The notes beneath the pieces are model-generated. The model ran no database searches, was not told the DNA's origin, and worked only from the letters and a program-made list of their open reading frames with translations. Made by a program: the position numbers and the translations under genes. 64,000 bases of DNA, taken from the NCBI RefSeq assembly GCF_008085905.1, contig NZ_VSFF01000003.1, positions 1-64,000 on the forward strand. The letters are read 5' to 3'. Positions 1 to 64,000 of this stretch are shown here, in pieces. How positions within the stretch are numbered: position 1 is the first letter of the stretch; every line of letters begins with the position of its first letter. This stretch comes from Actinomadura syzygii. GTDB lineage: Bacteria; Actinomycetota; Actinomycetes; Streptosporangiales; Streptosporangiaceae.

Positions 1-2
1 GC

Positions 3-218
3 ATCGGGATGCGGATCGCCGCCGTGGCGGGCGCCGCGCTGCTGGTCATGATGTGGTCGGCCGTCCTGCCCCCGGCCAACAACCTGTTCATGGACGACCA
101 CCTGATCTACGCGCTGCTGATCGTCGGACTGGCGCTGGTCGGCGCGGGCGAGACCCTGGGCCTCGGACGCTGGTGGGGCGACACCCGCCTCGTCCAACGC
201 CTCCCGATCCTGAAGTAA
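3..218 (+). CDS. C-terminal end of a DoxX-like membrane protein (partial)
   Basis: The frame is open from the window edge, so only the last ~71 residues of a longer protein are visible. They contain two hydrophobic stretches, one near the start and one around the segment HLIYALLIVGLALVGAG, followed by the short cytoplasmic end GLGRWWGDTRL. A DDH motif before the last membrane helix and a GLGRWW ending are common in actinobacterial DoxX/thiosulfate:quinone oxidoreductase-type small membrane proteins. The family call is recognition by pattern and cannot be tested without the missing N-terminus. A strong hairpin terminator follows 12 bases after the stop codon. Confidence 0.5.
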   Translation: MGMRIAAVAGAALLVMMWSAVLPPANNLFMDDHLIYALLIVGLALVGAGETLGLGRWWGDTRLVQRLPILK

Positions 219-230
219 CACCTCGAATGC

Positions 231-264
231 CGAAAGGGCGCCCACTTACGTGGACGCCCTTTCG
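231..264. terminator. Strong hairpin terminator after the DoxX-like gene
   Basis: A 15-base stem with one mismatch (231-245 pairs with 250-264) closes a TTAC loop. It lies just after the stop codon of the left-edge gene and ends in a short T-containing run, which fits an intrinsic terminator. Confidence 0.75.
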
Positions 265-348
265 CCGTGCCCATGAGTCATGGGCGATGATCAGGCGCTG
301 GGGCCAGTCAATAGCGCCACCCATCTAGGTCAGTGATCGAACGCCTAA

Positions 349-375
349 CGCCACTTGCTTGCTAAGCAAGTGGCG
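349..375. terminator. Perfect 12-bp hairpin between convergent genes
   Basis: CGCCACTTGCTT (349-360) and AAGCAAGTGGCG (364-375) form a perfect stem with a GCT loop, about 50 bases past the stop of the kinase gene that reads leftward. No long T-run follows, so it could be a factor-assisted or bidirectional terminator. Confidence 0.6.
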
Positions 376-424
376 CCAAACGACGTTCGACGTCCGCTCA
401 GTTTGGGGGTTGCCAGCTGTTCGG

Positions 425-1921
425 TTAGTCGGGGGAGAGGGTGGGGCGGCGGGGCCAGAGGTGCTCGGCGCCGTGGGGGCGGATGGCGGTGAGGGCTTGT
501 GTGATGGCGTCGGTCAGTGCTCCGGCGGTGTCGATCGTGGTGGCTTCGGGCCAGGGGGCGGCGTGGGTGCGCATGGCGGTGGCGATGGCGGCGTCGGCGT
601 CCGAGGCGTTCCCCCTACGGTTGCGGACGCGTTCCAGGGTGAGCGTCTCCGGAGCTTGGCAGCGCAGGGATGACAGGGCCGCGTGTTCGCGTTGGGCTGT
701 TGCGGCGAGGAGGTCGCGGTGTTCCTTGGAGGTCCAGGAGGCGTCCAGGATGACCGTCTCGCCTCGGCGGAGCAGTTTCGTGGCGCGGGCGGCGAGCTCG
801 TTGTAGGTGCGGCGGTCCCAGTCCGGGGTGTAGATGCCGGTGCCGTAGGGCGCGGCCGCGGGATCGAGGGGTGCGAGTCCGGCGAGTTCCTTGCGGGTCC
901 GGTCGCTGCTGAGCAGTGAGCAGCCGAGCCGGTCGGCCAGGGCGTCGGCCAGGGTGCTCTTGCCGGTGCCGGGGAGGCCGCCCACCAAGATCAGGCCGAC
1001 CCGGCCGGCGCGCAGGTGGCGGAGTGCGATGGCGGCGTAGGCGCGTGCCTCGGCGGCGGCGTCGGGGTCGCCCTGGGCAGTGCGCAGGCAGGCGACCTTG
1101 GCGCGGACGAACGCCCGGTAGGCGGTGTAGTGGTGGCGCAGCGACGGGGGTGCGGGGTCGGCGGCGAACTCGGCGTACCAGGTGATGAAGCGTTCGGCGA
1201 GTTCGGGTGCGTCGAGGTGTTCGAGGTCCATGGCCAGGAAGCAGGCGTCGTCGAGTCCGTCCAGGCTGCGCAGTTGGTCGTCGAATTCCAGGCAGTCGAG
1301 GATGCGGGGGCCGTCGTGGAGGCAGAAGATGTCGCCTGCCAGGAGGTCGCCGTGTCCGTCGACGACGCGGCCGTCGGCGATGCGCGCGTCGAAGAGGGGC
1401 TCGCGCCGGGCGAGGAACTCGGTGGCGAGTTCCTCGATCTCGGTGGCCGTCTCGGTGGCGATGACATCGCCGTGGAAGGGGCGTACTTGGTCGAAGCTGT
1501 CGTTCCAGCGGGCCCGTAGGGCGTCGCGGGTGCCCTGGGTGGAGATCGCGGGGCTGTGGGGTGCGCGGGCGTGCCAGGAGGCGATCGCGCGGGCGGTGTC
1601 GCGGAGCGCGTCGGCGACCGGCGCGCCGGTCCGCACGAGGGTGGCCAGGCGGCGGTCGGCGGGCATCCGCCGCATCACGACCAGATGGTCGCAGACCCGC
1701 CCGTCGGGGCCGTGCACGTCGGCGACGCCGAGGTAGACGTCGGGGGCGAATCGCCGGTTCAGCTCGACCTCCCGGTGGCAGGCCCGTTCGCGCAGCGGGC
1801 GGGTGCTGAAGTCCAGGAAGCCCAGGTTCACCGGCTTCTTGAGTTTGTAGGCGCGGTCGCCGACGAAGACGACGACGCCGATGTGGGTCTCGGTGACGGC
1901 AGCACTGTCCACCGACTTCAC
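425..1921 (-). CDS. Bifunctional aminoglycoside-phosphotransferase-like / P-loop kinase (Rv2004c-like)
   Basis: The 498-residue protein has two halves. Residues ~1-300 resemble an aminoglycoside phosphotransferase/choline kinase fold, with HGDLLAGDIF near residue 190 as the catalytic-loop motif and LDCLEFDD as the metal-binding segment. Residues ~305-498 form a small P-loop kinase domain with GGLPGTGKST at 314-323. This arrangement matches Rv2004c of M. tuberculosis, a DosR-regulon member of unknown substrate. Translation starts at a GTG whose bases overlap the stop of the upstream CBS gene (GTGA), so the two are probably coupled. Substrate is unknown; phosphorylation of a small molecule during dormancy is an inference. 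Confidence 0.85.
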   Translation of the reverse strand: MKSVDSAAVTETHIGVVVFVGDRAYKLKKPVNLGFLDFSTRPLRERACHREVELNRRFAPDVYLGVADVHGPDGRVCDHLVVMRRMPADRRLATLVRTGAPVADALRDTARAIASWHARAPHSPAISTQGTRDALRARWNDSFDQVRPFHGDVIATETATEIEELATEFLARREPLFDARIADGRVVDGHGDLLAGDIFCLHDGPRILDCLEFDDQLRSLDGLDDACFLAMDLEHLDAPELAERFITWYAEFAADPAPPSLRHHYTAYRAFVRAKVACLRTAQGDPDAAAEARAYAAIALRHLRAGRVGLILVGGLPGTGKSTLADALADRLGCSLLSSDRTRKELAGLAPLDPAAAPYGTGIYTPDWDRRTYNELAARATKLLRRGETVILDASWTSKEHRDLLAATAQREHAALSSLRCQAPETLTLERVRNRRGNASDADAAIATAMRTHAAPWPEATTIDTAGALTDAITQALTAIRPHGAEHLWPRRPTLSPD

Positions 1922-2595
1922 GCCCTCGGGTAGGAGGTGGGACGGGTGTCGTCGTGGTCGTAGGCGAGGTCGTGGACGACGTCGACGACGCCCTCGGTGG
2001 CGGCGGTCATGCGCACGATGATCGCGACGAGGCTCTTCTGCTCGACGCGCCCGATGATGTGGACGACGCCTTCCTGGACGCGGACGTTCACCTCTGCCGG
2101 GTCCTGCCAGAGCCGGTGGATCAGGACGTCGCGGACGACCTCGTCGCGGATCTCGGCGTCGGGGCGGTGGAACACCCGCAGCAGGTCGCGGCGGGCCACG
2201 ATGCCGGCCAGCCGCCCGTCATCGTCGACGACCGGCAGGGCCTTGAAACCGTGGGCGTTCAGCAGCCGGGCGGCTTCGGCGATCGTGGTGTGCGGTGCGA
2301 CGGTCACGACCGGGGCGCTCATCAGCCCGCGGGCATCGACGGCGCTCGCCTTGGCGTCGGTCCGGGCGTGCCGTCGTGGCCGGTGTGGTCGGGGTCCGGT
2401 CTCGCCTTTGCGCTCCTGCTTGTGGAGCAGGTCGGCCTCGGTGACCATGCCGGTGAGGCGATCGTCGTCGTCCACGACGGGGACCGCGCTGATCCGGTGC
2501 TCGGTCATCGCGTCGGCGATCTCGGCGAACGGGGCGTCCCCCGTCACCGTCACGACGCCCCTGGTCATGACGTCTGCGACGGTCAGGCGTTTCAT
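1918..2595 (-). CDS. CBS-domain pair plus BON-domain protein
   Basis: The 225-residue product starts MKRLTVADVM. It carries two CBS motifs, one at ~6-60 ending in VPVVDDDDRLTGMVTEADLL and one at ~85-150 ending in LPVVDDDGRLAGIVARRDLL, then a C-terminal BON domain (~155-220, VNVRVQEGVVHIIGRVE). CBS pairs usually bind adenosyl ligands, and BON domains bind phospholipid or proteins. CBS-only relatives such as Hrp1 are hypoxia-induced in mycobacteria. The start chosen has a GGAGGAG-type ribosome site 7 bases upstream; an upstream in-frame start at 2673 lacks one. A DosR-like box lies 170 bp upstream. The gene is coupled to the kinase that follows. Confidence 0.88.
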   Translation of the reverse strand: MKRLTVADVMTRGVVTVTGDAPFAEIADAMTEHRISAVPVVDDDDRLTGMVTEADLLHKQERKGETGPRPHRPRRHARTDAKASAVDARGLMSAPVVTVAPHTTIAEAARLLNAHGFKALPVVDDDGRLAGIVARRDLLRVFHRPDAEIRDEVVRDVLIHRLWQDPAEVNVRVQEGVVHIIGRVEQKSLVAIIVRMTAATEGVVDVVHDLAYDHDDTRPTSYPRA

Positions 2596-2764
2596 GGCTC
2601 TCTCCTCCCAGATGCGCGGCGAATCACGAGGTCTGGCGGGACGCGCCTGTCCGCCGGGGTGTCCTCGCACCACCGGAAAGGCGTGGCCGCGGAGGTGGCC
2701 CCTCCTACCTCCACCGTCGCGCTTGGGCGGGTCGGCGGGTCAGTGCCGAGCGTCCCGTGCGCCC

Positions 2765-2778
2765 GGGACCTTCGGCCC
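2765..2778. promoter_or_regulatory. DosR-like palindrome, 9/10 arm match
   Basis: GGGAC-CTTC-GGCCC fits the GGGAC-N4-GTCCC pattern with one mismatch, 170 bp upstream of the CBS-BON start. A weaker copy, GAGACCTTCGGCTC, sits at 2838-2851. Confidence 0.55.
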
Positions 2779-2938
2779 CGTCACATGGCGGTACTGGCCG
2801 AATGGTCCGACCCGATGACGTCCCTCCCCTCCTACCCGAGACCTTCGGCTCTTACCTGCGGAAACGAGGCGATCGAGATTGAAGGCGGGTGAGGATCGGC
2901 GGGCGCGAACGCGGCGCTGGCGTTCGGGTCAAGGAGGC

Positions 2939-3130
2939 TATCCCCACGTCCAAGTCACGACGTCGCTGGTGCTGAAGTCGCCGCGCGAGGCGCTGTTCGA
3001 GGCCGCGGAGGACGCCACCCTCGCGGTGGTGGGCGCCCGGGACACCGGCGTCGTCGAGAGGCTGACCCTCGGCGCCACCAGCGATGCCCTGCTCAAGCAC
3101 GCCCCCTGCACGGTCGCCGTCGTCCCGCAG
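2939..3130 (+). pseudogene. Universal stress protein C-terminal remnant
   Basis: This frame encodes about 64 residues that match the last third of a tandem Usp protein. It begins YPHVQVTTSLVLKSP, continues with VVGARDTGVVERLTLG and ends CTVAVVP. The intact Usp at 23842-24690 has the corresponding YPRVDVLDEIVLEHP, VVGARDRRWNAPRLG and CPVAVVP segments. The first two thirds are missing and no convincing start or ribosome site precedes the fragment, so it looks like a deletion relic. The same frame stays open into the neighbouring Crp-like fragment. Confidence 0.7.
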
Positions 3131-3238
3131 CGGTTCGGGCCCCCGCTTGGCCGCGGGCTGCTGGAAACTTGGACGGAGGACGAGTCAGATGAGCATCGTG
3201 GCGGCAACGACCTCAAGCGGGAACCGTTCCTGAAGGAC

Positions 3239-3373
3239 ATGAGGACCCCAGATCTGACCAGGCTGGCGACGGCGGCCCGGTTCACCGGCGTCCCCGCGGG
3301 TCGGGGTCTCTTTGCGGAGCGCACGCCGGCTGAGCGCTTCTGGCTGCTCCACGAGGGATGGACGCGGCTTTGG
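3239..3373 (+). pseudogene. Truncated cyclic-nucleotide-binding (Crp-like) remnant
   Basis: From an ATG the frame reads about 45 residues (MRTPDLTRLATAARFTG, then VPAGRGLFAE, then RFWLLHEGW). These align with residues ~20-65 of the stand-alone cyclic-nucleotide-binding protein at 29423-29905 (MPDASLAALATTAEDVD, VPAGHRFFDE, RFWLLRSGR). The beta-barrel continues no further because the convergent arginine deiminase gene begins here. It is probably a duplicate of the hydrogenase-operon gene, broken by deletion. Confidence 0.6.
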
Positions 3374-3391
3374 CCAGGCGGATCAGGTCTT

Positions 3392-4600
3392 TCAGGGGGT
3401 CACCTCGTCGCGTTGGAGGGGGCAGCTCATGCAGCGGGGGCCGCCGCGGCCGCGGCCGAGTTCGCCGCCGGGGATGGTGATGACCTCGATGTCGTGGTGG
3501 CGGAGCATGGTGTTGGTGGTGACGTTGCGTTCGTAGGCGAGGACGACGCCGGGTTCGACGGCAAGGACGTTGTTGCCGTCGTCCCATTGCTCGCGTTCGG
3601 CGGCGCGGACGTCCTGCTCGGCGGTGAGGAGGTGGATGCGGGGTAGGCCCAGCGCGCGGGCGATCGCGGGGAACAGCGCCTCGTTCTCGTGCACGCAGAC
3701 TTCCTCGCCTCTTCCACGGGTGAGGGTGTAGGAGCGCAATGGCGGCAGGCCGGGGTAGATGGTGAAGGTGTCGCGGTCGACCATGGTCAGGACGGTGTCC
3801 AGGTGCATGAAGGCGCGCCGGCGCGGCAGTTGGACGGCGATGACGCGCTGCACCGTCCCGGTGGTGAACAGGCGCCGGGCGAGCAGTTCGATGGCCTGCG
3901 GGGTGGTGCGTTCGCTCATCCCGATCAGGACCAGCCCGTCCTCAAGGACATGGATATCGCCGCCTTCGATGGTGGGCAGGGCGAAGTCGGCGCCCGCGTA
4001 CCAGACGGGGATGTCGCCGTCGCTGAACATGGGGTGGTGGCGGTAGATGGCGTCGAGATGGACTGTCTCGCGGCGGCGGGCCGGTTTCGCCATCGGGTGG
4101 AGGGTGACGCCGCGTCCGATCCAGGCGGAGGGGTCGCGGGTGAACAGGTGGTTGGGCAGCGGCGGCAGGACGAAGTCGCCGTCTTCCAGGGAGGACAGCA
4201 GCAGGCTGTGCACGGCCAGGCCGAGTTCGGCCTTGGTGATCCCGCCGATCAGGTGGCGGGTCATGGACTCGGGGTCCATGTCGTCCAGCGCGGCCCGGAC
4301 CGGCGTGGCCAGAGTCGGGCCGAGAGCTGCCTCCGACGTGGTGGTGTCAAGGATCTGGGTGCGGGCCTGGTCGCTTTTGAGGGTCTCGGCAAGCAGGTCG
4401 GAAAGGTAGTGCACCTGGACGCCGCGTTCGCGGAGGGCGTCGGCGAACACGTCGTGTTCCTGGCGGGCGCGTTTGGCCCACAGGACCTCGTCGAAGAGCA
4501 GGTCGTCCTTGTTGTCGGGGGTGAGACGGAGCAGTTCCAGGCCGGGACGGTGCAGCAGAACCTGCCGCAGCCGTCCGACCTCGGAGGAGACGGTGAACAC
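3392..4600 (-). CDS. arcA: Arginine deiminase
   Basis: The 402-residue protein, normal length for ArcA, hydrolyses arginine to citrulline and ammonia in the cytoplasm, the first step of the ADI fermentation route. Visible guanidino-group-modifying signatures are FTRDPS near the middle, [17 protein letters not shown], and the C-terminal MSCPLQRDE carrying the catalytic cysteine. GTG is the start, preceded by AAAGGAA. It follows the amino acid permease by 12 bases, so one transcript is likely. No ornithine carbamoyltransferase or carbamate kinase gene lies nearby, so the ATP-yielding steps must be encoded elsewhere or the gene serves acid or ammonia balance. Confidence 0.93.
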
Positions 4601-4612
4601 GGAACGTTCCTT

Positions 4613-5989
4613 TCAGGCGGCTTGCGCGGGCGGTTCGGACTCGTCGACCTGCGCGGCCTCCACCGCTTGGGCGTGGTCGTGCTGGTCGCGGTACTTCAGC
4701 CAGGCGTAGACCGGCATTCCGGCGAAGATCAGCAGGGTGCCCTTGAACACGACCTCCTGGCCCGCGCCGCCGATCGCCCACACCGAGTACCCGAAGGCCA
4801 GCAGCGCGACGACGGCCGAGCGGGTCAGGCGACCGCGAGAGAAGGAGGGGCGGTCGGTGGCCAGCAGCACCAGCTCGGCGGCGGCCGCGTAGGCGTACGG
4901 GATGACGGTGGTGAGGGTGGCCAGCAGGATGATGAAGGTGAACTGGTCGACCAGGCTGGCGTTGTAGTTCAGCAGCATCAGCCCCGACACCAGGACGCTC
5001 GACACCACCAGCCCGACGATCGGGGCGCCGCCGCGTCCGGTGCGGGCGAAGGTGCGGGGGAACAGGCCGTCGCGGGCGGCGGCGAACGGGATCTGGCCCT
5101 GGAGGAGGATCCACCCGTTCAGTGCCCCGAACGCGCTGAACGCCGCCCCGGCCGCGACCAGGTCGGCGGCCCAGCCGCCGAACGCGGCGTCGGCGGCGTC
5201 GGCGAACGGCGCGGTCGAGGTCGCCAGCGCCGCAGCCGGGACCAGGCCCAGCACCGCCACGGTCCCGAGGATGTAGATCAGCGCGGTGACGGCCGTCCCG
5301 GCGACGGTGGCGCGCGGAACGGTCTTCTCCGGGTCCTTGACGTCCTCGGCCGGGACGGTCGCCGACTCCAGCCCGATGAACGCCCACAACGTCAACGCCG
5401 CCGCGCCCGTCACCGCGCCGAACGCGCTGTCCCCGCTGGCGTTGAACTCGCCGAAGTTCGCGGACTTGATGAAGAACAGCCCGCCGACCGCGATCAGCAG
5501 CAGCGGCACCAGCTTGATGACCGTCGTGACCACCTGCACCACGCCGCCCTGGCGGACCCCGTAGGCGTTGACCGCGGTCGCCGCCCACACCGCCGCCAAC
5601 CCGACCCCGGCGGCCAGCACCTTGTTCTCGGCCAGCGCGTCCCAGAAATGCGCCGTGTACCCGACGAACGCGACCGCGATGGCGGCGTTCCCGGCCCACA
5701 CCGCGATCCAGTAACCCCACGCCGTCTGGAATCCGACGAAATCACCGAATGCCCTGCGCGCGTACGCGTACGGGCCGCCGGTCCGCGGATAGGCCCGCGA
5801 CAACCGCGCGAAGACCAGCGCCAGCAGGATCGCCCCAGCCGCGGTGAAACCCCACGCCACCAGGCTGATCGGCCCGTACTCGGCCAGCGAGGCGGGCAGC
5901 AGGAACACACCCGACCCGATCATGTTGCCCACCACCAGGGCCGTGGCCATCCACAGCCCCAGCTTCCGGCGGGCCGGTCGCACGCTCAT
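4613..5989 (-). CDS. APC-family amino acid permease, probable arginine/ornithine antiporter
   Basis: The product has 458 residues and about 12 membrane helices. It begins after MSVRPARRKLG with the APC signature MATALVVGNMIGSGVFLLP, which forms the substrate-binding first helix (GSG). Length and helix pattern fit the AdiC/ArcD-like basic amino acid antiporters. Because arginine deiminase follows by 12 bases, exchange of arginine for ornithine or citrulline is the likely job, though substrate cannot be read from the sequence. The start at 5989 has a GAAGGAG ribosome site; a start 17 codons earlier lacks support. A DosR-like box lies 109 bp upstream. Confidence 0.85.
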   Translation of the reverse strand: MSVRPARRKLGLWMATALVVGNMIGSGVFLLPASLAEYGPISLVAWGFTAAGAILLALVFARLSRAYPRTGGPYAYARRAFGDFVGFQTAWGYWIAVWAGNAAIAVAFVGYTAHFWDALAENKVLAAGVGLAAVWAATAVNAYGVRQGGVVQVVTTVIKLVPLLLIAVGGLFFIKSANFGEFNASGDSAFGAVTGAAALTLWAFIGLESATVPAEDVKDPEKTVPRATVAGTAVTALIYILGTVAVLGLVPAAALATSTAPFADAADAAFGGWAADLVAAGAAFSAFGALNGWILLQGQIPFAAARDGLFPRTFARTGRGGAPIVGLVVSSVLVSGLMLLNYNASLVDQFTFIILLATLTTVIPYAYAAAAELVLLATDRPSFSRGRLTRSAVVALLAFGYSVWAIGGAGQEVVFKGTLLIFAGMPVYAWLKYRDQHDHAQAVEAAQVDESEPPAQAA

Positions 5990-6097
5990 GGCGGGTCTCC
6001 TTCTCGTCGCGCTCTTCGTCAAGCCGCGGCGGCGCCGCATGTATCAGCTGATCACCGCGTCCTTGGGGCGGGCGCCGGGCGTCCGTCCCCGGGACGG

Positions 6098-6111
6098 CGG
6101 ACCAAGGTCCC
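6098..6111. promoter_or_regulatory. DosR-like palindrome, 9/10 arm match
   Basis: CGGAC-CAAG-GTCCC lies 109 bp upstream of the permease-arcA operon. Confidence 0.6.
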
Positions 6112-6140
6112 GCCTCTCGCGGCCGTCCGGTCCGGGCCGA

Positions 6141-6401
6141 TCATTCGTAGGGGCGGACGACGGCCGCGGCGAACGCGTGGTCGAGCGCCGGTGCCGGGTC
6201 TTCGACCAGGTCCAGCCCGACCACGACCTCGTCGGTCGTGGGGTCGTCACGGTCGGGCCGGTCGCGGACCACGATGATGGGGCCGGGGTAGTGGCCGGCC
6301 AGGCGCAGGCTCGTGGAGCCGAGCAGCAGTCCGGTGAACCCGCCCCGGCCGCGATGCCCGACGACGACTCCGGCCAGGATCGTCGTTCGTTGCGTGGACA
6401 T
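6141..6401 (-). pseudogene. Universal stress protein middle fragment
   Basis: The 86-residue frame begins at an ATG with a purine-rich upstream run. It contains GHRGRGGFTGLLLGSTSLRL (the ATP-binding GxGxxG-type loop at the end of a first Usp domain) and DEVVVGLDLVEDPAPALDHAFAAAV (the opening strand and helix of a second domain). Aligned with the 282-residue Usp at 23842-24690, it lacks about 95 N-terminal and about 90 C-terminal residues. A short expressed protein cannot be excluded, but it lacks a complete Usp fold. A 9-bp direct repeat (gaggtcagt) sits just upstream. Confidence 0.6.
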
Positions 6402-6425
6402 GTCCCTCTTCTGAGGTCAGTGAGG

Positions 6426-6641
6426 TCAGTGGGGTGTCAGCGGCGGCAGCAGGAGCACCTCGTGCGCGCGCCGCGCCGCCGGGGCCGCCTCGCCGTCGTC
6501 GGGGGAGTCCAAAGGGGTGCCCTCCACGGCGGCGGCGAGCAGGCGGGCCGCTTCGGTCAGCGCGGCGACCTGCCGCTCCAGCACCGCCACACGGTGTTCG
6601 AGGACCAGGATCGGGGACTCAAGGATGATCTGCCTCGCCAT
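6426..6641 (-). CDS. Small coiled-coil protein of unknown function
   Basis: I do not recognise this 71-residue protein. It opens MARQIILESPILVLEHRVAVLERQ and continues with a leucine/alanine-rich heptad stretch to about residue 40, which should form a coiled coil, followed by an acidic and proline-rich tail. The start at 6641 has AAGGAG nine bases upstream; the upstream extension is arginine/proline-rich and looks non-coding. A perfect DosR-like box lies 84 bp upstream, and the gene diverges from the CtpF-like ATPase. It may be a small regulator or scaffold of the stress response, but that is only inference from position. Confidence 0.6.
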   Translation of the reverse strand: MARQIILESPILVLEHRVAVLERQVAALTEAARLLAAAVEGTPLDSPDDGEAAPAARRAHEVLLLPPLTPH

Positions 6642-6724
6642 CGCGACGCTCCTTCGCGTCGGCGCGCCGCCCGTTGCGGACGCTCTGCCGATCCCAGCGT
6701 CCGCCGCGCGTCCGCCCGTCCGTA

Positions 6725-6738
6725 GGGACCTTCGTCCC
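6725..6738. promoter_or_regulatory. DosR-like palindrome, perfect arms
   Basis: GGGAC-CTTC-GTCCC, the leftmost of two perfect boxes in the 367-bp divergent region 6642-7008. It is 84 bp from the small coiled-coil gene. Confidence 0.7.
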
Positions 6739-6808
6739 GGCGCGGACGGCGTCCGTCCCTCATCCGAGCCGTCGGCGTTCGCCCCTCCAGTACGTGGTTC
6801 CCGGCGCG

Positions 6809-6822
6809 GGGACGAAGGTCCC
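6809..6822. promoter_or_regulatory. DosR-like palindrome, perfect arms
   Basis: GGGAC-GAAG-GTCCC, 187 bp upstream of the CtpF-like ATPase. Its centre is exactly 84 bp (eight helical turns) from that of the box at 6725. Mycobacterial DosR promoters often carry paired boxes. Confidence 0.7.
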
Positions 6823-7008
6823 GGCGGACGGTGACTTTGAGGTGCTGGTCTGCGCGGATCTCCAGACCGACTGTGAAGGGTAGGAAGCGGGCGGTCTGAG
6901 TCGCGTGGCGGCTTGAGCGCGCGGTGGAACGCCGACGCTCGCGTCCGCTTCACGCGCCGTCGCGCACGTGATCCCTACCTGCGCCGCCTCCACTGATGGG
7001 AGACCTCC

Positions 7009-9696
7009 GTGCGAAACCACCGTCCAGGCACCGGGCACTCCGCCGGCCCCGGGACCGACACGGCCACGACGACCACCGATCCGCGCGAGCCCCTGCCCCT
7101 GCTCCGCAAGGAGCTGCACACGGGCGACCGGGGACTGTCGGGACGCGAGGCCGCCCGGCGGCTGGCCGTGTACGGGCCGAACCAGGTCCGGCGGCGTGAG
7201 AAGCGGTCTCTGGCGCGTCTGCTGTCGGCTCAGCTCCTGCATCCCCTGGCGCTGCTGCTGTGGGGCGCGGGTGCGCTGGCGTTCGTGGCCGGGATGCCGG
7301 TGCTGGGTTGGGCGATCCTGGCCGTGATCGTGATCAACGCCGTGTTCGCGCTGCTGCAGGAGCATCAGGCCGAGCGCGCGGTCGAGGCGCTGGCCGCGTA
7401 CTTACCCGAGCGGGCCGACGTCGTCCGGGACGGACGACGGCAGGCGGTGGAGGCGGCCGAACTCGTGCCGGGCGACCTTCTCGTCCTGGAGGAGGGGGAC
7501 AAGATCCCCGCCGACGCCCGGTTGACCGAGGGCGCGCTGGAGATCGACCTGTCGATGCTGACCGGCGAGTCCGCGCCGGTGGAACGGGTGGCGGCCCCGT
7601 CGGAGCAGGGTGTCGCCCTGGTGCATGAGCCGAACCTCGTCTTCTCCGGGACGACCTGCACAGGGGGAGAGGCGCAGGCGATCGTGTTCGCGACCGGCGG
7701 GCACACCGAACTCGGCCGCATCGCCGCGCTCAGCCAGCGCGCCCCGCGCCGGGACAGCCCGCTGGAGACGCAGGTCAAGAAGGTCGCCTGGCTGATCGCG
7801 GCGGTGGCGGTCGGGATGGGCGCGGTGTTCCTGCTGATCGGCGCGCTGGTCGGCCTCCCGCTGACGGACGCTCTGATGTTCGCGATCGGGCTGCTGGTCG
7901 CCAACGTCCCCGAGGGGCTGCTGCCGACCATCACGTTGGCGCTGGCGGTCGGCGTCCGGGTCCTGGCGAAGCAGGGCGCGGTGGTCAAGCGGCTCAGCGC
8001 GGTCGAGACGCTCGGCTCCACCAATGTCGTCTGCACCGACAAGACCGGCACGCTCACCCAGAACCGGATGCGGCTCCAGGCGCACTGGACCCCGCGAACC
8101 GGCATCGCCTCCGGCACGCCGCCCGCCGAACTGGCGCGCGCGATGAGCGAGTGCACCACGACCTCCTACGACGAAAGCGGCGAGCTGCGGGGCGATCCGA
8201 CGGAGATCGCACTGGTCGAGGGAAGCGGACCGGATCTGCCCGCGCGCGTCGCGGCCCGGGACGGCCGCCGCCGCGCGCTGTTCCGGTTCGACGCGCGGCT
8301 GCGGCTGATGTCCACCGTCGCCGAGCACGACGGACGTCTCGTCGTCTACGTCAAAGGCGCGCCCGAGGCCGTCCTCGCCCGCACGTCCGGCGTTGACCGC
8401 GACGCGGTCATGGCCGTGGTCGGCGACCTTGCCCATCGCGGGCTGCGCGTCCTCGCGGTCGCCGTGCGGGACCTGCCGCCCGGCGCCGACGCGCCTGCCC
8501 GCCGGGAGGACGCCGAGACCGGGCTCCGCTTGCTCGGGCTCGCCGGGCTGTACGACCCGCCACGCCCGGAGGTCGCCGAGGCCGTGCGCCGCTGCCACGA
8601 CGCGGGGCTGCGCGTCCACATCGTCACCGGCGACAACGGCGCCACCGCGGCCGCCGTCGCGGCGGAGGTCGGCATCGGCGTCCCACGGCTGCACGTGGTC
8701 GCCGAGTCCGAACGGATTCACGACCACGAACTGGACGAGCTGGTCACCGGCGACGCCGAGATCGTGTTCGCCCGGTCCTCCCCGGAGACCAAGCTCAAGG
8801 TGGCCGACGCGCTGCGCGCGCACGGCCAGATCGTGGCGATGACCGGGGACGGCGCCAACGACGCGCCCGCCCTGCACCAGGCCCATATCGGCGTCGCGAT
8901 GGGACGCTCGGGCACCGACGTGGCCCGCGAGGCGTCCACGATGGTGCTCACCGACGACAACTTCGCCACCATCGTCACCGCGATCGAGTCCGGCCGCAGG
9001 GTCTACGACAACGTCCGCAAGTTCATCCTGTACATCTTCGCGCACGCCGTTCCCGAGATCGTCCCGTTCCTGGTCTTCGCGCTCAGCGGCGGCCTGGTGC
9101 CGCTGCCGCTGACCGTCCTGCAGATCCTCGCGATCGACCTCGGCACCGAGACCCTTCCGGCACTGGCACTCGGCCGTGAACCCGCCGAGCCCGGCATCAT
9201 GGGCCGGCCGCCGCGCCCGTCGTCCCAGGGGGTCATCTCCCGCGACATGCTGGTCCGCGCATGGGGCTATCTCGGCCTGATCTCCGCCGCCCTGGTCATG
9301 TCGGTGTTCTTCTACGTCCTGTGGCGCGCCGGATGGCATCCCGGCGACCCCACCGGCGACGGCGACGCCTTGCACCACGCCTATCTGACCGCCACCACCG
9401 CCACGTTCGCCGGGCTGGTCACCTGCCAGATCGGCACCGCCATGGCCGCCCGCACCGACCACGCGTCCCTGCGCCAAGTGGGGCTGACCACCAACCCGCT
9501 CCTGCTGGCCGGTATCGCATTCGAACTGCTCTTCGCCGCCGCCCTCATCTACCTGCCGCCCCTGCAACACCTGTTCGGCACCGCCGCTCTGCCCTGGGAC
9601 GTCCTGGCGATCATCGCCGCGTTCCCGGTCATCGTCTGGGGCGCAGACGAACTCCGCCGCCGTCACCGCCGCCGCGCGCACCTGAACAAGCAATGA
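7009..9696 (+). CDS. ctpF: P2-type cation-transporting ATPase (CtpF-like)
   Basis: This 895-residue ATPase has the full P2 layout. An N-terminal cation-ATPase domain (~30-75) precedes the first helix pair, then LTGES at ~185-189, the PEGLL membrane motif at ~311-315 typical of Ca/Mn/Na-type pumps, and the phosphorylated aspartate at residue 344 in CTDKTGTLT. The nucleotide-binding KGAPE segment, [12 protein letters not shown] hinge and six C-terminal helices follow. It lacks heavy-metal-binding N-terminal domains and the CPx motif. M. tuberculosis CtpF (Rv1997) is the closest family I recognise and is DosR-controlled. The GTG start follows GGGAGA. Two perfect DosR-like boxes lie in the upstream divergent region. 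Confidence 0.88.
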
Positions 9697-9858
9697 GATG
9701 TCTCTCTTCGGGGGAGTGGGCGGCGATGATTGTGGCCGCTCCGATGATGGGTCGCCTACGGCTTTGACTTGGACGGCCGTGCCATTTACACCCCTCACGG
9801 GGCGTTGCATCCATTATGCGACGTCTCGGCCCGCACGGGTCTTGTGGCCCCTCAGAAA

Positions 9859-9872
9859 GGGACGAAGGTCCT
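9859..9872. promoter_or_regulatory. DosR-like palindrome, 9/10 arm match
   Basis: GGGAC-GAAG-GTCCT with extended flanks (AAAGGGAC on the left, GTCCTTG on the right), 59 bp upstream of the nitric oxide reductase start. The rest of the 234-bp gap 9697-9930 shows nothing else. Confidence 0.65.
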
Positions 9873-9930
9873 TGTTTTGCGTGGGCGGGCGAATCCACGC
9901 TGGACGGGTCCGGCTCCAATAGGAGGTTTC

Positions 9931-12336
9931 ATGGATTCGTCCGCGGTGACGACCCCCCGACGTCGCGACCGGCTCATCGGCCGCGGCTGGATCCAAGCGG
10001 CCGCCCTCGTCATCCTGTTCGGTTTCTTCGTCCTGGTCCTGATGGGATACCAGACCTACCAGTCCGGCCCGCCGATCCCCGAACGCACGGTCACCCCTTC
10101 CGGGCAGACCGTCTACACGCGCGCGGACGTCAAGGCCGGTCAAGGTGTTTTTCTTAAGAACGGGCTGATGGAGTACGGCTCCATCTTCGGCCACGGCGCC
10201 TATCTGGGCCCGGACTTCACCGCCGACTACCTCCACCGGTCCGCCGAATTAGTCAACAAGACCTACGGCGGCACCGGATCCGGTTCTGCAGCGCAGCGCA
10301 CCATCGACGACTACCGCGTCAACAAGTACGACGCCAGGACCCGCACCCTCACCATCTCGGACGCCCAGGCCGAGGCCTTCACCACCATGACGGCGTACTA
10401 CGCCCGCTTCTTCGCCAGCCCACAGGGCAAGACCGGCCTGCGGCCCAAGGCCATCACCGATCCGACGCAGATCAGGCAGCTCACCGGCTATTTCGCCTGG
10501 AGCGCCTGGGCGGCGGCGGCGCAGCGGCCCGGCGAGAAGTACAGCTACACCAACAACTGGCCGTCCGAGCCGCTGGTCGGCAACAAGCCCACCGCCGACA
10601 CCGTCCTGTGGAGCGCCGTCAGCCTGATCGCGCTGCTCGGCGGTACCGGCGCGCTGTTCGCCGCCTTCGGCAGGTGGAACTGGCTGGGCTGGCACGGACG
10701 CGATCGGCAGGAGCTGAGGTTCCGGGAACCGGGATCGGTGGGCCTGACCCCCAGCCAGCGGACGACGGCCTGGTTCTTCTTCGCCGTGGTGGGCCTGTTC
10801 CTGCTGCAGACGATCGTCGGGGCCGCGAGCCAGCACTACAGAGCCGACCTGGGGAGTTTCTTCGGCATCCCGCTGGACCGGTGGCTGCCCTACAACCTGG
10901 TGCGCACCTGGCACGTCCAACTCGCGCTGTTCTGGGTGGCCACCAGCTTCCTGGCGGCCGGCATCTTCCTGGTCCCGATGATCACTCGCAGGCGCGACCC
11001 GAAATGGCAGGCCGGACTCGCCTACGCGTTGCTGGGCGCCCTGGTCGTCGTGGTTGTCGGCTCGATGCTCGGAGAACTCGCCGGCATGCGCGGCGCATTC
11101 GGGGAGCTGTGGAGCTGGCTGGGCATGCAGGGTTTCGAATACCTCGACCTCGGCAGGCTGTGGCAGATCCTGCTCACCATCGGAATGGCGTTCTGGGTCG
11201 TGCTGCTGTGGCGTGGCCTGCGCCACAAGCTGGCCACCGAAAGCCGCGCCAACCTTCCCTGGCTGTTCTTCTTCGCGGCGCTGGCGCTGCCCGTCGTCTA
11301 CGCGACCGGGCTGCTGGCCAGGCACGATTCTTCGTTCACCGTCACGGACTTCTGGCGTTTCATGGTCGTGCATCTCTGGGTCGAGGATTTCCTGGAGCTG
11401 TTCACCACGGTGATGGTCGCCTACATTTTCGTGCTGCTGGGAGTGGTGCGGGAGCACATCGCCCTGCGGGTGGTCTTCCTGGACATCGTGCTCTACAGCG
11501 CGGGCGGCGTCATCGGGACCGCGCATCACTGGTACTTCAACGGCGAACCCGCCTCCGTGCTGGCCCTGGGCGCGTTCTTCTCCGCCTTCGAGGTCATCCC
11601 GCTGACCTTCCTGACCATCGAGGCGTGGACGTTCATCCGCCTCGGCGCCCGGCAGGAGTCCAAGAGCGCCGCCGCCTTCCCCCACCGGTGGGCGGTGATG
11701 TTCCTCGTCGCGGTCGGTTTCTGGAACTTCCTGGGCGCCGGAGTCTTCGGCTTCTTGATCAACCTGCCCGTCGTGTCGTACTTCGAGATGGGCACGTCGC
11801 TGACCGCCAACCACGGCCACGCGGCCATGATGGGCGTCTACGGCATGCTGGCCGTCGGATTCGCGATGTTCGCGCTCCGCTACCTCGTGCCCGCGCGGCG
11901 CTGGTCCGACAGGGCCGCCGCGGTCAGCTTCTGGTCGCTGAACGCCGGGCTGGCCTGGATGGTCTTCGTCACCTTGCTGCCACTCGGCCTTCTGCAGCTG
12001 TACCGCTCGGCGGACGTCGGCTACTTCGACGCCCGCAGCCTCTCCTTCGTGAGCGACTCGACCAACACCGTGTTCGAGTGGCTCCGGCTCCCCGGTGACG
12101 TGGTGTTCATCGTCGGCGGGATCGGACCGCTGCTGTGGCTGGCCTGGCTGGGCGTTCGGCACCGCGGGCGCCATGCGGCGCCACTCGGCGCCGGGCCCCC
12201 GGCGTCCGCTGAAACCCCCGCACCGGCCGGGGCCGTCGAGCACGGATCCACAGGGGCCGCCGCGCCCGTAGAACAGGAGCTGGTGTTGTTCACCGAGGTC
12301 GTCCCGCCTGCCGAGGGTGTCCGTCCAGCTGACTGA
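9931..12336 (+). CDS. norZ: Quinol-dependent nitric oxide reductase (qNOR)
   Basis: The 801-residue protein reduces NO to N2O using quinol at the cytoplasmic membrane. It has an N-terminal helix (~25-45), a large periplasmic insert (~60-200) that replaces the NorC cytochrome but has no CxxCH motif, and then a 12-helix haem-copper-oxidase-like core. RTWHVQLALFWVATSF, HHWYFNGEP and NHGHAAMMGVYGMLA carry the histidines expected for haem b, haem b3 and the non-haem iron. Length fits single-subunit qNOR. The ATG at 9931 has AGGAGG upstream; a longer reading from 9769 is unsupported. A DosR-like box 59 bp upstream suggests induction by NO or hypoxia. Confidence 0.92.
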   Translation: MDSSAVTTPRRRDRLIGRGWIQAAALVILFGFFVLVLMGYQTYQSGPPIPERTVTPSGQTVYTRADVKAGQGVFLKNGLMEYGSIFGHGAYLGPDFTADYLHRSAELVNKTYGGTGSGSAAQRTIDDYRVNKYDARTRTLTISDAQAEAFTTMTAYYARFFASPQGKTGLRPKAITDPTQIRQLTGYFAWSAWAAAAQRPGEKYSYTNNWPSEPLVGNKPTADTVLWSAVSLIALLGGTGALFAAFGRWNWLGWHGRDRQELRFREPGSVGLTPSQRTTAWFFFAVVGLFLLQTIVGAASQHYRADLGSFFGIPLDRWLPYNLVRTWHVQLALFWVATSFLAAGIFLVPMITRRRDPKWQAGLAYALLGALVVVVVGSMLGELAGMRGAFGELWSWLGMQGFEYLDLGRLWQILLTIGMAFWVVLLWRGLRHKLATESRANLPWLFFFAALALPVVYATGLLARHDSSFTVTDFWRFMVVHLWVEDFLELFTTVMVAYIFVLLGVVREHIALRVVFLDIVLYSAGGVIGTAHHWYFNGEPASVLALGAFFSAFEVIPLTFLTIEAWTFIRLGARQESKSAAAFPHRWAVMFLVAVGFWNFLGAGVFGFLINLPVVSYFEMGTSLTANHGHAAMMGVYGMLAVGFAMFALRYLVPARRWSDRAAAVSFWSLNAGLAWMVFVTLLPLGLLQLYRSADVGYFDARSLSFVSDSTNTVFEWLRLPGDVVFIVGGIGPLLWLAWLGVRHRGRHAAPLGAGPPASAETPAPAGAVEHGSTGAAAPVEQELVLFTEVVPPAEGVRPAD

Positions 12337-12392
12337 GCCACGGTGCGTCAATGAGAACGGGCGCCTGAGAACACGGGAGGGGATGAACGATC

Positions 12393-12755
12393 ATGCGGTT
12401 CGAGGCCGTGTTCGTCGCGGGCTATGCCCTGCTCCTGGTCGGAGTGGCCGCCGGGCTTCACCGGCTGGGCGGGCAGGACACCTCCCCCTGGCGCAGCAGG
12501 ATGCTCGCCGGCCACCGTCGTCGGACAGCCGATCCTCCACCGGACACCGGCTCGGCGGACTGGCCCCACTCGGAGGCCGGCCGCCTCCACACCGGCATCG
12601 CCTTGGTCACGGCGGTGGCCGCGGCGACCCTGTCCGCCGCCGAGATGGTGCGCCACCACCGCCCCGTCGAAATCGCGGTACTCGGCGCAATCGCATTGAC
12701 GGCGATCGCGGCGACGGTGCGCTTGTGGGCTGTGTTCGCGGGATCTCGCCCCTGA
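12393..12755 (+). CDS. Small membrane protein following qNOR
   Basis: A 120-residue protein with one N-terminal hydrophobic helix (residues ~4-22), a charged middle rich in Arg, His and Pro, and two further hydrophobic segments (~68-82 and ~92-115). I do not recognise the family. It begins 56 bases after the qNOR stop with GGGATGA upstream of the ATG, so it is likely co-transcribed with qNOR and could assist its assembly or stability. That role is inferred from position only. Confidence 0.65.
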   Translation: MRFEAVFVAGYALLLVGVAAGLHRLGGQDTSPWRSRMLAGHRRRTADPPPDTGSADWPHSEAGRLHTGIALVTAVAAATLSAAEMVRHHRPVEIAVLGAIALTAIAATVRLWAVFAGSRP

Positions 12756-12885
12756 AAGTGGGCCCCCGCCACCAGGCCGCGAGGAAGAAACCGGCGTGGC
12801 GGCCTCGGCGTCCCCAGGAAGGGGCATGTTCTCCGGCCTCAGCAGCCTGTCGAGTCTTCGCCGCTGTTCGGGGGGATGTTTCCGG

Positions 12886-13338
12886 TCATCGTCCGGGTTG
12901 TCGACGGGCTCCGCCGCCGGGCGGCTGCGTGGGCGGGTTTCCGTTGCCCTCCGTAAGGTGCGGGAGTACGGAGCTCATGAGGCCGTCCAGCCAGGCGAGG
13001 GCGGCCGCGCAGGCCGTGCGCGTGCCCGCGACACCGGAGTGCTCGTCGAGCGGCGGGAGCAGCTCGCGCACCTCCTCGGCCAGCGGCGGGGACACCGAGC
13101 GGAGCACCTCGTCCCGCAGCACGTTGAACATCTCGGCCGCCCGGTGCGCGCCCGCGTCGTCGGCGGCTTCGGCGTGCAACTGCTCGTTCACGGCGGCGAG
13201 CAGCCGCCAGGTGCGCAGCAGCCGGATCGGCGCGGTGACCTCGCAGCCGTTGCGGGCCTCGCGGCCGCCGCCGATCGGGATCGTCCTGCGCGGGAACTCC
13301 GAGGCGGGGCGGTCGGGCGGCTCGTGCCGGGTGTTCAT
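12886..13338 (-). CDS. Bacterial proteasome activator (Bpa)-like protein without HbYX tail
   Basis: The 150-residue protein has a disordered N-terminus (MNTRHEPPDRP) and then a helical core of about 90 residues. The core includes IRLLRTWRLLAAVNEQL, LAEEVRELLPPL and AAALAWLDGLMSSVL. This resembles the four-helix core of Bpa/DUF2587 (Rv3780), where ELREELDRLTLPF and QLVGWLEGLFHGI occupy similar places. Bpa forms a dodecameric ring that opens the 20S proteasome through a C-terminal hydrophobic-Tyr-x motif. This protein ends ARRQPGR, so that docking motif is absent. The start has AGGAGG upstream. The frame is open upstream into a flavoprotein remnant, but its own ribosome site favours independent translation. 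Confidence 0.65.
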   Translation of the reverse strand: MNTRHEPPDRPASEFPRRTIPIGGGREARNGCEVTAPIRLLRTWRLLAAVNEQLHAEAADDAGAHRAAEMFNVLRDEVLRSVSPPLAEEVRELLPPLDEHSGVAGTRTACAAALAWLDGLMSSVLPHLTEGNGNPPTQPPGGGARRQPGR

Positions 13339-13404
13339 GTCGCCTCCTCGCATTCGCGACTCGTGGGGCTGGCGGTTCAGGGCAGGCGGACGCGGCCGTT
13401 GCGG

Positions 13405-13563
13405 GCCTTCCAACGGCACCCAGATCAGCGAGGGATTGAACAGGAACGGGTCTGACGCCGACACCACGGTGACGTCGACGTCGCCGTCCAGGGCGTGCTC
13501 GACGCTGCTCGCCGCGGTCAGCCCGCCGAAGTTCCCACCGAGGACCAGGACCTTCTTCCGCAT
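13405..13563 (-). pseudogene. N-terminal remnant of a sulfide:quinone oxidoreductase-like flavoprotein
   Basis: From an ATG with GGAGAAGGTGAG upstream, the frame encodes MRKKVLVLGGNFGGLTAA (a dinucleotide-binding GxGxxG motif) and, ~25 residues later, DPFLFNPSLIWVPLEG, which resembles the FAD-contacting strand of SQR/NDH-2 family proteins. After about 53 residues similarity stops abruptly and the sequence becomes arginine/proline-rich before the Bpa-like start. About 300 residues of a normal flavoprotein are missing. An imperfect palindrome with a 5-base spacer lies at 13649-13663. Confidence 0.65.
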
Positions 13564-13753
13564 CGCGCTCACCTTCTCCCGCAGGGCCCGCACTTCCAGA
13601 CTTGCGGAGCGCGGTCGGCCCGGGTACGCGCGAAGGTCCCTTCCGGCAAGGACGTTCGGTCCCTCAGACGGAGGGACGGCCACGCCGCGCCCCGACGCGT
13701 GCGACGGCCACGCGGGCGGTTCGGGAGCGGGGACACCTCGCGTAGCGGACCTC

Positions 13754-14095
13754 TCAAGGGGCCGACCGCGCGAAGGTGCGGTCGAGGCCGGTGATCCGCA
13801 GGAGCTTGGCCAGCTGCGGACGGACGCCGGTCAGTGTGATCCTGCCGCCGCGGCGGCGGGCGGCCCGGTCCGCCTCGACGAACGCCGCCAGGCCGCGGGC
13901 GTCGCAGAACGTCAGGAAGGAGACGTCGACGACGACGTCCGGGCCCCGCTCGTCGATCAAGCCGGCCAGTTCCCTGCCGAAGGCGGCGGCGGACGCGATG
14001 TCGAGCTCTCCAGAGGCGATCAGGCGCGGTGGACCACCGTTGTTCTTGACCAGGGTGGCGAACTGCTCGGACTGGCGCTGCCGAATGGCGCCCAT
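13754..14095 (-). CDS. STAS-domain anti-anti-sigma-like protein
   Basis: A 113-residue single STAS domain: GPPRLIASGELDIASAAAF forms the first strands, and DVSFLTFCDARGLAAFVEADR corresponds to the strand-loop-helix that carries the phosphorylated Ser (D-S-S-G) in SpoIIAA/RsbV. Here the loop reads D-A-R-G, so the phospho-acceptor is absent and binding to a partner anti-sigma kinase may be constitutive. The chosen start has GGGGAGGAA upstream; a longer reading from 14188 would run through the DosR-like box. No anti-sigma or sigma gene is adjacent. A perfect DosR-like box lies 65 bp upstream. Confidence 0.82.
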   Translation of the reverse strand: MGAIRQRQSEQFATLVKNNGGPPRLIASGELDIASAAAFGRELAGLIDERGPDVVVDVSFLTFCDARGLAAFVEADRAARRRGGRITLTGVRPQLAKLLRITGLDRTFARSAP

Positions 14096-14159
14096 GACGG
14101 TTCCTCCCCGAGGGCCTTCACGTATCTCAAAGGCTCTCTTATCGCCCGGAGCACCGACA

Positions 14160-14173
14160 GGGACGTTGGTCCC
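14160..14173. promoter_or_regulatory. DosR-like palindrome, perfect arms
   Basis: GGGAC-GTTG-GTCCC, 65 bp upstream of the STAS start and 23 bp past the apbE stop codon. Confidence 0.7.
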
Positions 14174-14195
14174 AACTAATCCCGCCAAAGTCCGT

Positions 14196-14957
14196 TCAGG
14201 ACGCGGCGAGGAGGCCGTCGAAGCCGGGGGTGCACCAGGTGGACCGGTCGGCGGCCACGGCGAGCGCTTCGATCCGAGGGTGCGCTTCCGCCCATGTTCG
14301 TGCGGCCTCGCCCATGGCGAACGCGGCGGTGGCGAGCGCGTCGACCTCGGTGAGGTGGCGTCCGGTGAGGGTGATGGACGCCATGGCGGTGCTCGGGCGT
14401 CCCGTGCGCGGGTCCACGATGTGGGCGCCGCGCTCGGCGGTGCCCGAGGTGGCGATGGCGAGGTCGCGTCCCGAGACGACGGCGATGAGCCGCGACCGGT
14501 CGTGCGGGTCGGCCAGTCCGATCCGCCATGGCTCGCCGGGGGCGGCCTCCCCGCGCAGTTGGAGGTCGCCCCCGCCGTTCACATAGTGGTCGCGCGCACC
14601 CGCCCGGTGCAGGATGTCGGACGCCCGCTCGATCGCCCACCCCTTCACCAGCCCGCTCGGATCCAGGCGGCCGCCCGGTTCGGCGGTGAACGCGCCGCCG
14701 GTGGCGTGCCCGATCTCCGCGCAGAGCCGCAGGACCTCGGCGACCTCGGGATCGCACGCGTCGACGTCCGCGCGGCCCTCGGCCAGCCGCGTGATCTGGC
14801 TGTCGGGACGGTACGGCGAGAACACCCGGTCGACGTGGTGCAGCCAGGCGACGGCCTGGGCGAGCGCAGCGGTCACTGACGGCGTGCGGGGTGCGCGGAC
14901 GACGAAGGAGAACACCGTTCCCATCGCGTGCTCGACGTGGCGGATCGGCTCAGCCAT
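14196..14957 (-). CDS. apbE: FAD:protein FMN transferase (ApbE family)
   Basis: The 253-residue enzyme attaches FMN covalently to a threonine of partner proteins. Family marks are MGTVFSF near residue 12, FSPYRPDSQITRL, the LDPSGLVKGWAIERA helix, NGGGDLQLRG and the metal-binding THIVDPRTG-like segment (AHIVDPRTGRP), with ATAAFAMG near the end. There is no lipoprotein signal, unlike periplasmic ApbE of Gram-negatives. Its ATG overlaps the last 8 bases of the FMN-binding domain gene, whose SGASYT motif is the likely substrate. The gene is third in the module with the ferric-reductase-like protein. Confidence 0.9.
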   Translation of the reverse strand: MAEPIRHVEHAMGTVFSFVVRAPRTPSVTAALAQAVAWLHHVDRVFSPYRPDSQITRLAEGRADVDACDPEVAEVLRLCAEIGHATGGAFTAEPGGRLDPSGLVKGWAIERASDILHRAGARDHYVNGGGDLQLRGEAAPGEPWRIGLADPHDRSRLIAVVSGRDLAIATSGTAERGAHIVDPRTGRPSTAMASITLTGRHLTEVDALATAAFAMGEAARTWAEAHPRIEALAVAADRSTWCTPGFDGLLAAS

Positions 14958-15369
14958 GGGCGCGGTCCAAGGCGCTCTGCAGGGACGTGATGTAGCCGTC
15001 GCTGGTGTAGGAGGCGCCGGAGACCGCGTCGATGTGCGCGTTGCCCGCCGCGAGCGCCTCGCGGGTCAGGCGCGGCAGCGACATGGCGGCGATCTCCCGG
15101 TCCCGGCCGCTCTCCGACGGGGACTTCAGGACCCGGACGGCCGTCAGGCGGCCGCCCGCCATCGTGATCTCGACCTGGACGGGGCCGTACTTCGTCTCGA
15201 CGCTGTCTCCCCGGTAGGCGCCGTCCGCGGGACCGGCGGCGCTGGTCGTCGGGCCGCCTTCGGGGGCGGGCGGCGGCGTCGCGAGGACCGCCGCGCGGTG
15301 CGGCTTGGCCGCCAGGAGCAGGGTGACGCCCGCCAGGGTGGCGCCCGTCGTGATCAGCATTCGGCGCAT
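14950..15369 (-). CDS. Secreted/membrane-anchored FMN-binding domain protein
   Basis: The 139-residue protein has a twin-arginine-free N-terminal hydrophobic anchor (MRRMLITTGATLAGVTLLLAA), a Pro/Ala linker, and an FMN-binding domain from ~50 onward (GAYRGDSVETKYGPVQVEI). It ends with VSGASYTSDGYITSL. The SGASYT motif carries the threonine flavinylated by ApbE in NqrC/RnfG-type domains. ATG 15369 is preferred over a GTG two codons earlier because GAGAGG lies 8 bases upstream of the ATG but only 2 from the GTG. It probably relays electrons outside the membrane from the neighbouring b-type reductase. Confidence 0.88.
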   Translation of the reverse strand: MRRMLITTGATLAGVTLLLAAKPHRAAVLATPPPAPEGGPTTSAAGPADGAYRGDSVETKYGPVQVEITMAGGRLTAVRVLKSPSESGRDREIAAMSLPRLTREALAAGNAHIDAVSGASYTSDGYITSLQSALDRAHG

Positions 15370-15381
15370 GGGCACCGCCTC

Positions 15382-16737
15382 TCAGAGCTCGAACGATTCG
15401 GTGCGGACGTGGCGGCGCCGGACGCCCGCCTGCCGCAGGGCGCGCAGCGCCGCCGCCGTCATGCCGGGCGGCCCGCACAGGTAGACGTCCCGGTGCCGCA
15501 GGTCGGGGACGACCGCGCGCAGCGCCCGGCCGGTCAGCGGCAGGGAGTACCCGGACGGCTCGTCCACGTAGTAGAGGGCGCGGGCGCCGCGGACGCGGGC
15601 GATGGCGTCCAGTTCGTCGCGCAGCGCCAGGTCTTCCGGGCGGCGAGCGAGGTAGACGAGGGTCACGTCGCCGGGCAGGGTCTCGAACAGTGTCCGCAGC
15701 GGGGTGATGCCGACGCCTCCGGCGATCAGCAGGGCCCGGTCGTGGTGCGGCCGTGCCCCGGTGAACCCGCCGTAGGGCCCCTCCGCCCACACCCGGGTCC
15801 CGGGACGCAGCCGGGCCAGGGCCGCGCTGTGGCCCCCGGCGGCCTTCACGGTGATCCGGAGCCGGTGCCCGCGGGGCGGTTCGGACAGCGAGTAGGGGTT
15901 GGCCGTCCACCACAGGCCGGGCGCGAGGAACCGCCAGCGGAAGAACTGCCCGGGCTCGGCGGTGAGCCCGGCCAGGCCCCGCCCGGCCATGTAGACCGAG
16001 ACGACGCCGGGCGCGACGGGCTCGACGGCCGTCACCCGCAGGTCGTGCCGGAGGCCGCGCACGACCGGTGTCACGAACCGGAACCACACCAGGACGACGG
16101 CGACGCCGATGTACAGGGCGTACCAGGCCGCCCTCGCCCAGGCGTCCCCGGCGAACTGGGCGCCGTTGGCGAGCTGGTGCGAGAACGCCAGGAAGATCGC
16201 CAGATAGGTCGCGAAATGCAGGTAGTGCCATGTCTCGTAGCGGAGCCGCCGCCGCGCCGCCCGGGCCGAGGTGATCCCGACGCCGAGCAGCAGGACGAAC
16301 CCGAGCGTGCCCTTGAGCATCTCCGGATAGTCGAGGACGACGGTCGTGGTCTCGCTGACGACGTTCGTCCGGGCGGTCACGGCGTAGCCCCAGATGATCA
16401 GCAGGACGTGCGCCGCGGCGAGGCCCAGGGTGTACCGCCCGCCCGCCGCGTGCCAGCGGGCCAGCCGGTCGGTGCCGACGCCCCGCTCCAGCGCGGGGAT
16501 CCGCGCCATCAGCGCCAGCAGGACGGCGCACCCGTAGCCCGCGAGCAGCCCGGTGACGCGGCCGGCCTCGGTCAGCCAGCCGTCCAGGCCCGCGATCGGG
16601 CCGGTGCTGCGCCACCACAGCGCGAGCACCAGGGCCGCGCCGATGTAGATCAGTACCTGCGGCCACCCGGACGGCACGCGCGCCGACCGCCGTGCGGGCG
16701 GAGCGGGCCGCATGACGTCGTACCTGGTAGTGGTCAT
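15382..16737 (-). CDS. Ferric-reductase-like transmembrane flavocytochrome
   Basis: The 451-residue protein has six N-terminal helices (~25-215) of the ferric reductase-like domain, including WHAAGGRYTLGLAAAHVLLI and ETWHYLHFATYLAIFLAFSHQ with the paired haem-ligand histidines. A cytoplasmic FAD-binding barrel follows (WWTANPYSLSEPP), then an NAD(P)-binding domain (LLIAGGVGITPLR, VYLCGPPGM). It should pass electrons from NAD(P)H through FAD and haem b to the outer face. Downstream genes encode an FMN-binding domain protein and ApbE, a combination known as extracellular flavin-linked electron transfer modules. ATG 16737 has AGGGTGG upstream; a GTG three codons earlier is possible. Confidence 0.87.
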   Translation of the reverse strand: MTTTRYDVMRPAPPARRSARVPSGWPQVLIYIGAALVLALWWRSTGPIAGLDGWLTEAGRVTGLLAGYGCAVLLALMARIPALERGVGTDRLARWHAAGGRYTLGLAAAHVLLIIWGYAVTARTNVVSETTTVVLDYPEMLKGTLGFVLLLGVGITSARAARRRLRYETWHYLHFATYLAIFLAFSHQLANGAQFAGDAWARAAWYALYIGVAVVLVWFRFVTPVVRGLRHDLRVTAVEPVAPGVVSVYMAGRGLAGLTAEPGQFFRWRFLAPGLWWTANPYSLSEPPRGHRLRITVKAAGGHSAALARLRPGTRVWAEGPYGGFTGARPHHDRALLIAGGVGITPLRTLFETLPGDVTLVYLARRPEDLALRDELDAIARVRGARALYYVDEPSGYSLPLTGRALRAVVPDLRHRDVYLCGPPGMTAAALRALRQAGVRRRHVRTESFEL

Positions 16738-16851
16738 GGCGGCCACCCTGCCAACGCGATTTCTGCGTTTCCTCTGACATCATGGAGAACGGGCGCCCTC
16801 AGAGCCTTCTCAGAGGAAACACACAGGTGAGAGAGGGATGCTGGCGGCACC

Positions 16852-17595
16852 ATGACCAATCCTGATTCCGAGGAGGCCACCGGCCTCCGGAGGGCCGACG
16901 GCACGCCTGTGCGGGTGCTCGTCGTGGACGACGAGCCCGACTTGGCGGAGGTGCTGTCCCGCGCGCTGGCGCTGGAGGGCTGGACGGTCCGCACCGCCGC
17001 GGACGGCGCCGAGGCGCTCGCCGTCGCGGCCGACTTCCGCCCGGACGCCGTCGTCTTGGACGTGATGCTCCCCGACATCGACGGCTTGGGCGTTCTGCAT
17101 CGTCTGCGGGCGGGCGCGCCGGACGTGTGCGTCCTGTTCCTCACCGCCCGTGACGCGGTCGAGGACCGTGTCGCCGGGCTGACGGCGGGCGGGGACGACT
17201 ACGTCACCAAGCCGTTCAGTCTGGAGGAGGTGCTGGCCAGGCTGCGGGGGCTGCTGCGCCGCGCGGGCATGACCCGCCGGGCCGACGCCGCGCGCCTCAT
17301 CACGGTCGGCGCGCTCTCCATGGACGAGGACGCGCGGGAGGTGACCCGCGACGGGCAGCTCGTTGATCTGACTCCGACCGAGTTCGAGTTGCTGCGGTTC
17401 CTGATGCGCAACCCGCGGCGCGTGCTGAGCAAGGCGCAGATTCTGGATCGGGTCTGGAACTACGACTTCGGCGGCCAGGCCCACGTGGTGGAGCTGTACA
17501 TCAGCTACCTGCGCAAGAAGATCGACGCGGGCCGCCCACCCATGATCCACACCGTCCGTGGTGTCGGGTACGTCCTGAAGGCGGAGACTCGGTGA
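16852..17595 (+). CDS. OmpR-family response regulator
   Basis: The 247-residue protein has an N-terminal receiver domain (~18-135), with the acidic pair in VVDDEPD, the phospho-acceptor in AVVLDVMLP and the lysine in YVTKPFSLEE. A C-terminal winged helix follows (~150-245; LTPTEFELLRFLMRNPRRVLSKAQILDRVW). It diverges from the ferric-reductase/FMN/ApbE operon and is translationally coupled to the following histidine kinase by a GTGA overlap. Control of the divergent redox operon is a reasonable guess; the signal is unknown. Confidence 0.93.
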   Translation: MTNPDSEEATGLRRADGTPVRVLVVDDEPDLAEVLSRALALEGWTVRTAADGAEALAVAADFRPDAVVLDVMLPDIDGLGVLHRLRAGAPDVCVLFLTARDAVEDRVAGLTAGGDDYVTKPFSLEEVLARLRGLLRRAGMTRRADAARLITVGALSMDEDAREVTRDGQLVDLTPTEFELLRFLMRNPRRVLSKAQILDRVWNYDFGGQAHVVELYISYLRKKIDAGRPPMIHTVRGVGYVLKAETR

Positions 17596-19055
17596 AGGGT
17601 CCGCGGTCGCTGTGGGCGCGGCTCACCGCCGGGCTCGTCCTGCTGCTGGCGTTGAGCTGCCTCGCGGTCGGGATCGCGACGACGACGGCGCTGGGCCGGT
17701 TCCTGGTCGGACGGCTGGACGACCAGCTCACCGCGTCCGGTGGCCGGTTCCCGGCGAGCCTGGAGCACGAACGGCGCAAGGACAACGACAACGGTCCCGA
17801 CACCCGCGGGCAGGCGTCGGGGACGTTCGGCGCGCGGCTGTTCGGGCGGACGGTGACGGCGGCGGCGGTGATCCGGGGCGACTCCGACCGGGTGGTACCC
17901 CTCACGGTCGCAGACCGCCGTGCCCTGGCCGATTTGCCCGCCGACGGCCGGGGACGATCTATTTCCCTGTCCGCCTTGGACGACTACCGGGTGGTGGCGG
18001 TGCCGGGCGATGACGGCGACGTGCTGGTCACGGGCCTGCCGTTGCGGCCCGCCGAGGACACGCTGCACCGCGTTGTGCTGGTCGAGGTCGTGGTGTTCGC
18101 GGCCGTGCTGGTGGCTGCGGGGGTCGCCGCGGCGGTGATGGTCAGGTTGACGTTGCGCCCGCTGCGGCGGGTCGCGGCGACCGCGTCCCGGATCACCGAG
18201 CGCCCGCTGGCCAGCGGGCAGGTGGCGATGCCCGAACGGGTCCCCGACACCGACCCGCGCACCGAGGTCGGACGGGTCGGCGCCGCCCTGAACCGGATGC
18301 TCGGCCACGTGGAGAACGCCCTGGCCCGGCGGCAGGCCAGCGAGGAACGGCTGCGCCGCTTCGCCGCCGACGCCAGCCACGAACTGCGCACACCGGTCGC
18401 CGCGATCCGCGGCCACGCCGAACTGGCCCTGCGCACCGCCGAACCCGTCCCACCCGACGTGACGCGGGCGCTCGGGCGCATCGAGGCCGAATCGGTCCGG
18501 ATGGCCGAACTCGTCGACGACCTGATGCTCCTCGCCCGCCTCGACGCCGGCCGCCCCCTGGACACCCGCCCGGTCGACCTGACCCGGATCGTCCTGGACG
18601 CCACCGCCGACGCCACCGCCGACGCCCGCGCCGCCGGTCCCGAACACCGCTGGGAACTGGTCCTGCCCGAACAACCGGTCATCGTCACCGGCGACGCCCG
18701 CAGCCTCCACCAAGTGGTCGCCAACCTGCTCGCCAACGCCCGCGCCCACACACCCCCCGGAACCCACGTCACCGCCAGACTCACCCTCACCAGGAACAAC
18801 GTCGTCCTCGACGTCGAAGACGACGGCCCAGGCGTCCCCGAAGAACTACGCGACGAGGTCTTCCACCGCTTCGTCCGCGCCGACCAAGGCCGCTCACGCA
18901 CATCAGGCAGCACCGGCCTCGGCCTCGCCATCGTCCAAGCAGTCGCCACCGCCCACAACGGCCACGCCGAACTCGCCGACGCGGAACACACGGTCTTCCG
19001 CGTCGTCCTTCCGCGAGCACACGCCGGAGCAGGTGCCGAACGGCCGGATCCGTAA
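17592..19055 (+). CDS. Sensor histidine kinase
   Basis: A 487-residue membrane kinase. A first helix (~10-32), an extracellular domain of about 125 residues, a second helix (~160-182) and a HAMP linker precede HisKA (ADASHELRTPVAAIRGHAELAL, phospho-acceptor His) and an HATPase domain with NLLANARAHTP, DVEDDGPGVP and GLGLAIVQAV. The periplasmic sensor has no recognisable named domain. A short internal repeat (DATADATADARA) lies between HisKA and HATPase. GTG is the start, overlapping the regulator's stop codon. The pair is a typical OmpR/EnvZ-type system. Confidence 0.93.
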   Translation: MKGPRSLWARLTAGLVLLLALSCLAVGIATTTALGRFLVGRLDDQLTASGGRFPASLEHERRKDNDNGPDTRGQASGTFGARLFGRTVTAAAVIRGDSDRVVPLTVADRRALADLPADGRGRSISLSALDDYRVVAVPGDDGDVLVTGLPLRPAEDTLHRVVLVEVVVFAAVLVAAGVAAAVMVRLTLRPLRRVAATASRITERPLASGQVAMPERVPDTDPRTEVGRVGAALNRMLGHVENALARRQASEERLRRFAADASHELRTPVAAIRGHAELALRTAEPVPPDVTRALGRIEAESVRMAELVDDLMLLARLDAGRPLDTRPVDLTRIVLDATADATADARAAGPEHRWELVLPEQPVIVTGDARSLHQVVANLLANARAHTPPGTHVTARLTLTRNNVVLDVEDDGPGVPEELRDEVFHRFVRADQGRSRTSGSTGLGLAIVQAVATAHNGHAELADAEHTVFRVVLPRAHAGAGAERPDP

Positions 19056-19122
19056 GGACCATTGGCCGCGGCCACGCGGTGATCTCGTGCGTAGCGTCGA
19101 GAGCGAGGACGCGGGAGGCGCG

Positions 19123-19603
19123 ATGGGCAGGGTGGCGATACGGACCGAGGGCCTGACGAAGCGATACGGGTCCGTCCTGGCGGTGAACTCGCTCGCTCTC
19201 GAGGTCGGCCGGGGGAGATCTTCGGCTTTCTAGGCCCGAACGGCGCGCGGCCCGCGCCGAGGAGGCCGCCGGACGCCTCGACCACGTCCTCACCCGGCCT
19301 GTCACGCGCCGCCGCTGGCTCGCTGGACATGTCCTACTGACCCTGGCGTCCGCGCTGCTGCTCGCGTCGGCCGCCGCGGTCGCGATGTGGGCCGGCGCCG
19401 CCGCCACGAACGCCGGCGTCGACCTCGCCGACACGCTCACGGCCACCCTCGCCCCGCTCCCGGTCGCCGCCCTGGCCACGGGTCTCGCGGTGCTGCTGTT
19501 CGGCGCGCGGCCACGGCTGACCGTGCCCGGTTCGGCGTCGGCGGCGGTCGCCGCCTACCTGATCGAGACGATCGGGCCCGCGTCGAGGGTGGTGAAGGAG
19601 TAG
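19123..19603 (+). pseudogene. Collapsed ABC-2 exporter: ATPase start joined to permease end
   Basis: An ATG with GGGAGG upstream opens a typical ABC ATPase N-terminus (MGRVAIRTEGLTKRYGS, then LAVNSLALEV). A frameshift near 19211 precedes the Walker A region, whose start GEIFGFLGPNGA is readable in a second frame at 19215-19247. Immediately after, a third frame reads AARAEEAAGRLDHVLTRPV, then RRRWLAGHVLLT, and continues to a stop at 19603. That is the C-terminal third of an ABC-2 permease. A deletion has thus removed most of the ATPase and the front of the permease. The 3' end runs under the convergent deacetylase gene. Confidence 0.8.
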
Positions 19604-21156
19604 CCGGCGTCGCGCAGGCCCTTGATGATCGAGGGGAGGGCGTCGGCGTCCAGGGTGGTGCGGTCGTCGGGGTTGGCGCCGACGTGCATGAGGACGATCA
19701 TGCCGGGGCGGGCGGCGGCGAGCACGCGGGCGGTGACCTTGGCCGCGGTCTGGCCGCCGGAGGTGCCCTGCCAGCCGAGGGAGTCGACCGTCCAGCCGAC
19801 CGGGACGTAACCCAGGCCGTTCAGCAGGGTCACGTCGGAGGCGGTGTAGGCGCCGTAGGGGAAGCGGAACAGCGCGCGCGGCTCGGCGCCGCCCGTGTTG
19901 AAGATCGCGGTGCGCGCGGCGGTGACCTGGGTCCGGGCGGCCGCGTCGGTGATCTTGGTGAAGTCGGGGTGGGTGTCGCTGTGGTTGCCGATCCGGAAGC
20001 CCGACCCGGCCAGCAGGTCGGTGTAGGCGGGGAACCCGCGGGTGAAGTCGCCGACTAGGAAGAAGGTGGCGGGCACATTCTCCCGCTGGAGGGCGGCGCG
20101 TATCGAGGCGACGCCGGAGGCGTCCCAGGCGGCGTCGAAGGTCAGCGCGGCGACCTTGGCGGTGGTGGGGATCCGCGTGACGTTCTTGCCGCGCAGCGCG
20201 GACGGCACCCCGGGCGGCGGGCCGGGCGCCCAGGCGAGCTGGTCGGTCGTCCAGGTGGTGCCCGTGATGGCGCGGGTCCAGAACGCGCCGTCGCGGCCGC
20301 GTCCGATGGAGACGGCCTTGCCCCCGGCGAAGGACGCGCCGGGCCCGTCGACGTACAGGCCGCCCATGATCTGCCAGTCGCCCCAGGCGCCGCTGAACGC
20401 GCGGACGCGCAGCCGGTGGGTGTCGGCGTTGCGGACGAACACCCAGGTGCGGCCGGTGGCGGGGTCGGCGGCGATGCCCGGGACGCTGTAGGTGCTCTCG
20501 CCCAGGGACGTCCAGTCCGACCACGTGGAGCCGGTCCGGGTGCGGGTCCAGACGGCGTGGTCGCGGCCCGTGACCACGACGCGGACGGCGCCGGTCCCGG
20601 TGAGGGCCGCGGCGGGTGCGGTGTCGGCGGTCATCTCCAGGTCGGTCCAGCCGCTCCAACCCGATCCGGGGGTGTAGGTCTTGGCCTTGAGCCGGTCGGC
20701 GGCGTCGCGGACGAACACCTCGACGCGTCCGTCGGGGTGTCCGACGGCGGCGGGCGCGGCGCTGACGACAAGGTCGTCGACCTTGGTCCAGGGCTGCCAG
20801 GCGCCGTTGAGGCGGATCCGTTCCCACAGGCGTCCGTCCGTGCCGCGGCCGTAGACGTGCGGGTTCCCGGCGGCGAACGTGACGGCGGGGCCGCCGACGA
20901 GGTGACCGCCCAGGTCGAGGGGCGCCGACCAGGCGCCGTCGGCGAACCGGCGGTACAGCACGTTGGTGGTCGAGGCCCGGTAGGCCACGTCGTAGCCGTT
21001 GCCGTTGGGCCATCCGGCCACGCCGGGCGTGTAGGTGGGGACGTCCGCGGCCGCCGCGCGGGTCACGGAAACGGGGAGGCGTGCCGCCGGGGCGGGCGTT
21101 GTCACCATGATCGCAGGGAGGAGCACCGCCGCTGAGAGCACTGTGATGCGTCGCAT
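19555..21156 (-). CDS. Secreted polysaccharide deacetylase with N-terminal beta-propeller-like repeats
   Basis: The 533-residue protein starts with a signal peptide (MRRITVLSAAVLLPAIMVTTPAPAA). Residues ~40-310 hold repeated blades of about 45 residues with W-x-W-type ends (GAWQPWTKV, SGWSGWTDL, STWSDWTSL, GAWGDWQIM), like PLL/sialidase-type propellers that bind sugar. Residues ~330-533 form a NodB domain: TFDAAWD (the usual second Asp is Ala), IGNHSDTHPD with the metal histidines, FRFPYGAYT, and LMHVG. Loss of the second aspartate in motif 1 may alter metal use but occurs in some active members. A two-mismatch DosR-like box lies 60 bp upstream. Target is probably cell-wall or capsule polymer. 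Confidence 0.85.
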   Translation of the reverse strand: MRRITVLSAAVLLPAIMVTTPAPAARLPVSVTRAAAADVPTYTPGVAGWPNGNGYDVAYRASTTNVLYRRFADGAWSAPLDLGGHLVGGPAVTFAAGNPHVYGRGTDGRLWERIRLNGAWQPWTKVDDLVVSAAPAAVGHPDGRVEVFVRDAADRLKAKTYTPGSGWSGWTDLEMTADTAPAAALTGTGAVRVVVTGRDHAVWTRTRTGSTWSDWTSLGESTYSVPGIAADPATGRTWVFVRNADTHRLRVRAFSGAWGDWQIMGGLYVDGPGASFAGGKAVSIGRGRDGAFWTRAITGTTWTTDQLAWAPGPPPGVPSALRGKNVTRIPTTAKVAALTFDAAWDASGVASIRAALQRENVPATFFLVGDFTRGFPAYTDLLAGSGFRIGNHSDTHPDFTKITDAAARTQVTAARTAIFNTGGAEPRALFRFPYGAYTASDVTLLNGLGYVPVGWTVDSLGWQGTSGGQTAAKVTARVLAAARPGMIVLMHVGANPDDRTTLDADALPSIIKGLRDAGYSFTTLDAGPIVSIR

Positions 21157-21215
21157 CGTCGTTCACCGTCCTTGGTGGGGGTTTCAGCGTCTGCCGCCAG
21201 CGTCGGCCGGGGCAG

Positions 21216-21229
21216 CGGACGAAGGTCCT
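21216..21229. promoter_or_regulatory. DosR-like palindrome, 8/10 arm match
   Basis: CGGAC-GAAG-GTCCT, 60 bp upstream of the deacetylase start. Confidence 0.5.
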
Positions 21230-21273
21230 GCGCCGTGCGCCGAAGGGCTCGATCTCCCCGCGTGGCCGGACGG

Positions 21274-23589
21274 TCAGCGCGCGGCGGGGTCGTGGACGTC
21301 GGCGAGGACGAAGTAGCTCTCCTCTTCCTGAGCGAAGTGCAGGCGGAGGACGGCATGCAGCTCCTGGACGGTCCGGCGCAGGTCGTCCGCGGTCTCCGGG
21401 GACGCGGGGTCCGCTTCCTGTTCGGTGAGGAGCGCGCCGACGCGCCGTGTCAGCTCGGCGATCTCGGTGTGCCCGCGGCTCATCGGGCCGGTAGGGTCGA
21501 CGCCGCCCAGGGCCCGCGCGACCGCGGGGTAGAGCAGCCGTTCGTCGGTGCGTTCATGAGCGGTCAGGTCGGCCAGGAAGTCCGTGAGAGAGTCGGCCGC
21601 CGCGTCGCGTTCCCGGCCGGGGGAGCCGGTGACCGCGCCCGCCAGGGCGGGCAGCCGCTCGATCCGCGGCCACAGCGCCCGGTGCTCCTGGTCCAGCCGC
21701 CGGACCAGCTCGGCCTCGTCGCCGCGGAGGCGCGGCGTCCGGTCGCGTCCGGGGCCGAGCACGCGCAGCGCGGACAGGATCGCGGCGACGTCGATGCCCT
21801 CCTGGAGCAGCGCGCCCACGGCGGGGGCCAGCAGCCCGAACGCCGCCGCGACCATCGCGGCCACGGACAGGCCCATGCCCGCGAGGACGCTCTGCCGGGC
21901 GACCGACCGGGTGCGCCGGGCGATCGCCAGGGTCTCGGCCAGCCGCTCCAGCCGGTCCACGGTGATCACCACGTCGGCCGCCTCCGACGAGGCGGTCGCG
22001 CCGCGGGCGCCGAGCGCGACGCCGACCCCGGCCGCCGCGAGCGCGGGTGCGTCGTTGACGCCGTCGCCGACCATCACGGTCGCCGCCCGGGCGCTCTCCG
22101 CGCGGGCGATCTCGACCTTGCCGGCGGGCGTCAGGCCGGGATGGACGGCGTCCGCGCCGACCAGCTCGGCGATCGGTCCGGCGACCTCCGCGCGGTCGCC
22201 GGTCAGCATGACGGTCCGGACGATGCCCGCACGGTGGAGCAGCCGGAACGTCCGGGGGGCGTCCGGGCGGACGCGGTCGCGGAGCAGGAGCACGGCCGCG
22301 ACCCGCCCGTCCACGCCGACGAACACGGTGATCTCGCCGCGCGCCGCGGCCCGGCGCCGGACCCGGTCCAGCCAGGCGGTGTCGGCGTGCCCGGCCCAGC
22401 TCGCCTTGCCGACGCCGACCCGGTGGCCGTTCACGGTGCCGCGCACGCCCTGGCCGGGGATCTCGGTGACGTCGGACGGCTCGGTGAGCCGCAGCTCGCG
22501 CTCGGCGGCGCCGCGCACGATGGCCGAGGCCAGCACGTGCGGGGACACCTGGTCCAGCGAGGCCGCGAGTGTCAGCGGGTCGCCCGGCGGCGCGGGCTCG
22601 GCGGGGACGACCGCGGCGAGCGCGGGACGTCCGGTGGTGACGGTGCCGGTCTTGTCGAACAGCAGCACCCGGGCTCCGGCGAGCCGCTCCAGCGCGCCGC
22701 CGCCCTTCACCACGACACCGCGCCGCGCGCAGCGCGACAGGCCGGAGACGAACGCGATCGGCGCCGCGATGATCAGCGGGCACGGGGTGGCGACGACGAG
22801 CACCGCGACCGCCCGCACCGGGTCCCCGGCCGCGAGCCACGCCGCTCCGGCCAGCAGCAGCGTGAGCGGCAGGAAGAACGCCGAGTACCGGTCGGCCAGC
22901 CGCACGAACGGCGAGTTCTCGGCGGCGGCCTCCTCCGCCAGCCGGACTATCCCCGCATAGGTGCTGGACCGGGCGTCGTTGGTCGCGCGCAGTCCGAACG
23001 GCCCGCCGGAGTTGACCGTCCCGGCCCGGACCGGCTCCCCGGCGGGGCGCTCCACCGGCAGGGGCTCCCCGGTCAGCGTGGACTCGTCCAGGACGGCGGA
23101 CCCGTGCTCGACCTGCCCGTCCACCGGCACGGTCTCACCGGAGCGGACCAGCAGCCGGTCGCCCGGCCGCACCTCGGCGACGTCGACGGTGTCCAGGCCG
23201 TCCGCGGTCCGGCGGTGCGCGACCCGGGGCGCGAGCGACAGCAGCGCGCCGAGGTCGCGGCGGGCGCGGCGTCCCGCCCGTTCCTCCAGCAGCCGGCCGC
23301 CGGTGAGCATCACGGCGATCACGGCGCCCGCGAACGCCTCGCCGACCGCGAGCGTCCCGGCCAGCGCGAGCATCGCGATCACGTCGCTGCCGAACCTGCG
23401 GTGCCGCAGGCCGTCCACGACCCACCACGCCGACGGGCCGAGGGCGAGCACCGTCACCAGCAGCCAGACGGCGTCGCCGATGTCCGGGCCCACCGTCCAG
23501 CGGGCGACCGCGCCCGCCGCGAGACCCGCGGCGGTCACCGCGAACAGCATGTCGTGGCCGTGCCGGATGAGCGCGTTCCGGGTGTTCAT
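21274..23589 (-). CDS. P1B-type metal-transporting ATPase fused to a C-terminal hemerythrin-like domain
   Basis: In this 771-residue protein, residues ~1-620 form a P1B pump: LTGEP in the actuator domain, the CPx motif VATPCPLIIAAPIAF in the metal-path helix, FDKTGTVTTG with the phosphorylated Asp, and MVGDGVNDAPAL. No N-terminal CxxC metal domain is present. Residues ~630-771 match a hemerythrin HHE domain, with iron-ligand candidates DQEHRALW, AHERTDERLLYP, SRGHTEIAEL and HFAQEEESYF. TPC-type P1B pumps with C-terminal hemerythrin domains are assigned to subgroup P1B-5 (Fe/Ni/Co-related). A di-iron oxygen or NO sensor on an export pump fits this island. The start has GAGGTGG upstream. Confidence 0.87.
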   Translation of the reverse strand: MNTRNALIRHGHDMLFAVTAAGLAAGAVARWTVGPDIGDAVWLLVTVLALGPSAWWVVDGLRHRRFGSDVIAMLALAGTLAVGEAFAGAVIAVMLTGGRLLEERAGRRARRDLGALLSLAPRVAHRRTADGLDTVDVAEVRPGDRLLVRSGETVPVDGQVEHGSAVLDESTLTGEPLPVERPAGEPVRAGTVNSGGPFGLRATNDARSSTYAGIVRLAEEAAAENSPFVRLADRYSAFFLPLTLLLAGAAWLAAGDPVRAVAVLVVATPCPLIIAAPIAFVSGLSRCARRGVVVKGGGALERLAGARVLLFDKTGTVTTGRPALAAVVPAEPAPPGDPLTLAASLDQVSPHVLASAIVRGAAERELRLTEPSDVTEIPGQGVRGTVNGHRVGVGKASWAGHADTAWLDRVRRRAAARGEITVFVGVDGRVAAVLLLRDRVRPDAPRTFRLLHRAGIVRTVMLTGDRAEVAGPIAELVGADAVHPGLTPAGKVEIARAESARAATVMVGDGVNDAPALAAAGVGVALGARGATASSEAADVVITVDRLERLAETLAIARRTRSVARQSVLAGMGLSVAAMVAAAFGLLAPAVGALLQEGIDVAAILSALRVLGPGRDRTPRLRGDEAELVRRLDQEHRALWPRIERLPALAGAVTGSPGRERDAAADSLTDFLADLTAHERTDERLLYPAVARALGGVDPTGPMSRGHTEIAELTRRVGALLTEQEADPASPETADDLRRTVQELHAVLRLHFAQEEESYFVLADVHDPAAR

Positions 23590-23717
23590 CTCCACCTCGC
23601 CGGTTCCGGATTCCCCTTCCACCCTTCCCCCTCCCGACCTGGTCACCCAGGGGCGGAAGGGCAGCGGAGGACTGCCGATCGGCTCGTTGGACGCAGGGGC
23701 GAAAGGGCCCTTCGGAG

Positions 23718-23731
23718 ATGACTTTCGTCCC
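23718..23731. promoter_or_regulatory. DosR-like palindrome, 8/10 arm match, in a divergent promoter region
   Basis: ATGAC-TTTC-GTCCC lies between the divergent metal ATPase (129 bp) and Usp gene (111 bp). A weaker GGGGC-GAAA-GGGCC site sits 22 bp away at 23696-23709. The 252-bp gap shows no gene. Confidence 0.45.
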
Positions 23732-23841
23732 TTGGCCCGTGCCGGCGTGCGATGGAGCGTGGAGGCCGGTGGCCGTGCGCGTCGACGTGGCTTGGAGCGT
23801 CCGGCCCTACCGGGACGAAGCCAGCAACGGAGGAGGACATG

Positions 23842-24690
23842 ATGTCTGAGCCGATCGTCGTCGGCATCGACGGTTCCGACGAGGCGGACCGTGCCCTGCG
23901 ATGGGCCGCCGCGGAAGCCGTACTGCGGGAACGTCCGCTCCACCTCGTCCACGCCGTGGAGAGCTGGCCCTACAAGGCGCCGGTGTTCGTGCCACCCGAG
24001 ACGCCCGAGTACCTGGCCGGCGCCGGGCGCCGGGCCCTGACCGCCGCCAAGGAGCGCGTCCTGGAGCGGTGGCCGGGGCTGGCGACGACGGCCGAGCTGG
24101 TCGTCGAGGAGGCGCCGCGGGTCCTGCGGGACCAGTCGGAGAAGGCGTTCGAGGTGGTGGTGGGCAGCCGTGGCCGCGGCGGGTTCGCCGGCCTCCTCCT
24201 CGGGTCGGTGAGCATGCGCGTGGCGGGGCACTCGGCCGCCCCGGTCGTGATCGTGCGCGGCGACGCCGCCGACCGCGGCGAGGTCGTCGTCGGCATCGAC
24301 CTGGCCCGCGAGGCCCACACGGTCCTCGACTACGCCTTCGACGCCGCGGCCGTCCGCGGCGCCCGGCTCCGGGTCGTCCATGCCTGGCAGAGCTTCGGCG
24401 CGCTCGTGGAGGCGGGGCTGGTCATCGACGCCGATCAGATCGAGTTGGACCTGCGGAACCAGGTCATCGCCGCGTACGGGCCCCTGCGGGCCAAGTACCC
24501 CCGGGTCGACGTCCTGGACGAGATCGTCCTGGAACACCCGGTGACGGCGCTGTCCAACGCCTCGCGCAACGCCCGTCTGGTGGTGGTCGGCGCCCGCGAC
24601 CGCCGCTGGAACGCCCCTCGGCTCGGGTCGATCAGCCACGGCGTCGTCCACAACGGCCAGTGCCCGGTCGCCGTCGTCCCCCTCCACTGA
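23842..24690 (+). CDS. Tandem-domain universal stress protein
   Basis: The 282-residue protein has two Usp domains. Domain 1 (~1-145) opens EPIVVGIDGSDEADRALRWA and ends with the ATP-binding GSRGRGGFAGLLLGSVSMRV. Domain 2 (~150-282) opens EVVVGIDLAREAHTVLDYAF and ends VVGARDRRWNAPRLGSISHGVVHNG before CPVAVVP, where the GxGxxG-type loop is less typical. Mycobacterial Rv2623 and Rv2005c have the same two-domain form and are DosR-regulated. Two ATGs are adjacent; 23842 is chosen because AGGAGG then sits 5 bases upstream, against 2 for 23839. Two other loci in the window carry broken copies of this family. Confidence 0.92.
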   Translation: MSEPIVVGIDGSDEADRALRWAAAEAVLRERPLHLVHAVESWPYKAPVFVPPETPEYLAGAGRRALTAAKERVLERWPGLATTAELVVEEAPRVLRDQSEKAFEVVVGSRGRGGFAGLLLGSVSMRVAGHSAAPVVIVRGDAADRGEVVVGIDLAREAHTVLDYAFDAAAVRGARLRVVHAWQSFGALVEAGLVIDADQIELDLRNQVIAAYGPLRAKYPRVDVLDEIVLEHPVTALSNASRNARLVVVGARDRRWNAPRLGSISHGVVHNGQCPVAVVPLH

Positions 24691-24859
24691 ACCCGGTGAC
24701 GAGCGCGTGCGCGATCCCGTCCGCGGCCAGCGAGGCGAGGAACACCGCGGCGTCTGTTCCATGATGCACTTCGCTGCCACCTTCGTCCTTGCGCGGCGAT
24801 CCGGTGCGCGGGCGGGGCCGAAGCGCCCTTGGCGGCGGGACGCTCGGCCCGCCTCCGGC

Positions 24860-26008
24860 TCAGCCGGTGCTCTGGTCGGCGGCTTCGGCGGCTTCGGCGG
24901 CTTCGGCGGCTTCGTCGCGGAGCGCGGCGACCTCGACGGTGAGGTCGATGCCGACGGGGCACCACACGATGCACCGGCCGCAGCCCACGCAACCGGAAGA
25001 GCCGAACTGGTCGTGCCAGGTGCCGAGCTTGTGGGTGAGCCACTGCCGGTAGCGGCTCTTGGCGGACGCCCGGACGTCACCGCCGTGCAGGTGGGAGAAG
25101 TCGGGGTCGAAGCAGGAGTCCCAGAGCTGCCACCGCTCGGCGTGGTCGCCGCTCAGGTCGGTGGTGTCGGTGACCCGCGTGCAGAAGCAGGTCGGGCACA
25201 CCATGGTGCAGTTGCCGCAGCTCAGGCAGCGTTCGGCGACGTCGTCCCAGCGGGCGGCGTCCAGGCTGTCGGCCATCAGGTCGCGCAGGCTCAGGGCGGG
25301 CATCTCGCGGCCCATCCGATCGGCCGCGGCCGTCACCTCGGCGCGGGCCCGCTCCACGTCGCCGGGGTCGGCGGTCGCCGCGCCGATGTCGTCCAAGACG
25401 AGGGCGCCCGCGTCGGTGCCCACGTCAACGACGTATCGCGGGCCGTCTTCACCGGTCAGCTCGGTCAGCGCGAGGTCGTAACCGGGGCCTGCCTGCGGGC
25501 CGGTGCCCATGGACGCGCAGAAGCAGGTCTCGCCGGGCTCGGTGCAGTTGACGGCGATGATGAACGCGCCGTCGCGGCGGGCGGCGTAGGACGGGTCGGT
25601 GTGGCGGCCGCCGGTCAGGACGCGGTCCTGGATGGCGATGGCGCGCAGGTCGCACGGCCGGACGCCGAGCAGCGCCAGCCGTCCGGGCGCGGGCGGCTGG
25701 TCCTTGACCTCGAAGCCGTCCTCGGTCCGGGTCGCCTCCCAGAGCTTGACCCTCGACCGGTGCAGGAAGGGCTTCCAGGACTGCGGCCCGGCCGCGTGGG
25801 CGAAGGCCGCGCCGTCGTCCCTGCGGCGCAGCCGGTAGCCGCCCGGGCTGAGCCTGACGCCCCATCCGTACGGCAGCCGGTCGATCGAGTCCAGTTCGGC
25901 GAGGACGATCGCTTCGTCGCGGACGGTCGGCCCGATGACGGTGTATCCGGCGCGGCGGAGCGCGTCGTAGAGAGGACCGAGGCCGGTCAGTTCCAATGTG
26001 GCGTTCAT
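24860..26008 (-). CDS. hydB: Group 3b [NiFe] hydrogenase beta subunit, 4Fe-4S protein
   Basis: The 382-residue subunit carries electrons in the cytoplasmic hydrogenase/sulfhydrogenase. Its C-terminal third has two ferredoxin-type clusters, [16 protein letters not shown] and [14 protein letters not shown]. Upstream Cys pairs ([18 protein letters not shown]) match the extra cluster sites of this family. The ATG overlaps the protease stop (ATGA), so it is the last gene of the operon and coupled to it. The C-terminus is a low-complexity [13 protein letters not shown] tail made by a 9-bp repeat. An upstream start (26329) would lie inside the protease gene and is rejected. Confidence 0.9.
24881..24917. 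repeat. 9-bp tandem repeat in the hydB C-terminus
   Basis: Unit ggcttcggc, three exact copies and a partial fourth, encoding the Glu-Ala-Ala tail. Copy number could vary by slippage. Confidence 0.7.
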
Positions 26009-26466
26009 GACGGATGGCTTTCCTTCATGGCGGACGGGAGCGAGGCGGCGATCCGGTCGGCGACGGTGATGACGGCGGCGGCGACCCGCGGTGTCAGTCC
26101 GCGGCCGAGGCCGAAGTCGTGCCCCTCGATCGCGAGGACGCGCAGCCGGACGGGCATCTGCCCGACGGCGAGCCCGAGCGCGACGGCGTCGCCGAGCCCG
26201 AGGGAGTGGCCGGTGACGGGACGCCGGGCGAGCGCCGCGGTCTCGGCGCCGAGGTCGTGGATCCGTCCGGGGACGGGCGGCTCGGCGCGGACCGCGTCCA
26301 CGACGATCGCCAGGTCCGCCCCGGCCCACAGCGTGATGAGCCGGGCGGGCTCGCCGTCGGTCACCGCGAGCGTCGCGGCCACCCGGCCGCGCAGGGCCTC
26401 GACCACCGCGGGGCCCGCGCCGTCGTCGCGGCGGAAGTCGTTGCCGACGCCGATGACGATGGTCAC
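26005..26466 (-). CDS. Hydrogenase maturation endopeptidase (HycI/HoxW type)
   Basis: The 153-residue protease removes the C-terminal tail of the large subunit after nickel is inserted. It begins [20 protein letters not shown], the family's opening GxGNxxxxDDGxG motif with the first metal-binding acid. [13 protein letters not shown] holds the second acid and [13 protein letters not shown] the histidine. GTG is the start, overlapping the large-subunit stop (GTGA), and its own stop overlaps hydB (ATGA). Placement directly after the large subunit makes that subunit its obvious substrate. Confidence 0.92.
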
Positions 26467-27758
26467 GACCGGTCCACGGTGAGATCGAGGAAGTGGGTGG
26501 AGCAGGAGATGCACGGGTCGTAGTTGCGGATCGCCTGCTCGCACTGGTGGGTCAGGGCGTGGTCGTCCAGGTGCAGGCGGGTCGTGACGAACCGGCGCAT
26601 GTCGTCCTCGATGGCGGCCTGGTTCTGCGACGTCGGCGGGACGATCCGCGCGGCCCGGATGAGCCCGTCCGGGCCGATGTCGTAGCGGTGGTAGAGGGTG
26701 CCGCGCGGCGCCTCGGTGACGCCGTGGCCGGTGCCCTTCCGCGGCGGCACGGGCACGGACGGGCGGGGCGGCGGCTCGTAGCCGTCGATGATCCGCAGGG
26801 CCTCGTCCACCGCGTAGACGATCTCGACGGCGCGGACCAGGACGCTCCGGAACGGGTTGCGGCACTCGGCGCCGAGCCCGGCCCGGTCGGCGGCCTCCAG
26901 CGCCAGCGGCGACAGCCGGTCCCGGTTGAGGGCGTACCGGGCCAGCGGACCGGTGAGGTACATGCCGCCGTCGGAGAAGCGGGCGTGCAGGGCGGTCGAG
27001 TGCGGGATCTGCTCCTCGACGATCTGCTCCTCGAATTCGGCGGCGGTGAAGACGCGCCCGGCGGTGCTGCGGAGCGTCCCTCCCTCCAGCGGATACCGGT
27101 CGGCCGTCAGCGCGAGGTACTCGTGGTCGTGGGTGAAGTCGGGGAACTCGAACGCGGCGGCCCATTCCACGGTGGCGAGCGCGTCGTCGAGGGCCCGCCG
27201 TAGCGTTTCGGCGAGCGGGCCGAGTTCGGCGCGCTCGGGCGTCCGGTAGAAGCCGCCGACCCGGACGTTCACCGGATGGATCGCCCGGCCGCCGAGGACC
27301 TCCAGCAGCGTGTTCCCCGCCTTCTTCAGGCGCAGGCCGCGTTCGACGATGTCGCGGTGGTCGCGGGCGAGCTCGACCGCGCCGGCGTAGCCGAGGAAGT
27401 CGGGCGCGTGCAGCAGGTAGACGTGCAGGGCGTGGCTCTCGATCCACTCGCCGCAGTACAGCAGGCGGCGCAGGTCGCGCAGGACGCCGTCCACGGTCAC
27501 GCCGCACGCCGCCTCGACGGCCTGGCAGGCGCTCATCTGGTAGGCGACCGGGCAGATCCCGCAGATCCTGGCCGTGATGTCGGGCGGCTCGGTGTGGGCG
27601 CGGCCGCGCAGGAACGCCTCGAAGAACCGCGGCGGCTCGTAGATGTCCAGCCGCACCTCCTCGACGTCCTGGTCGCGCACCCGGACGTACATCGCGCCCT
27701 CGCCCTCGACCCGCGCGAGCGCCCCGACCTTCAGCGTCCGGTCATTGCGATGCGTCAT
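26463..27758 (-). CDS. hydA: [NiFe] hydrogenase large (alpha) subunit, group 3b type
   Basis: The 431-residue catalytic subunit binds the Ni-Fe(CN)2CO site. The proximal motif is [10 protein letters not shown] (Cys66, Cys69) and the distal one DPCISCSTH (Cys416, Cys419) near the C-terminus, so all four ligands are present. His422 is followed by a short tail, FLDLTVDRS, to be cut by the adjacent protease. [15 protein letters not shown] is the family's central motif. Length and partners (NAD(P)-binding gamma, beta with two 4Fe-4S clusters) point to the bidirectional NADP-linked group 3b enzymes. Hyh of M. smegmatis belongs to this group and is controlled by DosR. Confidence 0.95.
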
Positions 27759-28578
27759 CGTCGGCCTCCCGATCGTCGGCCTCCCGATCGTCGGCCTCCC
27801 GCCCGGACGGCGCCTCGCGGAACGCGGTGACGTTGAAGGTGGACAGCACCCGGTGCGTCTCGTCCTCGGTCATGTCCAGCCACGGCAGCAGCGCGCGGGT
27901 GTTGGGCCTGGTCCCGCCCCAGGCGGGGGAGGGGCCGAAGCAGCCGTAGCAGCCCCGCCCGTACGCCGGGCAGATCGCGCCGCAGCCCGCGTGGGTGATG
28001 GGCCCCAGGCAAGGAGTGCCGTGGGCGACCATCACGCAGAGGTTCCCGCGGCTCTTGCATTCGAAGCACACGCTGTGGCGCGGGACGTCGGGGTTGCGTC
28101 CGGTGAGGTGGGCCGTCAGCACCTCCAGGAGCTGGCGGCGGTCGATCGGGCAGCCGTGCAGCTCGAAGTCCACCGGCACGTGCGCGGCGACGGGCGTCGA
28201 GTCGGCGAGGGTGGCGATGTACTCGGGACGCGCGTAGACCACGGACGCGAACTCCCGCACGTCGCCGAAGTTCCGCAGCGCCTGGACGCCCCCGGCGGTC
28301 GCGCACGCCCCGATCGTGATCAGCTTCCGGGACACCGCCCGCACGTGCCGGATCCGGTCGAGGTCGGCGGGCGTCGTGATCGACCCCTCGACGAGGGAGA
28401 CGTCGTACGGGCCCTCCCCGGCGGCGCTGGACGCCTCCAGGAAGTGCGCGATCTCGATCCGCCCGGTGAGGGCGAGCAGCTCGTCCTCGCAGTCCAGGAG
28501 GGTGAGCTGGCAGCCGTCGCAGGAGGCGAACTTCCACACGGCGAGCGTCGGTCGTCGTCCCCTCGCTACAGGTCCCAT
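27742..28578 (-). CDS. hydD: [NiFe] hydrogenase small (delta) subunit, group 3b type
   Basis: The 278-residue protein opens with [13 protein letters not shown], the proximal 4Fe-4S site, and has [38 protein letters not shown] and [24 protein letters not shown] for further clusters. There is no twin-arginine signal, consistent with a cytoplasmic group 3 enzyme. ATG 28578 has GGGAG upstream and lies 2 bases after the gamma stop; longer readings would overlap gamma. The C-terminus is a threefold READD repeat coded by a 15-bp repeat, and its end overlaps the large-subunit gene by 17 bases. Confidence 0.92.
27757..27801. repeat. 15-bp in-frame tandem repeat at the delta/alpha junction
   Basis: Three exact copies of atcgtcggcctcccg encode READD repeats at the end of the small subunit; the first copy overlaps the large-subunit start. 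Confidence 0.85.
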
Positions 28579-28580
28579 CG

Positions 28581-29426
28581 CTACAGCTCCCTGACGGTCA
28601 TGAGCGGGACGGCCCGCTCGTACGGCACGACTGGCCCGTCCCGGCAGATCAGCAGCGGTCCGAGCTGGCAGTGCCCGCACCAGCCGAGCCCGCAGCGCAT
28701 GTTGCGCTCCAGCGACAGCCGCACGTCGGCGGCGGGCGTCCCCAACCCGATGAACGCCTCCGCGGTGACGCGCATCATGACCTCCGGGCCGCAGACGAAC
28801 GCGACCGCGCGGGCCGGATCGACGTCCGCGGCGCCCGCCAGCGACGTGATCAGCCCGACGTGGCCCGTCCAGCCCGGGGCCGGGCGGTCCGCCGTGACCT
28901 CGACCTGCGCGCCGCGTGCCCGCCACTCGTCGAGCTCGCCGGTGAACAGCAGGTCGTCAGGGGTGCGGACGCCGATCAGGACCGCGATCCGGCCGAAGGC
29001 GTCCCGGTCGGCCAGCGCCCGCAGCACCACCGGCCGCAGCGGCGCGAGCCCGATCCCGCCCGCCGCGATCACGAGGTCGCGTCCGCGTGCCGAGTCCAGC
29101 TCCCAGCCGGTGCCGAACGGCCCGCGCAACCCGAGGACCTGGCCCGGCCGCGTCCCGCACACGGCCCTGGTCACGGCCCCCACGGCTCGGACGGTCTGCT
29201 CAAGCACCGGCCCCGTCCGGCTCACGGAGATCGGCACCTCACCGACGCCGAACGCGTACATCATGGTGAACTGGCCGGGAGCGGGCTCCGGGATGGCAGC
29301 CGCGACGGGCTCCAGGGTCAGCGTCACCGTGTCGGCCGTCTCCGCGCGGCTCCGCGTCACCCGGTACGGGACGGGCGCCATCGGTGAGCCCTGCGGCGTC
29401 ACCTGCCGTGCCATCTGCGAGGTCAT
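28581..29426 (-). CDS. hydG: Hydrogenase gamma subunit, FAD/NAD(P)-binding reductase
   Basis: The 281-residue protein is a ferredoxin-NADP reductase-like subunit linking hydrogenase to NAD(P)(H). An FAD barrel (~15-100, [20 protein letters not shown]) is followed by a nucleotide-binding domain ([28 protein letters not shown]). A C-terminal 2Fe-2S site follows ([24 protein letters not shown]). ATG 29426 overlaps the stop of the upstream cyclic-nucleotide-binding gene. With delta, alpha and beta it completes the four-subunit group 3b enzyme. Confidence 0.92.
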
Positions 29427-29905
29427 CGCACGTCCTCGGGATGCGCGTACAGGTCCAGCATCCGGACCCGGGTGGCTTCGAGGCGGTCCAGCATCACCGC
29501 CGCGAACCGCAGCGTCAGGTCGTGGCCGAGCCGAGGGTCGGCGGCGCACAACTCCCGCACACCCGGCCCGTCGAATTGGACGGCCTTCACCGGTTCCAAG
29601 GCGACGGCGCCGAACCTCCAACGATGTGGGGAGAACAGCCATGACCAGCCCAGCACCGCCGAGGCGGGCAGGGTCTCCACCACCACGGCGCCCCGGCCGG
29701 GCACTTGGAGGTCGAGCGCGACCCTGCCGGAGCGGAGCAGCCAGAACCGCTGGGCGGATCCGCCTTCGTCGAAGAAGCGGTGCCCGGCCGGAACGTCCAC
29801 GTCCTCGGCGGTCGTGGCCAGTGCGGCGAGGCTCGCATCGGGCATGCCGACGAAGAATCGCGCCTCCGCCAGAGCGTCGGCCGTGACGCCGCTCGTATGC
29901 TCCAC
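29423..29905 (-). CDS. Stand-alone cyclic-nucleotide-binding domain protein, first gene of the hydrogenase operon
   Basis: The 160-residue protein contains a Crp-type sensor barrel (~15-125: FFVGMPDASLAALA, VPAGHRFFDEGGSAQRFWLLRSGRVALDL, ASAVLGWSWLF) but stops before any helix-turn-helix. It therefore cannot bind DNA as Crp does. PR-x-x-SA-type cAMP-binding residues are not evident. Such single-domain proteins commonly lead group 3b hydrogenase operons, and their role is not established. GTG is the start with GAGGAGG upstream; the stop overlaps the gamma start. A perfect DosR-like box lies 144 bp upstream. Confidence 0.85.
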   Translation of the reverse strand: MEHTSGVTADALAEARFFVGMPDASLAALATTAEDVDVPAGHRFFDEGGSAQRFWLLRSGRVALDLQVPGRGAVVVETLPASAVLGWSWLFSPHRWRFGAVALEPVKAVQFDGPGVRELCAADPRLGHDLTLRFAAVMLDRLEATRVRMLDLYAHPEDVR

Positions 29906-30046
29906 CGGACCCGACCTCCTCTCGAAACGACTTCTGAACCGTCACCGACCAGAACGACGCGGCCCGTCCTCTCCGGGCACCTGGCACTTCCCACGGCGGC
30001 CGCGCCGACGAACAACATCATGAGAACCCGGAACGCCAAGATCACC

Positions 30047-30064
30047 AAGGGACCAAAGTCCCTT
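30047..30064. promoter_or_regulatory. Best DosR-like box: perfect 7-bp arms
   Basis: AAGGGAC-CAAA-GTCCCTT, a flawless 7+4+7 palindrome 144 bp upstream of the hydrogenase operon. It agrees with the mycobacterial DosR consensus GGGAC-TWWA-GTCCC at all arm positions. The rest of 29906-30259 shows no gene. Confidence 0.8.
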
Positions 30065-30259
30065 CTAACCGCATCCGACCGCTCCATGCCACGCCGCCCC
30101 CGGCGGCCGGGCCGCGCTCGCCCGCTGCGGTGCCGACGTTGTATCGGCTGGTCAGCGACGGTTGCGTCAAGGAGGGCGCCCCGCCGCAGCTCCGACGCCG
30201 ATCAGGACCACGCCGCCGAACACCAGCGGGCTGGGCAGTCCCGACTTGGCCGAGGGTTC

Positions 30260-30844
30260 TCAGGCCGGGCGGTGACGGCGCTGGTCGAAACGGTGCCAGG
30301 CCCGGTCCCAGGCGCGGTAGCGCCGGCGGTCCAGGCGGTGGCGCAACAGCAGGTAGAGGCCGAGCGACGACAATCCCGCCGCCACAGCGGTCGCCGCCGC
30401 GGTCACCACCACTTCGACGACCGTGCGCGCATGCGTCCGCGGCGGCGAGTCGCTCACCCTGTGCCGCGGCCCTGCCCAAACCTTGGGATGATCACCGAAC
30501 TCGACGCCGCGCCAGGTGACGTAGCGCCCGGATCGGAGCGTTCCGTCCTGGTCGATCCAGACCACGGTGACCTCACGCCCGCTCTGCAGCCGTCTGACCT
30601 TCACCACCGTGGCGTCCACGCGGTGCCGCGCGGTGGCCTCATATCGCTCCGCACGTCCCCCCGCATCCCGGGCATGTTGGACGGCCTGGACGCAGAGGAC
30701 CGGAGTGATCGCCAAGAAGACCACGAGGAGGAACAGGCCGGAAAGCCACTGGACCCGATCCACGGGACGGCGCAGGTCATTGTCGTCGAACCCGCAGCGA
30801 CGGCGCCAGCGATCGACCCTTGACCACGATTTAGGCGATTTCAT
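30260..30844 (-). CDS. Rv1733c-like two-helix membrane protein
   Basis: The 194-residue protein has a basic N-terminus and a helix (~37-57, WLSGLFLLVVFLAITPVLCVQAV). An extracytoplasmic domain of about 85 residues contains YEATARHRVDATVVKV and VTVVWIDQDGTLRSGRY, followed by a second helix (~150-170) and a basic tail. Size, topology and the H-x-V-x-ATV plus V-W-x-D-x-x-G pattern match Rv1733c of M. tuberculosis, a strongly DosR-induced membrane antigen of unknown function. ATG 30844 has TTGGAGGA upstream. It diverges from hypF across a region with three DosR-like boxes. Confidence 0.75.
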   Translation of the reverse strand: MKSPKSWSRVDRWRRRCGFDDNDLRRPVDRVQWLSGLFLLVVFLAITPVLCVQAVQHARDAGGRAERYEATARHRVDATVVKVRRLQSGREVTVVWIDQDGTLRSGRYVTWRGVEFGDHPKVWAGPRHRVSDSPPRTHARTVVEVVVTAAATAVAAGLSSLGLYLLLRHRLDRRRYRAWDRAWHRFDQRRHRPA

Positions 30845-30992
30845 GGCTGCGTCCTCCAACCTTTCCAATGTGAACGGCCCGCCGTAAATGGGTGGCCGTC
30901 ACGGTCGACGCGCGTTGAGGCCCTCTTATGACATCCGGGGCAATCGGAAAGCGGTAATCGCCAACGTCTCGCGGCGGTGACGGCCGCCACAA

Positions 30993-31006
30993 CGGACCGA
31001 TGTCCT
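30993..31006. promoter_or_regulatory. DosR-like palindrome, 8/10 arm match
   Basis: CGGAC-CGAT-GTCCT, 149 bp from the Rv1733c-like start, in the 434-bp divergent region 30845-31278. Confidence 0.5.
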
Positions 31007-31053
31007 CGCCGGAAGCGTCCGAAAGTCCCGAATGACGCCGCCCACGGAACAGA

Positions 31054-31067
31054 GGGACGAACGTCCT
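31054..31067. promoter_or_regulatory. DosR-like palindrome, 9/10 arm match
   Basis: GGGAC-GAAC-GTCCT, 61 bp centre-to-centre from the box at 30993, between the Rv1733c-like gene and hypF. Confidence 0.6.
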
Positions 31068-31207
31068 TCGCCCCGGCGCCTACACCGCTCTCGTGCGTCC
31101 CCGACTGCTGCCGGAAAGCCCTGATACTCGAAATCCATGGTGAGACGTCCGGAAAGACGGCGGAGCTTGCCATCCGCCGACGCGCGGCCCGGCGCGGCCT
31201 CGCGCTC

Positions 31208-31221
31208 GGGACCTTCGTCCC
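31208..31221. promoter_or_regulatory. DosR-like palindrome, perfect arms
   Basis: GGGAC-CTTC-GTCCC, 58 bp upstream of hypF. Position and quality suggest it drives the hypFCDE operon. Confidence 0.7.
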
Positions 31222-31278
31222 CGACTTCGAGGCCGGGCGGCCCTGACCGGGCCGCGGGACGCGGAGGAGACTCGCCGC

Positions 31279-33609
31279 ATGACCGGTACGCGGACACGCG
31301 AGGACGGCGGGACGGCCGAGGCGCGGCGGTTAGAGGTTCGCGGGACCGTGCAGGGAGTGGGGTTCCGGCCGTTCGTGTACAGGCTGGCCCTGGCATGCGG
31401 GGTCCGCGGCGACGTGCGCAACAGCGGCGGCGTGGTGCTGATCACGGCCGTGGGGGAGGCGCCGGTGCTGGACGACTTCGCGGCCCGTCTCGTCACCGAG
31501 GCGCCGGGAGCCGCGTCGGTGACCGGGGTGACGGCGACGACGCTGACCGGCGCGGTGGCACCGACGGGATTCGCGGTGCTCGGCAGCGCCGCGGACGGGT
31601 CGGCCACCCGGGACGTGCCGTCCGACCTGGCCACCTGCGAGGACTGTCTGCGGGAGCTGTTCGATCCGGGAGACCGGAGGTACCGGTATCCGTTCGTGAA
31701 CTGCACCGCGTGCGGCCCGCGCGCCACGATCATCGCGGCGCTGCCCTACGACCGGGCCCGCACGACGATGGCCGCCTTCACGATGTGCCCGGCGTGCGAG
31801 GCCGAGTACCGCGACCCAGCAGACCGTCGCTTCCACGCCGAGCCCATCGCGTGCCCGGCGTGCGGGCCCCGGCTCGGCTGGCATCCCGGCGGGCGGCGAG
31901 AAGAGGCGGCCCTGAGCGCCGCCGCGGCGGTGATCCGCGGCGGCGGGGTGGTGGCGGTCAAGGGCATCGGCGGCTATCAGATGGTGTGCGACGCGACCGA
32001 CGCGGAAGCGGTCGGCAGGCTTCGCGCCGCCAAGGGCAGGGAGGCCAAACCGCTGGCCGTGATGGTCCCGGATCTGGCGGCGGCGCGCGCGCTCGCCGAC
32101 CTGACCGCCGCCGACGTCGGCGCGCTGACCTCGTCCGCCCGTCCCATCGTGCTGGCGCCGCGCGCGAGCGGATCGCTTGCCGCGCAGGTGTGCGACGGCC
32201 TGCCGGACGTGGGCGTGTTCCTGCCCTACAGCCCACTGCACCACCTGCTGCTGCGCGATGTCGCCGGGCCCCTGGTCGTGACCAGTGGAAACCACGCGGG
32301 CGGACCGATGGTGATCGAAGACGACGCGGCTCACCACCGACTGGGCCCGGTCGTCGATGGTGTCCTCTCCCACGACCGGCCGATCCTGGCCCGCTACGAC
32401 GACTCCGTCGTCCGGGTGGTGGCCGGGCGGCCGTCCACCGTGCGCCGGGCCCGCGGTCTCACTCCGGCTCCGCTGCCGCTTCCGGTCGCCGCCGACGAGC
32501 CGGTCCTGGCGCTGGGAGCCCAGCTCAAGCACACGTTCACCGTCGCCAACGGCCGGCGGGCGATCGTCGGCCCGCACACGGGCGACCTGGAGGACGCGGA
32601 GACCTACGCCGCGTTCGAACATGCGCTGGAGCGCTGCCTGCGCGTCGAGGACGTCGAACCGGCGTACGTGGCGCACGACCTGCACCCGGAGTACCTGTCC
32701 AGCAAGCACGCGGCGCGATGGCCCGCGCGCCGCCGGATCCCGGTCCAGCACCACCACGCCCATGTCGCCGCCACCGCGGCAGAACACGGCGTGACCGGCC
32801 CCTTTCTCGGCGTCGCCTACGACGGGCTCGGGCTGGGCGACGACGGCACCTTCTGGGGCGGGGAGATCCTGCTCGCCACCTACACGGGATATCGAAGGCT
32901 CGGACGCTTCTCCCGCGCGCCGCTGTGCGGCGGCGCCGCGGCCGTGCGGCGGCCGGCCCGGATGGCGCTCGGCTACCTGTTCGGCGCCGAACCCCTGGAC
33001 CACGCCGGTCCGGTCGCCGGCCCGGCAGCGGACCTGGTGGCGCGGCTGCCCGAACGGGAGGTCGCCGTCGTCCGCCGCATGATCGATCGGGGTGTGAACT
33101 CGCCCCCGGCGTCCAGCGCGGGACGGCTCTTCGACGCCTTGGCCGCGCTCCTCGGGATCTGCGACGACAACCGTTACGAGGGTGAGGCCGCGATGCGGCT
33201 CGAGGCGGCCGCCGCCGGACAGGACGCCGCGGATCCGCTCGACTGGAGGCTGGTCCGGCACGGCGGGCTGTGGGTGTACGACGGCGCGGTGACGCTGCGC
33301 GACGCGCTCGCGGCCCGCGCGGACGGCGAGCCGCCCGGGCGGATCGCCGCCGCCTTCCACCGGACTCTCGCCGCCGTCACCGCCGAGCTGTGCGGCCGCG
33401 CCGCCGACGACGCCGGCGTCGGCACCGTCTGCCTGTCGGGAGGCGTGTTCCAGAACCGCACGCTCGCCGCTGCCGTCGTCGGCGCGCTGGCCGGGGCGGG
33501 GTTCGAGGTCTTCATCGGCGAACGGGTCCCGGTGAACGACGGGGGTGTCAGCTACGGGCAGGCGGCGGTCGCGGCGGCGCGGCTGGCGGGCGCCCCGGAG
33601 AGGAGATGA
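31279..33609 (+). CDS. hypF: Hydrogenase maturation carbamoyltransferase HypF
   Basis: The 776-residue protein makes the thiocarboxamide precursor of the cyanide ligands. Domains in order: acylphosphatase (~14-100, [14 protein letters not shown]); two zinc fingers (CEDCLREL...NCTACG and CPACEAEY...ACPACG, ~120-200); YrdC-like (~210-390, [22 protein letters not shown]); and a Kae1-like C-terminus ([24 protein letters not shown]). Start ATG has GGAGGAGA upstream. It is the first gene of hypF-C-D-E, with four-base overlaps or short spacing throughout, and has a perfect DosR-like box 58 bp upstream. Confidence 0.96.
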
Positions 33610-33614
33610 ACGGC

Positions 33615-33884
33615 ATGTGCCTGGGCATTCCCGGACGGATCGTCGAGGCCGACGACTCCTACCCGCGCATGGGCGTGGTCGACTTCGACGGCGTCCGCCG
33701 GGAGGTCTGCCTCGCCTACACCCCGGAGGCGGACGTCGGGGACTTCGTCATCGTCCATGTCGGCTTCGCGATCAGCACGGTGGACGAGGAGGAGGCCGCC
33801 CGCACCCTGGCGGTGCTCAACGCCATCCCCGACGCGCTGAACGCCGAACTGGCCGGCGGCGACCCGTCCGGGAGGGCCGGATGA
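33615..33884 (+). CDS. hypC: Hydrogenase assembly chaperone HypC
   Basis: The 89-residue protein begins [11 protein letters not shown]. The N-terminal cysteine after the initiator is the one that binds the Fe(CN)2CO group with HypD. An ATG three codons earlier (33606, overlapping the hypF stop) would place three residues before that Met-Cys. It also abuts the AGGAG ribosome site with no spacer, so 33615, nine bases from AGGAG, is the better start. The rest ([33 protein letters not shown]) is standard HypC/HupF. Confidence 0.94.
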
Positions 33885-34966
33885 GATATCTCGACGAGTA
33901 CCGGGATCCGGTGCTGGCCCGGCGGCTGCTCGCCGACGTCCACGCCACCGCCACCCGGCCCTGGACGATCATGGAGGTGTGCGGCGGGCAGACGCACACC
34001 ATCGTCCGGCAGGGCATCGACGAGCTGCTGCCCGCCGACGTGCGCATGATCCACGGCCCCGGCTGCCCGGTCTGCGTCACCCCGCTGGAGACCCTGGACC
34101 GCGCGCTGGCCATCGCCGCCCGCCCCGAGGTGGTCTTCACCAGCTTCGGCGACATGCTCCGCGTCCCGGGCACCCGCGGCGACCTGCTCGGACTGCGGGC
34201 CAGGGGAGCGGACGTGCGCGTCGTCTACTCCCCGCTCGACGCCGTCGGCCTGGCGGCCGCCAACCCCGACCGGCAGGTGGTGTTCTTCGCGGTCGGGTTC
34301 GAGACCACCGCCCCGGCCAACGCGATGGCCGTCCTGCGCGCCCGCGACCTGGGCCTGGACAACTTCTCCATGCTCGTCAGCCATGTGCTGGTGCCGCCCG
34401 CGATCACCGCCGTCCTCGACGCGCCCGACAACCAGGTGCGGGCGTTCCTGGCCGCGGGCCACGTCTGCGCGGTGATGGGCTGGACCGAGTACGAACCGAT
34501 CGCCGCCCGCTACCAGGTGCCCGTCGTGGTCACCGGGTTCGAGCCCCTCGACCTGCTCGAAGGGATCCTGATGGCCGTCCGGCAACTGGAGGACGGCCGC
34601 CACGAGGTCGAGAACCAGTACGCCCGCGCGGTGCGCCGCTCCGGCAACACCGCCGCCCAGGACGCGGTGCGCCGCGCGTTCCGCGTGACCACCCGGACAT
34701 GGCGCGGCATCGGCCCCATCACGGCCAGCGGCCTGGCGCTCGCCCCCGAGCTCGCGGACTTCGACGCCGAACGCCGCTTCGCCGTCGACGGGCTCGACTC
34801 CGCCGAGAACGCCGACTGCATCGCCGGAGCGATCCTGCGGGGGACCAGCCTGCCCACCGACTGCGCCGCGTACGGCACGCGGTGCACGCCGCGCCACCCG
34901 CTGGGCGCGCCGATGGTGTCCAGCGAGGGCACCTGCGCCGCCTTCCACAACGCCGGGAGAACATGA
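33881..34966 (+). CDS. hypD: Hydrogenase maturation protein HypD
   Basis: The 361-residue iron-sulfur protein is the scaffold where the Fe(CN)2CO group is built with HypC. Motifs in order: [34 protein letters not shown], the [13 protein letters not shown] segment, and C-terminal cluster cysteines ([36 protein letters not shown]). ATG overlaps the hypC stop (ATGA), and the stop overlaps the hypE start region. Confidence 0.95.
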
Positions 34967-36012
34967 TGACCGATCCGACCGCCCTGAGCTGTCCCGCACC
35001 GGCGGCCGAGACCGAACGGGTCCTGCTCGGCCACGGCTCCGGCGGACGTCTGATGGCCGAGCTGCTGCACGACGTGATCGCGGCCGAGCTGGGCGCGGAC
35101 CGCGTCACCGAGGACGCCGCGGTCGTCGACACCGGCACCGCCGAGGTGGTGACCAGCACCGACTCGTTCGTCGTCACGCCCCGGTTCTTCCCCGGCGGCG
35201 ACATCGGCTCCCTGGCCGTGCACGGCACCGTCAACGACCTCGCCATGCGCGGCGCCCGGCCGGTCGCACTCACCCTCGCCTACATCATCGAGGAGGGTCT
35301 GCCGCTGGACGAGCTGCGCGCGGTCACCGCGTCGGCGGCGCGCGCGGCGGGCCTGGTCGGCGTCCCGATCGTCACAGGGGACACCAAGGTGGTCCCGCGC
35401 GGCGCCGCGGACGGCCTGTACGTCACCACCGCCGGGATCGGCGTCCGTCGGCTGGGCGCGGCGCCCTCGGCGGCCCGGGGCCGTCCCGGCGACATCGTCC
35501 TGCTGTCGGGACCGATCGCGCTTCACGGCACCGCGATCCTCAGCGCCCGGGAGAGCCTCGGCTTCGAGGCCGAGATCGCCTCCGACAGCAGGCCGCTGCA
35601 CGCGCTGGTGACCGCCATGCTCGACGCGGGCGGACCGGACGTGCACACCCTGCGCGACCCCACCCGGGGCGGTCTCGCCAGCGCCCTCAACGAACTGGCC
35701 GAGACCTCGTCGGTCGGCGTCGACATCGCCGAGGACGCCGTCCCCGTACCGCGGCCCGCGGCCGCCGCCTGTGAGCTGCTCGGACTGGACCCGCTGCACG
35801 TCGCCAACGAGGGCTGCCTGGTCGCCTTCGTCGCACCGGCCGCGGCCGACGCCGTCCTGCGCGCGATGCGCGCCCGCCCCGAAGGCACCGAGGCCCGCGC
35901 GATCGGCACGCTCACCGACGAGCACCCCGGCCGCGTCCACATGCGCACGCTGCTCGGCGGCGTCCGCGTCGTCGACATGCTCGTAGGCGAGCAGCTCCCG
36001 CGCATCTGCTGA
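34966..36012 (+). CDS. hypE: Hydrogenase expression/formation protein HypE
   Basis: The 348-residue AIR-synthase-like protein dehydrates the carbamoyl group on its C-terminal cysteine to thiocyanate. The glycine-rich N-terminus LLGHGSGGRLMAELL, DSFVVTPRFFPGGDIGSLAVHG, TGDTKVVPRG and LRDPTRGGLASALNE are all present, and the protein ends PRIC with the essential terminal Cys. Adjacent ATGs occur at 34963 and 34966; the second gives a 5-base spacing from GGGAGA. No hypA or hypB follows, so nickel insertion must rely on genes elsewhere. Confidence 0.94.
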   Translation: MTDPTALSCPAPAAETERVLLGHGSGGRLMAELLHDVIAAELGADRVTEDAAVVDTGTAEVVTSTDSFVVTPRFFPGGDIGSLAVHGTVNDLAMRGARPVALTLAYIIEEGLPLDELRAVTASAARAAGLVGVPIVTGDTKVVPRGAADGLYVTTAGIGVRRLGAAPSAARGRPGDIVLLSGPIALHGTAILSARESLGFEAEIASDSRPLHALVTAMLDAGGPDVHTLRDPTRGGLASALNELAETSSVGVDIAEDAVPVPRPAAAACELLGLDPLHVANEGCLVAFVAPAAADAVLRAMRARPEGTEARAIGTLTDEHPGRVHMRTLLGGVRVVDMLVGEQLPRIC

Positions 36013-36057
36013 CACGCCGGACGAACCGGCTACGACCGGATCAGCCGCCCGTCACAG

Positions 36058-36071
36058 GGGACGTTGGTCAA
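36058..36071. promoter_or_regulatory. DosR-like half-palindrome upstream of the pfl locus
   Basis: GGGAC-GTTG-GTCAA (8/10), 80 bp upstream of the pflB remnant start. Confidence 0.45.
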
Positions 36072-36150
36072 CGGATCCGGGACCTCCGCCCCCATGTGGT
36101 CTAGACCTCTCCCGCCGATAGTGGAAGTGATCAGACCATGGGAGGCGGGA

Positions 36151-37114
36151 ATGACCGCGATCGAGGTCGACGAGGTCCGGAGCGATTTGTCCGCGTGGCG
36201 CGGCTTCAACGGTGGGGCGTGGCGGGAGCGCGTCGATGTGCGCGACTTCGTGCAGGCGAACTACACGCCGTACGAGGGCGGCGATCAACGGGGGCCGGGA
36301 CGAGATCAGCGGCGAGCAGGTCGCCCCGGCCCTCCCACCGGTGGACGGCGACGTCCTCGACTACGACCAGGTGCGGTCCGCCTATGACCGGATGCTGGAC
36401 TGGCTGGCCGCCACCTACGTCGACGCGCTCAACGTCATCCACTACATGCACGACAAGTACGCCTACGAGCGCATCGAGATGGCCCTTCACGACCACCCGG
36501 TCGTACGCACGCTGGCCTGCGGCGTCGCCGGGCTGTCCGTGGCGGCAGACAGCCTGTCGGCGATCAAGTACGCCAAGGTCCGCGTGATCCGCGACGCGAC
36601 CGGGCTCGCGACCGACTACGCGATCGAAGGCGAGTTCCCCGCCTACGGCAACAACGACGACCGCGCCGACCGCATCGCCGTGGACCTGGTCACCGCGTTC
36701 ATGGCCAAGGTGCGTGAGCGTCCGGCGTACCGGGACGCCGAGCACACGCTGTCGGTGCTCACCATCACCTCCAACGTGGTGTACGGCAAGCACACCGGCA
36801 ACACCCCGGACGGCCGCCGGACCGGCGAGCCGTTCGCGCCCGGCGCCAACCCGATGAACGGCCGGGACCGGCACGGCATGGTGGCCGCCGCGCTGTCGGC
36901 GGCGAAGATCCCCTACGACCAGTCCCGGGACGGCATCTCCCTCACCGAGACCATCACCCCGGCCGGCCTCGGCCGCGCCTCCGAGGAGCGGATCGGCAAC
37001 CTCGCCGGGATCCTCGACGGATACGTGGACGCGGGCGGCTACCACATGAACGTCAACGTCCTCGACCGCGCCACCCTGCTGGACGCGATGGCGCACCCGG
37101 AGCGCTACCCGCAG
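36151..37114 (+). pseudogene. pflB: Pyruvate formate-lyase with internal deletion, frameshift and lost C-terminus
   Basis: ATG 36151 (GGAGG upstream) begins a normal PFL N-terminus: SAWRGFNGGAWRERVDVRDF, then VQANYTPYEGG. At about 36281 the frame changes and jumps to AINGGRDEISGEQVAPALPPV, which in E. coli PFL follows the catalytic Cys418-Cys419 region. About 390 residues, including both cysteines, are therefore missing. The following part is conserved (NIIHYMHDKYAYERIEMALHD, AGLSVAADSLSAIKYAKV, VLTITSNVVYGKHTGNTPDG, HMNVNVLDRATLLDAMAHPE) up to ERYPQ. There it stops just before the LTIRVSGYAV glycine-radical loop. It cannot be an active enzyme. Confidence 0.88.
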
Positions 37115-37882
37115 ACAACGCAGACCACCGACCGTCCAAATGGGACGTCCACCGCACTCACCGGCGCCGTCCACTCCTGGGACATCTCCACCGGGGTGGA
37201 CGGCCCCGGAACCCGGTTCGTCGTCTTCACCGGCGGCTGCCCGCTGCGCTGCCTGTACTGCCAGAACCCCGAGACCTGGCGAATGCGCGACAGCCGCCGG
37301 ATCACCGTGGACGAGTTGATGACCGAGATCGGCAAGTACCGCCGCTTCATCGAGGTCGCGGGCGGAGGAGTCACGATCAGCGGCGGCGAGCCGCTGCTCC
37401 AGCCCGCCTTCACCGGCGAACTGCTGCGCCGCTGCCGCAAACTCGGCCTGCACACCGCGCTCGACACATCCGGGAACCTCGGCGACCGCGCGAGCGACGC
37501 CCTGCTCGCCGACACGGGCCTCGTCCTCCTCGACATCAAGGCGTGGAACCCCCGGACCTACCGGGCCCTGACCGGCGGCGCGGTCGACCCGACGCTGCGG
37601 TTCGCGCGACGCCTCGCCGCCCTGGACCGTCCCACCTGGGTCCGGTACGTCCTCGTTCCCGGCCGCAACGACGGCGACGACGAAGTCGACGCCGTCGCGT
37701 CCTTCGTCGCCACCCTGCCCAACGTCGAACACGTCGACGTGCTGCCCTTCCACCGCCTCGGCGTCCCCAAGTACCAACGCCTCGGCATCCCCTTCCCGCC
37801 CGCCGACACTCCACCGCCCACCGCGCAACTCCTCGAACACGTCCACGCCCGCTTCCGCGCCCACGGCATCGAAAGCCGGTGA
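37088..37882 (+). CDS. pflA: Pyruvate formate-lyase activating enzyme, joined in frame to the pflB remnant
   Basis: From about 37145 to the stop the frame encodes a nearly complete radical-SAM activase of about 245 residues. TALTGAVHSWDISTGVDGPG, then FTGGCPLRCLYCQNPETW with the CxxxCxxC cluster, GGVTISGGEPLLQP, ALDTSGNLGD, LLDIKAWNPRTYRALTGG and VLPFHRLGVPKYQRLG are all typical. Its original start seems lost in the deletion that fused it to pflB. The nearest in-frame ATG (37088) lies in the PFL remnant, so it may be made as a fusion with PFL residues ahead of the activase, or not at all. Its usual substrate is destroyed next door. Confidence 0.75.
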   Translation: MAHPERYPQTTQTTDRPNGTSTALTGAVHSWDISTGVDGPGTRFVVFTGGCPLRCLYCQNPETWRMRDSRRITVDELMTEIGKYRRFIEVAGGGVTISGGEPLLQPAFTGELLRRCRKLGLHTALDTSGNLGDRASDALLADTGLVLLDIKAWNPRTYRALTGGAVDPTLRFARRLAALDRPTWVRYVLVPGRNDGDDEVDAVASFVATLPNVEHVDVLPFHRLGVPKYQRLGIPFPPADTPPPTAQLLEHVHARFRAHGIESR

Positions 37883-38163
37883 TGGTCTCGCCGTTCAGAC
37901 GGCGGGGTCGGCGCTGCCGCGTTCGAGTTCCGCTGCGACCGTCACGGCCCAGGACTCGATCTCCGGCCAGTCCCGACAGACGCCGTAGCACAGAGAAGGT
38001 GTGCGCCCGCTCCCTGAGAGGGTGTCCGCGATTGGCCTGCCAATGACACGCCGCCTTCCCTCCGCTTCGCCATCACGGGGGTCTCGGACCCCGCGTCTGA
38101 CAACCCGGCACCACCAAAGCCGGGGTACAGCAATTCCGTGCTGCCGGAGCAGGCTCTGCGGGT
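37883..38163. other. Gap between pflA and the IS element; possible coding remnant on the minus strand
   Basis: No intact gene is seen in these 281 bases. On the minus strand a frame ending at TGA 37895-37897 reads CYGVCRDWPEIESWAVTVA, then AELERGSADPAV, which looks protein-like and may be the tail of a lost gene. A small hairpin (CCCGGC/GCCGGG) is at 38104-38124. The last 8 bases are the left target duplication of the IS element. Confidence 0.3.
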
Positions 38164-39549
38164 GGGAGTGTCAACTTTTCGGTGTAACTGGGGTTGTTGT
38201 CTGGTTCAGATGCGTCCGGCGGACAGGCGTCCGTCGAAGTGGATGTCGAAGGCGTTGAGGGCGGCTTTCCAGCGGACGACCCACTTGGCGTGTCCGCGGC
38301 CGGTGGGGTCCAGGCTCATCAATGCCATGTAGAGGCATTTGAGGGCGGCCTGTTCGGTCGGGAAGTGGCCGCGGGCGTTCACGGCCCGGCGGAGCCGGGC
38401 GTTGATCGACTCGATGGCGTTGGTGGTGCAGATGACCTTGCGGATCTCAATGTCGAAGGCCAGGAACGGGACGAACTCGGCCCAGGCGTCGGTCCACAGC
38501 CGGATGATCGCGGGGTACTTGTGTTCCCAGGTGCCGGAGAACTCGGCGAACCGGTCCAGCGCGGCGGCCTCGGTCGGGGCGGTGTAAACGGGCTTGAGGC
38601 CCTTGGCCATCTGGGCCCAGTCGGTGCGGGAGGCGTAGCGGAAGGACGCCCGGATCAGATGCACGATGCAGGTCTGTACCACGGTGGCCGGCCAGACCGC
38701 GTTGACCGCGTCGGGCAGGCCCTTGAGCCCGTCGCAGACCAGCATCAGCACATCGGCCACGCCCCGGTTCTTGATCTCGGTCAGGATCCGCATCCAGTAC
38801 TTGGCGCCCTCGCCGTCGCCGTGCTCGCCCGCCCACAGGCCCAAGATGTCGCGCTCGCCGTTCACCGTCACACCCAGGGCCAGGTAGATGGGCCGGTTGG
38901 CGACCTGCCCATCGCGGATCTTCACCCGGATCGCGTCGATGAACACCACCGGGTAGACCGGGTCCAGCGGGCGGGACTGCCAGTCGGCCATGCCCTCCAG
39001 TACCCGGTCGGTGATCGCCGAAATGGTGTCCTTGGACACCGAGGCGCCATAGACCTCGGCCAGATGCGCGCTGATCTCACCGGTGGTCAGGCCCTTGGCC
39101 GACAGCGACAGCACGATCCCGTCCATCCCGTTCAGCCGCCGCTGGCGCTTGCGGACGATCTGCGGCTCGAACGAGGCGTCCCGGTCCCGCGGCACCTCGA
39201 TCTGCACCGGACCGGCCTCGGTGAGCACCGTCTTGGACCGCTTGCCGTTGCGCGAGTTGCCCGAGTTCATACCGGCCCGATCGTGTCGGCCATAGCCCAG
39301 GTGGGCGTCCATCTCGCCCTCCAGCGACGACTCCAGCACGATCTTGGTCAGTTGCTGCAGCAGCCCGCCCTCGCCATCGACCGCCAGCCCATCGGCCCGG
39401 GCCTGCGCCACCAGCTCGGCCAACTGCGAGGCCACCGCCGGCGACAACACCGGCCCCTGCCCAGCCGCCGAGACAGCCGAGGCGTTGCTCTTCTTCGTCA
39501 CAGGTGCCACTTCCATGATCAGGAGTTACACCGTTGTTCTTACACTCCC
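38164..39549 (-). mobile_element. IS256-family insertion sequence, complete, with 8-bp target duplication
   Basis: The 1386-bp element has 26-bp imperfect inverted ends. The left end (38164-38189) begins GGGAGTGT and ends CGGTGTAACT. The right end (39524-39549), read inward, has the same GGGAGTGT and CGGTGTAACT flanking 8 variable bases. The flanks 38156-38163 and 39550-39557 are both CTGCGGGT, an exact 8-bp target duplication as expected for IS256. The single transposase gene is intact, so insertion looks recent. Confidence 0.93.
38206..39516 (-). CDS. IS256-family (Mutator-like) transposase
   Basis: The 436-residue DDE transposase is full length. ESSLEGEMDAHLGYGRHDRA and SGNSRNGKRSKTVLTEAGPV form the N-terminal region. 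YPVVFIDAIRVKIRDGQVANRPIY holds the first catalytic Asp, and VLMLVCDGLKGLPDAVNAVWP the second Asp followed by the family's CIVHLIRASFRY signature. KVICTTNAIESINARLRR carries the Glu region. It lies wholly inside the element described above and starts 8 bases from the right inverted end. Confidence 0.95.
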   Translation of the reverse strand: MEVAPVTKKSNASAVSAAGQGPVLSPAVASQLAELVAQARADGLAVDGEGGLLQQLTKIVLESSLEGEMDAHLGYGRHDRAGMNSGNSRNGKRSKTVLTEAGPVQIEVPRDRDASFEPQIVRKRQRRLNGMDGIVLSLSAKGLTTGEISAHLAEVYGASVSKDTISAITDRVLEGMADWQSRPLDPVYPVVFIDAIRVKIRDGQVANRPIYLALGVTVNGERDILGLWAGEHGDGEGAKYWMRILTEIKNRGVADVLMLVCDGLKGLPDAVNAVWPATVVQTCIVHLIRASFRYASRTDWAQMAKGLKPVYTAPTEAAALDRFAEFSGTWEHKYPAIIRLWTDAWAEFVPFLAFDIEIRKVICTTNAIESINARLRRAVNARGHFPTEQAALKCLYMALMSLDPTGRGHAKWVVRWKAALNAFDIHFDGRLSAGRI

Positions 39550-39573
39550 CTGCGGGTCCATTGTCTGGACGGC

Positions 39574-40167
39574 TCAGGTGAGTTCTTTGTACAGGAGCTG
39601 GGTCAATCCGTTGGGATCGGTGATGATCTGGCTTTTGGTCACTGTTCCTTCGTCCCATGCCTGCATGGCTTCCAGGCGGATGGTGGTGGGCCTGTCGATG
39701 TCGATGAAGGCGCGGCCGCTGGCGGTGGTGCCGTAATCGCGATTGGCGGCGGGCGGGTGGTTGGCGCTGGTGGTGACCAGGAGATTGCTTTCCTTGACCG
39801 GGACGCCGGCGGTGAGGTTGAACACCCGGGAGATGATCCAGGCGTGAGTGGACCGGTTCAGCGCGGTGACGAACTGGCCGCGGACCTGTTGTGTCACCTC
39901 GTACGTCCCTCGTTTTTTCAAGGTGATGGTGGTGTGGGTGATGGGAGTCCATCGGCGGGTGGCGGTCGTCAGCGCGGTCGTGTGACCGATCGCTCTGCCG
40001 TGGTCTGGCGCGGTGGCGGTCTTTTCGGCTGGGGCCTGCTTGCTGTCGGTGGCGGGTCCGATCAGGGAGGCCAGCGGCGCGGTGATGACGGGCATGAGGG
40101 CCAGCCCGAACAGGAGAGCCACCGTTTCCAGTCTTTCCATGCGAGAAGCTTGGCGGGCGCCGTCCAT
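39574..40167 (-). CDS. Secreted or membrane-anchored protein of unknown function
   Basis: The 197-residue product has an N-terminal hydrophobic segment (METLVALL-like run, MERLETVALLFGLALMPVIT) and then a Thr-rich extracytoplasmic domain (HTTALTTATRRWTPITHTTI, VTQQVRGQFVTALNRS, LVTTSANHPPAANRD). I do not recognise the family. The start is uncertain: ATG 40167 or the ATG nine codons on (40140), which places the hydrophobic segment at the very N-terminus; neither has a clear ribosome site. Lower GC than neighbouring genes suggests a different history. The IS element inserted 24 bp beyond the stop codon without breaking it. Confidence 0.6.
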   Translation of the reverse strand: MDGARQASRMERLETVALLFGLALMPVITAPLASLIGPATDSKQAPAEKTATAPDHGRAIGHTTALTTATRRWTPITHTTITLKKRGTYEVTQQVRGQFVTALNRSTHAWIISRVFNLTAGVPVKESNLLVTTSANHPPAANRDYGTTASGRAFIDIDRPTTIRLEAMQAWDEGTVTKSQIITDPNGLTQLLYKELT

Positions 40168-40513
40168 GTCCCGTCCATGCCCGGTCCATAGCAGTTGGAG
40201 GCGGGACGGCTAATGGCTCGGTGCGGCATCGGCGAAGATGCGCCGAAAGGCGGACGAAATTGCGCAACGAGATGAGATTCCAAAAGAAGGATATTTGCCT
40301 CCACGTGCCCGTGTGCAAGCCGACGAGGCCGCGGTCTTCGCTCGCATGAGTTCGCTGGGTCACGGAGAGTCGTGAGGCAGGTCAGATCCTTGCCGTGCAG
40401 GTGAAGAATGCATTCAGTCGCCTGCCGCGAAACACGCAGTATTGTGTTCGAGGTCAGTGTCCAGTTGGGCGGCGACCGACCTTGCCTGCCAAGATGCCGA
40501 GAGTTGATGTCGT
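40168..40513. other. 346-bp divergent intergenic region
   Basis: This region separates the secreted-protein gene and the SARP-type regulator. It is visibly AT-richer than the genes around it and probably holds both promoters. I see no operator repeats, riboswitch fold or small gene in it. Confidence 0.4.
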
Positions 40514-43324
40514 ATGGCTGGAGAATTCAAGATCTTGGGCCCGCTGGAGGTATGGACGAGTGGCGAGCCGCTGCGCCTGAGCGGTGCCGGGCAGCGGAAG
40601 GTGCTGGCCGCGTTATTGCTGTCAGCAGGTCATGTGGTGCCGCTGAGCCATTTGGTGGATGCGGTCTGGCCGCAGGAGCCGCCTCCCACCGCGGAGAAAC
40701 GCGTCCGCAATCTGGTGTCCGAGCTGCGGAGGCTTCTCGCCGACGGAGGACTGGCGGGGCCGGTGGCGGCGGGCGCCGGGTACCGGCTGGACGTCGGAGA
40801 GGGCGAGCTCGACGCCGCCGTGTTCGACGGCCGGGTGAGGCGGGCCCGCCGGCATGCCGACGACGGGCGACCGGCGGAGGCGGTCGCCGAGTTCCGCGCG
40901 GCCCTGAACCTGTGGCGGGGGCCGGTGCTCGCGGGGCTGGAATGCCCGGCGCTCCAGCCGCGGGTGACCAGTTGGGAGGAGCGGCGGACGGCGACGCTGG
41001 AGGAGGACATCGAGCTGGAACTGGACCTCGGACGGCACCACAGCGTGATCAGCGAGCTGAGCGAGCAGGTGGCCGCGCACCCGCTCCGGGAACGGCTGGC
41101 CGGACAGCTGATGCTGGCGTTGCACCGAGCCGGTCGGCGGCCAGAAGCGCTGCGGGTCTTCCACGACACACGCGAGACGCTGGCCGAGGAACTGGGCCTG
41201 GACCCCGGCGACCAGTTACAGCGGCTGCACCAGCAGATCCTTTCCGACGACCCCGGCCTCGCGGCGTCGCCACCGGATCGGCGCAGGCGCGTCCAGCAGC
41301 TGCCCCGCGACCTCGCCGACTTCACCGGCCGCGCCACCGAACTGAACCGGCTCATCTCCGCCCTGCCGACGGAGGGGGAGCCGACCACCGCGGTGGTGAT
41401 CAACTCCATCGACGGGATGGCGGGGATCGGCAAGACCGCCCTCGCGGTGCACGCCGCACACCGGCTGGCCGACCGCTACCCCGACGCGCAACTGTTCGTC
41501 GACCTCCACGCGCACACCGCCGGAGACGAGCCCGGCGCCACGGCCGCCGCCTTGGAGACGCTCCTGCGCGCGGTGGGCGTGCCGGGGGAGCGGATCCCCG
41601 ACGAGCTGCATCAGCGGGCCGGGCTGTGGCGGGACGAACTGGCCGGCCTCAAGGCCCTGATCGTCCTCGACAACGCCACCAGCGCCGAACAGGTGAGGCC
41701 GCTGCTGCCCGGCGACCCCGGGAGCCTGGTGCTGATCACCAGCCGCCGCCGGCTCACCGATCTGGAGGCCGCCCGCACGCTGTCCCTGGAGGTGTTGCCG
41801 CCCGCCGACGCGGCCGCGCTGTTCACCCGGATCGCCGACGACGCGCGTGCCGTCACTGAACCGCAGGCCCTGGACGAGGTGGTGAGGCTCTGCGGCCTGC
41901 TGCCGCTCGCGGTCCGGATCGCCGCCGCCCGGCTGCGCACCCGCCCCACCTGGACCCTCGCCCACCTGGCCGAACGCCTGGGCGACCAGCAGCGGCGGCT
42001 GGGCGAGCTGGCCACCGGCGACCGCAGCGTCGCCGCCGCGTTCGCCCTCTCCTACCGGCAGCTCACACCCGTCCAGCAGCGGCTGTTCCGGCTGCTGAGC
42101 CTGCACTCGGGTCCCGATTTCGACGCTCACACCGCCGCCAGGGTCGCCGACGTCCCGCTCCAGGAGGCCGACCGGCTCCTGGAGGACCTGCTGGACGTGC
42201 ATCTGCTGCAGCAACGCACCGCCGGCCGGTACCGCTTCCATGACCTGCTGCACACCTACGCCGCCCACCTCGCCCTCGAAGAGGACGCCGAGGCCGACCG
42301 TCGCGCCGTCCTGGGCCGCCTCCTCGACCACTATCTCGCGTCCGCCCGGAACCTCTACCGGCTGCTCCGCAACGGCTGCAAGCTCCCCGACGCGATGGCG
42401 GCCACCCACTCGGCAGGGGTCGCGTTCGCCGACCTGGCCGAGGGACAGACCTGGATGCTGAACGAGCTCGACGGCGTCCTCGGAGCCGTCCGCGGTGCGG
42501 CCGCGGACCCCGGCGCGCCGATCGCCGTCGCCGCGGACCTGCTGCTCGCCCTCGATCCCCTGGGCGACGTCGCGTTCCTGTGGCCGCGGCTCAACGGTCC
42601 GGCCGCCGAGATCGCCGACGCCGCGCAGGCGCGCGGTGAGTTCCCCGCCGAGGCCCGGGCCCGTTACATGCTCGGCGGCGGGCTCTGGCAGGTCGACAGG
42701 CTGGACGGCGGCGAAGCGCAGATCCGCCGCGGCATCCGGGCCGCCCACGACGGCGGGGACGAGGCGATCCTGGACCGGCTGCTCAACGTGTCCGCCCTGC
42801 TCGCCTTCCACCGGCACGACCACGAGGAGGCGCTCGTGATCTTCCAGGAGAGCCTGGCGATCAGCCGCCGCTCCGGCGACTGGTGGTCGCAGTTGGAGGT
42901 GCTGAACAACATCGCCGCTCTCCACATCATCGGGCTCCGGCGTCCCCTGGAGGCGCTGCCGTGGCTGGAGCGCGGGCTGGCGCTGGCGGACAGGGTCGGG
43001 GGACGGCCTCTCGCCTGGCAGTACCTGATGATCAACCGCGGCCGGGCGAAGCGGGCGCTCGGCCGTCCGGACGAGGCCGTCGAGGACTTCCGCGCCGCGC
43101 TCACCGCCAGCCGCGCGCTCGCCTCCCCTTTCCAGGAGGCGATGGCCCTGCAGGAATTGATGGTGACGTCGCGTGGGCTCGGCCGCCCGGAGGAGGCCCT
43201 CGAACACGCCGAGGCGAGCCTGGCCATCTGGCGGCAGCTCGGCCAGGAGGCCAGGCAGGCCGCGGTCAGGGCGGAGAAGGAGACGATCCACGCCGAGCTG
43301 GACGGATCGCGTCCATTGGCTTGA
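40514..43324 (+). CDS. AfsR/SARP-type transcriptional regulator (OmpR-like HTH, BTAD, NB-ARC, TPR)
   Basis: The 936-residue regulator begins with an OmpR/PhoB-like winged helix (~1-92, FKILGPLEVW, GAGQRKVLAALLLSAG). A BTAD repeat domain follows (~97-245; DAAVFDGRVRRARRH, AEELGLDPGDQLQRLHQQIL). Then comes an NB-ARC ATPase with P-loop GMAGIGKT at 301-308, Walker B ALIVLDNA and LITSRRRL, and a C-terminal TPR region (~690-920). This is the standard AfsR form that activates antibiotic or developmental genes in actinomycetes. Target genes are unknown; the divergent neighbour and the convergent secreted gene are candidates. A strong terminator lies 35 bases downstream. Confidence 0.9.
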   Translation: MAGEFKILGPLEVWTSGEPLRLSGAGQRKVLAALLLSAGHVVPLSHLVDAVWPQEPPPTAEKRVRNLVSELRRLLADGGLAGPVAAGAGYRLDVGEGELDAAVFDGRVRRARRHADDGRPAEAVAEFRAALNLWRGPVLAGLECPALQPRVTSWEERRTATLEEDIELELDLGRHHSVISELSEQVAAHPLRERLAGQLMLALHRAGRRPEALRVFHDTRETLAEELGLDPGDQLQRLHQQILSDDPGLAASPPDRRRRVQQLPRDLADFTGRATELNRLISALPTEGEPTTAVVINSIDGMAGIGKTALAVHAAHRLADRYPDAQLFVDLHAHTAGDEPGATAAALETLLRAVGVPGERIPDELHQRAGLWRDELAGLKALIVLDNATSAEQVRPLLPGDPGSLVLITSRRRLTDLEAARTLSLEVLPPADAAALFTRIADDARAVTEPQALDEVVRLCGLLPLAVRIAAARLRTRPTWTLAHLAERLGDQQRRLGELATGDRSVAAAFALSYRQLTPVQQRLFRLLSLHSGPDFDAHTAARVADVPLQEADRLLEDLLDVHLLQQRTAGRYRFHDLLHTYAAHLALEEDAEADRRAVLGRLLDHYLASARNLYRLLRNGCKLPDAMAATHSAGVAFADLAEGQTWMLNELDGVLGAVRGAAADPGAPIAVAADLLLALDPLGDVAFLWPRLNGPAAEIADAAQARGEFPAEARARYMLGGGLWQVDRLDGGEAQIRRGIRAAHDGGDEAILDRLLNVSALLAFHRHDHEEALVIFQESLAISRRSGDWWSQLEVLNNIAALHIIGLRRPLEALPWLERGLALADRVGGRPLAWQYLMINRGRAKRALGRPDEAVEDFRAALTASRALASPFQEAMALQELMVTSRGLGRPEEALEHAEASLAIWRQLGQEARQAAVRAEKETIHAELDGSRPLA

Positions 43325-43358
43325 GCCGCTCCAGTGCCGAACAATGGCCGGGCCATCG

Positions 43359-43392
43359 GCTGGGATCGCGGACGCTGTGCCGCGATCCCAGC
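43359..43392. terminator. Perfect 13-bp hairpin between convergent genes
   Basis: GCTGGGATCGCGG (43359-43371) pairs exactly with CCGCGATCCCAGC (43380-43392), loop 8 bases. It lies between the stops of the SARP gene and the secreted-protein gene and can serve both. Confidence 0.8.
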
Positions 43393-43427
43393 TGAACCAG
43401 GCGCGAGAGGCGCGGAAGGCCGCCGAG

Positions 43428-43922
43428 TCAGGCTCCGACGGTGTTCAGCGACATGTCCACGAAAATGGACTGGCCTTGGGACGAGGTGCCGCAGATCCAG
43501 ATGGAGCCGGGCAGGTTCGCGTCGCCCGCAGGCACCGTGACCTGGAAGCGGGCGGTGTGCTCCGAGCGGATGACGGTGGCGGAGGTGAAGAAGCTCGTGC
43601 CGCCCTGGGAAGTGATGACGTCGCCACGCCGGACCGTCCAGTCGATGGCGATCCCGTCGGGATTGTTGCGGTTGAAGGCGAAGCCGTTGGCCGCCAGGAA
43701 CGAACCCGTGTCCGGGTGGACGTTCACCGGTCCGGCGCAGACGGTGGACCCACGGGTGACGGTGCCCTGAGCGCTGGCCGCGTCCGAGCCGGTGGCGGCC
43801 GAGGAGACGGTCCCGAAGGCCAGGACGGCCGCGGCCGCCGTAACGCCGGCCGAGGCGGTGGCGATGGCCGCCTTGTGCCGGGAAGCGGTCGGCCGGAGCC
43901 GAGAGACTAAGCCAGGACGCAT
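43428..43922 (-). CDS. Secreted protein of unknown function
   Basis: The 164-residue precursor has a basic N-terminus (MRPGLVSRLRPTASRHK) and a hydrophobic signal core (AGVTAAAAVLAFGTVSSAATG), giving a mature domain of about 115 residues. The mature part contains STVCAGPVNVHPDTG and GSIWICGTSSQGQS, with one cysteine in each that could form a disulfide. It has a beta-rich look (FQVTVPAGDANLPGSIWI, SIFVDMSLNTVGA). I do not recognise the family. The start has an AGGGGGGA run upstream; a longer reading to 44093 lacks support. Confidence 0.7.
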   Translation of the reverse strand: MRPGLVSRLRPTASRHKAAIATASAGVTAAAAVLAFGTVSSAATGSDAASAQGTVTRGSTVCAGPVNVHPDTGSFLAANGFAFNRNNPDGIAIDWTVRRGDVITSQGGTSFFTSATVIRSEHTARFQVTVPAGDANLPGSIWICGTSSQGQSIFVDMSLNTVGA

Positions 43923-44158
43923 GATCGCGTCCCCCCTTTCATGATGGAAACGGATGGGTTCGGAGGAACCGCATCCCTTCACCACCTCCACGGAACCCGA
44001 GCGGCCCGGGTTCGCCGCGCCCATTGTCCGGACGCGGCCACCCTCCGAATCGACGGTTCGCAGTAGGACCAGACGATTCCCTGGGCCGATCAAGCTCCCA
44101 ACCCGATATCACCCTCGGCGTCACGCCGCCGCGTCCGCCGGGGCCTACACTTTTGCAG

Positions 44159-44821
44159 GTGAACAGCGACGAATCTCTTGACGGGTTCGGGGGGTTGGAC
44201 ACCTCGGTTCTGCCACCGCGCCAGCAGCGGATTTTGGCCGCGATCGCCGATTGGGTGGCGCGGTACGGATACCCGCCGAGCACGCGGCAGATCGGCGACA
44301 CCGTCGGCCTGCGGTCCCCGTCGTCGGTGTCACGGCACCTGAAGAGCCTGGAGGACCAGGGGTTTCTTCGCCGCGGCGCTTCGATGGCCCGGCCGATCGA
44401 CGTGCGGATGTTCCTCCAGCGGCACTCCGGGGCCTCGCCGGCCGATGATTCGGTGACCGTGCCCATCGCCGGCGACATCGCCGCGGGGGTACCCATCTCG
44501 GCCGAAGAACACGTCGAGGACGTGCTGTCGCTGCCCCGCGAGCTGACCGGGCGCGGCGAGGTGTTCGCCCTTCGCGTCCGCGGCGACTCCATGATCGAGG
44601 CCGCGATCTGCGACGGCGACCTCGTCGTGGTCCGCCACCAGCCCGAGGCGCATTCAGGCCAGATCGTCGCCGCGATGATCGACGGCGAGGCCACCGTCAA
44701 GGTGCTGCGCCGCCGCAACGGCCACGTCCATCTCGAACCCCGCAACCCCGCCTACGACGTCATCGACGGCGACCGCGCCGTCATCCTCGGCATCGTCGTC
44801 GCCGTCCTCCGCAGCGTCTGA
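44159..44821 (+). CDS. lexA: LexA-family repressor
   Basis: The 220-residue product has an N-terminal winged helix (~15-80: LPPRQQRILAAIADWVARYG, STRQIGDTVGLRSPSSVSRHLKSL) and a C-terminal S24 self-cleavage domain. The Ala-Gly cleavage site is in GDIAAGVPI, the catalytic serine in RVRGDSMIE and the lysine in GEATVKVLRR. A GTG at 44159 is the most plausible start because the upstream extension is proline/arginine-rich. Several residues of the recognition helix differ from what I recall of canonical actinobacterial LexA, so it may be a second paralogue with its own operator. No clear SOS box was found upstream. Confidence 0.85.
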   Translation: MNSDESLDGFGGLDTSVLPPRQQRILAAIADWVARYGYPPSTRQIGDTVGLRSPSSVSRHLKSLEDQGFLRRGASMARPIDVRMFLQRHSGASPADDSVTVPIAGDIAAGVPISAEEHVEDVLSLPRELTGRGEVFALRVRGDSMIEAAICDGDLVVVRHQPEAHSGQIVAAMIDGEATVKVLRRRNGHVHLEPRNPAYDVIDGDRAVILGIVVAVLRSV

Positions 44822-45068
44822 ACCCGCGATGTGAATCGCCCCCGCTGTCAAGAGTCCGGCTCGGCAGGTGGGGCACGGGCTCTCGCCGGTCACGAGGCAG
44901 CGCTGTCAGATGCGAGTCAACCTCCGCGCTGTACCAGTGTTCGCCGATCCACGCTAAGCCGTCCGCCATCGTGCCGCCCCGTCTCTCGGTCGTTGCGCGC
45001 ACGGTACCGAGCCTTGGGGACGATTCCGGGCCGCCGGGCGATGGATGGGCGGATTCGGCTGGTCTGGA

Positions 45069-46337
45069 TTACGCAGCGACTCGGAGGAATTCGGGTGCTC
45101 TGAACTGGTTGAAGGGCTTGTAGGTGGGGGAGCGATCGTCGTCTGCCAGCCGTAGTTCGGGATAGCGGGCTGCTAGGAGTTCGAGGGCGACTTCGAGTTC
45201 GAGTCTCGCCAGTGGAGCGCCGATGCAGTTGTGGATTCCGTGACCGAAACCCAGATGCTTTTTCGCGTTCGTCCGGTCGAGGCGGAATTCGTCCGGTGCC
45301 GGGAAGTGATCGGCATCGTGGTTGGCGGAGGCATAGAATAAGAAGAGCCGATCTCCTGCGGCGAAAGTGATCCCGCCCACGGTCACCTCTCGCGTGGCGG
45401 TACGAAAGAGACCGAACACGGAAGTGTCGAACCGCAGGCCCTCGGCGACGACCTGATCGACCGCGACCTCCCCGCGTACAAGGGCGGCCCAGCGTGAAGG
45501 CTCTTCGAGAAGCGCGCCGACGATGTTGGTGATGGCGTTTCCGGTGGTCTCCCATCCGGCCGAGACGAGGCCCAGGGCCTGCATGACGACCTCGTCCGCG
45601 TTGAGGACGTCGCCGTCCGGGTCGCCGGTGATCATCAGCGAAATGAGGTCGTTCCGCGGACGGGCCCGCCGCGTCTCGACCAGCTCGCGCAGGTGGGCGA
45701 CCGCCTCGGCGAAGCCCCGGCCGTGGTCGATCAGCTCCTTGTCGGTCAGCGCCGACGTTCCGGCGAACAGGACGGTCTCGTCCTCTATCCACCGCAGGAG
45801 GTCCGGGTTCTCGTCAAGAGGGAAGCCGGTCACCTGCGTGATGACCTCCAGGGGGACGACCGAAGAGAACTCAGTCACCAGGTCGAACACACCGGAAGCG
45901 GGGAGCCGGTCTACGTACTTCGCGATGATCTGCCTGATCGACGGCTCGAACCGCGCGATGGCGCCGGGCTTGAATCCGTCGTGGACGAGCCGGCGCACAG
46001 CTGTATGCCGGGGCGGATCACCGATCGTGATGACCGTATGGTCGAACAGGAAGTCCGCCGCCCACTGTGCTTCTTCCGGCAACCCGACAGGCTTGGGAAA
46101 CGCATCGCTGGAGGAGAACGTCTTCCAATCGGACGCTATCCGCTTGATGTCGTCGTATCGAGTGACGCACCAAGCCTGCAGCGGCTCGGAAAAGAAGATC
46201 GGCTCCCGCTCCCGGGCCTGCTCGAAATACCCGTATGCAGACCCGACATGCGGCCCGAACGGATTAAAGGAGTTCAGGTCGAGCATGTCGTCGATGTTCT
46301 CCTTTGTCGGAGTTGCCACCGGAACGCACGCTATCAC
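45069..46337 (-). CDS. Cytochrome P450
   Basis: The 422-residue soluble class I P450 has the I-helix oxygen-activation motif LVSAGWETTGNAI, EGLRFD as the ExxR pair, and the haem-binding loop FGHGIHNCIGAPLARLE with the axial cysteine. HTVITIGDPPRHTAVRRLVHDGF is the usual C-helix region. The start is uncertain: GTG 46337 has no ribosome site, while ATG 46286 has AAAGGAG at a long 12-base spacing. It is last in a co-directional run with a small peptide ORF, an F420-type oxidoreductase and an FAD oxidoreductase, so a tailoring role in a small secondary-metabolite locus is possible. No ferredoxin gene is adjacent. Confidence 0.9.
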   Translation of the reverse strand: MIACVPVATPTKENIDDMLDLNSFNPFGPHVGSAYGYFEQAREREPIFFSEPLQAWCVTRYDDIKRIASDWKTFSSSDAFPKPVGLPEEAQWAADFLFDHTVITIGDPPRHTAVRRLVHDGFKPGAIARFEPSIRQIIAKYVDRLPASGVFDLVTEFSSVVPLEVITQVTGFPLDENPDLLRWIEDETVLFAGTSALTDKELIDHGRGFAEAVAHLRELVETRRARPRNDLISLMITGDPDGDVLNADEVVMQALGLVSAGWETTGNAITNIVGALLEEPSRWAALVRGEVAVDQVVAEGLRFDTSVFGLFRTATREVTVGGITFAAGDRLFLFYASANHDADHFPAPDEFRLDRTNAKKHLGFGHGIHNCIGAPLARLELEVALELLAARYPELRLADDDRSPTYKPFNQFRAPEFLRVAA

Positions 46338-46379
46338 CCGATTTTGCGATCTTCACGTCCAGTCAGGCGACACTGGCCG

Positions 46380-46586
46380 TTAAGCAAGGGCCATCCTTTC
46401 CGGTCTGCCGAATGCCACATGAAAAGACCGTTCCGCCGATCGACGACGGGTGAACGGTGATCGTCGTGGCGCCGTACGCGCCTCGCGGAAATATGTCGCC
46501 TTGAAAATCCTCAGATCGGCCCAGCCGAGCTTGACCAGGTCGGTGAGGTCGTAACCGGCTCGGGTCCCCCGGTCGTGGGAGTTCAC
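46380..46586 (-). CDS. Small ORF (68 codons) coupled to the F420-type oxidoreductase, possibly frameshifted
   Basis: GTG 46586 overlaps the stop of the upstream oxidoreductase (GTGA), as in coupled genes. The first ~36 codons use G/C third bases and read MNSHDRGTRAGYDLTDLVKL, then GWADLRIFKATYFREA. After that, codon use in this frame decays, while the next frame becomes coding-like and reads GAYGATTITVHPSSIGGTVF, then SCGIRQTGKDGPC, ending LTASVA at 46363. If joined, the product would be a leader-like acidic/aromatic segment followed by a Ser/Thr/Cys-rich end, as in some modified-peptide precursors. No family is recognised and the frameshift is inferred from composition alone. Confidence 0.35.
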   Translation of the reverse strand: MNSHDRGTRAGYDLTDLVKLGWADLRIFKATYFREARTAPRRSPFTRRRSAERSFHVAFGRPERMALA

Positions 46587-47470
46587 GGTGTCGCCGCCTT
46601 GACCGGTGTCCGGCGCGTCGGGTCGAGGGCATCGGCGAGCAGGCCGATCTGCCGGGGATCGCCCGAGCAGGGCAGCAGTACCAGGTCGTCCGCGCCCGCC
46701 ACGGTCAGGCGGTCGATCTCCAGGTTTAGCCGATCGGGATCGGTCAGCAGGTCGGGCTGGATGTGCGGAAGGTAGTCGGGGCCGTAGTAGTGCGCCACGT
46801 AGGCTTCGGCGGTCTGCGCCGCGCCGGGTCCCAGGCAGAAGTAGCGCTCGACGACGATGCGCGGCCGTCCGGGTCGCGCGGCCCGGGCCCATTCCCGGTG
46901 GACGGCCTCCACGCCCTGTTCGAGGGTTCGCAGGCCGAAGGACGGGGCCACCCAGCCATCGGACAGGCGGGCGGCGCGGGCGAACCCGGCGGGCACCAGA
47001 CCGGCCAGCAGCAGTCCGGGGCGGCCTTCGGGGAGGGCGGGGACCGGGCCGGAGGCTCCGCTCGTCTCGCCGCGCCACACGGCGCGCATCGCCGCGATGG
47101 CGGCCTCGAACGCGGCGCCGCGCCGGGTCGTCGCCGCACCGCTGGCGGCGTAGTCCTCGGGCCAGCCGCCCATGCCCAGGCCCACGGTCAGCCGTCCGGC
47201 GCACAGCCGCTCCAGCGAGTCGATCTGCTTGGCCAGCAGTACGGTGTTGCCCCGGTAACCGGCGTTGAGGACGGTGGTCATCAACTCGATGCGTTCGGTG
47301 CCGGCCGCCGCGGCCGCCAGCGCCACCAGCGGGTCCAGGTTGTCGTACACCAGCCTGTCGATCACCCCCAGGGAGGCGAAGCCGCGCTCCTCGCTCTCCG
47401 CGGCCCACCGCCCGATGACCGTGGCGTCCGTGCCCGGTACGGCGGCGGGCAGCCCTATTCCGACTCGCAA
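46583..47470 (-). CDS. F420-dependent LLM-class oxidoreductase
   Basis: The 295-residue luciferase-like TIM-barrel protein opens LRVGIGLPAAVPGTDATVIG and contains RWAAESEERGFASLGVIDRL, AAAAAGTERIELMTTVLNAG, AGRLTVGLGMGGWPEDYAAS and LLLAGLVPAGFARAARLSDGW. The pattern fits small actinobacterial LLM-class F420 enzymes rather than FMN/reductase pairs, but cofactor is inferred. The start is a TTG at 47470, supported by GGAGGAAAG five bases upstream and by alignment of the first beta strand; longer readings lack a ribosome site. The next small ORF overlaps its stop. Confidence 0.85.
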   Translation of the reverse strand: MRVGIGLPAAVPGTDATVIGRWAAESEERGFASLGVIDRLVYDNLDPLVALAAAAAGTERIELMTTVLNAGYRGNTVLLAKQIDSLERLCAGRLTVGLGMGGWPEDYAASGAATTRRGAAFEAAIAAMRAVWRGETSGASGPVPALPEGRPGLLLAGLVPAGFARAARLSDGWVAPSFGLRTLEQGVEAVHREWARAARPGRPRIVVERYFCLGPGAAQTAEAYVAHYYGPDYLPHIQPDLLTDPDRLNLEIDRLTVAGADDLVLLPCSGDPRQIGLLADALDPTRRTPVKAATP

Positions 47471-47525
47471 GACTTTCCTCCAATGACTGTGGTCGTGTGC
47501 AGGTTCGGATGCGGTGCCGTACGGG

Positions 47526-48869
47526 TTAGATCGGCGTCCCATTCGGGGGGATGTTGAAGTTGATGCGGAAGACATTGCCGGGGTCGTAGACGGTTTTGAG
47601 TTCGGTCAGGCGGGTGTAGTCGGCGGGGCGGTAGGCGGTGCGGACGATGGCCGGGGCGGTGTCCTCCACGCCGGCGAAGTTGATGTTGGTGCCCCCGGTG
47701 CCCCAGGGGCGCATGTCCGCCAGGAACCGGTCGCGCGACTCCCGGCTTCCGGAGGTCGGTGTCGCACCGGTGAACAGGGAGTACGTCGCGTCCCTGCCGC
47801 CTACGCAGTTGGGGATCTCGGGCGGACGGGCGTAGGCGCCGCCGAAGTGCCGCAACTCGGCGATGAACGGTGGCTGCGCGTCCGGTCCGGCGTGGGCCAG
47901 GAGGGTGTCGACCGCGTCCTTTCCCAGGTCGTGCAGGAACACGTTGCGGTCGTAGGCCACGTAGGGGGCATCGGTGGGGTCGTGATGGATGGTGCCGACC
48001 TCGGCGTAGGGCATGTCCCGCAGCGTGTCCATCAGGGCGGGGCCGATCTCCCGCAGCGGCCGCACCAGGTCCTCACCGCCTTCGGCGCCGCTGAAGGCGA
48101 TCCGCACGTGGGCGACGAACCTGCCGCGCAGTGGCTCCGGCACCATGGGCAGGTCCGGGTTCTGGGCCAGCAGCACCGAGGAGGCCATGGACTCCGGCAG
48201 CGAACGGGTCCATTCGGTGTAGGCGTGCAGGACGTCGCCGGTGGCGTCCGCGGGGAAGTAGAGGCCACCGCCGTACAGCCGCGACACCGGGAACAACTCG
48301 ATCTCCATGCCGACGACGACGCCGAAGTTGTCCTTGCCGCCGCGCACCGCCCAGAACAGGTCGGGGTCGCTCTCCGGGCCGACCTCGCGCAGACGGCCGT
48401 CGGCGGTGGCCACGCGCAGCCGTCGCACGTGGTCGGCGGCGAAGCCGAAGCGGCGGCCGAGCAGGCCCGCGCCGCCGCCGGTGGTGTACCCGACCGCGCC
48501 CACGTTCGGGCTGGAGCCGTTGAGCGGGGCCAGGCCGTGCGGGGCGGCGCGCTCCACGACCTGCCGCCACCGCGTCCCCGCCTCCACCCAGGCGGACCTG
48601 GTCAGCGGGTTCACCTCGACGCCGTTCATCCGCCCGGTGTTGATCAGCACGGCGCCGTCTGCCGCTACGGACGGGCTGTGGCCGGTGGCCATCACGCCGA
48701 CGGCCCGGCCCTGTGCCACCGCCGTCCGCACGGCGGCGACCACGTCCTGCTCGCCGACCGCGGGGATCACGTACGCCGGACGCGACTCCACAGCGCGGTT
48801 GAGCCCCAGCCGCTCCTCGTCATATTCGCGCTCACCAGGTCGAAAGATCTGGATTGGGGATACGTTCAT
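47526..48869 (-). CDS. FAD-linked oxidoreductase, BBE-like (berberine bridge type)
   Basis: The 447-residue flavoprotein has an N-terminal PCMH-type FAD domain: [40 protein letters not shown] (the His of GHS is the usual 8-alpha flavin attachment site), [20 protein letters not shown] and [13 protein letters not shown]-terminal BBE motif lies near [16 protein letters not shown]. The second flavin link, a Cys in GxxGGG-type loops, is not present ([10 protein letters not shown]), so attachment is probably single. It starts at ATG 48869; GTG 48887 is an alternative. It sits between the SsuD-like gene and the F420-type gene, in the same direction. Confidence 0.87.
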
Positions 48870-48965
48870 GCAGGTCAACGTATCCACGCGCTGAACGGGC
48901 GGTCTTGTAGAAAACGGACTCCACGCGCCCGGCGAATCGGGGGCGGGGACGGCGCGGCGGCTTCG

Positions 48966-50123
48966 TCAGGAAGCGGCGAAGGGAACGGCCGCCGGGGCGG
49001 TGGCGGACGGGTCTCCGGCGGGGTGCGTCCAGAGTCCCCGGTCGCGCAGGATCGGCAGGACGCCCTCGCCGAACCAGTACGCCTCCTCCAGGTGCGGGTA
49101 GCCGGAGAGGACGAACTCGTCCAGGCCGAGCGCGGCGTATTCGGCGATGCGGTCGGCGACCTCCTCGTGGCTGCCGACCAGGGCCGTCCCCGCGCCGCCG
49201 CGGACCAGGCCCACGCCCGCCCACAGGTTCGGCGCGACCTCCAGTTCGCGCAGGCCCTTCGCGGACCCGCCGTGCAGTTCGAGCATCCGGCGCTGGCCCT
49301 CCGACTCGCTGCGGCGCAGGCCCGCCTGGACCTGCTCGATCGCCTCGTCCGATATCCCGGACAGCAGCCGTCCGGCCTGCGCCCACGCCTCGCCGGCGGT
49401 GTCGCGGGTGATGACGTGCAGGCGGATGCCGTACCGGATCCGGCGTCCCCGCTCGGCGGCGAGCCCCCTGATCCAGGCGATCTTGTCGGTGACGGCGGCG
49501 GGCGGCTCGCCCCAGGTGAGGTAGACGTCGGCGTGCCGGGCCGCGACCCGCCCGGCCGCCGGGGAGGAGCCGCCGAAGTAGACCGGCGGGACGGGGTCGG
49601 GGACGCGGCCGAGCCGGGCGTCCTCGACCTGGACGTGCGCCCCGTGGAAGTCGACCCTCTCGCCCCGCCACAGTGAGCGGACGACGTGCAGGAACTCGTC
49701 CGTGCGCGTGTACCGGGCGGCCTTGTCGAGGAAGTCGCCGTAGGCGCGCTGCTCGTGCGACTCGCCGCCGGTGACCACGTTCAGCAGCAGCCGTCCGCCC
49801 GAATGCCACTGGTAGGTGGCGGCCATCTGCGCCGCCAGTGTGGGGCTGAGCAGCCCGGGACGGAACGCCACCAGGAACTTCAGCCGCTCCGACGCCTCCA
49901 CCAGCGGCGCGGTGGTCAGCCACGCGTCCTCGCACCACGCCCCGGTCGGGGTCAGCGCGCCCACGAAGCCGATCTCCTCGGCCGCCCGCGCCACCTGCCC
50001 GAGATAGCCGAGGGTCGCCGGGCGGTCTCCCCTCGCGACGCCGGACTGCGGGCCGTGCGCCCCACCGGCGATGTAGCGGCTGTCGCCATAGGTGGGCAGG
50101 AACCAGTGGAAGGTCAAGGTCAC
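48966..50123 (-). CDS. ssuD: SsuD-like FMNH2-dependent alkanesulfonate monooxygenase
   Basis: The 385-residue LLM-class protein has typical SsuD features: FHWFLPTYGDSRYI at the start, GYLGQVARAAEEIGFVGALTPTG, FLVAFRPGLLSPTLAAQMAATY, RLLLNVVTGGESHEQRAYGDFLDKAARYTRTDEF and VYFGGSSPAAGRVAARHADVYL. These enzymes release sulfite from alkanesulfonates using reduced flavin. GTG is the start with GAGGGAGA upstream. It follows the SfnB-like gene by 23 bases, and a flavin reductase is encoded in the same run. No SsuABC transporter is present in the window. Confidence 0.85.
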   Translation of the reverse strand: MTLTFHWFLPTYGDSRYIAGGAHGPQSGVARGDRPATLGYLGQVARAAEEIGFVGALTPTGAWCEDAWLTTAPLVEASERLKFLVAFRPGLLSPTLAAQMAATYQWHSGGRLLLNVVTGGESHEQRAYGDFLDKAARYTRTDEFLHVVRSLWRGERVDFHGAHVQVEDARLGRVPDPVPPVYFGGSSPAAGRVAARHADVYLTWGEPPAAVTDKIAWIRGLAAERGRRIRYGIRLHVITRDTAGEAWAQAGRLLSGISDEAIEQVQAGLRRSESEGQRRMLELHGGSAKGLRELEVAPNLWAGVGLVRGGAGTALVGSHEEVADRIAEYAALGLDEFVLSGYPHLEEAYWFGEGVLPILRDRGLWTHPAGDPSATAPAAVPFAAS

Positions 50124-50146
50124 GGGGATCTCCCTCGTCGTGATTC

Positions 50147-51340
50147 TCAGATGACGCCGTGGCGCGGCGGGGGCGTGCCGTTGAGGACGTGCCGGCCGAT
50201 GTGCTGGACCTTCCAGCGGACGGGGTCGTGCAGGGTGTGCGTGCGGGCGTTGCGCCAGTGCCGGTGGAGGTTGAGCTCGTCCAGGGCGGAGCGGGTCCCG
50301 GACACCTCGAACAGCGCGTTGGTCAGCTCGACCGCGGCACGGTCCGCGTACGTCTTGGCGGCGGCGACCGCGATGGAGGCCCGCGCCGCGTTCGCGTCGG
50401 TGAGGTCGCGCCTGGCGTGCTCGACCGCGCGTCCGGCCTCGGCGAGCAGGGCGCGGGCGGCGCGCTCGGTGATGGCCAGTTCGCCGAACCGCTGGACGAG
50501 CAGCGGGTCGCCGCCGGGTGTGTCGGCGCCGCTCTCGAACCAGGGACGGCTCGTCGTGTTGACGAACTCCACCGCCTCGCGCAGCGCGCCCGAGGCGATG
50601 CCCACGTCGATCGCCGCGTGCAGCAGCTGCGCCGTGGACCCGTGCACCTGCGGGCCGGTGAAGGTCAGGTGGTGCGGTACCACATGGTCGGCCGGGACGC
50701 GCACATCCCGGAGGTGGACGGTGCCGCTGGCGGTGGTGCGCTGGCCCATGCCGTTCCAGTCGTCCACCACCTCCAGGCCGTCGGCGGTGCGGTGGACGTA
50801 GGCCACGTGCAGGCGGTCCTCGCCGTCCACCTCAAGTTGGGCCAGGACGGGAACCCAATGCGCGAACAGTGCCCCGGTGCTGTAGTACTTGGTGCCGGTC
50901 AGCACGAATCCGCCCGACTCGTCCGGGACGAGCCGGGTCGCATACTCCTGGACGTGCCTGGTTCCCCGCTCGGACTGCGCGTTGCCGAACCGCTTGCCCG
51001 CCAGCGCCTCGCCGAAGAAGAACTTCTGCTGTTCGGGCGTCCCCTGCTGGGCCAGGACGCGCAGGTACACGACATGGCTCTGCGGGATCTGCGCGATGTT
51101 GGGATCGCCCGCGGCCAACGTCCGGAACACCTCGGCCAGCGTGTCGGCCCGCACGTCCGCCCCGCCGTACTCGTTCGGGACGGTGATCGCCAGGAGCCCG
51201 CTCGCCGACAGCCGCTCCAGTTCGGCCTCCGGGAGGATGCGGTGCGCGTCGCGCTCGGCCGCGCGCTCGGCGAACTCCGCTCCCAGTTCGGCGGCCGTCT
51301 CCAGCGCCTCCTCGTCACTGCGGATCACTGCGGCGTCCAT
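50147..51340 (-). CDS. SfnB/DszC-like acyl-CoA-dehydrogenase-fold monooxygenase (copy 1)
   Basis: The 397-residue protein has the acyl-CoA dehydrogenase fold used by flavin-dependent sulfur oxygenases: ILPEAELERLSASGLLAITVPNEYGG, FRTLAAGDPNIAQIPQSH, GKRFGNAQSERG, FVLTGTKYYSTGALFAHWVPV and a C-terminal DELNLHRHWRNARTHTLHDP ending. The NARTHTLHDP motif is typical of SfnB and DszC relatives, not of true acyl-CoA dehydrogenases, which carry a catalytic Glu. It likely uses reduced FMN from the nearby reductase. A paralogue lies at 52074-53315. Start ATG is immediately downstream of a GC-rich region without a clear ribosome site. Confidence 0.85.
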   Translation of the reverse strand: MDAAVIRSDEEALETAAELGAEFAERAAERDAHRILPEAELERLSASGLLAITVPNEYGGADVRADTLAEVFRTLAAGDPNIAQIPQSHVVYLRVLAQQGTPEQQKFFFGEALAGKRFGNAQSERGTRHVQEYATRLVPDESGGFVLTGTKYYSTGALFAHWVPVLAQLEVDGEDRLHVAYVHRTADGLEVVDDWNGMGQRTTASGTVHLRDVRVPADHVVPHHLTFTGPQVHGSTAQLLHAAIDVGIASGALREAVEFVNTTSRPWFESGADTPGGDPLLVQRFGELAITERAARALLAEAGRAVEHARRDLTDANAARASIAVAAAKTYADRAAVELTNALFEVSGTRSALDELNLHRHWRNARTHTLHDPVRWKVQHIGRHVLNGTPPPRHGVI

Positions 51341-51465
51341 GGTCGCCCCCTCCGGTCGGGCCGCGAGCGGCGCGTACGCCTTCGCATAACCCTAGTTAAT
51401 AGGTCGATTATAGTGAGATTGGATCCATGCCGGACGTCCCGCGACGCCCCGCGTCGAGCCTCTCG

Positions 51466-51972
51466 TCACGGGGCGGAGGCGCGTTCCCCGATCGGGCCGC
51501 CGGCCAGGTCGCGGAACGTTCCACCGTGGTAGATCAGCGGCGGCACGCCGGCTTGGGCGTCGAGGGCGTGGACGCGGAAGACGATGATGTCGTGGTCGCC
51601 GGAGCGGAACTGCCGCTCGATGGAGCAGTCGTACCACGCGGCCGCGCCCTCGACCTGCACGCATCCGTCCGGGGTGGAACGCCAGTCGACACCGGCGAAC
51701 CGGTCCGCCTCGCGGGAACCGAGCCGCCGTCCGACGTGTCCCTGGTGGGAGGCCAGCACGCTGATCCCGATCCGGGGCAGCGCGCGCAGCAGCGGCCAGG
51801 TCGTCGAGGTGTGCGCGACGCACACCGACACCAGCGGGGGATCCAGGGACACCGGGACGAACGAGCTCGCGGCGAGGCCGGCGGGGTTTCCGCCGACCAG
51901 ACCCGCGACCACCGTCACCCCGGTGGGATAGGCGCCGTAGACACGGCGCAGGTCGACACCGACTGCCGTCAT
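51466..51972 (-). CDS. Flavin reductase
   Basis: The 168-residue flavin reductase-like protein supplies reduced FMN to the neighbouring monooxygenases. It begins RRVYGAYPTGVTVVAGLVGGNPAGLAASSFVPVSLDPPLVSVCV, the split-barrel FMN-binding core. SSTWPLL-type (TSTTWPLLRALPRIGISVLASHQ) and DCSIERQFRSGDHDIIVFRV segments follow, ending PPLIYHGGTFRDL. ATG 51972 has AAGGAG upstream. It sits between the two SfnB/DszC-like genes, all in the same direction. Confidence 0.93.
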   Translation of the reverse strand: MTAVGVDLRRVYGAYPTGVTVVAGLVGGNPAGLAASSFVPVSLDPPLVSVCVAHTSTTWPLLRALPRIGISVLASHQGHVGRRLGSREADRFAGVDWRSTPDGCVQVEGAAAWYDCSIERQFRSGDHDIIVFRVHALDAQAGVPPLIYHGGTFRDLAGGPIGERASAP

Positions 51973-52073
51973 ATCGATCACTCCTTCGACCGGAGAGGAC
52001 AGGCAGGGAAGAGAAAAGGAGGGAGGAGGTCCGGCCGCCTGCCGGACGGCGGCCGGACCGGCGGGTGTGGAGG

Positions 52074-53315
52074 TCAGCGGTAGAGCGAGAACTCGGGCGC
52101 GCGCCGGTTCAGGGTCCAGTCGCCGACCTCGCGCGCCTTGTAGGCGACGGGGTCGTGGACGGTGTGGGTGCGGAGGTTGCGCCAGTGCCGGTCGAAGCCG
52201 TAGGCGGCGGTGGTGGCGCGGGCGCCCTGGATCTCGAACAGCCGGGAGGCCGCCGACAACGCGACCTTGGTGGATAGGTACTTCGCCTCGTAGACGGCGA
52301 CGGCCGCCTCGGCGCGCTGCTCCTCGCTGAGCCCGGGGCCGGTGTCCAGGCCCGTCTGCAGGGCGTCGCCCGCGCGGTCGGCGAGCAGGGCGGCGGCGCG
52401 GAGCTCGCTGCGGATCTCCCCGACGGTCTGCAGGATGTAGGGGTCGTCGGCGGCGCTGTCCACGCCCGAGGTCTCCCACGGGGCGGAGTGCAGGCGGGTC
52501 CAGTCGAGCGCTTCGTCGAGGGCGCCCTCGGCCGTCCCGACGTAGAAGTTGACGAACGCCAGCTGCCAGTGCGGTGTGACGAGCGTCTGGTAGGGGGTGA
52601 TGGTCCGCCCGGTGAGCGGGTCGGGCCCGAGGACCTCCGAGCGCTCGACGCGCGCGTTCTCGAACGCGACGCCGCCGGAGTCGGTGAGGCGCTGGCCGAT
52701 GTTGTCCCAGTCGCCGAGGGCCCGGAAGCCCTCGCGCCCGGCGGGCAGGGAGACGAAGACCAGTTCTCCCCGGTAGGCGGCGGTGACGGAGAGGTAGTCG
52801 CCGAGGCTCGCGCCGGAGGCGAACGACCGGCGCCCGTTCAGCCGGAACCCGTCGCCGTCGTCGGTCAGGACGAGGTCGGAGCCGCCGCGCGGGTTCTGCA
52901 CACCGCCCCAGAACAGCTTCTGCTCGGCGTTGCGGCGGGACAGCTCCGCCGCCTGCTCGGGAGTGCCGAACAGGGTCGCGACGCGGGTCTGCGCGAAGTG
53001 GTAGCCGATGAGGTGGGCGATGGAGGTGTCGCCGCGCGCGACGCGGCGGGTGATCTGGACGGTCTGCGCGTAGTTCAGGCCGTCGCCGCCGTACTCGACG
53101 GGTTCCTGCACCTGGAGCAGGTCATGGCCGCGCAGCAGTTCGACCTCCGCGCGCGGGGTCCGGTTGGCGCGGTCCCGCTCGGCGGCGGTGGCGCGCAGTT
53201 CGGCGGCGGCGGTGTCGGCGCGCCGCAGCGCGGCGGCGAACCGCTCGTCAGTGGCGGCCCGGGGCCGGTGGGTCTCGGTCTGCTGGGTCTCGCTCTGCTG
53301 GGTTTCGACGGACAT
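52074..53315 (-). CDS. SfnB/DszC-like acyl-CoA-dehydrogenase-fold monooxygenase (copy 2)
   Basis: The 413-residue paralogue of the gene at 50147 has a Thr/Gln-rich N-terminal leader (MSVETQQSETQQTETHRP). It then has PRAEVELLRGHDLLQVQEPVEYGG, ITRRVARGDTSIAHLIGYHF, LFWGGVQNPRGGSDLVL, FRLNGRRSFASGASLGDYLSV and the C-terminal FDRHWRNLRTHTVHDP motif. The GGVQNPR segment and NLRTHTVHDP resemble DszC/SfnB-type sulfur oxygenases. AAGGAG precedes the ATG. Two divergent copies suggest two different organosulfur substrates. Confidence 0.85.
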   Translation of the reverse strand: MSVETQQSETQQTETHRPRAATDERFAAALRRADTAAAELRATAAERDRANRTPRAEVELLRGHDLLQVQEPVEYGGDGLNYAQTVQITRRVARGDTSIAHLIGYHFAQTRVATLFGTPEQAAELSRRNAEQKLFWGGVQNPRGGSDLVLTDDGDGFRLNGRRSFASGASLGDYLSVTAAYRGELVFVSLPAGREGFRALGDWDNIGQRLTDSGGVAFENARVERSEVLGPDPLTGRTITPYQTLVTPHWQLAFVNFYVGTAEGALDEALDWTRLHSAPWETSGVDSAADDPYILQTVGEIRSELRAAALLADRAGDALQTGLDTGPGLSEEQRAEAAVAVYEAKYLSTKVALSAASRLFEIQGARATTAAYGFDRHWRNLRTHTVHDPVAYKAREVGDWTLNRRAPEFSLYR

Positions 53316-53357
53316 GCCGATGCTCTCCTTCGGGATGGACGTGTGCCGGTGGCGGAC

Positions 53358-53405
53358 GGGCAGGACGGCGGGCAGGACGGCGGGCAGGACGGCGGGCAGG
53401 ACGGC
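53358..53405. repeat. 12-bp minisatellite, four copies
   Basis: Four exact copies of gggcaggacggc lie in the 177-bp gap between the SfnG-like gene and the second SfnB-like gene, just upstream of the latter's start. The array is non-coding and could affect read-through or promoter spacing. Confidence 0.85.
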
Positions 53406-53492
53406 GGGCGGGGCGACGACGCGCCCGGCTACACAGCGCGCTGCACGACCTGAGCAGGTCGATGTAGCGGCGGCGGACGAGGATCATGCGGC

Positions 53493-54635
53493 TCAGGAAC
53501 CCGCCCGCGCCGCCGGAACGCCGGCCTTGTCGGCCTCGGCGGCCTCCAGTTCCCGGACGAGGGGCAGCACCCGCTTGCCGAAGTACTCGACCTCCTCCAG
53601 GTAGTGCAGGAAGCCGAGGAGGAACAGGTCAACGCCGAGCCGCTTGTAGGCGACGATCCGTTCGGCGATCTGCTCGGGCGTCCCGATCAGTCCGGTGCGG
53701 AAGCCGTCGTTGTACTGGACGAGGTCGGTGAACTCCGAGTCCTGCCACATGCCCCTGCCGTCGGCGGTGGACCGCCCGGCCTGCCTGACCGCGGCTCCGA
53801 AGCCGTCGACGGCCTCCCGGTCGGCCTTGGCGACGATCTCGCGCAGCACCTCGCGGGCCTCGGCCTCGGAGTCGCGGGCGATCAGGAAGGCGTTCAGGCC
53901 GAACCGGACGCTCCGGCCGTGCAGGGCGGCCTCGCCGCGGACGTCGCGGATCTGCTCGGTGACGCCGTCGAAGTCGTTGCCGTTGCTGAAGTACCAGTCG
54001 GACACGCGACCGGCCATCCGGCGGGCGGCGGTGGAGTTGCCGCCCTGGAAGATCTCCGGGTGCGGGCGGCCGGGCGCGGCGAGCGGCTTGGGCCGCAGGT
54101 CGAAGTCGTGCAGGCGGTAGAAGTCGCCGTTGAACTCCGCGTTCTCGGAGGTCCAGATCTCGCGCAGCACCCGGATGAACTCCTCGCTGCGCCGGTACCG
54201 CTCGTCGTGCTCCAGCCACGGCTCGCCGAGTTTGGTGAACTCGTCCTTGAACCAGCCGCTGACGACGTTGACGGCGGCGCGTCCGCCCGACAGTTGGTCC
54301 GCGGTGGCGATGAACTTGGCCAGGACGCCGGGATGCCACAGCCCGGGATGGATCGCGGCGATCACCTTCAGCCGCCGCGTGGCGAGCAGCAGGGCCAGGC
54401 TGAACCCCGTGGACTCGTGCTGGTAGGCGGCGCCGTAGGAGGCGATGTAGCGGACCTGGCTGAGCGCGTAGTCGAATCCGTTGTCCTCGGCGCGGACGGC
54501 CAGCTCGCGGTTGTAGTCGTAACCCCAGTCGGTGCGCTGTTCGATCTTGCTCACCACCAGGCCGCCGCTGACGTTGGGCACCCAGTAGGCGAACCTCACC
54601 GCCTCCGGAGTATTCTCGATATTTCCTACAGGCAT
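53493..54635 (-). CDS. sfnG: SfnG-like FMNH2-dependent dimethylsulfone monooxygenase
   Basis: The 380-residue LLM-class enzyme matches SfnG/MsuD proteins: VRFAYWVPNVSGGLVVSKIEQRTDW, YNRELAVRAEDNGFDYALSQVRY, QHESTGFSLALLLATRRLKVIAAIHPGLWHPG, GRAAVNVVSGWFKDEFTKLGEPWLEHDERYRRSEEF and FQGGNSTAARRMAGRVSDWYF. SfnG converts dimethylsulfone to methanesulfinate with reduced FMN. It is the first gene of the leftward sulfur block and diverges from the LysR gene across 94 bases. An upstream reading to 55247 overlaps the LysR gene and is rejected. Confidence 0.9.
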   Translation of the reverse strand: MPVGNIENTPEAVRFAYWVPNVSGGLVVSKIEQRTDWGYDYNRELAVRAEDNGFDYALSQVRYIASYGAAYQHESTGFSLALLLATRRLKVIAAIHPGLWHPGVLAKFIATADQLSGGRAAVNVVSGWFKDEFTKLGEPWLEHDERYRRSEEFIRVLREIWTSENAEFNGDFYRLHDFDLRPKPLAAPGRPHPEIFQGGNSTAARRMAGRVSDWYFSNGNDFDGVTEQIRDVRGEAALHGRSVRFGLNAFLIARDSEAEAREVLREIVAKADREAVDGFGAAVRQAGRSTADGRGMWQDSEFTDLVQYNDGFRTGLIGTPEQIAERIVAYKRLGVDLFLLGFLHYLEEVEYFGKRVLPLVRELEAAEADKAGVPAARAGS

Positions 54636-54729
54636 GGTTAAGATTGTGAGCGTCGGTCCGCCCCAGGTCAATGTGGTGTTCCTGACGGGGTGATAGGCCG
54701 AACCTTGCAGCCGCGCCGAAGGGGGAGCC

Positions 54730-55644
54730 ATGCGGATCGAACAGCTGGAGTGCGTCGCGGCCGTGACCCGCCTGGGTTCGATGCGCCGCGCCAGCGAGGC
54801 GCTGCACATGTCGCAGCCCGCGCTCAGCCAGACCATCGGCAACCTGGAGCGCGAGCTCGGCGTCACGCTCCTCGAACGGCACCGCTCGGGCGCCCGGCTC
54901 AGCTCCGGCGGGCGCGAGCTGCTGCCCGGGATCATCGAGGTCCTGGACGCGGTGCACCGGCTGCGCGCGGCGGCCGACGACAGGCACCGGGTCCGGCGGA
55001 GCATCCGCATCGGCACCGTGCACGCCGCCACCGTCCCGCTCGTGCTGCCCGTGATCAGCGGCTTCCGCGCGGCGCGTCCCGAGACGCAGGTCGAGCTGAT
55101 CACCGCCCGGCAGGCCGACATCCAGGAGGCGCTGCGCGGGGGCGGGCTCGACCTCGGCCTGATCAACGTCATCGACGGCGACGACCCGCCGCCGGACCTC
55201 GCGACGGTCGAACTGCTGCGCGGCCGCGCCGCGGTCTGCTGCCGCACCGACAGCCCGCTCGCCCGGCTGCGCGAGGTCCCGCTGGCCCGGATCCTCGCCG
55301 AGCCGTTCGTCGCGATGCGCGCGGGCTATCTCATGCACCGCTACGTGCATCGCCTCCTGGACGGACGCGAACCGGCCATCGCCTACTCCGTGGACGGCGC
55401 CGAGATGGGCAAGGTGATGGTCGCCCAGGGCCTGGGCGTCACACTGCTGCCCGAATACAGCATCTCCGGAGACCCCCTCGAACGGAGCGGCGTGATCACC
55501 CACCGCCCGCTGGCCGCCGAGGGCCCGGACGTCCTTCTCGTCGCCCAGCATTCCCGCACCCGCCAGCCGCCCGCCCAGGTCGGCCGCCTCCTCCGCCTGC
55601 TCAAAGCCCAGGCCGCACGCCTCCCGCACGACACCGAGAACTGA
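54730..55644 (+). CDS. LysR-family regulator of the sulfur block
   Basis: The 304-residue LysR protein has an N-terminal HTH (MRIEQLECVAAVTRLGSMRRASEALHMSQPALSQTIGNLERELG) and a type 2 periplasmic-binding-like sensor (~90-300; IRIGTVHAATVPLVLPVISGF, GLGVTLLPEYSIS). Divergence from sfnG makes it the likely regulator of that operon, analogous to CysB/Cbl or SfnR roles. The intergenic region contains TTAAGATTGTGAG and ATTCTCGATAT tracts near 54610-54650 that could hold the LysR T-N11-A site. Its own start has a GGGGGAG ribosome site. Confidence 0.92.
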   Translation: MRIEQLECVAAVTRLGSMRRASEALHMSQPALSQTIGNLERELGVTLLERHRSGARLSSGGRELLPGIIEVLDAVHRLRAAADDRHRVRRSIRIGTVHAATVPLVLPVISGFRAARPETQVELITARQADIQEALRGGGLDLGLINVIDGDDPPPDLATVELLRGRAAVCCRTDSPLARLREVPLARILAEPFVAMRAGYLMHRYVHRLLDGREPAIAYSVDGAEMGKVMVAQGLGVTLLPEYSISGDPLERSGVITHRPLAAEGPDVLLVAQHSRTRQPPAQVGRLLRLLKAQAARLPHDTEN

Positions 55645-55669
55645 TGGACGCCATATCGATAATGGCGTT

Positions 55670-56173
55670 GTGAGTGGATATGCGATTCGGCCCGCGCGGC
55701 CGGGAGACGGCGACGGGGTGGCCAAGGCGTGGCTGGACTTCGCGGAGTACTACCGGGAGATCGCGCCGGAGGCGTTTCAGGCGCCGCGTGCCGACGGGCT
55801 CGCGGAATGGCTGGAGGGCAGGCTGCTGAGCGAACAGGCGGACGTGTTCGGACGCGTGTGCGACGACGGGGGAGAGGCGGTCGGGTTCGTCCGGGCCTCG
55901 TTCCTGCCGCCGCACGAGGACGCCGAACGGCAGGTGACGCGAGAGGTCGCGCTGCCCCGGATCTACGTCAACGCCCTCGCGGTGCGGCGCGACCACTGGC
56001 GCGGCGGCGCGGGCACGGCGCTGATGAGGTCGGCGGAGGCGTGGGGGCGCGAACGCGGAGCACGGCTGATCAGCCTCGACACCTTCGCGGCGAGTCCCGT
56101 GTCCGTTCCGTTCTATGAGAAGCGGATGGGCTACGAGAGGCACGCCATCGTCTTCAGCGGCTCGCTCGACTGA
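55670..56173 (+). CDS. GNAT-family acetyltransferase
   Basis: The 167-residue protein begins with YAIRPARPGDGDGVAKAWLDF. It carries the acetyl-CoA-binding segment LPRIYVNALAVRRDHWRGGAGTALMRSAEAWGRERGARLISLDTF, where the R-x-x-x-x-G-x-G/A pattern is relaxed (RRDHWRGGAG), and ends VPFYEKRMGYERHAIVF. Substrate is unknown. GTG is the start, 25 bases after the LysR stop, so co-transcription is possible. Confidence 0.87.
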   Translation: MSGYAIRPARPGDGDGVAKAWLDFAEYYREIAPEAFQAPRADGLAEWLEGRLLSEQADVFGRVCDDGGEAVGFVRASFLPPHEDAERQVTREVALPRIYVNALAVRRDHWRGGAGTALMRSAEAWGRERGARLISLDTFAASPVSVPFYEKRMGYERHAIVFSGSLD

Positions 56174-56181
56174 GCCCCACT

Positions 56182-56229
56182 CAGGCTGAGCCCTTTTCAG
56201 GCTGAGCCCTTTTCAGGCTGAGCCCTTTT
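56182..56229. repeat. 16-bp tandem repeat, three copies, between convergent stops
   Basis: Three exact copies of caggctgagccctttt run from just after the GNAT stop to the hexosaminidase stop. Each unit has a TTTT run but no internal inverted partner, so it is not a classical hairpin terminator. Confidence 0.85.
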
Positions 56230-57752
56230 CAGGCGGTGTGCCAAGGGCGGCGCGGCTTGTCGTGCATCCGGCCGGGGACGCCGGGCCGCCGCTGCCAGGG
56301 GCGCGGCCCGGACGGCGGACGGTAGCCGATCCCGAGCGCGTCCAGGCGGGCGTAGTGCGCGCGGTCCATGCGGCGCTCGAAGCCCGCGACGTCGCGTTCG
56401 CCGGGGGCGGGCAGCGCCGACCAGGCGACCTCCGCGAACGCGGCGAGGCGGGGGAACACCTGGTAGTCGACGCGGGCCCGGTTCTCGGTCACCTCGGACC
56501 ACAGGTTCGCCTGCGCGCCGATGACCCGGGCCGCGTGCGGCGTCCCGGCGAGGCTCGGCGGGACGGGCTCGAACCGGTAGACGTCCTGGAGCGTGTGCAC
56601 CCAGCCGAACGGGACGGGCTCGTCCGGTCCCGAGTCCTGGACGTGGTCGAGGTAGACCTCCTGCTGCGGGCACATCACCACGTCGTGCCCGGCCTTCGCC
56701 GCGGCGACGCCGCCCCGGTACCAGCGCCAGCACATGACGGCCGCGCCGTCCGCGAGGCCGCCCTCCAGGATCTCGTCCCAGCCGATGAGGCGGCGGCCCC
56801 GCTCGGCGAGCCACCGGTCGAAGTGGCGGATCATCCAGGACTGCATGCCGTCCTCGCCCGCGACGCCCAGCTCGCGGATGCGGGCCTGCGCGGTGGGCGA
56901 CCGGCGCCACTGGTCCTTGACGCACTCGTCGCCGCCGATATGGACGAAGCGGCTGGGAAAGACGTCCAAGACCTCTTCCAGGACGTCCTCGAAGAACGAC
57001 ACCACGGCGGCCGTCGGGGCGAGGACGTTCGGGTTGATGCCCCAGTCGGTCTTCACCTCCAGCGCGCCGGTGTCGATCACGTCGGCGTTCCCCAGCCACG
57101 GGTAGGCCGCGATGGCGGCCTGCGTGTGGCCGGGCAGGTCGATCTCGGGGACGACGGTGACGTGCCGCTCAGCCGCGTACGCGACGATCTCGCGCAGGTC
57201 GTCGCGCGTGTAGAAGCCGCCGTGCGGGCGCTCGTCCCACATCGGCGGGTCGCCCCAGCCCATCCGGGTGCGGCGCCGCCACGCGCCCACTTCGGTCAGC
57301 CGGGGATACCGCTCGATCTCGACCCGCCAGCCCTGGTCGTCGGTGAGATGCAGATGCAGGACGTTGAGCTTGTGGACGGCCAGCAGCTCGATGTACCGGA
57401 GGACGTCGTCCTTGGGCAGGAAGTGCCGGGCGACGTCGAGCATGAGGCCGCGCCAGGCGAAGCGCGGAGCGTCCTCGACCGTCAGGTACGGGACGGCGAC
57501 CGGCTCCCGCTCGATGGGGGCGCGGCGGAAGGCGTCCAGGCCGCGAAGTTGCCGGAGGGTCTGGCGTCCCCAGAACACGCCCGCGTCGTCCCCGCCGGTG
57601 ATCTCGGCGCCCTCGGGCGACACGGTCAGCCGGTACGCCTCGGCGGCCAGGGACGGATCGAGCGACGTCCGCACGCGCCCGGTGAACGGCCCTGACGTCG
57701 CGCCCCATTCGACCTTCCCCGGAAGGGGAATGAGGTCCACCGTGGTCGCCAT
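56229..57752 (-). CDS. GH20 beta-N-acetylhexosaminidase
   Basis: The 507-residue protein has a short GH20b-type N-terminal domain (~1-110) and a TIM barrel. RFAWRGLMLDVARHFLP, LNVLHLHLTDDQGWRVEIERYP and EIDLPGHTQAAIAAYP precede RFVHIGGDECVKDQWR, which holds the catalytic Asp-Glu pair. Trp-rich substrate loops (VMCWRWYRGG) follow. There is no signal peptide, so it acts in the cytoplasm or leaves by another route. Chitobiose or peptidoglycan fragments are likely substrates. The nearest transporter is the divergent MFS protein. Confidence 0.93.
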   Translation of the reverse strand: MATTVDLIPLPGKVEWGATSGPFTGRVRTSLDPSLAAEAYRLTVSPEGAEITGGDDAGVFWGRQTLRQLRGLDAFRRAPIEREPVAVPYLTVEDAPRFAWRGLMLDVARHFLPKDDVLRYIELLAVHKLNVLHLHLTDDQGWRVEIERYPRLTEVGAWRRRTRMGWGDPPMWDERPHGGFYTRDDLREIVAYAAERHVTVVPEIDLPGHTQAAIAAYPWLGNADVIDTGALEVKTDWGINPNVLAPTAAVVSFFEDVLEEVLDVFPSRFVHIGGDECVKDQWRRSPTAQARIRELGVAGEDGMQSWMIRHFDRWLAERGRRLIGWDEILEGGLADGAAVMCWRWYRGGVAAAKAGHDVVMCPQQEVYLDHVQDSGPDEPVPFGWVHTLQDVYRFEPVPPSLAGTPHAARVIGAQANLWSEVTENRARVDYQVFPRLAAFAEVAWSALPAPGERDVAGFERRMDRAHYARLDALGIGYRPPSGPRPWQRRPGVPGRMHDKPRRPWHTA

Positions 57753-57858
57753 TCGCCCGCCTCCGGACTCGGCCGTTCAGGTAAGGGACCCGACGACGAT
57801 ACCTTGGGCCCGTCGCGACACCCGCGGAGGTGCTGATCGTGATCCTGGAGCCGGGCTG

Positions 57859-59019
57859 ATGCCGCCGGAGGCCCCGCCCGCCAGGCGGATGTGGCCGCTG
57901 TACGCGGCCGGATTCACCACCGCCTTCGGCGCGCACGGCATCGCCGCCAACCTCGGCGGCTTCTCCGGCGACGCCGTCACCTCGCTGCTGGTCCTCGGCG
58001 GGCTGCTCGCCCTGTACGACGGCGCCGAGGTCCTGCTCAAGCCCGTCTTCGGGACGCTCGCCGACCGGATCGGGGCCCGTCCCGTCCTGGTCGGCGGGCT
58101 GGTCGCGTTCGCGGCCGCGTCCGCGGTCTACGTCGTCGCCGACAGGCCCGGCTGGCTCTGGGCGGCGAGGCTCGGTCAAGGGGCGGCGGCGTCGGCGTTC
58201 TCGCCGTCCGCGTCCGCGCTGGTCGCCCGCCTCAACCCGGCCGCGAAGCACGGCCGCGCCTTCGGCGGCTACGGCTTCTACAAGTCGATCGGCTACACCC
58301 TCGGCCCGCTCCTCGGCGGCGTCCTCGTCTGGGCCGGGGGACTGCGGCTGCTGTTCGCCGTGCTGGCGGTGCTCGGCGCGGCGGTCGCCGGGTGGGCCGC
58401 GCTCGCCGTGCCCGCCGTCCCGCCGCTGCCGAAGGCCCGGCAGACCGTCCTCGACCTCGCCCGCCGCCTGGCCGATCCCGCGTTCCTCGCGCCGACCGCC
58501 GCGCTCGCCGCCGCGACCGCCGCGCTGTCGGCGGGCGTCGGCTTCCTGCCCGTGTCCGGACGCGCCGCCGGGCTCGGCACGATCGTCACGGGCGCCGCCG
58601 TGTCCGTGCTCGCCCTCTGCGCCGCGCTCGTCCAGCCGCGCGCCGGCCGCGCCCTCGACGACGGACGCCTCACCGCCCGCTCCGGCGTCACCGCCGGGCT
58701 TCTGGTCACCGCCGCCGGGCTGGGCTGCGCCGCGCTGCCCGGCCTCGCGGGCGTGCTCGCCGCCGCCGCGCTGATCGGCGCCGGGACCGGGCTGATCACC
58801 CCGCTCGGCTTCGCCGCCCTCGCCGCCGCCACCCCGCGCGAGCGGCTCGGCCAGACGATGGGCGCCGCCGAGCTCGGACGCGAACTGGGCGACGCGGGCG
58901 GGCCGCTGCTGGTCGCCGCCGTCGCCGCGTCCGCCGGGCTCTCCTGGGGGTTCGCGGCGCTCGCCGTCGTCCTGGCCGGGTTCGTCCTCGCTTATCGCCG
59001 CGCCGCCGCGCCGTCGTAG
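57859..59019 (+). CDS. MFS transporter
   Basis: The 386-residue protein has twelve predicted membrane helices and the MFS loop motif GTLADRIGARPVLVGG between helices 2 and 3. The GFYKSIGYTLGPLLGGVLV segment near helix 5 resembles motif C of drug/proton antiporters. Substrate cannot be assigned. ATG 57859 is used with GGAG nine bases upstream. Its 3' end overlaps the convergent NB-ARC gene by 28 bases. Confidence 0.88.
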   Translation: MPPEAPPARRMWPLYAAGFTTAFGAHGIAANLGGFSGDAVTSLLVLGGLLALYDGAEVLLKPVFGTLADRIGARPVLVGGLVAFAAASAVYVVADRPGWLWAARLGQGAAASAFSPSASALVARLNPAAKHGRAFGGYGFYKSIGYTLGPLLGGVLVWAGGLRLLFAVLAVLGAAVAGWAALAVPAVPPLPKARQTVLDLARRLADPAFLAPTAALAAATAALSAGVGFLPVSGRAAGLGTIVTGAAVSVLALCAALVQPRAGRALDDGRLTARSGVTAGLLVTAAGLGCAALPGLAGVLAAAALIGAGTGLITPLGFAALAAATPRERLGQTMGAAELGRELGDAGGPLLVAAVAASAGLSWGFAALAVVLAGFVLAYRRAAAPS

Positions 59020-61481
59020 GCGTCGAGGAGGGCCCGCGCCGCCGCGCGGTGCTCGGCCGCGGCGGACGGGTCGGCCTCGTCGAGGACGGCCGCGATCCCC
59101 TCGTGCGCCAGCGCCTCGGCGTGCCGGTTCCCGAGCCTCGGGGCCAGCTCCAGCGCCTCCCGGTGCAGCCGCAGCGCCTCGCCGGGCAGGCCCGCGAGGC
59201 GGCAGGTCTCCGCGTAGCCGTCCAGGAAGCGGATCTTCCAGTGCTCCTCGAACAGCTCGTCCAGCAGGGCGAACGCCTCGCGGTGCGCGGCGAGCGCGGC
59301 GTCGAACCGGCCCATCCGGCGCAGCGCGACGCCCAGGCAGTTGAGGCACCACGCCTCGTTGTGCCGGTGGCCGTCCTCGCGGGCCAGCTCCAGGGCCTCC
59401 CGCAGGTGCGCGACGGCCCGGTCGGGCTCCCGGTCGGCGACGGCCATGCCGAGCGTGATGCGGGCGGTCAGCGTGGGCGGCCACGCGGGGTCGGCGTGCG
59501 GGACGTCCAGCACCGCGCGGGCCAGCCGCGCCGCCTCCTCGCAGCGGCCGAGCTGGAGCATCGCCCAGCCCTCGTCCGCGGTCGCGTGCGCCGCGCCCGT
59601 GGGGCAGCCCGCCTCCGCGTACAGCTCGCCCGCCCGCCGGAACAGGCCGAGCGGCTCCTCGACGCGGCCCTCGTCCCAGCGCAGGTGGCCGCGCCGCAGG
59701 GTCAGGTCGGCCGCCGTCCTCGCGTCCCCGGACGCGGCGACGAGCGGGGCCGCCGCCTCGTACGCGGCGTCCGCCTCCGCCATCCGCCCCGCGTTGTACC
59801 GGGCGAAGCCGAGGTCGCTGTGCGCCTCGGCCAGCCGCAGCGGGTCGCCGAGCCGCCGCGCGGCGTCCAGCGACCGCTCGAACAGGGCGTTCAGGTGCGT
59901 TGTCCCGCACCGCCGGGCGAAGAACGCCCGCATGAAGCGCGGCAGCTCGGACACGTGGTCGTCGGCCCCGACCGCGGCCGCCGCCTCGAAGACGGCCATC
60001 AGGTTGGTGTACTCGGTGCCGAACCAGAGGAGCGCCGCGTGCTTGCCCGCGAACTCCGGCACCTCGGCCGTGGGCTCGCCCGCGGACACGTCCCGGTTCG
60101 GCGGCTGGTACGACATCGCCGCGTCGGCGGCGGCCGCCGCGCGCACGTAGTAGCCGAGGACGCGGCCGAGCGCCGCGTCCCGCTCGGCCTCCGGGTCCTG
60201 CTCGGCGGCGGCGCTCCGGGCGTGCCGCCGCACCAGGTCGTGCAGGCGGTAGCGGCCCGCCGCGGGCTGCTGGACGAGGTGCGCGTCGAGCAGGTCCTCC
60301 AGGGTCGCGCGGGCGGTGCGGAGCGGGACGTCGGCCAGCGCCGCCGCCACGTACTCGTCGAACGTCGAACCGGGCAGCAGGCCCAGCAGCCGGAAGAACC
60401 GGCGGCCCGCCCGGTCGAGCTGCCGGACCGACATCGCGAACGCCGTGTCGAACTCGTCGGCGCCCTCCGCCATCCGCTCGACGAGGATGCCGACCGTCCA
60501 GCCGGGGCGGTGCCGCAGCCGGGCGGCGGCCAGCCGCAGCGCGAGCGGCAGGTGGCCGCACAGCCGCAGCACCTCGGCGGCGGACTCCGGTTCGCGCGCC
60601 AGCCGCCCCGACCCGCCGGGGTCGCCGCTGGCGCGGGCGAGCAGCTCGGCGCTCTCGGCCGGGGACAGGACGTCCAGCGAGACCGGGGGCGCCTCGTCCA
60701 GGTCGAGCAGCCGGTTGCGGCTGGTGATCAGCGCGACGGACGGCCCCGCGCCGGGCAGCAGCGGGCGGACCTGGTCGGCGTCGACGGCGTTGTCGAGGAC
60801 GACCACGGCCCGCCGGTGCGCGAGCTCCGACCGCCAGCACGCGGCCAGCGGCTCGACGCCGCCCTCCTGCGGGATCCGCTCGGACGGGACGTCCAGCGCC
60901 GCGAGCAGCGTCCGCAGCGCCGGGTCGGCGCCGAGCGGCTCCCGGCCGTCGGTGAACCCGTGCAGGTCGACGTAGAGCTGCGCGTCGGGATAGGCGGCGG
61001 TGAGCCGGTGCGCGGCGTGCACCGCGAGGCACGTCTTGCCGACGCCCGCCATGCCGTCGACGGCGACGACGCCGCCCGCGTCCACCGCCGCGAGCACGGC
61101 GGCGAGCTCGGCCGCGCGCCCGGTGAAGTCGGGCACGTCGCGCGGCAGGTCGTTGCGGGGCGGGCGCGGCGCCCCGGCGGGCGGCGCCGGCGGCTGGACG
61201 TGGCGGCTGCTCTTCGGCGGCGCGGGCAGCGTGCTCGACGCCCGCTCCCACAGCGGGCGCAGCGGCCGGGGATCGCGCCTGACCAGGCGGCAGAGCGCGA
61301 GCACGGCCGACCACGGCGGGACCGTCCGCCCGCTCAGGTAGCGGGACAGCGACGACGAGCTGAGCTCCGTGTCGCGGGCGAGCGCCCGCACGCCGCGTCC
61401 GGACAGCTCCTGGAGCAGGCGCAGCCGTTCGGCCAGCTCGTCGCCGGGGTCCGCCTGTCTCGTCCCGTGCTGTGCCACCAC
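58992..61481 (-). CDS. XRE-type HTH / NB-ARC / TPR regulator
   Basis: The 829-residue protein opens with a helix-turn-helix (~17-75, [30 protein letters not shown]) and a Pro-rich linker. An NB-ARC ATPase follows, with P-loop GMAGVGKT at 143-150, Walker [10 protein letters not shown] and [10 protein letters not shown], then a winged helix and TPR repeats (~520-800). The ATPase part is closely similar to that of the SARP regulator at 40514 ([34 protein letters not shown]). The two are architectural relatives with different DNA-binding heads. GTG is the start. Role is likely ligand-gated transcriptional control; targets are unknown. Confidence 0.87.
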
Positions 61482-61660
61482 CGTGTCCCCGCCCCCTTCT
61501 GTCCCACCGCGAACGAAACTTAGTGGGACGAATCCACGCAGGTCAAAGCCGTGTCGGCTGTCCCACGGTGTCCCGCCGTCCTCGCCGCGCCGGGCCCGCC
61601 CGGCTGTTATTGAGTCACGCCCCGCAGGGAGGGGCGGTGACCGGGAAAAAGGAGAAGGAC

Positions 61661-62116
61661 ATGCAGGCTCGGATGCAGAACCCCGCGATGGTCCTGTCGG
61701 ACGCGATGCAGCCCATCCAGCAGGTGTTCAAGGCCGCGCACGGCGGCGGCGTGGACGCGCAGACCCTGGAGCTGGTGCACCTGCGGGTCAGCCAGATCAA
61801 CGGGTGCAGCGCGTGCGTCGACGCGGGCGCGAAGACGTCCCGGAAGGCGGGCGTGAGCGACGACCGGCTCGCCGCCGTCGCCGCGTGGCGGGAGGCCCCG
61901 TACTTCACCGACGAGGAGCGGGCGGCGCTCGCGCTGGCCGAGGCAGCGACGCGGCTGGCCGACCGTCCGGACGCGGTGAGCGACGAGGTCTGGGACGCCG
62001 CCGCGACCCACTACGACGAGAGGCAGCTCGCCGCGATCGTCCTGATGATCGGAGTGACGAACATGTTCAACAGGCTCAACGCGACCACCCGGCAGATCGC
62101 CGGGGCGTGGGGGTGA
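61661..62116 (+). CDS. AhpD/carboxymuconolactone decarboxylase-family protein
   Basis: The 151-residue protein has the AhpD-like active site [11 protein letters not shown] at ~45-55: the CxxC pair is present but the usual following His is Gly. Surrounding segments [29 protein letters not shown] and [21 protein letters not shown] fit the family. It may reduce peroxides or act in thiol repair. The start has AAGGAGAAGG upstream. The DUF1801 protein starts 8 bases after its stop, so the two probably form an operon. Confidence 0.87.
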
Positions 62117-62124
62117 CCGGCGCC

Positions 62125-62556
62125 ATGACCTATGACGGATTCACGGCCGACGAGCGCGCCGCGATGAAGGAGCACGCCGGTGAGCTGAAGAAGACCGCGC
62201 GGCGCGCTCCGGGAAAGGCCAGGGCGGACGGCGAGCAGGACGTCCGCGCGAAGATCGCCGAGATGGAGGAGGCGGACCGCGTCCTCGCCGAGCGGGTGCA
62301 CGAGATCGTCCGGGCGGCCGCGCCGCACCTCGTCCCGAAGCTCTGGTACGGGATGCCCGCCTACGCCAAGGACGGCAAGGTGCTCTGCTTCTTCCAGAGC
62401 GCGCAGAAGTTCAAGGCGCGGTACGCGACGCTCGGCTTCAACGACGCGGCGAGCCTGGACGACGGCGCCATGTGGCCGACCGCCTTCGCCCTGACGAAGC
62501 TGACCGCCGACACCGAGGCGAGGATCACCGCCCTGGTCAAGCAGGCGGCGAGCTGA
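62125..62556 (+). CDS. DUF1801-family protein
   Basis: The 143-residue protein has a charged helical N-terminal part (~1-50) and a DUF1801/YdhG-like domain (~55-143; [60 protein letters not shown]). The biochemical role of the family is not settled; Bacillus Fra (YdhG) binds iron. ATG 62125 is chosen; GTG 62113 overlapping the previous stop is an alternative that would couple the genes. A strong terminator follows. Confidence 0.82.
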
Positions 62557-62571
62557 CCGTCCTGCGGCGAG

Positions 62572-62603
62572 GAGTGGCCCGGGGACCGATCCCCGGGCCA
62601 CTC
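62572..62603. terminator. Perfect 13-bp hairpin terminator
   Basis: GAGTGGCCCGGGG (62572-62584) pairs exactly with CCCCGGGCCACTC (62591-62603) around a 6-base loop, 16 bases after the DUF1801 stop. It separates that operon from the caspase locus. Confidence 0.85.
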
Positions 62604-62726
62604 GCCGTCTCCGCCCGGCCGCACCGCGTGGCCGCTAGCGGGCGCGGCCCCGTAATCGAATGCCCGCCGCCGGTGCCGAGTGTGACAATGCGGACGACGG
62701 CCGAGCGGCGCGGAGAGGCGGCGGTA

Positions 62727-63068
62727 GTGGCGGACGAGAAGACCGTGGAGCAGGCGGGGCCGATTCCCGTGGTGGTCGCGGGAGCGGAGCCGGTGGACGG
62801 CGAGAAGGGCCTGTTCTCGGCGGCGCGGGAGGCGGCGACCCGGGTGACCGACGTCGACCCGGCGCGGCTCGCGGCGAACCTGGCGGCGTTCTGCGCGTCC
62901 GTCCAGGCGGCGATCGACCAGGTGCCCGAGCGGTCCGGGCCGTTCCGGCTGGAGAGCTTCGAGGCCGTCGCGGAGATCACCGCGGGCGGGCAGTTCCGGC
63001 TGGTCGGCGCACTGCAGGGCCAGGTCAAGGGAGGCGTCAAGCTGGTCTTCGCGCGCCCGCCCGCGTGA
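62727..63068 (+). CDS. Trypco1-like small protein upstream of the caspase gene
   Basis: The 113-residue protein is a single alpha/beta domain: IPVVVAGAEPVDGEKGLFSAARE, a helical middle (VDPARLAANLAAFCASVQAAIDQV) and a beta-rich end (SFEAVAEITAGGQFRLVGALQGQVKGGVKLVF). This two-part layout resembles the trypsin-co-occurring domain family (Trypco1) found beside effector proteases in actinomycete conflict loci. GTG 62727 has GGAGAGG upstream; ATG 62688 is an alternative. Its stop overlaps the caspase GTG (GTGA), so the two are co-translated and probably act together. The family call is tentative. Confidence 0.6.
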   Translation: MADEKTVEQAGPIPVVVAGAEPVDGEKGLFSAAREAATRVTDVDPARLAANLAAFCASVQAAIDQVPERSGPFRLESFEAVAEITAGGQFRLVGALQGQVKGGVKLVFARPPA

Positions 63069-64000
63069 ACGGCGCGATCGTCGTCGGCTGCGCCGGGTAC
63101 GAGGACCCGGACCTCGCGCCGCTGCGCTACGCGCACCGCGACGCCCGGCGGCTCGCCGACGCGCTCGTCGCGTCCTGCGACGTCACCCCCGACACGCTGG
63201 TGGCCCTCCACGACGACGCGCCCGACCCGCGCCGCAGGCCGACCAGGACGAACGTGCTCCGCGCCCTCACCGACCGGAGCTGGCTCGACCGCGTCGACGG
63301 CGTCCTGTTCTTCTTCTTCAGCGGCCACGGGTTCCAGACGGCGGACGGCGCGCAGTACCTCCTCCCGATCGACTGCCTGCGCGGCGCGCTCGCCGACACC
63401 TCGCTCCGCTTCGACACGGTGGTGCGGCACCTGGGCGGCGCGCGGGCCGACCACTCCGTCCTGCTGCTGGACGCGTGCCGCAACGTCGTCGAGGGCGGTA
63501 AGGCCGCCCCGGACGCGCCGCCCCGGCTGGACGTCGCCGCGCTGTGCCCGCCGGGCATGGTGACCTTCTGCTCGTGCCGTCCCGGCCAGGTGTCCTACGA
63601 GGCCGAGACGCTCCAGGGCGGGGTGTTCACCGAGGCGCTCTGCGAGGCGCTCGGCGACCGCGGACGCTGCCGGACGATCTACGAGCTGGACGGCTACGTC
63701 ACCGCCCGCGTGCCGGAGATCGCGCGGGCCGCGGGGAGGCCCGTCCAGCAGCCCTTCAGCAGGGTGGAGCCGCTGGACGTCCAGCGCCTCGAGATCGTGT
63801 CGGCGCGGCGGTCGAACGAGTGGCGGGCCGCGACGCCGATCGGCGCGGAGCAGCGGTCCGGCCGGGCGCCGCGGGTCGCGGCGGACCCGCCGCGCGACCC
63901 GCTCGTCGCCGTCGACTTCGGCACCAGCTACTCGGCCGTGTCCTGGTCGGACGGCGAGACCGTCATGCTGCCGGGGACGGACGGCCGGACCCTCGTCCCC
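63065..64000 (+). CDS. Caspase-like protease fused to an Hsp70/actin-type ATPase domain (partial)
   Basis: Translation from GTG 63065 gives 312 residues before the window ends. Residues ~1-210 form a caspase/peptidase C14 fold: AIVVGCAGYEDPDLAPLRYAHRD, the catalytic His88 in FFFSGHGFQ and Cys138 in LLLDACRNV, then GMVTFCSCRPGQVSYE and GGVFTEAL. A linker leads to VAVDFGTSYSAVSWSDGET at ~281, the phosphate-1 loop that opens Hsp70/FtsA/actin-type ATPases. The full protein is therefore probably a caspase-Hsp70 fusion. It is coupled to the Trypco1-like gene by GTGA. A conflict or cell-death role is inferred from family context. Confidence 0.8.
   Translation, partial: MNGAIVVGCAGYEDPDLAPLRYAHRDARRLADALVASCDVTPDTLVALHDDAPDPRRRPTRTNVLRALTDRSWLDRVDGVLFFFFSGHGFQTADGAQYLLPIDCLRGALADTSLRFDTVVRHLGGARADHSVLLLDACRNVVEGGKAAPDAPPRLDVAALCPPGMVTFCSCRPGQVSYEAETLQGGVFTEALCEALGDRGRCRTIYELDGYVTARVPEIARAAGRPVQQPFSRVEPLDVQRLEIVSARRSNEWRAATPIGAEQRSGRAPRVAADPPRDPLVAVDFGTSYSAVSWSDGETVMLPGTDGRTLVP

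Follow-up and report, generated by a model that had tools for sequence, protein, structure and literature searches.

We analysed a 64,000-nucleotide stretch of the Actinomadura syzygii genome (the window), in which a 36-kb island that includes hydrogen, arginine, and stress genes, many of them behind recurrent palindromic boxes, very probably forms part of a DevR/OsdR-type regulon. The initial annotation had interpreted these sites as a DosR-like regulon, and both the clustering of the boxes and the presence of an encoded DevR-like regulator support this interpretation. The island genes are likely switched on together, since many of them share the box that stands before the devR-like gene.

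Box motif and distribution

The 13 palindromes originally listed were recovered at their positions with the same arm counts (five perfect, four with one mismatch, and four with two), and all 13 are intergenic by our gene calls. The distance to the following start, previously given as 58 to 210 bp, is 58 to 230 bp by these calls, with the exception of the box at 36058, which lies 270 bp from the called start and some 80 bp from the N-terminal fragment of a pyruvate formate-lyase (pfl) remnant. Five unlisted sites have the same arm geometry with one mismatch (5286, 24837, 36079, 57557, and 63986), and the claim that no site occurs from 36.1 to 64 kb fails for arms alone because of those at 57557 and 63986. 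When arms and spacer were scored together, two two-mismatch sites remained beyond 36.1 kb, at 58576 and 63986. The spacer had been described as four free letters; its length is correct, but its letters carry signal, with an S-W-W-S pattern in 113 of 159 sites (intergenic, chosen by their arms, from regulon loci and the island) compared to 2 of 40 in the background, where coding and intergenic sites were pooled. The spacer pattern is symmetric, both box orientations occur, and the profile of the 159 sites agrees with the DosR consensus printed as NNNGGGHCNWWNGNCCCBNN in PMC2947987.

With arms alone and up to two mismatches, the window contained 88 matches compared to 112 expected from shuffles, indicating that two-mismatch sites are unremarkable by geometry alone. 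Arms plus spacer were therefore scanned instead. The window contains 5 perfect-arm sites, whereas the rest of the genome predicts 0.31 (P = 1.9e-5). For arms plus S-W-W-S with at most one mismatch, nine sites were found in the 4.7 kb of island intergenic DNA and none in 50.7 kb of background, with two coding sites in the background stretches. Among the 32 island genes, 8 have a box within one mismatch in the 250 bp upstream, and among 344 background genes 1 does (P = 1e-8). The sites at 23718 and 30993 are more than two letters off the arm-plus-spacer pattern.

Tested against an even spread over the genome, the exact arm-plus-spacer box was clustered, with 4 of the 16 sites in the window compared to 0.08 expected from the rest; 2 of the 16 lie inside genes. 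The "regulon island" proposed earlier is supported as a regulon but not as a confined island, as boxes also precede genes on contigs C3, C6, C7, C9, and C22. The genes behind boxes on other contigs include narK-nar, GAPDH, and further stress genes. A NarK-type transporter gene, with a NarK score below the curated cutoff, begins 191 bp after an exact box and is followed by narG. Universal stress protein (USP) genes (Pfam Usp), a marker of the mycobacterial regulon, are also found behind boxes, and an Acg/Rv3131-family gene (306 bits; cutoff, 199) lies beside devR. Two candidates were dropped: phosphoketolase as a box-controlled gene, which is preceded only by two two-mismatch sites, and a gene on C3 taken for PPDK, for which the Pfam match is a GDSL lipase with FG-GAP repeats.

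Island genes and conservation of their boxes

A predicted DevR-type box with one mismatch (2765..2778; boxes are given without strand) lies 170 bp before a CBS-BON protein gene (1918..2595, minus strand; Pfam CBS and BON), to which a kinase-like gene (425..1912, minus strand; AAA_33 domain) is coupled. The box is also present in A. litoris (L062/L151) and G006 (L291) and is absent from some relatives' maps. Another predicted one-mismatch box (6098..6111) lies 109 bp before an operon of an amino-acid permease gene (4613..5989, minus strand; Pfam AA_permease_2) and an arginine deiminase (ADI) gene (3392..4600, minus strand; Pfam ADI; NCBIfam NF002381 above the cutoff). Of 17 permease-ADI loci, our own included, 8 have a box within one mismatch no more than 400 bp away. 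Arginine deiminase operons had a box in 11 of 13 genomes with DevR and none in the single genome without it; no site within two mismatches was found at the operon of G048 or at either copy in G054.

Two perfect boxes occupy the gap between g7 and a cation P-type ATPase gene (7009..9696, plus strand; Pfam cation ATPase domains), one at 6725..6738 (84 bp from g7 and 271 bp from the ATPase gene) and the other at 6809..6822 (168 and 187 bp, respectively). The quinol-type nitric oxide reductase (qNOR) gene (9931..12336, plus strand; Pfam NorB_cytochrome_c-like and COX1) follows a one-mismatch box (9859..9872) at 59 bp. This box is not conserved: only our own among seven qNOR genomes has it, and none was found within 400 bp of qNOR in any of the six relatives. 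A perfect box by arm match (14160..14173) lies 65 bp before a STAS-domain gene (13754..14095, minus strand; Pfam STAS_2), and STAS genes with adjacent boxes were also seen at L062, L148, and L292. The polysaccharide deacetylase gene (19555..21156, minus strand; Pfam Polysacc_deac_1) is preceded at 60 bp by a box with two mismatches (21216..21229), but 9 of 11 genomes, our own included, have a box at positions -71 to -76 relative to this gene. A weak box with two arm mismatches (23718..23731) separates two divergent genes, one for a heavy-metal P-type ATPase fused to a hemerythrin domain according to domain matches (21274..23622, minus strand) and one for a tandem USP (23839..24690, plus strand; two Pfam Usp stretches). 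Of the 6 relatives' maps in which both genes are adjacent, 5 show a box within one mismatch in this gap.

The hydrogenase operon (24860..29905, minus strand) comprises a cNMP-binding gene, an FAD/NAD subunit, small and large subunits, a maturation protease, and an Fe-S subunit, and a perfect-arm box (30049..30062) lies 144 bp before it. Sulfhydrogenase is the best NCBIfam match for the alpha, beta, and delta subunits and is among the matches for gamma, all below curated cutoffs; the enzyme may be an NAD(P)-linked hydrogenase of the sulfhydrogenase type ([NiFe] group 3b). The box is upstream of the operon in 13 of 17 relatives, as we read the maps. Similar boxes were seen in some other genera among 80 named hydrogenase loci, a scan with undefined operon starts from which no count was therefore drawn.

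Three boxes follow: a weak one without independent support (30993..31006; two arm mismatches), a one-mismatch box (31054..31067) between an Rv1733c-family gene (30260..30763, minus strand) and hypF, and a perfect box by arm match (31208..31221) 58 bp before hypF. The genes hypF, hypC, hypD, and hypE (31279..36012, plus strand) all score above NCBIfam cutoffs (4/4). In G006, a box identical in sequence to that at 31054 adjoins the Rv1733c-family gene. The island-type hypF has an exact box in 4 of 5 close loci, our own included, and the distant hypF copy has no site within two mismatches in any of the 25 loci scanned, a set exclusive of our own second copy (C16). The pfl gene (36151..37882, plus strand), previously counted in the set, is present but broken as assembled; compared with the G043 enzyme, the remnant is without residues 44 to 443 and 724 to 753 and is run into the activase gene. 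Before it, a weak two-mismatch box (36058..36071) pairs with a box absent from the initial annotation (36079..36092; one arm mismatch) at a 21-bp spacing that is the same in G043.

Among the mycobacterial regulon families assigned to the island, Rv1733c stands (NF050032, 85.5 bits; cutoff, 80), but CtpF-type and Rv2004c-like, given to the cation ATPase and kinase-like genes, are loose labels. In the candidate counterparts of CtpF, CBS (Rv2626c), and Rv2004c, the domains recognised are the general P-type ATPase, CBS, and AAA_33 types, and Rv2626c is among the weaker structure matches of the CBS-BON protein (53.5 bits). Relatives also have boxes ahead of the genes for hydrogenase, arginine deiminase, the deacetylase, hypF, and the ATPase/USP pair, but not ahead of qNOR.

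Regulator, kinases, and alternative explanations

A DevR/DosR-type regulator is encoded in the genome (contig C7, 3244..3918), with 278 bits to M. tuberculosis DevR compared to 150 bits for the next match (VraR), and its AEKTVKNY stretch is the same as that of DevR in the alignment. Three putative DevS-like kinases with GAF, HisKA_3, and HATPase domains are also encoded and are 88 to 98% identical. The predicted GAF domain of the C7 kinase matches the haem domains of DosT and DevS, and the C3 and C9 kinases, with the same domains, are 90 and 88% identical to the C7 copy. Of the 30 devR loci scanned, 26 have a box within one mismatch in the promoter of devR itself, and the remaining four have one with two mismatches. 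In relatives, both devR and the arginine deiminase operon have the box near position -100.

Of the 65 Actinomadura genomes, 49 contain DevR; the other 16 were classed as lacking it after a search that scored 45 first-look candidates in each genome (14 each in the order-wide search). There were 6.3 exact boxes per genome with DevR (n = 48, our own excluded) compared to 2.0 without DevR (n = 16; P = 2.8e-6, kinship ignored), and the counts for a reversed control pattern were not different (0.60 and 0.38, respectively). The hydrogenase large subunit was present in 18 of 49 genomes with DevR and in 0 of 16 without it (P = 0.003). Outside Actinomadura, the exact box numbered 1.99 with DevR (n = 156) and 1.41 without it (n = 17, of which G233 was assigned by elimination; P = 0.04), a weak effect that points to a different box dialect or a different regulon size in those genomes. 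The box counts in DevR genomes and the contrast between hypF paralogues tie the box to the regulator.

The boxes might instead belong to another NarL/FixJ-family regulator with a shared half-site, with DevR merely co-occurring. Regulators of this family can have similar boxes, and there are 172 first-look places for DevR in the genome. This explanation is nevertheless unlikely, given that devR itself is preceded by a box in most loci (26/30), that exact boxes are fewer in genomes without DevR, and that the box fits the DosR consensus of PMC2947987. It is very improbable that the palindromes are RNA hairpins (5-bp stem, 4-base loop) near transcript ends or leaders rather than protein sites on DNA. 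The sequence GGGAC-CTTC-GTCCC can fold as a hairpin, but the boxes precede starts at the positions seen for the deacetylase (-71 to -76) and for devR and the arginine deiminase operon (about -100), and a loop needs neither a symmetric spacer nor both orientations. Chance palindromes from GC-rich composition, with those near starts picked out, would agree with the two-mismatch arms being no commoner than in shuffles and with the lack of support for site 30993. However, the perfect sites, the spacer pattern, the intergenic placement, and the conservation are above chance, so this explanation, to which we give very little probability, is already disfavoured for most sites.

Under control by DevR, DevS-type haem kinases would phosphorylate the regulator, and the phosphorylated dimer would bind GGGAC-SWWS-GTCCC boxes. 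Falling oxygen or NO would be the signal, and the boxed genes would be turned on rather than repressed. The output would be a survival programme in which the island supplies hydrogen turnover, through a predicted NAD(P)-linked hydrogenase and dedicated maturation genes, as well as breakdown of arginine, pumping of ions, and stress proteins, together with narK-nar, GAPDH, and more stress genes on other contigs. Low oxygen may not be the sole signal, since OsdR also steers development in S. coelicolor (PMC5069765).

Known systems and implications

The regulon is known in kind from DosR, OsdR, and the M. smegmatis hydrogenases; a literature search for a DosR/DevR regulon in Actinomadura found no description. 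It resembles the M. tuberculosis DosR/DevR regulon in its DevR-like regulator, its DevS/DosT-like GAF kinases, and a box fitting the consensus given in PMC2947987. USP genes, nar genes, and the Rv1733c and Acg/Rv3131 families are further likenesses. Unlike in M. tuberculosis, hydrogenase and hyp genes, arginine deiminase, and the deacetylase are boxed here, and there are three DevS-like kinases. M. tuberculosis has two DevS/DosT kinases.

The OsdR/OsdK system of S. coelicolor, as described in PMC5069765, likewise has USP and nar genes around the regulator, multiple boxes, and a box before the regulator. The OsdR consensus given there is AGGGCCGATCGGCCCT with a GGGCC arm, whereas the GGGAC arm with the S-W-W-S spacer dominates here, and the main text of that paper contains no word starting with hydrogenase. 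In M. smegmatis, passages in PMC8125079 and PMC13098282 place the hydrogenases Hhy and Hyh in the DosR regulon from experiments, whereas the membership of the Actinomadura hydrogenase is read from sequence alone. Neither arginine deiminase, a hypF copy, nor a deacetylase is mentioned in those passages.

A bolder and more doubtful possibility is that box gains, one gene at a time, turned the DevR switch of Actinomadura into the control of anaerobic energy metabolism, well past the dormancy set of mycobacteria. This programme would include hydrogen production supported by dedicated maturation genes, breakdown of arginine (with an ATP-yielding step in relatives), fermentation through phosphoketolase and pyruvate formate-lyase, nitrate respiration, and NO removal. 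The two-mismatch boxes of phosphoketolase and the boxless complete arginine operon of G054 lower its likelihood.

DevR/DosR control, best known from the dormancy of tubercle bacilli, is hereby extended to Actinomadura, which is regarded as aerobic. The division of the genus into genomes with DevR (49/65) and without it (16) offers natural comparisons of the targets of the switch, and the box-bearing and box-free hypF copies provide an internal control for target choice. DevR in Actinomadura appears to command metabolism that could help life without oxygen, and the question of how aerobic soil actinobacteria survive oxygen loss is made directly testable.

Palindromic boxes and their spacer

All 13 palindromes listed in the initial annotation between 2765 and 36071 are present, with perfect arms in five, one mismatch in four, and two mismatches in four, and all are intergenic according to our own gene calls. 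The geometry by itself is a weak signal, as the arms alone with up to two mismatches gave 88 matches in the window compared to 112 from shuffles. Perfect arms occurred 52 times in the 9.70-Mb genome, with five within the window compared to 0.31 expected from the remaining genome. The 5+4+5 geometry held, but the spacer, initially left free as N4, proved to be S-W-W-S. Among 159 intergenic sites chosen by their arms (up to one mismatch) from the island (window 1 to 36,400) and from 39 regulon loci in this and related genomes, 113 carried this spacer, a share somewhat flattered because four of the 39 loci were fetched for exact boxes bearing S-W-W-S. The 159 exclude 70 coding sites of the regulon loci and one of the island. 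In the background, 2 of 40 sites (30 coding and 10 intergenic) carried the spacer, neither of them intergenic.

When arms and spacer were scored together with up to one mismatch, nine intergenic sites were found in the 4.7 kb of intergenic DNA of the island, the limits of which were set around the reported sites. The background set of 19 stretches (380 kb) had none in 50.7 kb of intergenic DNA and two in coding DNA. Such a box lies within 250 bp upstream of 8 of 32 island genes compared to 1 of 344 background genes. None of the 23 genes in the window beyond the island had a box upstream, even at two mismatches, and no support was found for the site at 30993.

The DevR-like regulator, DevS-like kinases, and the distribution of boxes

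No devR was found within the window, which forms the beginning of contig C21. A response regulator encoded on another contig of the genome (C7, 3244 to 3918) scored 278 bits to DevR of M. tuberculosis and 150 bits to the next protein, VraR, and the AEKTVKNY stretch in its DNA-binding domain is identical to that of M. tuberculosis DevR. The genome also encodes three DevS-like kinases, one each on C3, C7, and C9, compared to two heme kinases in M. tuberculosis. They are 88 to 98% identical to each other and share GAF, HisKA_3, and HATPase domains. The C7 kinase matched the heme domains of DosT and DevS, and the conserved histidine of GFPANHPPMR is presumably the heme ligand. The assembly breaks within these DevS repeats, as the start of C7 and the end of C9 are close to DevS copies, and window positions 1 to 226 repeat the end of C22 (98% over 226 bases). 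The true island is therefore likely to extend past the assembled stretch. In the relative G006, the counterpart of the gene at 1 to 226 adjoins DevS and devR.

The genome has 16 exact boxes, 4 in the window and 12 on other contigs. On C7, one separates devR, 91 bp away, from a divergently oriented Acg/Rv3131-family gene at a distance of 99 bp. Others lie upstream of USP genes on C3 (126 bp) and C6 (51 bp), an acetyltransferase/CoA-ligase gene on C3 (59 bp), a NarK-type gene on C6 (191 bp), and GAPDH on C9 (108 bp); a further one on C22 is flanked by a USP gene and a PNPOx-type gene. Two are near the contig ends of C7 and C9, past the DevS genes, two are inside genes (C1 and C10), and one is intergenic (C26). 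In addition, a one-mismatch box is located 64 bp upstream of the C3 DevS gene, and phosphoketolase is preceded by two boxes, at 92 and 59 bp, each with two mismatches. From their position the neighboring genes are candidate targets, proximity being no proof of control.

DevR was present in 49 of 65 Actinomadura genomes (E values of up to 1e-70; 45 first-look candidates scored per genome). Exact boxes averaged 6.3 in genomes with DevR (n = 48, own genome excluded) and 2.0 in those without (n = 16; P = 2.8e-6, kinship ignored), and a reversed control pattern showed no difference between the two groups. Within 400 bp upstream of devR, a box with up to one mismatch was found in 26 of 30 loci (the best scoring of the 49 genomes) and one with two mismatches in the other four, compared to shuffle expectations of 0.08 and 1.3 sites, respectively.

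Genes behind the boxes

The arginine deiminase operon (site at 6098) was examined at 17 loci in 14 genomes, with arginine deiminase located downstream in 16. At eight loci, the 400 bp upstream contain a box with up to one mismatch, and at a further three an exact box precedes an intervening gene, so that the operon is boxed in 11 of 13 DevR genomes. No box was found for the G048 copy, both G054 copies, the second copies of G031 and G052, or the operon of G029, the only genome of this set without DevR. The G054 operon continues into ornithine carbamoyltransferase and carbamate kinase, yet it has no box; the boxed operon of G025 has a clear transferase together with a short kinase that scores under its cutoffs. 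The three enzymes together would yield ATP. In the window, both the transferase and the kinase are absent beside arginine deiminase.

Hydrogenase occurs in 18 of 49 DevR genomes compared to 0 of 16 without DevR. Its operon (site at 30049) has a box in 13 of 17 relatives, as read by eye from maps with up to one arm mismatch and a W-W center; a contig end cuts one of the four without. The identities of hypF, hypC, hypD, and hypE were confirmed by family. Among hypF loci at least 76% identical (site at 31208), four of five, including our own, have an exact box, and the fifth has boxes upstream in its map, outside the 400 bp scanned. A distant hypF copy (about 50% identity) had a box in none of the 25 scanned of 35 found.

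In 9 of 11 loci, the deacetylase (site at 21216) is preceded by a box at −71 to −76, with up to one mismatch in five and two in four, and this conserved position supports its two-mismatch site. The ATPase-hemerythrin/USP pair (site at 23718) has a box with up to one mismatch in the maps of five of six relatives. The gene at 21274 to 23622 encodes a heavy-metal P-type ATPase fused with a hemerythrin domain, with full-length relatives in G054, G012, and G004; it could conceivably be a pump that responds to oxygen or NO. The qNOR box (9859) was found in one of seven, our own genome. For pfl (site at 36058), a box pair with identical 21-bp spacing is present in G043, its members having two and three mismatches, and single boxes are present in G051 (one mismatch) and G001 (three mismatches).

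The pyruvate formate-lyase gene itself (36151 to 37882) is broken, lacking residues 44 to 443 and 724 to 753 of an intact relative, and continues into the activase gene, of which a second copy on C13 is 97.5% identical in DNA. Two other genes show clean internal losses, which may be either real decay or an assembly fault: compared to its C3 paralogue, the USP at 6141 to 6401 retains only both termini and one central segment, and at 12886 to 13563 an oxidoreductase-like N-terminal end is joined to a BPA-like part, the two matching separate genes in relatives. A Mutator-family transposase (38206 to 39501) follows shortly after the last box, close to the boundary of the box-bearing region.

Reach of the proposed regulon

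Among 173 non-Actinomadura genomes of the order, the mean number of exact boxes was 1.99 in the 156 with DevR compared to 1.41 in the 17 without it (P = 0.04). Eight or more were found in none of these 173 but in 8 of 27 Actinomadura genomes in the order sample. Given this weak effect, the many-box state may be an Actinomadura feature, or other genera may use another box dialect, e.g., with a GGGCC arm. In PMC5069765, the S. coelicolor box, that of OsdR, is printed with a GGGCC arm, whereas in the Actinomadura box GGGAC dominates.

Mycobacteria have an established DosR regulon and Streptomyces an established OsdR regulon, and hydrogenases belong to the DosR regulon of M. smegmatis according to PMC8125079 and PMC13098282. 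Our literature search found no account of a DevR-type regulon in Actinomadura and no description of arginine deiminase, a private hyp set, or the deacetylase as regulon content. For Actinomadura, we infer binding of the box, the signal, and the direction of control. What may be new is the gene content, with arginine deiminase, a private hyp set, and a deacetylase in a regulon of a known kind.
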